The position numbers and the translations under genes were made by a program. From an uncultured bacterium (GTDB taxonomy: Bacteria > Chloroflexota > Anaerolineae > J036 > Brachytrichaceae), in assembly GCA_903921365.1 (NCBI GenBank), contig CAIXPS010000333.1:1-33813 (forward strand): a stretch of 33,813 bases of DNA, written 5' to 3'. This document shows positions 1-33,813 of this stretch, piece after piece. Position 1 is the first letter of the stretch; every line of letters starts with the position of its first letter. The notes below the pieces were generated by a model. It was not told the origin of the DNA and did no database searches. It saw only the letters and a list, made by a program, of their open reading frames with translations.

Positions 1-535
1 CCACACCATTGCCGTATTGCACCCCCGGCTGCACCTGCTCAGGAAACGCCGCCTGCGTCACCGCCCCGCATTTCCCACAGCATACTTGCATCGCCCGGTG
101 CTCCGTTACTTCGATGTGCACCGGCGGTATATCATGCACTTGGCGGCGCTCACATCCACTGGCATGCGTGCGCCCCAGTTCACTTTGGCACTCTCCGCAC
201 TGCTCTGGCCAGTAGTCTGTCACGTGATCCGGTGTATCACTCATCGCCAAGGTTGTTCCGGGGTGCCCTGTCTGCCCACCACTCCGCCGTCCCGTCCGTT
301 TCCGCTGACTCTTCGGCGCTGGCTTGCGGTATCCGTCGCTCGACGGCGGTTTGTGACTGTTCTGGCTGTTCTGTTTACTCTGACGCTCCAACTCCTCGAT
401 CCGTCGCTTGAGCACTTCCACCTGCTCTAGCCCGATCGACATCTCCAATAGCACCTCCACCACGCGTTCTTTCCCCGCGTCGTAGATGGCCTCAGATTCC
501 TCTCGCGTCAGTTTCACGGCTGCTATTATCCACAT
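1..535 (-). CDS. IS66-family transposase, N-terminal part (truncated by window edge)
   Basis: The frame is open from 535 to the window edge. It begins with a helical leader (KLTREESEAIYDAGKERVVE), then a coiled-coil segment (ELERQSKQNSQNSHKPPSSD) and a basic stretch ending GGQTGHPG. The NS.KPPSSD and GQ.GH.G signatures are typical of the IS66 transposase N-terminus. A zinc-finger segment follows, with C..C (CGECQ), a histidine-rich HDIPP segment and CCGKCG, matching the IS66 zinc-binding domain that precedes the DDE catalytic core. The core itself is outside the window. ATG at 535 is the longest start; GTG at 517 gives the more family-like start VKLTREE. The element's outer end lies about 28 bp upstream, as expected for an insertion sequence. 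Whether the copy is intact is unknown. Confidence 0.85.
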   Translation of the reverse strand, partial: MWIIAAVKLTREESEAIYDAGKERVVEVLLEMSIGLEQVEVLKRRIEELERQSKQNSQNSHKPPSSDGYRKPAPKSQRKRTGRRSGGQTGHPGTTLAMSDTPDHVTDYWPEQCGECQSELGRTHASGCERRQVHDIPPVHIEVTEHRAMQVCCGKCGAVTQAAFPEQVQPGVQYGNGV

Positions 536-563
536 ATTCAGCCAACGGGGGCTGAGCAGTTAC
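1..563 (-). mobile_element. IS66-family insertion sequence, one end (partial)
   Basis: The transposase coding strand runs right to left, so position 563 is the probable outer end of the element. Read on the minus strand the end begins GTAACTGCTCAGCCCCC (563 down to 547). IS66-family ends commonly start with GTAA, and the family makes 8-bp target duplications, which would put one copy at about 564-571. The other end and the rest of the element lie outside the window, so neither the inverted repeat nor the duplication can be confirmed. Confidence 0.6.
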
Positions 564-676
564 TATTATCCTTGCCCATATTTAGAATTGCTGGCAGAAT
601 CCGAAATTCATTGAAATGGGAGTAAAATGATCCGCAGGTCGAAAAATAGCTCTGGCTTCTCGCATCAGGTGGCAAA

Positions 677-874
677 ATGTCAGATGACAAAGAGACTTGT
701 CGTGTTTGTGGTGGCACGGGCATATGTAGAACGTGTGGTGGTACGGGTGACGGAAAATCTACAAACCCACATCCTACACAAGGCAATACAGATTCAGAAT
801 CGGGCAATGTCAGATGTTCCATATGCAATGGCAGTGGAAACTGTGTAAATTGTGGCGGCACAGGTAAGGTATAG
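677..874 (+). CDS. small DnaJ-type zinc-finger protein (65 aa)
   Basis: This 65-residue protein consists almost entirely of four CxxCxGxG modules: C8-C11 (CRVCGGTG), C17-C20 (CRTCGGTG), C47-C50 (CSICNGSG) and C56-C59 (CVNCGGTG). A hydrophilic 20-residue linker separates the two pairs. These are the repeats of the DnaJ/Hsp40 cysteine-rich domain, which binds two zinc ions, but here there is no J domain and no substrate-binding domain. A GGTGG ribosome site lies just before the ATG. It is on the same strand as the VWA/kinase/phosphatase operon about 400 bp downstream, with that operon's own promoter in between. The same motif type forms the C-terminus of the protein encoded at 16880-18784. A zinc-dependent protein- or RNA-binding adaptor is possible; no catalytic role is visible. 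Confidence 0.75.
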   Translation: MSDDKETCRVCGGTGICRTCGGTGDGKSTNPHPTQGNTDSESGNVRCSICNGSGNCVNCGGTGKV

Positions 875-926
875 GGAAACCAATCAAGTGTCATATATGA
901 TGTCCATAACCCGAAACTGGTTTTAA

Positions 927-1097
927 CGAGAAGTTTGTTTTTGTTTTTTGGTCTATGAAACGGGTGTAATAAGGTACTCATCATTCAGCATTCGTGAAGC
1001 TATCCCGGATGAGGATATCGAGGATATCATTGATGTCATGAAACCCAAAGGCCATACTGTTGTATTATCATTGAATGACATTGCAACCAGTTTGTAG
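927..1097 (+). pseudogene. orphan protein-like reading frame, possible gene remnant
   Basis: A 57-codon stretch is open between two stops (TAA at 924, TAG at 1095). Its second half reads like real protein (IREAIPDEDIEDIIDVMK, then KGHTVVLSLNDIATSL): an acidic amphipathic helix followed by a beta-like segment. The only ATG lies deep inside, at about 1037; a TTG at 948 is possible but has no properly spaced ribosome site. It could be the 3' end of a gene whose 5' part was lost, perhaps with the nearby IS66 insertion. I do not recognise the family. It may equally be a chance frame. Confidence 0.25.
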
Positions 1098-1112
1098 GTG
1101 GAATAGTTGGGC

Positions 1113-1141
1113 TTAACAATATGTGATTCATTTCCTATAAA
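1113..1141 (+). promoter_or_regulatory. sigma70-type promoter for the VWA/kinase/PP2C operon
   Basis: TTAACA (1113-1118) and TATAAA (1136-1141) are each one base from the -35 and -10 consensus and are separated by exactly 17 bp. Transcription would start near 1148, about 130 bp upstream of the first gene of the triad. No comparable box set was found near the other operons. Confidence 0.6.
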
Positions 1142-1157
1142 GACGTAGGAATTAACT

Positions 1158-1178
1158 GCCTCTCGTTATTAGAGAGGC
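1158..1178 (+). promoter_or_regulatory. leader hairpin in the 5' UTR of the triad operon
   Basis: GCCTCTC (1158-1164) and GAGAGGC (1172-1178) form a perfect 7-bp stem with a 7-nt loop. It lies roughly 10 nt after the predicted transcription start. Only a broken T run (CTTTTTATG, about 1189-1196) follows, so it is not a clear terminator. It could stabilise the mRNA, act in attenuation or be an operator. Confidence 0.4.
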
Positions 1179-1278
1179 TTGTACCATGCTTTTTATGTTG
1201 CAGGCGTGTCATTAATTTGGCATCGTTCGATAAAGTGCAATGAGTTTTATTTCAACTATCCAGGAGAGAATTTTCACC

Positions 1279-2094
1279 ATGACTCAAATTGATACAAACA
1301 CACGTAGCCTCGGGCAGAAAGTCGAATTACTCGTTTTTTTACTTGATGGCTCCGGTAGCATGGGTAATGAGAAGGATGGCGCTAAGAACACTTATGATGG
1401 TAGAACAAAAAGTGAGCATCTCTTTGACATTGCGAAGGAGTCACTTTTTGAACTCAGCAGAAGTGATAGAAGTCCTGTGTTCCGCGTATCAATAGTTTAT
1501 TTCGCGGGTGAAGCTACGACGGAAGAAGTGGAAATCTCAGGCCAAAAAACCAAGTATTTTTATATTGATTCAGCTCTATCGGCTATCAAGAATCCATTTA
1601 GCGTGGCTAGTGGGAATGGCACTTCGATTATCAAAGCAATTGACGCGGTAGAACAAGTACTCGATCTGTTTCAAGCAGATATAGGATTACCATCACATAA
1701 GTCTGTAACAATTTTCCTCTTCACAGATGGTCAAGAGAATAATCTAATCAATAATCTGGTTGATGATTCGGTGAATCAAAAGGAACGGTGCCGCAATAGA
1801 GTTAACACACTGCGGGCTCACGCAACTTGTCCGACAATTGCGACTATCTCTCTTGGAACCGACGCGGACGAAGAGCTCCTGAAGGATATTGCAAGCCCGC
1901 CAAATCCGAATCAAATTCGTCACTTGGACATGGCAGGAGTTCTCGGAGAATTGCTTGATCAACAGAAACTATTCCTACGTGGAAATGCCCAAGGTTTGCT
2001 AACCGAAAAATCTGCGATGGCCATTCGTAGATTTGTAGATACCCTTAGCACAACTTCGGATCAACAAACTGCAACTAAACAAGAAAAGATATAG
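1279..2094 (+). CDS. TerY-like von Willebrand factor A (VWA) domain protein
   Basis: This is a single VWA domain of about 270 residues with an intact metal-ion-dependent adhesion site. DGSGSM gives D23, S25 and S27; the threonine of GNGTS is T115; FTDG gives D150. Each follows a hydrophobic beta strand (LLVFLLDG, TIFLFTDG) as in the Rossmann-like VWA fold. There is no signal peptide or membrane segment, so the protein is predicted to be cytosolic. ATG 1279 has an AGGAGAG site about 11 nt upstream; ATG 1240 in the same frame has none. It is the first gene of a tight operon with a kinase-like and a PP2C-like gene. In TerY-P triads, described with tellurium-resistance (Ter) systems, the VWA protein is thought to be the scaffold or phosphorylation target. 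No TerD or TerC gene is visible here. Confidence 0.88.
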   Translation: MTQIDTNTRSLGQKVELLVFLLDGSGSMGNEKDGAKNTYDGRTKSEHLFDIAKESLFELSRSDRSPVFRVSIVYFAGEATTEEVEISGQKTKYFYIDSALSAIKNPFSVASGNGTSIIKAIDAVEQVLDLFQADIGLPSHKSVTIFLFTDGQENNLINNLVDDSVNQKERCRNRVNTLRAHATCPTIATISLGTDADEELLKDIASPPNPNQIRHLDMAGVLGELLDQQKLFLRGNAQGLLTEKSAMAIRRFVDTLSTTSDQQTATKQEKI

Positions 2095-2103
2095 GTGATC
2101 CAT

Positions 2104-3123
2104 ATGGAAGGTACTATTGAAATAGTATCACTTACTACTGGAAAACCATCCCGGATAGACCTTTCGCGATCCATATTGAGTTTCGAGGGCAAAGAATTTA
2201 TACCTGGAGGTCAAGGTCGGCTCTATCATTGTGTGATTAACGATCTCGAAGCAGTTCTGAAGGTGATGCCAGACTTCACACCCGGCGCACGAGATATTTT
2301 TCGTCGAATGAAAAAAGTGAGAAGTAATCTTGATCGGTTCAGCCGGATTGAGCCAGCAGTATTTGCCGCACTAGAACATCGAGGATTTCCGATTGGTCAA
2401 GGCACTGCATCCGGAAATCTTTTTGGCTTTCTTACAGCCAAGGATGCATTTTTGCTGGCATATCGGTATATAGATGGACCAATGTTAAAGGTTTATCTTG
2501 CTGGAGAGCAACCATTAAGCAAAAAGCGAATAAGAACATGTGTACAGGTTGTGAGTTTACTTACGGTACTTCAAGATGCGGGTCTAGTTCATAGCGACCT
2601 ATATCCAGACAATTTCATCGTCGATAAGAGCAGAGGGGATCTAGTACTTCCAATGGATCTTGAAGGTGCAGGGGTTAAATCCTCAAATGGTTGGGACTTT
2701 ACACCAACTGTTATTGGTAAAGACTATTGGTATCCTTTACCACCAGAAATGGAGTCACACAATGGTACTTTACCCGGTCTTCCAGACGTCGGAAGTGATA
2801 CGTGGATCGGCACAGCTCTTGTCTTTTGGATATTAACTGGTTATCAGCCTTTTGAATTTTTAACTCGGGCAGATGACACTAGTATGGCACATCTCCTTAG
2901 ACTGTCTAGGCCGGAGCGAACCTGGCCACCGATGTTGCTGAAAGACATTATGTTTGAGAATCCTCACTTTACGATTAAACAGATGGCTCTTTTTATGGAG
3001 AAGTATTTTCGCGGCTGTGGTTTGGGTGCGTTTATGTACTCGACATATATCAGTTTTTATTATGAGCGACAAAAGCGTCCTCGATTTAGTATTTTAAGAG
3101 AACTGGTAAAAGGACTACTGTGA
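2104..3123 (+). CDS. Ser/Thr protein kinase-like protein of the triad
   Basis: The kinase fold carries a glycine loop (GGQGRLY, 35-41), the ATP-anchoring lysine in VLKVM (K53), a catalytic loop HSDLYPDN with D165 and N170, and DLEG (D185) in place of DFG. The key Lys, Asp, Asn and Asp residues are all present, so activity is plausible despite HSD for HRD and DLE for DFG. The C-terminal lobe (WIGTALVFWILTGYQPF) is typical of bacterial eukaryote-like kinases. There is no transmembrane helix or sensor domain, unlike PknB-type kinases. The start is ATG 2104 behind AGGTGA; an in-frame GTG sits at 2095 directly after the upstream stop. The stop overlaps the phosphatase start (GTGA), indicating translational coupling. 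Confidence 0.85.
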   Translation: MEGTIEIVSLTTGKPSRIDLSRSILSFEGKEFIPGGQGRLYHCVINDLEAVLKVMPDFTPGARDIFRRMKKVRSNLDRFSRIEPAVFAALEHRGFPIGQGTASGNLFGFLTAKDAFLLAYRYIDGPMLKVYLAGEQPLSKKRIRTCVQVVSLLTVLQDAGLVHSDLYPDNFIVDKSRGDLVLPMDLEGAGVKSSNGWDFTPTVIGKDYWYPLPPEMESHNGTLPGLPDVGSDTWIGTALVFWILTGYQPFEFLTRADDTSMAHLLRLSRPERTWPPMLLKDIMFENPHFTIKQMALFMEKYFRGCGLGAFMYSTYISFYYERQKRPRFSILRELVKGLL

Positions 3124-4271
3124 ATAATATGGATATACTCCCACCAGAGAAAAATTCGTTAGAGGTTTCATGGGTATTGAATAATGCCAAACATGGTGAC
3201 GACCAAGTCTATATAGATGAATTACCAAATGTACCAAATGTCAGCTTGTTTATTCTGGCAGATGGTGTATCAGATTCACTTGTGGGTAGGTTTGCGTCAG
3301 CATTACTAGTCCACCAGATCCAAGCGACTATTCATGAATATTTACATTCCCCAAATATGACACTGGCAAAACTTGATCAGGCAACATTACGTTATCTTGT
3401 CAGAGATGCCGTAAACAGGTTTGTAAAAGAAGCAGAGGCAATTCGTAAGAGTGAGCTTGAATATGGAGAAATAATCGCTAAACGGTCAAAGATATTGATC
3501 CAAATTGGTCAGTGTATTCAGTGTATTCAGGCTTTGGTTGATTACCAGATTCAAGTAAAACAGTGGTTTCAGAAATCACAGAACTCACAACCTCTTGTAA
3601 ATGAAAATCAGGCAGATTTAAGCACCTGCCAGGAATTTTTTAGAGAGAACAAGGAGGAAATAGCCAAAACCGAGTTGCATGATGCCTTAAGTGTTAGGCT
3701 ACGCGAAGTTCTTAACGTATTGCCATTGGGTAAAGATGAAACCCCGACAAAGGTTATAAATGATATTCGAAAGAGATTGATTACAAGTGATCCTCAGTTG
3801 TGGGATGGCAAGACAACACTCTTAGTTGCAGTGCTTATAACAGATTCGTCTGGTGATGATGCACGATTCATGACCTACTGTTTAGGTGATTCGATAATTA
3901 AAATACTGAGAAACCAGTCTACTGCTTTGGATCTTGCATGGTTCTCAGTATACGAACCTGAAGCTCGACCAAGTTTAACATCTTGGATTAGTAGTAAGGA
4001 TGGTATACACGGTAAGCCCAGTGTAAGTGAACACTGCGTTTATCAGGGAGATAACATTATTATTGCCAGTGATGGTGCCTTAATTAACTGGACAACAGTC
4101 AGTGGCGTTTCAGGTATACCTTTTAAGAATGAACTTACGTCTTGTATTAAAAAGACAAATTCCGTAAAAGGATTCGCTAATAACTGGATTCAGTACGTCG
4201 TCCACAGTACAGCAAAAGCACTAAACGACGATGCATCGCTCATCGTGGTTCGCATCACAAATAAGTCTTGA
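3120..4271 (+). CDS. PP2C-like Ser/Thr phosphatase of the triad, with large helical insertion
   Basis: PP2C metal-site motifs occur in order: ADGVSD (D48), the strand pair TTLLVAVLI and YCLGDS, SDGA (D318) and NDDAS (D370, D371), which ends the fold as in PP2C/SpoIIE phosphatases. The protein is 383 residues, against about 240 for a minimal bacterial PP2C. The excess is a helical, charged insertion of roughly 120 residues (about 95-225, containing KSELEYGEIIAKRSKILIQI) between the first aspartate motif and the central strands. The GTG start overlaps the kinase stop (GTGA) and has AAAAGGA 7 nt upstream; ATG 3129 is an alternative. It presumably reverses phosphorylation by the upstream kinase. 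The insertion may recognise the VWA partner (inference). Confidence 0.82.
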   Translation: MNNMDILPPEKNSLEVSWVLNNAKHGDDQVYIDELPNVPNVSLFILADGVSDSLVGRFASALLVHQIQATIHEYLHSPNMTLAKLDQATLRYLVRDAVNRFVKEAEAIRKSELEYGEIIAKRSKILIQIGQCIQCIQALVDYQIQVKQWFQKSQNSQPLVNENQADLSTCQEFFRENKEEIAKTELHDALSVRLREVLNVLPLGKDETPTKVINDIRKRLITSDPQLWDGKTTLLVAVLITDSSGDDARFMTYCLGDSIIKILRNQSTALDLAWFSVYEPEARPSLTSWISSKDGIHGKPSVSEHCVYQGDNIIIASDGALINWTTVSGVSGIPFKNELTSCIKKTNSVKGFANNWIQYVVHSTAKALNDDASLIVVRITNKS

Positions 4272-4661
4272 TGCTTCTTTATATCGGAAAGCATAGGAAT
4301 TTCAAAACCCCTGATTGTTTGTTAAACATTGATGCCTCCTATCACTTTCGCAGAAGGAGCATGCCTTCACCAATTAAGTATTGCTTCAAATAAACAAAAT
4401 GCGTAGCAAGTACAAGCTTGCAACAAGGTTTTGTATGCATCAGAACTGAATTCTTATACTTTTATAGTAGTCGGTGCATCACGCTAAATACCTTGTTTTC
4501 AGGCATATCATGATCAGAACAGTTGTTTCACGAAAACGAGGAATGTTAACCACGAATTTCTTCAGTTTTCGGACTTCACTAACAGAAGCTTGGATAGCCA
4601 TTCAACACATTAACTGCTGTTAAGTGCTACCTAGTCATACAGTCTAATGCCGTTGACGTAA
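4272..4661. other. convergent intergenic region, no gene seen
   Basis: This 390-bp AT-rich stretch separates the plus-strand triad from the converging minus-strand operon. Just after the phosphatase stop, ATGCTT (about 4271-4276) pairs with AAGCAT (about 4289-4294). An imperfect hairpin ATGCCTCCT / AGGAGCAT lies at about 4331-4366. Neither has a T run, so they are weak terminator candidates. No coding stretch, tRNA or long repeat was found. Confidence 0.4.
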
Positions 4662-4835
4662 CTATATTTGCCACTTACTTTCATAGAGCTGAATCACATC
4701 AAGCACCTTATCTATGGCGCGTTCTGCGTTCTGCCTGGAGTAAGCTAACTGTTCCCTCGCTTCAACGATTTCACTTTGTAGGGTTACCGATTCTTCCATG
4801 TCATTCCCAATAAATGGGCGTTTCACGCTATTCAT
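4662..4835 (-). CDS. small coiled-coil hypothetical protein
   Basis: This protein of about 57 residues is dominated by one heptad-rich helix (VTLQSEIVEAREQLAYSRQN and onward). It contains no cysteine when read from 4835, no membrane segment and no known motif. It is the last gene of the minus-strand operon. The start chosen is ATG 4835, which overlaps the preceding stop (ATGAATAG); ATG 4856 in the same frame is possible, and neither has a good ribosome site. It may be an oligomerisation or adaptor peptide for the preceding gene product. The family is not recognised. Confidence 0.5.
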   Translation of the reverse strand: MNSVKRPFIGNDMEESVTLQSEIVEAREQLAYSRQNAERAIDKVLDVIQLYESKWQI

Positions 4836-5451
4836 CTGAGGAAGTTTGCACCTCATTAGCAGTCGGATTTACCCTGGTGTATCGATATCGTGATCGGAAT
4901 GACCACAAAGACTTATAGGAGCCGTCATACACTTCTGGATCTTCATACCCGCCAACACGATAAACTGCTTTCTCCTTCAGTTCTATTATCGGTGTATAAA
5001 TACCGTCAATCTCGATTTTGGTGTCACGCTCTATCTCGTCGATATATAAAATAACCCTGGCTAAGCCTTGATCAAGCAACCACGTAATTACGTTTCTGAA
5101 TGCGGCTTCAATAGAAGCAGCGTTCATATCGACGGCAACTTCATTTTTATCCTCAGTGAAACCAGAGTTTCTCGCGTATATGTGTAACTCACACCCACGT
5201 GACGAACACTGCACAAAGGTAGCCATTTTCACGTGTGGATCCCCATACTCGCCACCAAGATTACAATCCAGTAGAAACATGGGAGTCGCAACATCAATGG
5301 CACTATATGGAGTCTCAGTTACTTCACCCCTGCCGCTAAAAAAGTCTTCATTTACTGCCTGAATATACGAATGAATCATTGGTCTGTACTGACTCCAGAA
5401 CCGCTGCACAGATTGCTGTTCGTTAGGCCTTAAGTCAATGAATGGTCCCAT
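4828..5451 (-). CDS. hypothetical protein, 207 aa
   Basis: This is a mixed alpha/beta soluble protein that I do not recognise. It has an N-terminal helical segment (QQSVQRFWSQYRPMIHSYIQ), a central strand-rich part (MFLLDCNLGGEYG; KMATFVQCSSRGCELHIYA) and a helix-strand unit (NVITWLLDQGLARVILYIDE). The acidic end overlaps the next gene. AGGAG lies about 10 nt before the ATG. A 200-bp gap upstream, the only sizeable gap in this strand's gene run, suggests that this gene and the one after it may also have their own promoter. No signal peptide or catalytic motif is visible. Confidence 0.65.
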   Translation of the reverse strand: MGPFIDLRPNEQQSVQRFWSQYRPMIHSYIQAVNEDFFSGRGEVTETPYSAIDVATPMFLLDCNLGGEYGDPHVKMATFVQCSSRGCELHIYARNSGFTEDKNEVAVDMNAASIEAAFRNVITWLLDQGLARVILYIDEIERDTKIEIDGIYTPIIELKEKAVYRVGGYEDPEVYDGSYKSLWSFRSRYRYTRVNPTANEVQTSSDE

Positions 5452-5651
5452 GTTCTGTTAACTCCTACAAATGTTTCGCAAGATATATCCCCATACACAC
5501 TAATTCGCAGTGATAATCACAGTAATAGACGCTATTAAATACACTTTTATGGGTGACTCTGGCTGCAATCTGACATGTTGCGTACTATCGAGTCAATGAA
5601 ACCTCATCACTGCCACGCCACGGTGTAAGTGTCGTATCTATTAACATAATT

Positions 5652-6266
5652 CTATTCGATGCTCAAAACATCAACCAGCCCACAGTTCTGGGTAGCTATC
5701 TTCCGCAATAATCCATGCCGTACTAAAAACGCCTGTTGGCATTCAGCCGACGAGATTCTAATTCCGCTTCCTGGGATACTAGCTTTTTGTGCGGCCAAGT
5801 CAAAAAGACTACTAATCCTAGCATGTCTAGAAAGAAAGTCGAACAAACCCAGATGTGCCTTTGCGTGCTCGGGTGGGAAGAAAATGGATGGGGCACGGGC
5901 ATAGGGTATTGCCTTTTTATCGGCGGGGCTTAGTGCGCGCATCCAGTCTACTAGTACATACATCAATGCCAAGTAAGCTCGCGCCCGTGGTACCTCCCTT
6001 GTACCATCTATTGTCCAAACAAGATCGGGGTTGAGTCTATTTCCTCGGTAATGTAATTCCTCAACGATACCTTGGACGCGATCGCAGAGCAGTGTGTAGC
6101 GCCGATGTTCATTGCGCAAGTTAACCTTTTTATCGAACCTGCGCTCGATAGCCAGGGCATCCTTCACAGCTATAGCCAATGCTGAAAGATCAGGCAGTTC
6201 GGTACATCCATTATTCCAAATCTCAGCAGATATGGAAAACGAACTAATCTGTGTATCGATTGGCAT
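5652..6266 (-). CDS. hypothetical protein, 204 aa
   Basis: The family is not recognised. The sequence is largely helical with basic patches (AIERRFDKKVNLRNEHRRYT) and a tryptophan-rich centre (LALMYVLVDWMRALSPADKK). The C-terminal helices look like a winged-helix or all-alpha domain, but no definite motif is seen. The start at ATG 6266 has a strong GGAGGA site 5 nt upstream and overlaps the preceding gene by 23 bp; a longer start at 6290 lacks this support. Overlap and spacing place it firmly in the operon with 6244-7440 and 7437-8132, which suggests stoichiometric co-expression. There is no membrane segment. Confidence 0.65.
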   Translation of the reverse strand: MPIDTQISSFSISAEIWNNGCTELPDLSALAIAVKDALAIERRFDKKVNLRNEHRRYTLLCDRVQGIVEELHYRGNRLNPDLVWTIDGTREVPRARAYLALMYVLVDWMRALSPADKKAIPYARAPSIFFPPEHAKAHLGLFDFLSRHARISSLFDLAAQKASIPGSGIRISSAECQQAFLVRHGLLRKIATQNCGLVDVLSIE

Positions 6267-7440
6267 TCTTCTCCTCCATATCGCTCTCATCGACCTGAGC
6301 AGCTGTAACGGATAAACTATATTCGGATTCGGCTAGTAATTGTGACATGGTAAGTCCAATGACAATCACAAATAGACCATGTTGTTTTGCCTCTGTTATG
6401 TACGATTTCCTATCAATCTCGTTCAAATAGATAAAGTCCAGTGGTACAACTAATACGGGTTTACACTGGTGAATATGTTTTAGAGCACGAGCAAAGTCGT
6501 GTTTGCGTCGGTCAAATAACGAGGCTGTAGAGTGCGCCAGAACTGGAATCAGGCAGAAACGTTGACCAGGTTCAATATCAACAAACGAGTCCGTGTCAAT
6601 CTGACTCGGTTCTTGAGGGTCAGGGACCACAAGACGATGTACACACCAGTATTGCATATCGCCCGCATCTCTTTTACTCTCGATGCGTTTACCCATACTT
6701 ACGCCCATCTTACGATCTGCTAAACGATAAAGCGCATAGTCTTCAAGCAGTGCTGATCGTAAATGATTCGACAGATGCACATACGTCAATGGTGTTTGTA
6801 CAACATCAGGTCGATTTTTGAATATCCAACTCAACCGAATACCGCGTTCAATTAATGACTTTATCAACCCCGGCGACCAGTTTCCGCGATACGTGTTAAA
6901 ACATACTAATTCCACAGGAACATCGTCTTCCGCCATTGCTGCCTGCATTTCTTCAGGAAATTCCGACAAGGCAGCATATAAACGTTTTACCAGATCAGCC
7001 TTCAGTAGTGTGTCATGACCAGGAATTCGGTCACCTAGACAATCCTCGATCAAATAACGTACATCGTACGGAATCCCTTGTTCAAAGAAAAGATCCATTG
7101 TGCCGCCTGCCTGATATGCCTGACTACTTAGCATAATCATCATCACTCGGGTAGGCTCCATTGCTTTGAATATCGGGTGTTCTCCGGTGAAATATGCCCG
7201 GATTTCCAGTCGGCGATTCTGACGATTGAAACGGTGAGTAGCGACACCTACGATTACATCTCTTGACGCAAAACGGTATGTAGACCAGTCATCTCTACCT
7301 GGGGGTTTCCCGCCTTTCTCGTTCCAAGGAGAATTGAGCACTGCGTCAAGATAAACCACATGTGGATCAGAGACTATAAATTCTGTATCCGCTTCAGTTG
7401 TCCTTTGGTTGCTATGACGTATGACTTGTTTAACACTCAT
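6244..7440 (-). CDS. hypothetical protein, 398 aa
   Basis: No family is recognised. A strand-rich first half (VVYLDAVLNSPWNEKGGKPP; VIVGVATHRFNRQNRRLEIR) leads into a helical middle (LLKADLVKRLYAALSEFPEE). A C-terminal alpha/beta part follows (KPVLVVPLDFIYLNEIDRKS; HGLFVIVIGLTMSQLL), whose alternating strand-helix pattern could be a Rossmann-like or Toprim-like unit, but no catalytic signature is clear. The start is ATG 7440, overlapping the preceding stop as ATGA, with GGAG about 10 nt upstream; this fixes the start better than an in-frame ATG at 7464. It is co-translated with its neighbours, probably as part of one complex. Confidence 0.65.
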   Translation of the reverse strand: MSVKQVIRHSNQRTTEADTEFIVSDPHVVYLDAVLNSPWNEKGGKPPGRDDWSTYRFASRDVIVGVATHRFNRQNRRLEIRAYFTGEHPIFKAMEPTRVMMIMLSSQAYQAGGTMDLFFEQGIPYDVRYLIEDCLGDRIPGHDTLLKADLVKRLYAALSEFPEEMQAAMAEDDVPVELVCFNTYRGNWSPGLIKSLIERGIRLSWIFKNRPDVVQTPLTYVHLSNHLRSALLEDYALYRLADRKMGVSMGKRIESKRDAGDMQYWCVHRLVVPDPQEPSQIDTDSFVDIEPGQRFCLIPVLAHSTASLFDRRKHDFARALKHIHQCKPVLVVPLDFIYLNEIDRKSYITEAKQHGLFVIVIGLTMSQLLAESEYSLSVTAAQVDESDMEEKNANRYTD

Positions 7441-8132
7441 GGGTTTATGACTCCAGCGCCCCATACAGTTTTGGGCAAGGGAAGTCCTCCATCTTTGTTA
7501 TGACCGAAAATAGAGGCTATACGCATGGGACCAAGTCCCTTTGTATTACGTTCTACCAAATGCTCAACTACAGCCCGATATAAGCCAACTTCCAGAGGCT
7601 CCAGACCAGTCTGCAGGATTGTTATGTAGAACTCACCGTTAAGCTGAGGTGTTTTTAGGAGACGCTGCATTTCATCGTAAGCGAGCCTATCAACGTCCCC
7701 TTGACGAAGTTGTCGTGTCTCTTTGTCTCGCAGCAAATAGAGATCGGCATATTGATCATAGGACACGTGGCGCAGGCTAAGTGTGCCTACTCGTAGATGC
7801 AGATTATCCTTCGGCTGCCACGCCCACCCATTTTTAGGTTGCCATAAGGCATGTACTGGAAACTTCATACCTCGTGAACCATCACTGTATTCGATGCGTA
7901 AATCACCTTTATCGCCTGGCGCAAACACTAATCTATGTAGCGCAATGGTTGTTTCCACATGAGGAGGGACACTCAGGTTCACAGGTGTGTCTGTTCGTAT
8001 ATGCTCTTCCATCTCTAGTACGAGACGATTTACCCTATCGATGAGATGACTGCGCTCAATGTGTAAAGATGGAAGATTGGTGGATAAGTGTTCTGATGAC
8101 GGTGCTTCATCCACCTGTTGTTGCTTACTCAT
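7437..8132 (-). CDS. hypothetical protein, 231 aa
   Basis: This soluble protein of unknown family lies directly downstream of the DEAH helicase gene, whose stop it overlaps (ATGAGTAA, 8 bp). It has an N-terminal helix (SHLIDRVNRLVLEMEEHI), a beta-rich centre (LRIEYSDGSRGMKFPVHALW; LHLRVGTLSLRHVSYDQY) and a helical part near the C-terminus (LEVGLYRAVVEHLVERNTKG). There are no cysteines and no catalytic motif. The coupled start suggests production in fixed ratio with the helicase, so a helicase cofactor is a reasonable guess. Confidence 0.65.
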   Translation of the reverse strand: MSKQQQVDEAPSSEHLSTNLPSLHIERSHLIDRVNRLVLEMEEHIRTDTPVNLSVPPHVETTIALHRLVFAPGDKGDLRIEYSDGSRGMKFPVHALWQPKNGWAWQPKDNLHLRVGTLSLRHVSYDQYADLYLLRDKETRQLRQGDVDRLAYDEMQRLLKTPQLNGEFYITILQTGLEPLEVGLYRAVVEHLVERNTKGLGPMRIASIFGHNKDGGLPLPKTVWGAGVINP

Positions 8133-11100
8133 CTTCGGTACCTTTAATCCACTTGCCCTTAATTTCTCTGGTGACAGGATCGTTGCCTGCGATATGGACC
8201 TTTATTTTGTCTCCAATTGCAAACGATGGTCGCTCAATATCTCCACCCAGATTCACTTTGAATCTGTCGTTATAGAGGCAACTGACATAGAAATGCTCGG
8301 GGATTGCAGGATTCAGCCGTATGCTGATGACACGAACTTCCGCTGTCACTGGTAAAGTGTCAGGTATTGGTTTAACGCGAAGAAGACTACAGTCAATTCG
8401 GGCTTTTTTATCATTCGCGTTGGTCACAATGACTGTGACCTCCTGCCCGGGTTTGTAATCACGTGCTGACTTTAGTAGTTTATTTGTCCCCACTTCGAGT
8501 TCATCAGAGTACACAAAGCCTCGTAACCCATCACCCAAATCAAGTAGCAATCCGCCACTATCCAACGGTCGTTCTATCGGTACATCAACCAGCAACTTCC
8601 CTAGTGGTCTGTTCCCATAACGTTCCTTGAATCGATCAAATAAAACTGGTATGCGGATATCCATCTCAATACCCAAATCGAGTTCGGGTGGCAATTGCTC
8701 TTGGTTCTCAATACGTTCTTCAATTTTCCTGATGCTTATCTTGCGTTCTAAACAGCGAATACGGGCGCGGATTGTGTCATTCACCTTTAGATTAATATCA
8801 GCCGGCCACATGGCACGGCGAGCAAAGCCGATGTATGGTGCCCCAGTGCCTTGTAGTGCCAGATATGCGCCAGTCGAGTCTATGCGTACAACTTTGACAA
8901 TAGTGACACAGCCGTTACTATCAGATGGTATTTGAGCATACTCCTTAAGCAGGTGACTCAATCGTGATAATTCGACCTTTTCCTTAACTATGTCTATTTC
9001 TATGATTTCAACATTGAATTCATCCCCAGGCGCAAAGCGCAACGCGAAATTGGGTTGAAAATGCGTGTGGCCGCAAAAGTCACCGGCCGACATTGGGATA
9101 TCCAAATCCGTGTATTTATCACGCACGATGAATAAAGGCCGCCGCCCAAGTGGATCTTCTAGTACCTGACGCATTACAACACTAATGGTCTGGTTTTTAT
9201 GATGACTTTTAACAAAGGCTGAGAAGGCTTCGCTTTGTGAACGACGCATCGTCAGGTGAACCAATGATTCGTCACTCGTAGTGTCTATCCCATAGTCAAT
9301 TACTCGTGCGGTAATCTCCTGGGTTATTTCCGGTGGGAGAGCATCGCTAGTTAATAGTTCATCATTGGCTAACCATCCGGTTAGTGTTAGCTCCTTGTTA
9401 GCAAGGCTCCCCAAAACCTTGTTGCTCGATGGTAGTACGGTGATCGCGACTGTACCGCCTACGCCTTGTGTCCAGGTTAATAGCTTACCTTTGACCACAG
9501 TAGAAAGTGGTGCTAACCAAGGCAGAAAAAGACGGATCAGCTTGCGCTCGTATTCACCAGATTCTTTGCTCCACGACAGCGAGGCATAGAATAGTGCACG
9601 CTGTATCTTATCGCCTTGTACAATGTGATTAAGCCATTCGGGTTTAAGCTCAACAATGTTGACAGCAAGGCTTTTTGCGTGTGCAGGGCGCAGGAAATTG
9701 GCTCTGCGTTGACATGCAACAAATAGGTTGAGATTAGGCTGACGGCTACACACCGATATAGGCGCAATCTCGACGAGTGAGTCTTCTTTCACATCATTCG
9801 GAGGAATACCATAACGGTGAAACACTCCGGTTTTTTGAGACACTGTCGGTGTGGCACTGGCTACAGGATCAAATTCAAAATCATCTTCGTATTCCTGATA
9901 AGTGTCTCCTCCTTCCGTCCAGGAATCCCAATTAACAAAACCGAGATTTTGTAGTCTGTCACTGGCACGCTCAAGTGGCACATAGATATTGTCCTTTAGG
10001 GAGTATGCAATGAGTACTCGCAGCACGTCGATTTTCTCAATAAGTATTGGTCGGCTTTCCGACTTGCGCCAGTCCATAACCGAGCCAATCAGTTTTTTGC
10101 GCTCCTCCTCGATGTCTTCGCGTAGTCGCTTGAAATCTATGCCGGTCTGCGTACACCATTCTTCCCGTTTACCGACATTATTTGGCAATGACTCCCACAA
10201 CATCCATATCTTGAGATAGATATCTAGATCGTCACGGCAACCATAGACTAAAGCACGATGATGTTGACGAACGACATATTCTTCGTATGTATCCCACTCA
10301 GTATCTGACTTCAGAATGGACTGCAGGCCATGTTCCAGCCTGAGAAATGGCAAAAGTGTCGCAACTTCAATTCCAAGTGCATAACGATCGCCCTCAGAGA
10401 AAACCGATCCTATGTCCATATCCACGCTTACGCCGCGCAATTCCAGCCCAAAAGGAGTCAGATCAATATTGCCATCACGTGTGTCAATTGCCCCTTTTTG
10501 CTCAAGCGATTCAATCGCCCGGTCCAACTCAAACCTAAAACGTTTTCGATCATCATCACGAGCCAATGGCATCCATGAAAAGTGCCGAATATCGCGCACA
10601 CCGGCAGATAGTGCTGTGAGAATGACAGATTCCAGAGATGATCGTGCGATTTCTGGAGAGGTATGCGGAGGGAATGCTTCCGAGAATTGCTGGAGGGTAT
10701 ATAGCTTATATACTTCGCCAGGCGCCAATCGTCCCGCTCGCCCCCAACGTTGCTTACAGCCGGATTGGCTATGGCGTACTGTAACAAGGTCAGTCACTTC
10801 AGTCTTCGGGTTCCAGTAAGATTCCTTGATGTAACCGCTATCTATAACGTATCCTACACCTTCTACAGTCAAAGAGGTCTCCGCAACATTGGTTGAGACG
10901 ACTACACGGCGCTTTTTGCGGTCTTCAGGATCCTTTGGGTCAAGTGCCCTATCTTGTTCATCTAGTGGCCGACTGGCATACAGGGGTAAAGCCAGTATAT
11001 TGGGTAAGTTGCGGGCAATAATTGCAGAAACAGTGCGATCGATCTCGCGTGTGCCCGGCATAAACACCACAATGTGTTCAAATATCATGTCTGTCTCGGG

Positions 11101-12186
11101 ACTGCGCGGTTTCAGTCCAGTTTTTTTCCAGAGATACTCGACTAGGTCCGCAACCGCTTCAGGTAAATCTTCCCGATCTGGCAATGTTCCACTGTTGACA
11201 TGTCGCCACCAACCGGGGTCTGTTTCAGTTTTTATCTCCCCTGAAGGCATCTGCTCACGCCATTCATCGTTATCCCAGTAGTGTTCTTGATAGCCGTAGA
11301 ACTTGCCCTCTGACAGTATAAGGGGAACCTTTCGTTTTTTTTCGCCACCAAAGAAAGTAACAAAGGTGCTGTGATCGATTGTGGCGCTGGCAATAATGAC
11401 TCGTAGGTGTGGATACAAATAGAGTTGTTCTCGTAGCAGTCCAAGGATGAGATCGATATTAACACTTCGTTCGTGCGCTTCATCGATCATGATGACACTG
11501 TAATTGGCAATCTGTCCTGATACTATATCGTTGAGCAATTTGCCATCGGTCATGAACAGGAGGCGTGTTCGTCGATCATATTCAGTGGCCTTGGAATGCG
11601 TGTATCCGATCTCACATCCCGGGCCAAAATTGGAGTTGTTAAGGCGTGCAACATATCTTGGTATTTGAATCGTCGCCTGTATTCTTGGTTGCGTGACAAC
11701 AATTGGGCCTCGACGTGACCACTTTGAGCGCAAGAGCATGTGGGGAACATGAGTTGATTTGCCTGATCCCGTTGGCCCAACCAAAATGATCACTTGATGC
11801 TTCTCGAGTTCTTCCAAAATCTCAGCATCTTTCTGCCCAATCGGAAAAGTGCGAGTCTCGGGCTTCTCACTAACACTGTCAATAAATGGGCGCAGGTCGC
11901 GATCAAACTGTCCGACACCACCGGGTCCAGGGGACAACTTTATGCCTTTGGCCTGGGCCTCTTCTATCTGTCGCACCAGTTCTGTCCCGTATTCCGATTC
12001 CGTGATATCTAAATGATGCACCGCAATACGTGAGTAAGATTCCGCATGCATTTTCTGGTGCACAGGGCAGTACTCTGGCTCTGAAAAGCCGACCATACGA
12101 TCGCCATCCATGGACGCTGTCGAAGCTTTAAGCCAGTTATTGCAGTCAAACTGTTTGCACTTACGCCTTTTCTCATGGACATCCAT
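8125..12186 (-). CDS. DEAH-box (HrpA/DHX-like) helicase with N-terminal zinc motif and C-terminal S1/OB domains
   Basis: This 1353-residue protein is predicted to unwind RNA or DNA using ATP. A probable zinc motif comes first (C10, C15, C40, H43). The DEAH core follows: Walker A GPTGSGKS (137-144), TQPR (165-168), DEAH (235-238), SAT (267-269) and motif VI QRWGRAGR (about 481-488). After that comes an HA2-like helical region. The C-terminal third contains beta-rich segments with S1/OB character (AYLALQGTGAPYIGFARRA near 1118; LLLDLGDGLRGFVYSDEL near 1222) and a last OB-like unit. E. coli HrpA is about 1300 residues but lacks this N-terminal finger. GGAG lies 9 nt before ATG 12186. It sits in one operon with a SNF2 helicase, zinc-finger proteins and an Rhs toxin, unlike a housekeeping hrpA. 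Confidence 0.92.
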   Translation of the reverse strand: MDVHEKRRKCKQFDCNNWLKASTASMDGDRMVGFSEPEYCPVHQKMHAESYSRIAVHHLDITESEYGTELVRQIEEAQAKGIKLSPGPGGVGQFDRDLRPFIDSVSEKPETRTFPIGQKDAEILEELEKHQVIILVGPTGSGKSTHVPHMLLRSKWSRRGPIVVTQPRIQATIQIPRYVARLNNSNFGPGCEIGYTHSKATEYDRRTRLLFMTDGKLLNDIVSGQIANYSVIMIDEAHERSVNIDLILGLLREQLYLYPHLRVIIASATIDHSTFVTFFGGEKKRKVPLILSEGKFYGYQEHYWDNDEWREQMPSGEIKTETDPGWWRHVNSGTLPDREDLPEAVADLVEYLWKKTGLKPRSPETDMIFEHIVVFMPGTREIDRTVSAIIARNLPNILALPLYASRPLDEQDRALDPKDPEDRKKRRVVVSTNVAETSLTVEGVGYVIDSGYIKESYWNPKTEVTDLVTVRHSQSGCKQRWGRAGRLAPGEVYKLYTLQQFSEAFPPHTSPEIARSSLESVILTALSAGVRDIRHFSWMPLARDDDRKRFRFELDRAIESLEQKGAIDTRDGNIDLTPFGLELRGVSVDMDIGSVFSEGDRYALGIEVATLLPFLRLEHGLQSILKSDTEWDTYEEYVVRQHHRALVYGCRDDLDIYLKIWMLWESLPNNVGKREEWCTQTGIDFKRLREDIEEERKKLIGSVMDWRKSESRPILIEKIDVLRVLIAYSLKDNIYVPLERASDRLQNLGFVNWDSWTEGGDTYQEYEDDFEFDPVASATPTVSQKTGVFHRYGIPPNDVKEDSLVEIAPISVCSRQPNLNLFVACQRRANFLRPAHAKSLAVNIVELKPEWLNHIVQGDKIQRALFYASLSWSKESGEYERKLIRLFLPWLAPLSTVVKGKLLTWTQGVGGTVAITVLPSSNKVLGSLANKELTLTGWLANDELLTSDALPPEITQEITARVIDYGIDTTSDESLVHLTMRRSQSEAFSAFVKSHHKNQTISVVMRQVLEDPLGRRPLFIVRDKYTDLDIPMSAGDFCGHTHFQPNFALRFAPGDEFNVEIIEIDIVKEKVELSRLSHLLKEYAQIPSDSNGCVTIVKVVRIDSTGAYLALQGTGAPYIGFARRAMWPADINLKVNDTIRARIRCLERKISIRKIEERIENQEQLPPELDLGIEMDIRIPVLFDRFKERYGNRPLGKLLVDVPIERPLDSGGLLLDLGDGLRGFVYSDELEVGTNKLLKSARDYKPGQEVTVIVTNANDKKARIDCSLLRVKPIPDTLPVTAEVRVISIRLNPAIPEHFYVSCLYNDRFKVNLGGDIERPSFAIGDKIKVHIAGNDPVTREIKGKWIKGTEDE

Positions 12187-12200
12187 TGTTGATGCTCCAG

Positions 12201-12530
12201 TTAATTCTTTGGTGATTCAATCAGGGATAACCACGCTGTAAGAATCTCTCGCAATTCATCGAGTGAAAGTTCAGTTGTTATGGGGGGGGTGGCGAACTCA
12301 GACTCAACACGTGCTTTATCAGAAGCTAAAATGAGAGTAAAAGCATTACCCGTACCTTGCCAATATGGTATGTTGCCTGCCTTTACCAAGTCTATTAATC
12401 GAATTAATTCATTAATCCATTGGGGGTTGCTCTGTACATCGCCCTCAAGATACCAACTGATGGCTTTATTGTCAGGGGTGGTTTTAGCTCTAGGATAGCC
12501 ATCACTATCTTGATAAAGTTCTATTTCCAT
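12201..12530 (-). CDS. probable immunity protein to the Rhs-EndoU toxin
   Basis: This 109-residue, acidic, cytosolic protein is encoded 28 bp downstream of the Rhs toxin gene, the standard position of a cognate immunity gene. It contains MEIELYQDSDGYPRA, the segment AISWYLEGDVQ, a WINELIRLIDLV helix, a GTGNAFTLIL strand and a C-terminal helix LSLDELREILTAWLSLI. The overall pattern (short strand, D..G motif, W.., GN..TL, C-terminal helix) reminds me of the YacL/UPF0231 type of small proteins. That is recollection, not a search result. Its role would be to bind and block the EndoU domain inside the producer and its sisters. The DEAH helicase gene follows after 14 bp. Confidence 0.72.
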   Translation of the reverse strand: MEIELYQDSDGYPRAKTTPDNKAISWYLEGDVQSNPQWINELIRLIDLVKAGNIPYWQGTGNAFTLILASDKARVESEFATPPITTELSLDELREILTAWLSLIESPKN

Positions 12531-12558
12531 ATGCCATCTATTCTCTCTATCTGTGGTT

Positions 12559-15500
12559 TCATTTCATTACTGGGTACACAGTTGTCATGATATTCGTCTC
12601 AGGGTTAACATAACCCATAATTACAACCCCTGAGTTCGAGAGGCCTCTAAATACGTCATCATCTCCTGTCGACCGGTTTTGGTAAGCACTCCGAATTTCA
12701 TCCACAACCTGTTGACGAGACCAATGATCTGGGAAGAAAGTAGACCTGCCTTTGTTAGTATCTTTATCCTGCCACACATCAGTTTTAGTATCGCGAACTT
12801 GTATTTTCGCCTCATATACTCCATTGTTGTCGCGTTCTTGTGTGATTTCCATAGCGCGAGCGAAAAGAGTCGAACCGTATGTCTGGTGATGAAATCCCAT
12901 TCCCATTCCACGACTATTGATTTGACCATGGAAGAGATGCTCAAGGTCTATTTTAGGATTGTCGCGTGATATATTGCCTTGACCATTTTTACTTGACTTT
13001 AGGCCCAGTAAATCTATGTAAGTTAACGGATTATTTCTTGCAAAGTGGTATACATTCGGCCCATCATCCACCCCCACCGGGTCAGCCTGGATAAACCGCC
13101 CAAGGTTTGGATCATATTGACGGGCTCGGTTGTAATATAGGTTGCTTTCCGGATCCCAACGTTTACCGCTAAAGCCAAAGGCAGATAAAACACCTTCTGA
13201 GAGCGATTGTCCAAAGGGATCATACTCCATTAGTGTGCTATCACCTACTCGAACGACTGAGCCATAAGTGTCAGTCCAAACTGGTTCCACGTTTTTATCT
13301 GGACTTGCCTGCCCTACCAACTCATCAGGTCCAAATCCCCAGAACCATCGATGGTTTCCGATAGTGGACTCGCTAATCACCAACTCCAGACCATCATAGA
13401 TGTCACATTCATCGCCTTGTGGACGAGTGATAATCGCCCGCTCGCCAGTGCCGGCATATGTGTACGTGGCTAGGGGATTAGCAGAATCATCGCTTCTGAC
13501 TTGGCGCAAACGTTCACCTGCATCGAAGTCGAAACACAACGCTCCAAAGCGTACAAGGTTGCCGCATCGATCGTGCTCATATTGTTCTACTGTGCCGTCA
13601 GTGTATTGAGACTTAACCGGACGGTTGGCCGCATCGTATTGGCAGGTTCGATATTTCGCGCCGTCGCGTACCTCTACCAGTCTATTGCCTAGGGCGTCGT
13701 ATTCATAGCGACGGAAATCACTGCTGCCTGCAAGTCCAGTTCGTCCGACTCGCTCTAGTCTGTCTAGCGAGTCGTAGGTGTAGTTATAGTTCTTCGTCTC
13801 AGCCAAGTAATGACGGACTTCAGAAGCTGGCCGACGACTGTCATCGTAGGTTAACTCCTGCGCATATATTGTGTGGCCCTGAGGGTTCTGACTTTTTAGT
13901 TCGCTTACCATCCCGTCTGACGTGTAGCGATAGTGTGTGCGACTGCCATCATGCCAACATCTCTCTGTCACCCGGCCTTGCGTATCGGTTCTTATAGTCA
14001 ACCTGCTGCCAGAAAGCTCCACGCGCGAAATGAAAGATGTATTGGGAATGTAGTCATACTTCATCCACCACTCATCGTCAACACGTTTATCAACAAGACG
14101 TCCACTAGTGTCAAAAGCATAAACGACTGAGCGCGTCTGTTTTGATAAAGTCTGATCATGCCGAGTGACTCGTCCAGCAGCATCATGTTCCCAGTGATAG
14201 TGGATCTCGCCTTCAATTGCTGACTTAAGGTGACCGGCAAAGTCATATGAGAAGTTGGCGTCAACTGATCCATCAGGGGAACTCCGCTTGATCAGATGAT
14301 CGCGACTATCGTAGCGCATGTCAACCGTTCTATACTCAGCATCAGTCTTACGGATAAGATTACCTTGGCTATCGTATTGTTCTTGACATAAGTTACCGAG
14401 TGCGTCACGTGTTTCAATCTTGTGTAGACGGTCGACATAGCGGTATGTGAATTGCGTATTCAACAAAGACGCTGTACCTGCGCGCACTTCTAGTAACCGG
14501 CCAAGTCCATCACGGTTGTAGACTTCAACTGATGTCGGTTTTGGACCGCGTTCACGTCGTTTGAGTAATCCCCTGCTATCACGATCAATCCTCTCATATG
14601 CCCCATCCGGGTAATGGACTTCTATCCATTGTGAGAGATCCCCATATCTGTAAGTCGTACCCAAACTCACGCCATCAATAATTTTGGTGGAGCGAACAAG
14701 TTGACCAACAGGGTCATATGCCCATGTTAGTGCTAAACCATCACTGTTTGTCTGCTGAATAATACGTTTGCCTGCGTCGTATTTGTTACAAACCCCATAA
14801 CCACTACTCGTAGTGCGCTCTATTTCCAATCCATCTCGATCATATTTGTAAGTGGTACTAAATCCGGTGGGTTCTGTTACGCTCGTGCATAACCTGCAAG
14901 GATCCCATTTATATTGAGTTGTGGCTCCCGCTGGATCAATATGGCGCACGATATTTCCGGTTGCGTCATAGTACCAACACTGACGCATGAGCCTAAGATT
15001 CATCGGCACATTGGATAATAACCTTGGTTCTGCCTTTTCAACTAGAAACGATTCTGATGTTCGTCCTGCCAAGTCCAGCTTGACACAGGCTGCTGTTCCA
15101 TCAGGACCAATCTCCCATATCGGTCGCCCTAATCGATCATACCCATATCTTGTAACGAGCACTTCCGCTACACTATCAGGACTCCTTCGCCTAAATACAC
15201 GCCGGACTATCAACCTGCCGAGATGGTCCCACTCATAGTTTTCCTCAGTAGGAAAGCAATTCGACGAATCGCCGTCATCAATCCAGGTTCGCCGAGTAAG
15301 TGGATATTGCCCAAGGTCGTCAAAGGTCTGTTCGACAACTGAACGTACTTCAGATCCTTCTGGTGTGGTTTGGGGCGATTCAATAAGTCGTACGATGTTG
15401 CCCCAGGCATCGTATTCCCAGGTACGTATTAAGTGGTCATGGTTACCCGCACTGGCGACCGGGTTGCGCTCCATTCGCAACGGCAAACCACTGCGTTCAT

Positions 15501-16860
15501 CAAATTGAAAGCGAATTTCTTCTCCATTTGGAAGAGTAATATGTCCCGGCTGACCAAAATCAGAATAGGCTTCGAACCGAGTTACATCACCTATTGCATT
15601 CCGGACAAGTGGCCGATTTCCGTTGCTGTCATAACCTAGTTCAATTAGCTCCGGCTGGATATCCAAGTAATCAGATCGATTTCCAGTTGGCCTATGCCCA
15701 TATTCCTGCTGTCGATCAAACCAACTGGAATCCTTTAATCTGACATATTCAGTTCGATTTCCAAGTGGATCGATCTCAGCCAATAGGTTGCGTTGGGAAT
15801 CAAAAATGTATTCATAGGTTCCACCTTCCGGATGTCGTACCTTTGTGGTATTTCCAGCTTTATCATAAGCGTATAAAGTCGTCCAACCTGCCGGATCAGT
15901 TACTTCTGTAATCCGGGTGAAACGGTTGTAGTTGAATAAAGAGCGATTACCAAGAGCATCTATCTGTGTTTGGACGCGACCATCAGACGTGTAGATATTA
16001 GTTGCTTCAGGGATCAACGTACGCGTGTCGTCATACCGATGGTGCTGAAAGACCTTGACCATGGCCCGAATCAATCGGGGTTCTATGCTTTCTTTTACTG
16101 CAATGGGGGCGTTCTGATCTTTCTGTATAGTCACATTCAGCGACTGGTGGACATACTGGTATTCACGCTCACGGTTTGTAGGATCGATCACACGCACCAA
16201 GTCATGGTCCGAATCATAAAAATATCGCCATTCGCGGCCAGTGTGATCATGCACCACTCGTATTAGTGGGCTCTCATCCATGTAATAGAAACTGAGTTCC
16301 CGTTGTCCGACACCTGTAACTTTATCTAGGCGTCCGAATTTCTCATATGTGAACGTGATTCGACTATCTGCTGATGGACCGGGACGAACGAGAGCAGAGA
16401 TTTTGCCATCACTTTGAAATTCTGCTGTAAGGCCATCAACCTGCCGCAAGGAATAACCTGTAGCAACGATTTCAAGTCGTAAACCGAGTGAGCCGGGCGG
16501 CGGGGAGAATTGACCAAGACTATCTGGTGTGAATATAATCCTCACACCGTGGTCATCAACGAAAGTACATTGGCCGGAGCCAGGTCCAGGCTCTATGTGC
16601 ATATTCAGTGAATGGGTCCAGCCACAACCAAACGGCCCTGGAGCTTCACATGCACTATGCAGGGAACTATCGTAGTAGCGAGTAAGTGATATAACTAATC
16701 GCTGTGTAGGGAAAGTCAAGTCCGTTTCAGTCAGTGTAAATGCGCCGGTGACAACATTGACTGGATCATCTGTCTTGTCCTGGTTGTTCTGTGAAGAAGG
16801 TGGATTAGCACCTTTACATGCACCCGCGTCCGCACCAGTTGACTCTTTTCCGCATGCCAT
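12559..16860 (-). CDS. Rhs-repeat polymorphic toxin with C-terminal EndoU-type RNase domain
   Basis: This 1433-residue protein starts with a low-complexity head (MACGKESTGADAGAC) and a DUF6531-like segment (PVNVVTGAFTLTETDLTF). Dozens of Rhs/YD repeats follow (GRLDKVTG, YEYDALGNRL, WEYDAWGNIV) and should form the encapsulating shell. The conserved core reads GKRWDPESNLYYNRARQYDP, then GRFIQADPVG, and ends NNPLTYIDLLGL near 1286. Beyond it a distinct 147-residue domain carries EHLFHGQIN (H1308, H1311), GFHH (H1324, H1325), VYEAKIQV, KGRSTFFPDHWS and a helix QQVVDEIRSAY. That order matches bacterial EndoU nucleases, RNA-cleaving toxins also found in CdiA C-termini. There is no signal peptide and no PAAR domain. 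GAGGA lies 9 nt before the ATG. It sits mid-operon, 19-28 bp from its neighbours. Confidence 0.93.
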   Translation of the reverse strand: MACGKESTGADAGACKGANPPSSQNNQDKTDDPVNVVTGAFTLTETDLTFPTQRLVISLTRYYDSSLHSACEAPGPFGCGWTHSLNMHIEPGPGSGQCTFVDDHGVRIIFTPDSLGQFSPPPGSLGLRLEIVATGYSLRQVDGLTAEFQSDGKISALVRPGPSADSRITFTYEKFGRLDKVTGVGQRELSFYYMDESPLIRVVHDHTGREWRYFYDSDHDLVRVIDPTNREREYQYVHQSLNVTIQKDQNAPIAVKESIEPRLIRAMVKVFQHHRYDDTRTLIPEATNIYTSDGRVQTQIDALGNRSLFNYNRFTRITEVTDPAGWTTLYAYDKAGNTTKVRHPEGGTYEYIFDSQRNLLAEIDPLGNRTEYVRLKDSSWFDRQQEYGHRPTGNRSDYLDIQPELIELGYDSNGNRPLVRNAIGDVTRFEAYSDFGQPGHITLPNGEEIRFQFDERSGLPLRMERNPVASAGNHDHLIRTWEYDAWGNIVRLIESPQTTPEGSEVRSVVEQTFDDLGQYPLTRRTWIDDGDSSNCFPTEENYEWDHLGRLIVRRVFRRRSPDSVAEVLVTRYGYDRLGRPIWEIGPDGTAACVKLDLAGRTSESFLVEKAEPRLLSNVPMNLRLMRQCWYYDATGNIVRHIDPAGATTQYKWDPCRLCTSVTEPTGFSTTYKYDRDGLEIERTTSSGYGVCNKYDAGKRIIQQTNSDGLALTWAYDPVGQLVRSTKIIDGVSLGTTYRYGDLSQWIEVHYPDGAYERIDRDSRGLLKRRERGPKPTSVEVYNRDGLGRLLEVRAGTASLLNTQFTYRYVDRLHKIETRDALGNLCQEQYDSQGNLIRKTDAEYRTVDMRYDSRDHLIKRSSPDGSVDANFSYDFAGHLKSAIEGEIHYHWEHDAAGRVTRHDQTLSKQTRSVVYAFDTSGRLVDKRVDDEWWMKYDYIPNTSFISRVELSGSRLTIRTDTQGRVTERCWHDGSRTHYRYTSDGMVSELKSQNPQGHTIYAQELTYDDSRRPASEVRHYLAETKNYNYTYDSLDRLERVGRTGLAGSSDFRRYEYDALGNRLVEVRDGAKYRTCQYDAANRPVKSQYTDGTVEQYEHDRCGNLVRFGALCFDFDAGERLRQVRSDDSANPLATYTYAGTGERAIITRPQGDECDIYDGLELVISESTIGNHRWFWGFGPDELVGQASPDKNVEPVWTDTYGSVVRVGDSTLMEYDPFGQSLSEGVLSAFGFSGKRWDPESNLYYNRARQYDPNLGRFIQADPVGVDDGPNVYHFARNNPLTYIDLLGLKSSKNGQGNISRDNPKIDLEHLFHGQINSRGMGMGFHHQTYGSTLFARAMEITQERDNNGVYEAKIQVRDTKTDVWQDKDTNKGRSTFFPDHWSRQQVVDEIRSAYQNRSTGDDDVFRGLSNSGVVIMGYVNPETNIMTTVYPVMK

Positions 16861-16879
16861 AGTGATGATTCCTCAAAGG

Positions 16880-18784
16880 CTAAAACGATATAGTCTGGGA
16901 TTGTTTCTGACCTTTACATGCACATGAACTTATCCGTGTACCATTACATGTTGGACACTGAACATAACCTCGCGAGCAGTGGCAAAACACTTCACTTTGT
17001 CCATGACAAGTAGCGCAATTCCATAATCCACTGCCTGCTGGTATACACTTTTGGCATTTTCCACTTCCATTACACACCTTGCAGATACCGCCACCTGCCC
17101 AGCGTCCATTTGTGCAATGTTGGCATTTTCCTGTTCCTGCGCACCTACCGCATGTAACTTTACCTTTTCTACAGTCGGGTACTGGGCATTGCAGTTTCTG
17201 TGTTCCATGGCACTCAGGACAGGCAATTTGGCCTTTCCCAGCGCAGGTTGTGCATATTCGATGTGTAGTTCCAAAGCAAGCCGAACATCCACCGCTCTTT
17301 CGATAGTTATTCAGAACGCTTATAAACAACTTTCCATCACTGCTTTTTGTGCATAAAGCAAGTGTTCCTGCGGTCACAGGCTCGCGAACTGACCAAATAA
17401 GTATTTCGCCTGTAGTAGGATTGACAATACGAGTATTCAACCCACCACTATATTCGAAGGACTCCAGTACTACACCCAAATACTCTGGGTGGCTGTAAAA
17501 AAAAGCGTCTACAATTTCAGCTCGCTCCTGGGGTGTCCACCTAAGACTTGGCAGATTGAATGGTATATTTAGCTTCTTGCCATCCTTATCAATGACTTGA
17601 TCTACATAGTAGGCAGTATCACTGTCGAACACGTCTCTTTTGATTTTCAGCATTCCTAATGCGCTAAGTAATATGCCATTGTTCCCAAAACTGTATCCTG
17701 TGACCGCTCTTGTCATTGCACTTCGTTTTTGGAACGTTCTTGCCACCTCATTTACGACATCGGGCGTTACGGTTAGGTCACTACTTAGAGATGAGGAATT
17801 TAGCTTATGAATAAAAATGCAGCTACCAATTTTCTTGCTTTCTCGTCCATATTTTTCCCATCGGCAATGACCTTCTGCGGTGATCACCCGGTAACCACGA
17901 TCAACTTGCACTTCTGTTGCAACACCAATTGCCAAGCCATCAGATCCTAATGCCAGTTGCCCCATCATATCCACCATGTCTGAAGATTCACGCGCTGCAA
18001 ATGGCAGGATATACATTTGCTCCACTTCGTAGGGTTCCTCAGTGTTGTAGACCACTACCGTTCGGTGACCTGGCCGCCGTGTGAGTTGCCACACATCCTT
18101 ATATGCCTGTGGGTCATCTCGATTCAGCACATCGCCTAAATCGTATGGCACAATGAATGGCTTCTGATCCTTCTCCCGATCAAGAGCGATGAAACCAGAA
18201 TACCGATAATTGCTATCGTTTTTTACTGGACGATAAAGGATTGTGCCGATTGCGAGTTCCCGACCTGATTTGCGCGGCAGTCCATTCAGTGCAACTATTT
18301 TTTCACGAAGCTTACTAAAAGCATCCTGCTGGTTTACACCTTCTTTCATATTAGCGAAGAAATCATCATCGGATAGCTTGAGTAATTCGCGCAGGTTGCC
18401 ATCTTGTAGATTTGTGCTGTTTAGTATCAGTGCTTGACCCAACAGAACAGCTATCGGATATTGGCTGCAATTGCGTAATGCGGTTTCGGCAAGTGCATTG
18501 ATCTCAGCGCGTACTGATTGATGAAGTAAACGGAGGATGCAAGCAATCCCTTCAAACCTCCCATTTTGTGCAAGCGCAATAGCAGAATGCAACTGCATCA
18601 ATATCATTTGCGGATCAGCAGTTTCAGCCACCTCCAGCGCTTGTTGCAATTGATTTCTGGCAGAAGATTGATCGATCTGGCGCACGCGGTAATATAGAGA
18701 CCCTATCCGCTCGACCGGTGAATATCCCACGTCTAGGAAGTTTATGGTTCTGAATCTCTCATTTAAACCAATCTTTATTGCCAT
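16880..18784 (-). CDS. 634-aa protein with C-terminal DnaJ-type zinc-finger array
   Basis: The first 490 or so residues form an unrecognised soluble region: helical repeats at about 40-150 (NQLQQALEVAETADPQMILM) and then an alpha/beta region. The last 135 residues (about 500-630) are packed with CxxC modules: CSACFG, CTTCAGKG, CPECHG, CGRCAGTG, CQHC, CKVCNGSG, CQKC, CATCHG, CPTCNG and CACKG. Several are CxxCxGxG modules as in the DnaJ cysteine-rich domain, although there is no J domain. At least eight modules are present, against four in DnaJ. The start has AAGG 5 nt upstream, and the gene lies 18 bp after its upstream neighbour. The C-terminus resembles the free-standing 65-residue protein at 677-874. 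A zinc-dependent scaffold or nucleic-acid binder is likely; an enzyme is not evident. Confidence 0.75.
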   Translation of the reverse strand: MAIKIGLNERFRTINFLDVGYSPVERIGSLYYRVRQIDQSSARNQLQQALEVAETADPQMILMQLHSAIALAQNGRFEGIACILRLLHQSVRAEINALAETALRNCSQYPIAVLLGQALILNSTNLQDGNLRELLKLSDDDFFANMKEGVNQQDAFSKLREKIVALNGLPRKSGRELAIGTILYRPVKNDSNYRYSGFIALDREKDQKPFIVPYDLGDVLNRDDPQAYKDVWQLTRRPGHRTVVVYNTEEPYEVEQMYILPFAARESSDMVDMMGQLALGSDGLAIGVATEVQVDRGYRVITAEGHCRWEKYGRESKKIGSCIFIHKLNSSSLSSDLTVTPDVVNEVARTFQKRSAMTRAVTGYSFGNNGILLSALGMLKIKRDVFDSDTAYYVDQVIDKDGKKLNIPFNLPSLRWTPQERAEIVDAFFYSHPEYLGVVLESFEYSGGLNTRIVNPTTGEILIWSVREPVTAGTLALCTKSSDGKLFISVLNNYRKSGGCSACFGTTHRICTTCAGKGQIACPECHGTQKLQCPVPDCRKGKVTCGRCAGTGKCQHCTNGRWAGGGICKVCNGSGKCQKCIPAGSGLWNCATCHGQSEVFCHCSRGYVQCPTCNGTRISSCACKGQKQSQTISF

Positions 18785-18802
18785 TGTTACCTTATCCCCC
18801 TG

Positions 18803-21004
18803 TCACTTTACTTGCTCGATACGAACTGAGAGTACATTGCCACTGTGCACCTCGCTTACCACCCGTGCCTGACGTTGCGACAGCGAGCTAAGTGACAGAA
18901 TTGAGTTTAGCAAAGGTGGTGCCCAGCGGAATAGTTCGACCTGATAAGTTCGATTATCGGCTCTCAAGTAAACCATATGATCACGTTTCTCTAGCATCTG
19001 CAACAAGTCTCTTTTGTCGTTGCCACTAGACATTCCCGCGGCTGAGGTCAGACGCTGCCGAGATTTATCCGACATTTGGCTAATTGCTAACTGTGCGCAT
19101 GTAACACATTTCCCGCCCTGTGAGCAACAGTGACGGCAGTAGCTCATGCCACAATCAGTACACTTGTTTTGCTCCGCACTACAATCGCTTGAGTTGCATG
19201 ACAGGAGGCCACACCCTGCACAGCGTGGTGCATGGTCTGCATGAGTCCGGCACAATCGAGTCTTGCCGCATATCTGACACGTCACTCCATGATCACTACA
19301 AATCTCCTTATGGCATGTGACGCATGTAGTAAGGTCAGCCTTCAAATAGCTGACAGTAGAGGAGCACAGAGAACACGTTTTACGATGCGTATCGCACACA
19401 CGTTGAGCTGTATGCAGCTTCGGCTGTGAACTATGTTTCTCGCAGACCGACTTACCGCACTCAATACAATGAAAGCGATGTTTCGGGTCTTGGCAGAGAA
19501 TTTCGCGCGAATCCACACAGCACCTTGCTAGACGTGATAGGGCAAAAATACGTTTACAGCAAGTAGTTTGTGCGCCGTGATCCCGGCACACCCAAGTTCC
19601 TTCCGCAGTAGCCAAACCATGTGAACGGCAAGTTGTCTCATGGCAGTCTTGGCATTCAAACCCATCCGGCTTAGCACCCGGAATGGTGCATATTCGCTCG
19701 TGACCAATGCGGCAGGTGCGTAAGTGTTGGTGAGCGAACGGCCTGTGACACACGGCGCAAAGTTCATAACAGTCGTGACACAATAGCTTGCCTTCGAAGC
19801 TGGGGGTCAGGCACGTAGGGCAAAAGTAAGTCCCTTTTTTATGTGGCCCATAAGCACACTCACCATGATCATCACAACATACCGGTGCACTGCAGTGGGT
19901 GCATTTCCCTCCATGGTCAGAGCACATGGAATCACCACATACACTACAGTCAAGTAACGCAGATGAACAGTCTGCGCACTGAACGTGGCTTCCTACCAGG
20001 CAGGTGTTGAAATGCTTGTGCCCACCGCACTTTGGACATGTCGACCAATTGACACGTCCAAGACGTGAATCGTAGGGAATTTCCGGTAAGAAAAGTTTTC
20101 TACGCTTTCCCGTGATTGTAATGTTGTAATTGATCACCGGCCACCATAGTTGCAGAACTGAAAGCAAGCTAACGCTCGTGCGACAGGTGTATTTCCGCTC
20201 AATATCCTGGATATATTTACTATGCCATTCGGCCAGCATCCGCTGGCCCTCGACATCGCCATGCCATAAACTGGTTAACTTCTCTTGGTAATTCTTCTCT
20301 GCCTCCTGGCGGTCTCTTTCTAGAATTCGGTGCATTTCTTTACCAACAGTTTGTAAATCCGGGAGAATACGCCGTTCAATTTCTTTCCGTGCAGAGGTCA
20401 ACACTTTGTCGAGATCGATACAACTCACAGATATGCCAGATTGCGGCATACTTTCCGTACTCAGCAAGTTATCTAGGCGCAGCAGCAACTCGGGGCGAGG
20501 CGCACCTGTTTGGCCGTCATATGCTAGCCGGACTATATTCTCTGATTGTTGGTCACTTCGATAAATGACACGATACGTCAGGATAAAGCTCGGTAAATAG
20601 TGCCATGCGTAGCTAATCTGTTGCCGACTGTTCATGCCTAAGACTAGAGACATGCCGGGAACATCGTGTTCACCGAACGCAGATATTGGCTGCAATTCGC
20701 CATAAGCCACTGCAAGACGCGGGTTGCATTGGGAATCCCGCTCCAAATCATTGAGAATTACGTCAAAGTAACGATGACCCGCACTTACCAGCTCTCCCCG
20801 TGGGTATAAAGACAGCATGTTACTGTCGAAAACCAGGGTAATAACTTGACGGTTTGACCCGCCGGAACCGAATAGCTGGCATGCGGTTGAAGTTATGAGT
20901 TCCACCCGGTATACGCCTGAAGCAATGTAGGACACAGAAGTATCATGGCGTTGACGGAAATAACCTACTACAACTTGCTCGATTTGCGCCTGCTTAGATG
21001 CCAT
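18803..21004 (-). CDS. 733-aa protein with very large treble-clef/B-box-like zinc-finger array
   Basis: Residues about 1-250 are strand-rich and unrecognised, followed by a charged helical segment (RILERDRQEAEKNYQEKLTS). Residues about 320-635 are a continuous Cys/His array: CPKCGGHKH, CADC, CSVCGDSMCSDHGGKC, CPTC, CHDCYELC, CQDCHETTCRSHG, CCKR, CIECGKSVCEKH, CSLC, CVTCHKEICSDHGVTC, CQICGKTRLCRTH, CAGCG and CTDCGMSYCRHCC. The recurring CxxCxxxxCxxH unit resembles B-box, LIM or FYVE-like treble-clef fingers and is tandemly duplicated roughly a dozen times. The final 100 residues are again non-cysteine (YLRADNRTYQVELFRW). There is no RING signature with full spacing, so ubiquitin-ligase activity is not claimed. 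AAAGG lies 5 nt before the ATG. It is expressed between the SNF2 fusion and the DnaJ-type finger protein. Confidence 0.75.
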   Translation of the reverse strand: MASKQAQIEQVVVGYFRQRHDTSVSYIASGVYRVELITSTACQLFGSGGSNRQVITLVFDSNMLSLYPRGELVSAGHRYFDVILNDLERDSQCNPRLAVAYGELQPISAFGEHDVPGMSLVLGMNSRQQISYAWHYLPSFILTYRVIYRSDQQSENIVRLAYDGQTGAPRPELLLRLDNLLSTESMPQSGISVSCIDLDKVLTSARKEIERRILPDLQTVGKEMHRILERDRQEAEKNYQEKLTSLWHGDVEGQRMLAEWHSKYIQDIERKYTCRTSVSLLSVLQLWWPVINYNITITGKRRKLFLPEIPYDSRLGRVNWSTCPKCGGHKHFNTCLVGSHVQCADCSSALLDCSVCGDSMCSDHGGKCTHCSAPVCCDDHGECAYGPHKKGTYFCPTCLTPSFEGKLLCHDCYELCAVCHRPFAHQHLRTCRIGHERICTIPGAKPDGFECQDCHETTCRSHGLATAEGTWVCRDHGAQTTCCKRIFALSRLARCCVDSREILCQDPKHRFHCIECGKSVCEKHSSQPKLHTAQRVCDTHRKTCSLCSSTVSYLKADLTTCVTCHKEICSDHGVTCQICGKTRLCRTHADHAPRCAGCGLLSCNSSDCSAEQNKCTDCGMSYCRHCCSQGGKCVTCAQLAISQMSDKSRQRLTSAAGMSSGNDKRDLLQMLEKRDHMVYLRADNRTYQVELFRWAPPLLNSILSLSSLSQRQARVVSEVHSGNVLSVRIEQVK

Positions 21005-21043
21005 TCTTTGCCTTTGAATAGAGTGTTTTCGCTAATAAACTGC

Positions 21044-23917
21044 CTACATATTTTCTTCAGGGGACTTGAAGAGCCGGCTCAATCCGCCTTCCTGTTTTGC
21101 GCGTTCCTCGGCATTACCAATAACCTCAATAATGTATTCCTTCTCGCTTATCTGACGTCCATCCAGTGACTCTTGATGTTGGTCCATAAAGAGATCAAAG
21201 GACATTGTGCGAAAGTCCTCAGCCTTGCTTAAACTACCAACAATTTCGTCAACTTCACCAATCACCGCCTCGAACATTCGCAACTTTTGTTCAAGGATCT
21301 GGATAATATCCTCTTCAATCGTATCGGTGAGGATCAGGTTGTAGATCAGTACCTTGTCAAATTGGCTATTTAACCGTTGAATGCGGCCGATGCGCTGCTC
21401 TATTTTCATGGGGTCCCAAGGAAGGTCAAGGTTGATCATCACATTGGCAAACTGCAGGTTCACACCTTCGCTCATTTCTCCAGGACAGAACAGTACGCCA
21501 GAGGTACACCCAACAAACTTACTCATCGATTCTGCGTTAACAGTATGTCCTTTCTTCTCATCGTAAAGATAGAGATGGTTGCCAAAGTAGGTATCCTCAT
21601 ATAGCCTCGCTGCATATTTGCATGCATACTGAGTAGTTTCATTGAATAGAGAGAATATGAGAACCTTATTGCCATTAGCCACTTCTTGAAAGGCAATCTG
21701 GAGCGCTTTATCCAATTTGGGTTGGACTAGGTCGTTAGGATAAGTGCGTACAAATTCCAGCAACTCATCCAGGAAAGCCGGCCCAAGGTGACGTCGTATG
21801 ACATTGTCGCTTTCGTTAACACCTGTGACAAATGCTTGTTTACTGCTAATCAGTCGTTCTACTAACTCACCCATGTAGGTATAGACGAAAGCTAGATTGT
21901 CAGTGTCATTTAGATACTTTTTGTAAAACTCGCGGAAATCCTGATAATACCTGTAAGCACCAGGGGAGGTTCCTTGAAGATCAATGGCGATGCGCTGCGC
22001 ATTTCTTTCTGGGAAGTGGTAACCGCGACCTTCAGCGTTCTCGTATCGCTTTATGACATCTTTGCGCCGATTGCGCACCATAACTTGCTGAAGGGCGCCT
22101 CTCAGTTTGGCTGTGTTATCTTCTTTTAATCCACTAGGGCTTTTAGAATCCACGTACTCTCGATCGAACTCTTCCTTGGATGGGAAGTAGCCAGGCCTTA
22201 GCAATGTCACAATCTTATAAAGCTCATGAATATCATTGTGCATGGGTGTGGCCGATACGAGCAAGAAATACTTCTTGCGAAGATTCTGAATAATGCGCAG
22301 TGTTTTCTCGTTTTTAGGTTCATTGAGGTAGTGAGCCTCATCCAGAATAACAAGGTCATACTGATGTTGTAGCAATTCCTCCGAGTGGAAGCGCTGCTCC
22401 AGTATTGAGTATGGCGCAATGAGCCTTTGGCAGTGCCAGGCCAAGCTGGTGTCGATGTTCATGTGCATGACGAGGAAAACCTCGTTAAACTTCTCATATA
22501 GTTCAGATTGCCACTGAGTCAACAGGGTGGGTGAAGACGGACAGAAGATCAGAACGTTTTCAACAAGTTTACGCTGTAACAGTTCCTTTATGATCATGCC
22601 GGCTTCGATTGTCTTACCAAGGCCTACTTCATCAGCTAGCAACCCCCGTCCGCGCATATCATGCAATATTTTGAGCGCCGCTTCTTGCTGATGTGGTAAC
22701 TTTTGTACTTCTGATAACCCATCCAGGCAGATTAACGTGTCAAATCCCGGATCAGACTGCAATTCATCCAATTGCTCTCGAAAGCGGAAATTGGGCAAAG
22801 GCGCAAAACGATGATCTTTGTAATCTGATAAAAGACGATGATGAACATTCTCATCGTAGACTATTATGGGCGGCGAATCGACGAATTCTTCTTCTGTTGT
22901 TGGGTGCATGAGCTGACCGCAACGAACACAAAATCGTGCACTGGATCGATTGGATTGACCACAAACGCAAGTGATTTCGTCTGCAATTAGGCTGTTATTC
23001 CTATCCAACTCTTCTAGTGACTTTAGCACTTCATCCATATTGGCGTATGGTTGCGTAGCATCTATCTGACAACTCAGTGCGATATTAGCTAGTGCTGATT
23101 TCCGTCGATTGGGTTCACCTGATATGGTGCGCAGACTCTCAATTTGATGGGGAGATACCACTTCGATGCCGGTTATAAGCAGGCCGAGTAGTCGTCCAAA
23201 GGCTACGAGGTCGTCTTGTGGAGATGGTGGTTGATCAATAACCTCACTATGCGTGGCTATATAGCTACGAGGGATACCAAAATCCATTAACTGGAAATCA
23301 CCTGCACTGGTTATAACTACCGCGTCAGGTCCTATATGGCCATGTGTGATCGGATATGGGTTCTGTCGGTGAAGTAGAACCAAGGCTTCAGCCAGTTGTG
23401 TTGCCCAATACCAAATATGGTCCGCGTTAGGCAATCCCCTATTCGAATCAATCCACTGCTGGATCGATGTACCGTCGACCTGAGCATATACGAAGTTTAG
23501 GCTCTGCCTATCCTTGAAGTAATCATCCAAGCTAGGAAGCGCCACATGTTTTAGATGCTGCAACAGCTTGCCTTCTTCGTTAAACAGCATATCCAGAATA
23601 GCAAGCGAGGAATCGTATTCAATACGTCGAAGTACATATTGCTTGCTATCCCGTCTCACCAGGTAAGCAGTGTAGTAACCATAAAGGGCGGGGAGCGACG
23701 ATATGACTTTGTAATGGCCTAACCATTTTTCAGGCTCCTCTGGAAGTGGGGGTTGCTTGACAATGCTGCTTTCCGGAGATTCTGTGGTTTTTGCCGGTAA
23801 GTCAACAATGTGTTTCTTCTCAGCTTCCGAACCAGGCAGCTGGGTTCCGCACCTACTACAGTTTTGTGGTGTAGTTTCTAGTAAGTAATCTAGTTCACAA
23901 ACTGGGCATTTTGCCAT
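21044..23917 (-). CDS. zinc ribbon - pseudokinase - zinc ribbon - SNF2/RapA-like helicase fusion
   Basis: The order is: zinc ribbon CPVC (4-7) and CSRC (20-23); linker; protein-kinase fold about 60-310 with HGHIGPD (about 191-197) in the catalytic loop and an intact DFG (about 211); second zinc ribbon CVCG...CVRCG (314-332); SNF2 ATPase about 400-900. SNF2 motifs are DEVGLGKT (near 430), DEAH (near 525), SATP (near 552), GEMSEGVNLQ and QRIGRIQRL (near 838). The HRD aspartate is replaced, so the kinase part is probably inactive or acts as an ATP/phosphoprotein sensor. SNF2 proteins of the RapA type translocate on double-stranded nucleic acid and remodel protein complexes. The start is ATG 23917; a TTG four codons upstream is possible. 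It is the first gene of the eleven-gene minus-strand run. Confidence 0.9.
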   Translation of the reverse strand: MAKCPVCELDYLLETTPQNCSRCGTQLPGSEAEKKHIVDLPAKTTESPESSIVKQPPLPEEPEKWLGHYKVISSLPALYGYYTAYLVRRDSKQYVLRRIEYDSSLAILDMLFNEEGKLLQHLKHVALPSLDDYFKDRQSLNFVYAQVDGTSIQQWIDSNRGLPNADHIWYWATQLAEALVLLHRQNPYPITHGHIGPDAVVITSAGDFQLMDFGIPRSYIATHSEVIDQPPSPQDDLVAFGRLLGLLITGIEVVSPHQIESLRTISGEPNRRKSALANIALSCQIDATQPYANMDEVLKSLEELDRNNSLIADEITCVCGQSNRSSARFCVRCGQLMHPTTEEEFVDSPPIIVYDENVHHRLLSDYKDHRFAPLPNFRFREQLDELQSDPGFDTLICLDGLSEVQKLPHQQEAALKILHDMRGRGLLADEVGLGKTIEAGMIIKELLQRKLVENVLIFCPSSPTLLTQWQSELYEKFNEVFLVMHMNIDTSLAWHCQRLIAPYSILEQRFHSEELLQHQYDLVILDEAHYLNEPKNEKTLRIIQNLRKKYFLLVSATPMHNDIHELYKIVTLLRPGYFPSKEEFDREYVDSKSPSGLKEDNTAKLRGALQQVMVRNRRKDVIKRYENAEGRGYHFPERNAQRIAIDLQGTSPGAYRYYQDFREFYKKYLNDTDNLAFVYTYMGELVERLISSKQAFVTGVNESDNVIRRHLGPAFLDELLEFVRTYPNDLVQPKLDKALQIAFQEVANGNKVLIFSLFNETTQYACKYAARLYEDTYFGNHLYLYDEKKGHTVNAESMSKFVGCTSGVLFCPGEMSEGVNLQFANVMINLDLPWDPMKIEQRIGRIQRLNSQFDKVLIYNLILTDTIEEDIIQILEQKLRMFEAVIGEVDEIVGSLSKAEDFRTMSFDLFMDQHQESLDGRQISEKEYIIEVIGNAEERAKQEGGLSRLFKSPEENM

Positions 23918-24080
23918 GTGGAGTCTCAATGTTGTTACTTAGTGTTGACACAAACTGCAGGAGTGACACCCGTAGGATCAGATGCTCATATTGTGTTAGG
24001 TGTAAGTTTTCTATTACAACGTACACCAACTTTCCTATTAGTCTGATCTATTCCATTCCTGCTGTTTGTGGACTTGGATT

Positions 24081-24317
24081 ATGAACACCCTGAGTATGAA
24101 GCTACTGGGAGAAATTGTCAAATCCCCAAGGTGCGTCCCGGAATGTGTCAAGGGTTTTGAGACAAACTCGGCAAAGAGATTAGGGAACATCGACGCTATC
24201 TGGAGAGATGGCCTCCTGGACGCGGCAGGGCGGATTGATCCAAACTGCCGTAGGCAAAGGTTGCGTATCGCCTCCAACCTTAAAATTCTTGTGAAAATGC
24301 CAAAACAAGCCGAATGA
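24081..24317 (+). CDS. doubtful small hypothetical protein
   Basis: This 78-residue basic ORF (MNTLSMKLLGEIVKSPRCVP start) has no clear ribosome site and no recognisable domain. In its favour, a strong plus-strand terminator follows about 70 bp after the stop, which needs some transcript to end. Against it, composition is not distinctive and the minus strand is also open. It could be a remnant of an integrated gene. Confidence 0.25.
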   Translation: MNTLSMKLLGEIVKSPRCVPECVKGFETNSAKRLGNIDAIWRDGLLDAAGRIDPNCRRQRLRIASNLKILVKMPKQAE

Positions 24318-24388
24318 CACAGGATTCCGCTTTAGACTTGGCGATGATTCGACGCCCGTCGCGTCCGCTATTGTCTACTTTTTTACAT

Positions 24389-24420
24389 AACCACCTGATC
24401 CCCACAGGTGGTTTTTTGTT
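24389..24420 (+). terminator. rho-independent terminator, plus strand
   Basis: AACCACCTG (24389-24397) pairs perfectly with CAGGTGGTT (24405-24413) around a 7-nt loop, followed by a six-T run (24412-24417) and TT. There is no T run on the minus side, so it works in the plus direction only. It would insulate the right-hand module from leftward-origin transcripts. Confidence 0.8.
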
Positions 24421-24423
24421 GCC

Positions 24424-24442
24424 TTAATGACGCATTAATGAC
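24424..24442. repeat. tandem 8-bp direct repeat
   Basis: TTAATGAC occurs at 24424-24431 and again at 24435-24442, an 11-bp period of about one helical turn. The arrangement suits a protein binding to one face of DNA, but two copies are few and may be chance. Confidence 0.35.
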
Positions 24443-24502
24443 TTGTTAGTTACCTCTCCATAACCAGTAAAGAACGACTTGAGCGCATCAAGCGTTAAGC
24501 AC

Positions 24503-24522
24503 AGCATGTAATCGGACATGCT
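24503..24522. promoter_or_regulatory. short perfect hairpin in leader of the large helicase gene
   Basis: AGCATGT (24503-24509) and ACATGCT (24516-24522) form a 7-bp stem with a 6-nt loop. There is no T run. With the hairpin at 24604-24630 it makes a structured region of about 130 nt ahead of the 24653 gene. Confidence 0.3.
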
Positions 24523-24601
24523 GACGGGAACAGCCACCAAGAATTGACATAATGGTGACTCAACTACCATCAGAAGCCTAACCAGCCATCAACCACAGCT
24601 T

Positions 24602-24641
24602 AGTGCCATGCGGTAACACACTGCGTGGCATTTTTGTTTTT
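24602..24641 (+). terminator. terminator-like hairpin (possible attenuator) abutting the ribosome site of 24653
   Basis: TGCCATGC (24604-24611) pairs with GCGTGGCA (24623-24630) with one G-T wobble and can extend two pairs outward. TTTTTGTTTTTT follows at 24631-24641. The ribosome site AAGGA (24643-24647) begins one base later. This is the form of an intrinsic terminator placed inside the leader, so it may attenuate the downstream gene or simply end upstream transcription. Confidence 0.55.
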
Positions 24642-24652
24642 CAAGGACGCAA

Positions 24653-27600
24653 GTGACAAATACATTTTTGTTCCCCCCAGACGAAACTCTCGTGCTGGGT
24701 GGCGACAAAGCAAAATTCGACGCCAACGTGCAGGCGATTCAGTTGGCACGCACAATTGTGGATCGGCCTGCCACACCGGACGAGCAACAAGTGTTGTCTC
24801 ACTATACCGGTTGGGGCAGCACGCCGGTACTCAACTACGCATTCCCGGACACCCGCTACCGTGGCAACGTTCGCTGGAATGACGCCAGTCCTGAGATTGC
24901 AGCACTGCACCTGTCGGATGTGGAAATCCGCTCGATGCGTGCCAGCAGCCTGAACGCGCATTACACCGAGCTTGGCGTCATCCGCGCCATGTGGAAAGTA
25001 CTGGCACATCTGGGGATCGGCAAAATTGGCCCGGCCAAAATACTCGAACCCAGTGCCGGTATCGGCCACTTCTTCTCTGCCATGCCGCATGACCTGGCAG
25101 CAACCAGCAAACTCGTGGGGATTGAGTTGGACAAACTCACCTACGACATTCTGAAACTGCTGCATCCCGAAGCCGTGTTGCACAACTGCGGTTTTGAGGC
25201 CACGCAGTTGCCGGGTGCTTACTTCGACGTGGCAATGTCCAACATCCCGTTTGGCGACTACCCGGTGGTGGATGTCGCCATGAAATCGACCTACCTGAAA
25301 GCCGCCATCCACGACTACTTCTTCGCCAAGGCCATCGAGACGGTGCGGCCTGGTGGAATCGTGATGTTCATTACATCACGTTACACAATGGACAAGACCG
25401 ATCCGAGACTTCGCGAGTGGATCGCGGAGCGTGCCGACCTGCTTGGCATGGTGCGGTTGCCCGACGATGCGTTTATGAAGAACGCCGGCACCAAGGTAGT
25501 GACTGACATCATCGTCCTGCGCAAGAAGAACGAGCAGGCGTGTGTTGGGCAGACCGACTGGACAGCAACCACGCGGGTCAAGATGGACAACCGCAATGGC
25601 GATGGCTTTTCGCTGATCACGCTCAATCAAGCCTACGCACAGCATCCTGAATGGGTGTTGGGTACGCCAGTATTGCAGCATGGCATGTATGGCGACGACG
25701 CATACACGGTGCATGGCGATGGGCATGACCTGGAACAGACCATTGCCGACGTTCTCATCAGCATCGTGCCGCAAGACATCATGGTTGACACTCCCCACAC
25801 AGAGGTAGTGCCAGTCAAGATCATTCGCCCGATGTTCTACGTCCCTGACAGTGCGCCGGCGGAATACAAGTTCCGCACAGCGGCGCTGCAACGGGTGTAT
25901 GACACCGCAAAGGAACTGCTGACCGCCGACATCGACGAGAAGATTGGCGAGGCGGCTGAGTTGCGCTTGAATCTCAACCGCGAGTACGACAGCTTTGTCG
26001 TCGCTTACGGCTGCATCAACAGCCCCGCGAATGTGAAGTTTTTCACTGGCAATCCAGCCCTGCCGTTCCTGCGCGCTCTGGAGTCCAACTACGATCCACT
26101 GGCCAAGGGCAGCGACAAAGCCACGTTGTTCCAGCGCAGTACGGTGCGCGGCAACCTGGCAGCACAGGGATGGGCGCAAATGGCGCCTGTCGAACGCGCC
26201 CAGGAAGCGCTGATCACGTCGCTGGACAAACGCGGCAAGGTGGACATTCGCTTCATGGCGAAAATCAGCGGTGACACCAGCAAGGGCGTTACTGCAAAGC
26301 TGGCCGGTCGTATCTTCAAAGAGCCAACCGGCGATTGGGTTACTGCATCGGAGTACCTGAGCGGCAATGTGGTGAAAAAGCTGGCAGATGCCAGAAACAT
26401 CGCAGCTATCGAGCCGGAAACCTATAGCGCCAACGTCGCTGAACTGATGAAGATTCAGCCCGCGCCACTGGGCAGCGGTGATGTCATCGTCCGTATGGGT
26501 GCGCCGTGGATTCCCGCGACAGTCATCAACGACTTTCTCAAGTCGATCATTCAGGGCTATGACGGTACTGTCACACATGTGCCGAGCCTGGCTGAGTGGC
26601 ACATTCGTTGCAACCGTCACTCCTACGCGCTGAACGAGAACGACTTGATCGTCGTGTGGGGAAGTGAGCGCATGGATGCCATTGAGTTAGCGGAATGCAT
26701 CCTGAACATGAAGCAGCCAGTTGTCTACGACACCGTTGATGAAAAACAGGTGATCAATCAGACTGCCACAGTGGTTGCACAGGCACAGGCGGCCAAGATG
26801 AAAGACCGTTTCGCAACGTGGGCATGGCAGGACAGTGACCGCTCGAAGTTGCTGTGCGCGATCTACAACCAGAAGTTCAACTGTCTGCGGCCACGCACTT
26901 ATGATGGAATACATCTGACGTTGCGCGGTCTAAACAACGACATCATCCTGCGCAAGCATCAACTGGATGCAATCTGGCGTGCCATGCAGTCAAAGGCTGT
27001 GCTGCTCGGCCATGTGGTTGGTGCGGGCAAGACGCTGTGCATGGTCTGTGCGGCAATGGAACTGCTGCGGATCGGGCTGGTTCACAAGGGGCTGGTCGTA
27101 GTCCCGAACCATCTGACTGAACAGTGGGCCGCAGAAATCCTGCGCGCCTATCCCAACGCCAACATCCTGGTCGCCAGCCGTGACGACATGGCAAAGTTGA
27201 AGCGCGGCGAGTTCATGTCGAAGATCGCCACGAACAGTTGGGACATCGTTGTGATGCCCATGTCGCAGTTCCGCATGCTGCCGATGTCAGTGCAGGCACA
27301 GATCGATTACGTCGAGGGCGAGATGAAGCGGCTTGAAGAAGCACTGAGCGGCGTCGAAGATGATGATCACGTCTCGCGCAAGACCATCGAGAAGCATCTC
27401 AAGCGCATGGATGCAACACTGCGAACGTTGCTTGCCATGAAGAAGGACAGCACCGAAACCATCACCTGGGAGGAGTTGGGTATCGACCTTTTGATGGTGG
27501 ATGAATGGCACAATTACAAGAACCTGTTCTTCGCGACGAAGATGACGCGGGTGCCGGGACTGCCCAACTCGAAGTCGCAACGTGCGACGGACATGTACAT

Positions 27601-29833
27601 GAAGGTGCGCTACACGCTGGATAAGGGTGGCCGGGTGATCTGCGCCACTGGCACGCCGGTTGCCAATACACTGGCCGAGGTATACACCATGATGCGTTAC
27701 CTGCAACTGGAATTGTTGCAGGAGAACGGCATCGACACGTTTGATGCATGGGCGCAAACGTTCGCAGAGGTCATCCCGATTCTGGAGATGACGCCTGACG
27801 GCAGCGGGTTTCGCCTGAACTCGCGCTTTGCCAAGTTCGTCAACCTGCCAGAACTTGCGACCATGTGGCGGCAGGTGCTGGATGTAAAGAATGCCGACCA
27901 GTTGAACCTGCCATCCCCGAAGCTGCACACTGGCCGCAGTATCGTAGTTGCCACGCCGGGTAGCCAGGGGCTTAAGGAATACATCCAGAAGTTGGTCGAG
28001 CGTGTCGAGAAGATTCGCACTGGCTGTGACCCGCGCATCGACAACATGCTGAAAGTGACCGGCGACGGTCGCAAGGCAGCACTCGATATGCGGTTGGTGG
28101 ATTCAACAGCGCACGACGATCCGGGCGGCAAGATCAATGGGCTGGTAAGTAACGTTACCCGTATCTGGGAAGGCAGCAAGGCGCGTAAAGGCGCACAGTT
28201 GATCTTCTGCGATCTGGGTACGCCCAAGAAGATTCGGCCAGTGGTTGTGGATGAGGAAACGGTGCCAGATCCAGAGGACATCATCGTAGATGTGGACGAA
28301 GAGCAGGAAAGTGTCGCTGAAGCAACGCTTATGAAGGACGTGTACAACGAGATCAAGGCCAAGTTGATTCGGTCGGGGGTTGAAGCGAGTGAAATCGCGT
28401 TTATCCATGACTGCAAGACGCCCGGCCAACGCAGCGAGTTGTTCGCTTCAGTGCGGGAAGGACACATCCGGGTGTTGATCGGGTCCACCGAGAAGATGGG
28501 CACTGGCATGAACGTCCAGAACCTTTTGATCGCCCTCCATGACCTGGACGCCCCCTGGAGGCCGGCTGACATAGAACAACGGCATGGGCGCATGATGCGG
28601 CAAGGTAATGAGTACCCGGAAGTTGCCATCTTCAACTACGTGACCGAAGGCAGCTTCGACGGTTACGTGTGGCAAACGCTTGAGACAAAGGCACGCTTTA
28701 TCTCGCAGATCATGGCCGGTGAGATCACCGCCCGGACTGCGGAAGATGTCGGCGAGATGGTACTGAGCATGTCGGCTGTGAAGGCGCTTGCCAGTGGCAA
28801 TCCCAAGGTCATGCAGCGTGTCGCTGTCGAGATGGAACTCACCAAAATGAGTCACATCATGGCAGCGTGGCGCAGCAGCAAAGCCAACATGCAGTATGAC
28901 CTGACCGCCATGCCAGCCAGCATTGTCGGCGCTGAGAAAGAAGTCAAGCTGCATGGTGACATCTTTGAAGCGTTCAAGACGAACGTGGGCGACTTCAGTA
29001 TCGAGTTGGTATTGAATCCCAAGAACTCGCAGACCGTTGTTCTCACCAAACGTGAGGATGCCGGTAAGCAGATCCGGGAACTGGCCGAGGCGTGCTATCA
29101 GATTGTCAAGCACACCGTGACCATTGACGTGCACGGCCACAAATACTTTGAGATCGGCGCGTACAAGGGCATGCGCCTGTTGCTCAAGGCATTCGCCAAC
29201 CCCGCAGTCAAGCCGGAAATCTGGCCTGCGTTCGGCGACGACATGATCGAGTTCTATTCCGCGACGGTGGGTGATTCCGACATCGGGGTTATCCAGAGCC
29301 TTGAGGCGCAGTTGCGCGGATCCGAGAAGCGTCTTGCCACGGCCAGAGAACGTCTTGCCATGATGGTTGAACGACAGACGCTGTTAGAAGTAGAAGTCAG
29401 CAAGCCGTGGGAGAACGCTGAGAAGTATCTGAAGATGCAGCGCCAGTTGGCAATCCTTGACATTGAGTTGGCGAAGGCCAGCGTCAGTATCGACACTGGC
29501 GGGGCGGAACTGTTTCGCGCTGATCAAGCCGCTGAAGTTACATCGACGTTCAGCATCCTTGAGATCATGGACTGGCTGCGGGAACTGCACTACCCCACAG
29601 TGACGTGCAATGTGATCGACACGCCATTGCCGATTGTCGAGTCGCAGAACGCAACGCCAGAATTGGCCAGGCCAAATTCAGTTGAACCCGACGAGAAGGC
29701 CATCGAGGAACAGATCGCCAAGATCAACGACTCGCAGGCCAAGCTCATCTTTGGTGTTCTGCAATCCAACGGGATCAAGAAGCGCGCCAAGACATACGTA
29801 GTCCCGGAATCTCAAGCCGGGTTTGGCTGGTAG
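24653..29833 (+). CDS. N6-adenine methyltransferase-like / SNF2-type helicase fusion (DarB-like antirestriction protein)
   Basis: This 1726-residue protein has a class I methyltransferase-like domain near the N-terminus. The AdoMet motif is EPSAGIGHF (about 132-140) and the catalytic-loop position reads SNIPFGDY (about 195-202), where N6-adenine methylases have NPPY/F. A superfamily 2 helicase follows: GHVVGAGKT with the Walker lysine near 793, DEWH (950-953), GTP in ATGTPVANT, GTGMNVQ and QRHGRMMRQG (near 1309). The C-terminus is coiled coil. Large fusions like this occur in phages and conjugative elements; phage P1 DarB, which protects incoming DNA from restriction, is the best-known relative. 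The GTG start has AAGGA 5 nt upstream. Codon use and G+C are higher than in the genes to the left. Loss of the second motif IV residue (NIPF) leaves methylation activity uncertain. Confidence 0.88.
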   Translation: MTNTFLFPPDETLVLGGDKAKFDANVQAIQLARTIVDRPATPDEQQVLSHYTGWGSTPVLNYAFPDTRYRGNVRWNDASPEIAALHLSDVEIRSMRASSLNAHYTELGVIRAMWKVLAHLGIGKIGPAKILEPSAGIGHFFSAMPHDLAATSKLVGIELDKLTYDILKLLHPEAVLHNCGFEATQLPGAYFDVAMSNIPFGDYPVVDVAMKSTYLKAAIHDYFFAKAIETVRPGGIVMFITSRYTMDKTDPRLREWIAERADLLGMVRLPDDAFMKNAGTKVVTDIIVLRKKNEQACVGQTDWTATTRVKMDNRNGDGFSLITLNQAYAQHPEWVLGTPVLQHGMYGDDAYTVHGDGHDLEQTIADVLISIVPQDIMVDTPHTEVVPVKIIRPMFYVPDSAPAEYKFRTAALQRVYDTAKELLTADIDEKIGEAAELRLNLNREYDSFVVAYGCINSPANVKFFTGNPALPFLRALESNYDPLAKGSDKATLFQRSTVRGNLAAQGWAQMAPVERAQEALITSLDKRGKVDIRFMAKISGDTSKGVTAKLAGRIFKEPTGDWVTASEYLSGNVVKKLADARNIAAIEPETYSANVAELMKIQPAPLGSGDVIVRMGAPWIPATVINDFLKSIIQGYDGTVTHVPSLAEWHIRCNRHSYALNENDLIVVWGSERMDAIELAECILNMKQPVVYDTVDEKQVINQTATVVAQAQAAKMKDRFATWAWQDSDRSKLLCAIYNQKFNCLRPRTYDGIHLTLRGLNNDIILRKHQLDAIWRAMQSKAVLLGHVVGAGKTLCMVCAAMELLRIGLVHKGLVVVPNHLTEQWAAEILRAYPNANILVASRDDMAKLKRGEFMSKIATNSWDIVVMPMSQFRMLPMSVQAQIDYVEGEMKRLEEALSGVEDDDHVSRKTIEKHLKRMDATLRTLLAMKKDSTETITWEELGIDLLMVDEWHNYKNLFFATKMTRVPGLPNSKSQRATDMYMKVRYTLDKGGRVICATGTPVANTLAEVYTMMRYLQLELLQENGIDTFDAWAQTFAEVIPILEMTPDGSGFRLNSRFAKFVNLPELATMWRQVLDVKNADQLNLPSPKLHTGRSIVVATPGSQGLKEYIQKLVERVEKIRTGCDPRIDNMLKVTGDGRKAALDMRLVDSTAHDDPGGKINGLVSNVTRIWEGSKARKGAQLIFCDLGTPKKIRPVVVDEETVPDPEDIIVDVDEEQESVAEATLMKDVYNEIKAKLIRSGVEASEIAFIHDCKTPGQRSELFASVREGHIRVLIGSTEKMGTGMNVQNLLIALHDLDAPWRPADIEQRHGRMMRQGNEYPEVAIFNYVTEGSFDGYVWQTLETKARFISQIMAGEITARTAEDVGEMVLSMSAVKALASGNPKVMQRVAVEMELTKMSHIMAAWRSSKANMQYDLTAMPASIVGAEKEVKLHGDIFEAFKTNVGDFSIELVLNPKNSQTVVLTKREDAGKQIRELAEACYQIVKHTVTIDVHGHKYFEIGAYKGMRLLLKAFANPAVKPEIWPAFGDDMIEFYSATVGDSDIGVIQSLEAQLRGSEKRLATARERLAMMVERQTLLEVEVSKPWENAEKYLKMQRQLAILDIELAKASVSIDTGGAELFRADQAAEVTSTFSILEIMDWLRELHYPTVTCNVIDTPLPIVESQNATPELARPNSVEPDEKAIEEQIAKINDSQAKLIFGVLQSNGIKKRAKTYVVPESQAGFGW

Positions 29834-29840
29834 CCCCTCA

Positions 29841-29862
29841 CAGCAGCTTGGTGAGCCTGCTG
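29841..29862. repeat. bulged hairpin after the large helicase gene
   Basis: CAGCAG (29841-29846) pairs with CTGCTG (29857-29862), extended inward by CT/AG across a one-base bulge. It lies 8 bp after the stop codon. No T run follows. Confidence 0.4.
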
Positions 29863-29873
29863 GTAGTCCCGAA

Positions 29874-29906
29874 ACTCATCGTTGTAAAAACTTTACAGCG
29901 ATGAGT
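29874..29906. promoter_or_regulatory. 33-bp near-perfect inverted repeat (operator or structured site)
   Basis: ACTCATCGTTGTAAA (29874-29888) and TTTACAGCGATGAGT (29892-29906) are reverse complements over 15 bp with a single mismatch (a G-U pair in RNA) around AAC. It lies 35 bp before the next gene's GTG and has no T run, so it is either an operator for a dimeric regulator or a site of element processing. It is by far the longest intergenic palindrome I saw. Confidence 0.6.
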
Positions 29907-29940
29907 CAAGCAGCGACGATGCAGGTATAGGAGGTAATCA

Positions 29941-30435
29941 GTGGATAGAGCGAAGGCAATTATGGGGACGCTGTTGCTGAACAACCAGGATGCACTGTGG
30001 GAGATCGACCGCACTCGACTGGCATTGACCATCGAGAGTTGGTTTCCGCGTGAAAAGAAGCGCGATGATCCGGTGAGGTACACGACAGTTGAGGAACAGC
30101 GCGAGCTGCGTCTCACGGTGATCGGAAACCTGTTTGGACGCGGCGCGAACAATCCCTTGACATCATTCAAAGTACCGACAGCAGATGAACCCGACAACAT
30201 GGCACTTACTGAGGCCAAAGCACTGGCCGTGTTTATCCAGCGCATGAGCCTGGATGTGCATGGCGAAGTGAAGGACGAATACTACCGGGTATCAAAGGAG
30301 ATGCTGGATGACAAAGAACGTGAGTGGAAAATCGCAGAAGCCGAACGTCAGCGCCTGGAGAGCCTCGGTCAAGTCGATGGATTTGGCGACATTCAGTTGC
30401 TACTGCCCGATCTGCTCCCGTCCGGCACAGGTTGA
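29941..30435 (+). CDS. hypothetical mobile-element protein, 164 aa
   Basis: The family is not recognised. It is a charged, mostly helical protein with an N-terminal segment MDRAKAIMGTLLLNNQDALW, a central AVFIQRMSLDVHGEVKDEYY and a long acidic/basic helix (EMLDDKEREWKIAEAERQRL). The GTG start has a strong AGGAGG site 6 nt upstream. Its 3' end overlaps the HNH gene by 128 bp in another frame, an unusually long overlap, and both proteins appear to need the shared region. There is no cysteine cluster or catalytic motif. Its place between a DarB-like protein and recombination genes suggests a replication or recombination accessory. Confidence 0.6.
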   Translation: MDRAKAIMGTLLLNNQDALWEIDRTRLALTIESWFPREKKRDDPVRYTTVEEQRELRLTVIGNLFGRGANNPLTSFKVPTADEPDNMALTEAKALAVFIQRMSLDVHGEVKDEYYRVSKEMLDDKEREWKIAEAERQRLESLGQVDGFGDIQLLLPDLLPSGTG

Positions 30436-30772
30436 GCATGAATTGTGGATTCCAAAGAGCGCCGTAATGTGCGCCCGGATGGAGAAGCGGGCAGCGATCA
30501 ACGTGCCGGAGAACATGGTGTTGATCTGCAACGCCTGCAACATGGAGATGACCGCCGCTATGCAGGTTATCGCCAGACGAGAGAAGTGTAGACAAATGGG
30601 CCAGATACAAGTCCTTGAGGACGGTGATCTACCTGGCCCAATGTCAGATTGGGAGCTGATCGTCATCGGGAATAGTCGCATACAGCGATGGCTGAACAGC
30701 ATGGATATGGTGGCGGAGTACAGCGTATGGAAGATGGCAAGGTTGGGGGAACTGATGTCCCCTACTACGTAA
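30308..30772 (+). CDS. HNH endonuclease-like protein
   Basis: A zinc-supported HNH fold is visible: C33-C36 (CYCPIC), H44-E45 in VEHELWIP, N69 and C74-C77 in NMVLICNACN. Those are the two zinc cysteine pairs and the H/E and N positions expected of an HNH nuclease. The 70 or so C-terminal residues (DGDLPGPMSDWELIVIG and onward) are helical and unrecognised. ATG 30308 has AAAGGAG 7 nt upstream, so the 128-bp overlap with the preceding gene looks real; a later start at Met24 (30377) would keep the whole domain but lacks a ribosome site. Such small HNH proteins accompany recombinases in phages and plasmids and may cut DNA junctions or ends. Confidence 0.75.
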   Translation: MTKNVSGKSQKPNVSAWRASVKSMDLATFSCYCPICSRPAQVEHELWIPKSAVMCARMEKRAAINVPENMVLICNACNMEMTAAMQVIARREKCRQMGQIQVLEDGDLPGPMSDWELIVIGNSRIQRWLNSMDMVAEYSVWKMARLGELMSPTT

Positions 30773-31038
30773 TGATCGTCGAACGCAAGCCCGGATTAAC
30801 CGGGCTGCTGGTCAGTGCCAGCAAGGAAATACTGGTAAGGAGCACGCCTATTACCAGCAAGGAAATGTCGCAGCGGGTCGGCGCAGACATCGCAGAGTTG
30901 TTGCGGCCCAAGTGCGTGCAGATGACGGAACCGGAGATCCACCAGCACACGAACATCGAGACACTCGACAAGTTCGGTGTGGCAGGTTGGGTCATTCTCT
31001 ACCGTGACGTTGACCTGCAATCCGCAGGACTATTGTAA
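30727..31038 (+). CDS. hypothetical protein, 103 aa
   Basis: This small alpha/beta protein is not recognised: a strand-turn-strand start (VPYYVMIVERKPG, then LLVSASKEILV), a helix (EMSQRVGADIAELL) and a C-terminal strand (VAGWVILYRDVDL). ATG 30727 has GGAG about 8 nt upstream. ATG 30772, which overlaps the HNH stop as TAATG, gives an 88-residue form, and ATG 30688 a longer one. It lies 8 bp before the Sak4-like gene, so they are probably co-translated. A role in recombination is guilt by association only. Confidence 0.55.
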   Translation: MEDGKVGGTDVPYYVMIVERKPGLTGLLVSASKEILVRSTPITSKEMSQRVGADIAELLRPKCVQMTEPEIHQHTNIETLDKFGVAGWVILYRDVDLQSAGLL

Positions 31039-31046
31039 GGAGACAT

Positions 31047-32204
31047 ATGGATTTCATTGATATTGAGCTGCCGTGGAAACCGATCAAGGTGCTGCTGCGC
31101 GGCCCGACAGGCGCCGGCAAGACCATGAACGGCCTGCGCATTGCCACGATGCTGGCAGAGGGTAAGCCGGTAGCATTTCTTGACAGTGAGTCGGGACGCG
31201 GCCAACTCATGGCACGCGCATTCAAGTTCAAGTATGCCAGCTTGAGCGGGAACTACAGCCCTGCGCGGTATGTGGAGGCCATCGACAGCGCGATCAGCGC
31301 CGGGTTTGGCGCGATTGTGCTGGACAGCCTGACGCAAGCGTGGAGTGGCGTTAATGGCACGCTCGATCAGGTGAACAGCCGTGGCGGTAACACCTTCACC
31401 GATGGATGGGGCAAGGTTGGAGCGCCGTTGCAGAGCACTTTCATGGATGCCATCATTAGTTGCCCGGTGCCGATGGTCTGCACCGTCCGTTCGAAGATGG
31501 GCTATGACGTGAACAAGGATGACCGTGGCAAGTCAGTTCCAACCGCTATCGGCATGGAGCCTGAACAGCGCCGCGACCTGTCATACGAGTTTGACGTGGT
31601 GCTGGACGTGACAATGGATCACGAGGCGCATGTCGTCAAGATGCCGCCCATCGAGGGGCTTGCGACGAACATCGCTGCCGATGGATATGTGGCATGGTTC
31701 ACCAAGGTTACGGAGTGGTTGCGCACAGGCGTGATGACGCCGCAGACGTGGGCCGAGATCAAGTCGCGGCTGCATGGCGATTCCAATCGTATGGAGTTGG
31801 CGCGCCAGTGCAAGAACAGCGGCAAGAATGTGGCCGAGACGTGGATCATCGTGCAGGCCGAGCCTGCGCACATCGATGCCGTTGTCGCAGCGCCGATTGT
31901 GGTTGAGTCGGACACGATTGAAGATGAGCCGGAGATTGTCGAGGAGTTAGCGGTCATGCCTGGTACGCCCGTCGAGACAGTGGTTAAGCCACCCGTTCAG
32001 ACAATCGTGACACCCACTGTGGAGCCAATTACCTGGGGCAAGGTAATGACCTTTGCCGCCGAGAACGACAAGGGACAGGCAAACGGCCAGAAAGGTGTGC
32101 TCACGAGTAAGGCCAAGGCGCTGCGTGTCAACGATAAGACAGCAAACGAAGCAATGGCGGTACTGGAAGGTCTGGTCAAGGATCGTGTCATCGTGCCAGT
32201 TTAG
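31047..32204 (+). CDS. RecA-fold ATPase, Sak4-like phage/plasmid recombinase
   Basis: The protein has a Walker A motif RGPTGAGKT (18-26) and a Walker B ending in D93 (AIVLDSLTQAW) within a compact RecA-type core of about 220 residues. The DS..Q.W pattern after Walker B is typical of the AAA_24/Sak4 group, single-strand-annealing or RecA-like recombinases of phages. A helical part (about 225-275) follows. Then comes an acidic, valine/proline-rich linker (EIVEELAVMPGTPVETVVKP) and a C-terminal helical tail. The linker looks flexible and may serve as an SSB-interaction or oligomerisation tail (inference). AAGGAG lies 5 nt before the ATG. With the HNH gene it forms a recombination module. Confidence 0.82.
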   Translation: MDFIDIELPWKPIKVLLRGPTGAGKTMNGLRIATMLAEGKPVAFLDSESGRGQLMARAFKFKYASLSGNYSPARYVEAIDSAISAGFGAIVLDSLTQAWSGVNGTLDQVNSRGGNTFTDGWGKVGAPLQSTFMDAIISCPVPMVCTVRSKMGYDVNKDDRGKSVPTAIGMEPEQRRDLSYEFDVVLDVTMDHEAHVVKMPPIEGLATNIAADGYVAWFTKVTEWLRTGVMTPQTWAEIKSRLHGDSNRMELARQCKNSGKNVAETWIIVQAEPAHIDAVVAAPIVVESDTIEDEPEIVEELAVMPGTPVETVVKPPVQTIVTPTVEPITWGKVMTFAAENDKGQANGQKGVLTSKAKALRVNDKTANEAMAVLEGLVKDRVIVPV

Positions 32205-32205
32205 A

Positions 32206-32222
32206 AATTGGCCGGGCCAATT
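32206..32222. repeat. 17-bp perfect palindrome after the Sak4-like gene
   Basis: AATTGGCC, a central G, then GGCCAATT, beginning 2 bp after the stop codon. As RNA it forms a 7-bp stem with a CGG loop, without a T run. A similar but imperfect palindrome (AATTGGCC A GGCCAAATT) occurs inside the large helicase gene near 29661-29678. It may be a weak terminator or a protein-binding site. Confidence 0.45.
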
Positions 32223-32292
32223 CTGGTGACTCACAATGAGGTTGCTTACGGAGGCAGCCTCACGAGTGTATTGCCATAGTCAAAGCTGTACA

Positions 32293-32547
32293 ATGTCGCT
32301 GAGACACAATGTGAAATATATCTACCTCTTTACCTATGTATTGACCGACAAGACCGGACAAATCCACTTTGATCGTTGCGAAATAGCCACTGATAGTGAA
32401 ATATCATCGCTGGCTGAGTTGGAGGTATTTGAGGCGAAAGTCCTGCGAATCCATCGCGACAAAGCTGTCCAGTGCCGACTTAGTTCGCCACCTTATATGT
32501 TGCGAGTGGAACAAACAACTGAAGTTGATCTTAATTTAGGCGAGTAG
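32293..32547 (+). CDS. hypothetical protein, 84 aa
   Basis: This small protein is of unknown family. From ATG 32293 it begins MSLRHNVKYIYLFTYVLTDK, a beta hairpin (YLFTYVLTDKTGQIHFDRCE) and then a helix (SSLAELEVFEAKVLRIHRDK), ending in an acidic tail. An in-frame ATG at 32236 adds 19 residues with no better ribosome site; neither start has a good one, which lowers confidence. It is on the same strand as the module around it. Confidence 0.45.
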   Translation: MSLRHNVKYIYLFTYVLTDKTGQIHFDRCEIATDSEISSLAELEVFEAKVLRIHRDKAVQCRLSSPPYMLRVEQTTEVDLNLGE

Positions 32548-32563
32548 AAAAACTGATACCGCC

Positions 32564-32749
32564 ATGCAGATGCGCATCCTCATTGAAACGGTGATCCAAC
32601 GCTTCTAGCGCTACCGGTACTCAAGCAAGGCGCAAGAGTACCTAGTGCCGTATACATGGGTGAAACGCGATTTGCATGGCCGTGTCAAAATGATCGTGAT
32701 TGGCAGATGGGATGGGGTCGATTCCAGAAGTCCACGTCAACTGCACTAA
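32564..32749 (+). pseudogene. small ORF interrupted by in-frame amber codon
   Basis: From ATG 32564 the frame reads MQMRILIETVIQRF, then TAG (32606-32608), then about 46 codons to TAA 32747. The later part is protein-like: YLVPYTWVKRDLHGR, VKMIVIGRWDG, with alternating hydrophobic strands and a W-D-G turn. It could be a gene killed by a point mutation, a fragment started at an internal GTG (about 32645), or a readthrough gene. The family is not recognised with certainty. Confidence 0.4.
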
Positions 32750-32785
32750 ACCAGCCTCGTATTACACAGTTATGGGGATATTTGA

Positions 32786-33118
32786 GTGTCGATACCGGAC
32801 GCAAATCATAAGCCGGAAGCACCACTCGACGACGAAGATCCATATGTCAACGATGATATTGAGAACGAGATGTTGGCTCTCGATGGTGGATACTCGTTTT
32901 TAAGTCCGATTTGTAATAGGTGCGCACACTATACCCACCACAATGGCCCATTGTCGTGCGATGCCTACCCAGGCCCGGTTAATCGCTGGATTATCAAGAA
33001 CGCTGCCATTCCGTTGTACATCTGGCGTGGAAACCACGACCACAAGACGCACTATCCCGGCGACCACGGGATTATGTTTGAGCCAAGACCGCGACGGCCT
33101 CTGCCTGAACGGGAATGA
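32786..33118 (+). CDS. small Cys/His hypothetical protein (CxxCxH family)
   Basis: This 110-residue protein has an acidic N-terminus and a compact motif C43-x2-C46-x-H48 and C58 (CNRCAHYTHHNGPLSCDAYP). It is followed by a proline-rich turn and GNHDHKTHYPGDHGIMFEP. From memory this C..C.H...C.A.P...H..P.GD.GI.FE arrangement is a widespread, uncharacterised family of small bacterial proteins. Zinc binding by the three cysteines and a histidine is likely. The start is GTG with GGGGA 9 nt upstream. It has no partner beyond its mobile-element neighbours. Confidence 0.65.
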   Translation: MSIPDANHKPEAPLDDEDPYVNDDIENEMLALDGGYSFLSPICNRCAHYTHHNGPLSCDAYPGPVNRWIIKNAAIPLYIWRGNHDHKTHYPGDHGIMFEPRPRRPLPERE

Positions 33119-33235
33119 TCAGGATCTCCCTTGCGGGTATGAGTCCCCATTTCCTCACCCCAGAGGCCTGCCTGCAATCATACAACTGTCGAATGGGTCA
33201 TTTTCTGAAGTATCATCTCTCCCACGGGGATGAAC

Positions 33236-33760
33236 ATGAAACGCGATTTTATTATCGATGCCGACAATATAGAAGTTGTTGAGATTTACACTGGCCGGGA
33301 ATACAAGACACCAAAGACACCCACCAACGCGGAAACGCGGATATTCGAGCAGTGGCGATATGAAATGCAGACCAGATACTGGAATCTGCCGATCATCATG
33401 TTGCCAAATGGTATGTGGGTACCGCGAGACGAGCATCTACTAAAGCTCAACAACACAATTCATCGAGCAATCCGACACTTACTCTTAAAAACCGATGGAC
33501 GCATGTGTTCGGCATGTGGGTTTAAGCCAGATGTTCCTCGTCTGCTATCGGCACATGAAGTACTCAACTTCGATAGGCGTAGACATATCTTGGTATTTGT
33601 CCGGTATCGCCTACTGTGCAAAGACTGCCATTACCTTACTCATCAGGGATATTGGGCTTTGGGCAATAAAGCCCTAATGAAGCGCTTTTGTAAAGTTAAC
33701 GGTTGCAAACGGGTATACCGCAGATTCGTGGGTAACTTTTCGGCGACTGGGGGAGAATAG
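33236..33760 (+). CDS. HNH-like zinc-binding protein, 174 aa
   Basis: The N-terminal 85 residues contain no motif I know. The C-terminal half holds C91-C94 (CSACGF), H107-E108 in LSAHEV, a strand pair (RRRHILVFVRYRLL) and C128-C131-H132 (CKDCHYLTH). That spacing matches HNH-type or HNH-derived zinc folds, with H-E in the first strand and the second cysteine pair followed by His. The last 40 residues are basic (KALMKRFCKVNGCKRVYRRF) and may bind DNA. The start is Met at 33236 behind GGGG; Met at 33230 overlaps that site and is less likely. Distinct from the HNH protein at 30308. Confidence 0.6.
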   Translation: MKRDFIIDADNIEVVEIYTGREYKTPKTPTNAETRIFEQWRYEMQTRYWNLPIIMLPNGMWVPRDEHLLKLNNTIHRAIRHLLLKTDGRMCSACGFKPDVPRLLSAHEVLNFDRRRHILVFVRYRLLCKDCHYLTHQGYWALGNKALMKRFCKVNGCKRVYRRFVGNFSATGGE

Positions 33761-33781
33761 GAGAACGGAGGGTTGACAAGC

Positions 33782-33813
33782 ATGGGAAAGGCAGTAAAGA
33801 GTCGAGTACAAAG
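33782..33813 (+). CDS. start of a further plus-strand gene (partial)
   Basis: ATG 33782 opens a frame to the window edge (MGKAVKSRVQ), with GGAGGG (33767-33772) about 9 nt upstream. The stop of the previous gene is 22 bp before it. Only about ten codons are visible, basic in character, so the product cannot be named. Confidence 0.55.
   Translation, partial: MGKAVKSRVQ

Follow-up and report, generated by a model that had tools for sequence, protein, structure and literature searches.

A conserved module of a DEAH-S1 helicase and tagged, exchangeable cargo beside a SNF2-pseudokinase pair in a Brachytrichaceae contig

RHS repeats and the EndoU and NS_2 nucleases are typical parts of secreted polymorphic toxins (PMC3482391), and NTP-dependent conflict systems with effector-associated domains (EADs) place interchangeable effectors on a constant sensor/NTPase core (PMC7159879). 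TerY-P triads (VWA/kinase/PP2C) accompany helicase/nuclease systems such as the CoCoNuTs (PMC11090510), as well as the actinobacterial GAP1-N2 systems (PMC7159879). The other described systems closest to the locus analyzed here are the SAVED receptors of CBASS (Cap4, Cap5 and CalpL), the SNF2 helicases of DISARM (DrmD), Dpd (DpdE) and BREX (BrxHI-HII) together with RapA, and the HrpA-type DEAH RNA helicases. A 33,813-nucleotide stretch of DNA from an uncultured Chloroflexota bacterium (the window) was compared with all of them.

Pfam confirmed a VWA/kinase/PP2C triad of three adjacent plus-strand genes (positions 1240–4271), convergent with a tightly packed minus-strand operon (4828–23929) in which ten genes were counted rather than the eleven of the first-pass annotation (Table 1). 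The SNF2-pseudokinase fusion, the DEAH helicase with an S1 domain (by Pfam), the zinc array (57 Cys, 16 CxxC) and the protein with DnaJ-type CxxCxGxG-like fingers were recovered as that annotation had listed them, and one of its unknown proteins proved to consist of RHS repeats ending in an EndoU nuclease at the C-terminus. DnaJ-type fingers had been placed on both sides of the locus; in Pfam scans, the triad proteins carry neither such a finger nor a zinc ribbon.

Table 1. Features of the window.
Feature	Position	Strand	Basis
VWA protein, MIDAS DGSGS	1240..2094	+	PF00092 8e-11
Ser/Thr kinase-like protein	2095..3123	+	PF00069 3.5e-5, below family cut-off
PP2C phosphatase	3120..4271	+	PF13672 1.9e-6
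207-aa protein, end of operon or separate gene	4828..5451	-	no family at meaningful E-value
SAVED-like-fold protein, N-terminal half (212)	5652..6290	-	counterpart of residues 2-151 in unsplit homologs
Module B GNAT-like/REase-like-fold protein (406)	6244..7464	-	homologs in module; fold comparison
SAVED-like-fold protein, C-terminal half (231)	7437..8132	-	counterpart of residues 188-404 in unsplit homologs
Module B DEAH-box helicase, N-terminal zinc-finger-like region, C-terminal S1 domain(s)	8125..12186	-	Pfam; module homologs
109-aa UPF0231(YacL)-like protein	12201..12530	-	PF06062 8.3e-9; 28 bp after toxin
Module B cargo, RHS-repeat protein with C-terminal EndoU (about 12568-12945)	12559..16860	-	PF05593, PF14436, PF20148
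470-aa region and DnaJ-type zinc fingers	16880..18784	-	full-length homolog not found
Module A partner: N-terminal region, coiled-coil-like segment, zinc-finger array	18803..21004	-	homology
Module A SNF2/RapA-like helicase, N-terminal zinc ribbon and pseudokinase	21044..23929	-	Pfam/NCBIfam/PADLOC

The first-pass annotation had joined the triad, the SNF2 and zinc proteins and the DEAH helicase with its neighbors into one phospho-regulated stress or defence system. Homologs of the DEAH, 231, 406 and 212 proteins were found in 33 further genomes and on 2 plasmids, and the triad was absent from the flanks fetched. Rather than being scattered, these homologs keep a conserved order, yet they show no link to a triad. 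Homologs of the SNF2-kinase, zinc-array and DnaJ-finger proteins and of the RHS core were likewise absent from the fetched flanks, and a single kinase match, at L034, was the only exception. What stands of the proposed joint system is the conserved partners and order and the conflict-gene look; a joint system with the triad is unsupported. The genes are adjacent and convergent, and triads do accompany other helicase systems as outlined above, but wherever else they were found, the two modules were linked neither with the triad nor with each other, and the composite, which we consider highly improbable, was rejected because this linkage is lacking. We conclude that (i) the minus-strand operon is two separately conserved helicase modules, A and B, side by side; and (ii) the triad is real but separate, a neighbor and not a component of either module.

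The triad kinase retains HxD....N, with DFG read as DLE, and the C-terminal zinc ribbon or OB fold of TerY-P kinases was not found in it by Pfam. The VWA and PP2C proteins had no match in PADLOC, a library whose coverage of this TerY-P branch is uncertain. Only generic kinase matches were obtained for the kinase among 300 genomes of its phylum, and the PP2C protein had no match among plasmids. PP2C_2 matches in module B genomes lay on other contigs or, if contig numbers track accession numbers, hundreds of kb away. The locus resembles the CoCoNuTs, helicase systems that stand beside a VWA/kinase/PP2C triad in other genomes (PMC11090510), but no McrB GTPase, McrC or HEPN family was found by Pfam among the operon proteins, the kinase has no detected zinc ribbon, and elsewhere the triad is unlinked to this helicase.

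Module B, which in the window runs from 16860 down to 5652, is made up of four functions: a cargo whose exchangeable body is often a nuclease, a SUKH/GNAT-like/REase-like protein (the 406 family), a SAVED-like-fold protein (the mid family) and a DEAH-S1 helicase. It is found in several phyla, archaea included, and loci in Chloroflexota, Proteobacteria, Patescibacteria, Planctomycetes, Actinobacteria and a methanogen repeat the gene order cargo, 406 family, mid, DEAH-S1. No Pfam model covers the mid protein or the 406-family core, two families whose order is conserved across several phyla. Known defence genes (mads, IetS, Cmr4/6, LmuA and Avs1a) occur in some flanks, where they are a minority of the genes. 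The motor is ∼30% identical to HrpA-type DEAH RNA helicases over the helicase core, but has its own N-terminal zinc-finger-like region, an S1 tail and conserved module partners. A phage origin was rejected, the mid family having no match in phage records and IMG/VR scans. No description of module B was found in the literature searched, a search whose reach excluded most subscription papers and preprints.

The cargo is recognized by its start. A tag of about 10 residues with the pattern M-(x)-[GA]-C, in the forms MGC.., MACG.., MSQxCC.. and MPxGCN.., begins the cargo at 27 of the 28 loci that could be evaluated by hand. A regular expression found it in 24/29 neighbors of module B and in 12/273 other ORFs (4%). 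A Fisher test on these counts treats related loci as independent, and the 13 unrelated bodies carried by the tag are the sounder argument: the cargo proteins fall into 13 groups with no between-group similarity past residue 20. Since an out-of-sample test in 396 actinobacterial genomes yielded no further module, the tag statistics are drawn from the discovery set and the two plasmids. One locus, L050, is without a tagged neighbor.

In the window the cargo starts with MACGKES (16860–16840), with a Shine-Dalgarno sequence, TGAGGAA, upstream; the toxin in mid-operon is therefore accounted for. RHS repeats (PF05593, 8e-60), DUF6531 (6e-17) and EndoU (PF14436, 7e-26; 91.6 bits against a cut-off of 25.3) were all matched, and from its position the 109-aa UPF0231-like protein is a putative immunity protein to the EndoU toxin. 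Two cargo groups contain nucleases by Pfam (EndoU, 2e-12; Endonuclea_NS_2, 2e-10), and EndoU, beyond the window, was found in the tagged cargo of L056; the bodies at L034, L044 and L046 are not recognisably toxic. Variable C-terminal bodies on a constant N-terminus, the trait of polymorphic toxins, are present, with only some of the bodies being recognisable toxins. Looking at what comes after MGC or MACG beside module B provides a sequence rule for finding unknown toxins.

Module B shares with polymorphic toxin systems its exchangeable bodies, the EndoU and NS_2 nucleases, the RHS shell of the window and the SUKH immunity fold. These parts, and the candidate immunity gene after the window toxin, would fit a secreted toxin for interbacterial competition, with the tag as an export signal or membrane anchor, SUKH and the 109-aa protein as immunities, and the helicase genes aiding expression or maturation. 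However, Pfam scans found no trafficking or secretion domain at the cargo N-terminus, where the constant part is the short tag, and the window RHS protein has only about 30 residues ahead of DUF6531. Polymorphic toxin systems also lack the DEAH-S1 helicase and SAVED-like-fold protein of module B; three of the four module B genes look intracellular, and an archaeon as well as Patescibacteria with small genomes carry the module. We find secretion unlikely. The tagged cargo of module B looks like an undescribed way of keeping a toxin ready inside the cell.

SUKH is an immunity fold against nuclease toxins. It forms the N-terminus of most 406-family homologs and is absent from the window copy; by sequence it was matched in 11 of 24 members (PF09346/14567/14568). 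In the predicted structure of the family (pLDDT 91), the SUKH fold reached Z 19 for L034, a GNAT-like region reached Z about 6, and the C-terminal region resembled PD-(D/E)xK folds (XisH 2inb, Z 8.5; Card1, Z 7.7). That C-terminal region has no conserved (D/E)xK column, its conserved acidic residues being E401, D402 and D491. In the GNAT-like domain the acetyl-CoA loop is not conserved and no clear catalytic motif was seen; catalysis was rejected on the former ground, and we therefore claim the fold alone.

SAVED domains, which bind cyclic oligonucleotides, fold as two fused CARF-like halves. The mid protein is predicted to be SAVED-like in fold (model pLDDT 85). Its 24 best PDB entries were all SAVED proteins, at Z 7.1–8.6 (chance can give best hits with a Z close to 8), with superpositions of 4.0–6.8 Å over 137–218 residues; below them came only CARF-type Csm6 (Z 6.4) and then unrelated folds (5.4). 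Sequence comparison did not place it in SAVED: none of 25 family members matched PF18145 at E<=10, hhalign against 16 Pfam-SAVED regions gave a probability of 0.1, and a PDB sequence search with the family profile found nothing. The likeness to the CBASS receptors is thus one of predicted fold, but the SAVED-like fold of module B is not fused to an effector, and of 35 genomes or records searched for SMODS (PF18144), the CD-NTase domain, 32 do not have it, the window's own genome included. Membership in CBASS was rejected because SMODS is lacking in most.

Two genes encode the SAVED-like protein in the window, with the break at a disordered linker (181–209) and all twelve invariant columns kept. 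The N-terminal half matched unsplit homologs by BLASTP (L043, 3e-13; L047, 2.5e-12; L034, 2.5e-9). The broken gene, the missing SUKH domain, the loss from the window 406 protein of several conserved residues (W430 and R539 among them), and a gene order (DEAH-231-406-212) unlike that of all other loci could mark a decaying, rearranged remnant. Against decay, all frames are open, the genes overlap or abut, the helicase motifs are intact (GPTGSGKS, DEAH, SAT and QRWGRAGR), and the invariant residues survive across both halves. A real remnant (G342/L038) looks different, having one partner and a helicase without its motor. We hold decay to be very unlikely, and the split protein offers a natural two-subunit form.

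Module B does not fit CBASS, the CoCoNuTs, DISARM/Dpd or the classical polymorphic toxins. It recalls the NTP-dependent conflict systems (PMC7159879) in its interchangeable effectors on a constant core, but no MoxR, STAND, VMAP or GAP1 was found in it, and a short linear tag takes the place of the folded EAD. We put at about even the chances that module B is an intracellular conflict system that keeps hold of an exchangeable toxin through the tag until it senses a trigger. The toxin would be made in the cell and kept silent, its tag docking to the pair formed by the 406-family scaffold and the SAVED-like protein, and its nuclease masked by SUKH or by a separate immunity protein. RNA or ribosomes would be surveyed by the S1 helicase, while the SAVED-like fold may be the receptor for a signal, either a nucleotide or a protein. 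Upon a trigger, for example infection, the toxin would be freed to cut RNA or DNA, and the cell or the invader would be halted. The window version would use an RHS-caged EndoU RNase as cargo, the 109-aa protein as immunity and the SAVED-like protein as two subunits. The tag, if it is a docking or modification site, could be transferred to a reporter.

The eukaryotic N-myristoyltransferase, which has a GNAT fold, acts on MGC proteins. By analogy, the [GA]-Cys tag might serve as an anchor through covalent modification: the scaffold, with its GNAT-like domain, would acylate or acetylate the N-terminus or the cysteine and so tether any tagged toxin to the helicase/SAVED-like complex, or to the membrane, until a signal arrives. 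We rate this as distinctly unlikely. If true, a covalent tag anchor would amount to a code by which prokaryotes load effectors, with no described counterpart, across bacteria and archaea.

Two copies of module B are plasmid-borne (Streptomyces and Paenarthrobacter), one of them on a conjugative plasmid, and integrases and a recombinase domain lie near some loci. The module is intact, for instance, on the Paenarthrobacter plasmid and at the Streptomyces NBC_00637 locus. Such settings would suit an addiction module of mobile elements, similar to a toxin-antitoxin pair, in which SUKH or the scaffold neutralises the toxin, a cell that loses the element dies, and the helicase and SAVED-like protein tune expression. 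Large, costly genes (the helicases have 870–2060 aa) are unusual for addiction, however, and the mid family is on only 2 plasmid records vs. 33 genomes; we judge addiction to be quite unlikely.

The DnaJ-finger protein was placed in neither module because no full-length homolog was found; 60 relatives and a 300-genome sample of the phylum gave DnaJ-finger matches only.

Module A is a two-gene pair of a SNF2 helicase and a coiled-coil/zinc-array protein. The helicase matched SNF2 (3e-31) and Pkinase (1e-9), and the HRD motif of its kinase-like domain reads HGH; the pseudokinase reading therefore holds. The motor belongs to the SNF2 branch of DrmD, DpdE, BrxHI-HII and RapA, but at only 168–195 bits against cut-offs of 500–950: it scored 183 bits against DrmD (equivalog cut-off 950) and 195 bits against DpdE (cut-off 500), below both. 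Its partner is likewise unlike the gene sets of DISARM, Dpd and BREX. No relative of the SNF2-kinase protein at E<1e-40 was found in 23 of the module B genomes. The pair recurs without the triad and without the DEAH module, and occurs also on archaeal and cyanobacterial plasmids. Residues 22–638 of the zinc-array partner matched a 1095-aa protein of H. tiamatea (3.5e-20), and residues 8–383 matched the partner in G040 (5e-10).

Module B comprises an exchangeable cargo gene with an N-terminal tag, the 406 family (homologs of the 406-aa protein of the window), the mid gene and a DEAH-S1 helicase. With tblastn, both the DEAH and the 406-aa proteins reached the same Streptomyces plasmid region, and on Streptomyces and Paenarthrobacter plasmids a 406-aa homolog, a protein ending like the 231-aa protein and a DEAH-S1 helicase lie in a row. 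When 84,980 species genomes were scanned with the 231-aa family, 33 loci emerged, almost all with the order 406 family, mid, DEAH-S1. Mid (350–430 aa) is equivalent to the 212-aa and 231-aa proteins of the window fused, and in three loci (L051, L061 and L062) the 406 family is fused to mid. The DEAH helicase is directly followed by mutually homologous, weakly DUF3800-like genes in L040, L041 and L047. A Ktedonobacterales genome (L038/L032) holds a remnant with the C-terminal half of mid and a helicase devoid of motor, and has neither 406 family nor tagged cargo.

The best structural matches of the mid model (412 aa, 25 sequences, pLDDT 85) were all SAVED domains: Cap4 (Z 8.6), a viral SAVED ring nuclease (Z 8.5), Cap5 (Z up to 8.4) and CalpL (Z 7.6 over 209 residues), with CARF-type Csm6 (Z 6.4) and the first unrelated fold (Z 5.4) below them. 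Because these matches are SAVED, yet a Pfam search gave no match and profile comparison with SAVED sequences of the same phylum found nothing, we term mid SAVED-like by predicted fold only. The modeled 406-family member of L034 (540 aa, pLDDT 91) starts with SUKH (Pfam 3e-15, structural Z 19); its middle resembles GNAT (Z about 6), and its end, PD-(D/E)xK-like with Z up to 8.5, lacks the canonical catalytic residues. The SUKH region is present in 24 of 28 members and absent from the window copy.

The window genes run DEAH-231-406-212, with mid broken and its halves permuted. The break falls at about residues 151–217 of intact homologs, and residues 181–209 are disordered in the AlphaFold model of mid. 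All 12 invariant family columns are kept across the two halves, which favors a split that still works over decay.

The gene immediately preceding the 406 family varies among loci, but its N-terminus is alike (MGCTLHITEKD, MGCFLCMTERD, MGCNNHPTPKD, MACGNNHVSR, MSQACCKIPSNED, MPDGCNLFETK and so on). When any start codon within the first 75 codons was allowed, the pattern M.{0,3}[GA]C was found in 24 of 29 neighbor genes vs. 12 of 273 other ORFs of these loci, the same loci in which the tag was discovered; no further module copy was found in the independent genome set that was tried. By hand inspection the tag is present in 27 of 28 evaluable loci, L050 being the sole exception. L045 (MSQCCG) was counted by hand, the tagged gene lies on the opposite strand in L054, L056, L060 and L065, the L059 cargo overlaps with the predicted start, and that of L040 is truncated at the contig end. 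Without their first 20 residues, the cargoes fall into 13 groups with no mutual similarity. Pfam identified two as nucleases, EndoU in L056 (2e-12) and Endonuclea_NS_2 in L060 (2e-10); some others may contain PD-(D/E)xK-like strings, judged by eye, and the bodies in L034, L044 and L046 were not recognizable. Actinobacterial cargoes (L052, L057, L058, L064, L066 and L027; 130–155 aa, tagged) share an HVHVIH..ITDR-like pattern with no Pfam match among those scanned, which may represent a new toxin domain or target domain. L037 has one more tagged ORF (MSQCCGKIPTPDD), on the opposite strand between the mid and DEAH genes.

Features of the window and of related loci
Feature	Position	Strand	Basis
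IS66-type transposase, N-terminal part, cut by contig end	2-535	-	
VWA, kinase-like and PP2C genes (triad)	1240-4271	+	Pfam
Gene run facing the triad	23929 to 4828	-	
Largest gene: RHS repeat protein, C-terminal EndoU nuclease	12559-16860	-	Pfam
109-aa UPF0231-like protein	directly after RHS-EndoU gene	-	Pfam
634-aa protein, DnaJ-type zinc fingers	16880-18784		
Phage-/mobile-element-like gene block	24653-33760	+	
SNF2 helicase and following partner	L005 12638-17655; L028 4074-6843; L029 11923-14863; L091 7172-10824; L092; L120; L121; L123		
Weakly DUF3800-like genes after DEAH helicase	L040 8055-9776; L041 12761-13462; L047 15463-17706		
Module B remnant	L038/L032 3093-6995		
Second tagged ORF	L037 11043-11432	-	
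Four-gene run beside module B	L053 9118-12480	-	

The first-pass annotation had listed the RHS-EndoU and 109-aa genes as unknown, and Pfam now names both. The RHS-EndoU protein begins with MACGKESTGADAG at the first possible start codon, with a good Shine-Dalgarno sequence upstream, and falls into one cargo group with the EndoU protein of L056. This mid-operon toxin is therefore best read as the module B cargo, in which an RHS shell separates the nuclease from the tag. SUKH would be the usual immunity part, which fits its loss in the window, where a small protein from its own gene follows the toxin.

Conflict systems use EndoU and NS_2 domains as toxins, and SUKH domains neutralize nuclease toxins; S1 domains bind RNA and SAVED folds bind cyclic oligonucleotides. 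The data show the composition and order of the module, its tag, the exchange of cargo bodies and that some cargoes are nucleases. Beyond this, we propose that the constant module B proteins would hold the toxin through its tag until the helicase and the SAVED-like protein sense a signal, upon which it would be freed. Known defense genes (mads, IetS, Cmr4/6, LmuA, Avs1a and HEC-07) lie near some module B copies, which is compatible with, but does not prove, a defense role. The Cmr4/Cmr6 type III CRISPR matches probably stem from a run of four genes beside module B in a methanogen (L053).

The window SNF2-kinase protein falls within the RapA/DrmD/DpdE branch, with scores far under their cut-offs. 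Residues 22–638 of the zinc-array protein are homologous to a 1095-aa protein encoded directly after a SNF2 gene on a Halorhabdus plasmid, and residues 8–383 match the SNF2 partner in a same-class genome, where the pair overlaps by 4 bp; the same pair occurs in a second genome of the phylum. SNF2 and a following hypothetical gene recur on Haloarcula, Halobiforma, Nostoc and Oscillatoria plasmids. This two-gene pair (module A) is a candidate system of its own, and its motor was absent in a search of 23 module-B genomes. When compared with the other pairs, the window SNF2 has an extra zinc ribbon and a pseudokinase. The tabulated pairs come from haloarchaeal and cyanobacterial plasmids and the window's phylum, with coiled-coil and zinc-array partners in some. 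The earlier grouping of the triad with the minus-strand operon as one system was not borne out: the triad accompanies neither module, as judged in module-B flanks up to 10 kb from the mid gene (shorter on short contigs) and with contig-number order assumed to equal accession-number order.

The window spans an entire contig (33.8 kb) from a draft genome of 6.9 Mb, whose phylum is probably Chloroflexota, judging by its relatives and the named matches of the genome scan. Neighbors in the minus-strand run overlap or are spaced by 14–39 bp as far down as position 5652, and a homolog search with the 470-aa N-terminal region of the DnaJ-type zinc-finger protein found none. The phage- or mobile-element-like block encodes a 1726-aa DarB-like methylase-helicase (phrog_10089), an AAA_24 ATPase and an HNH protein; at least 80% of the methylase-helicase is covered by 46 phage records.
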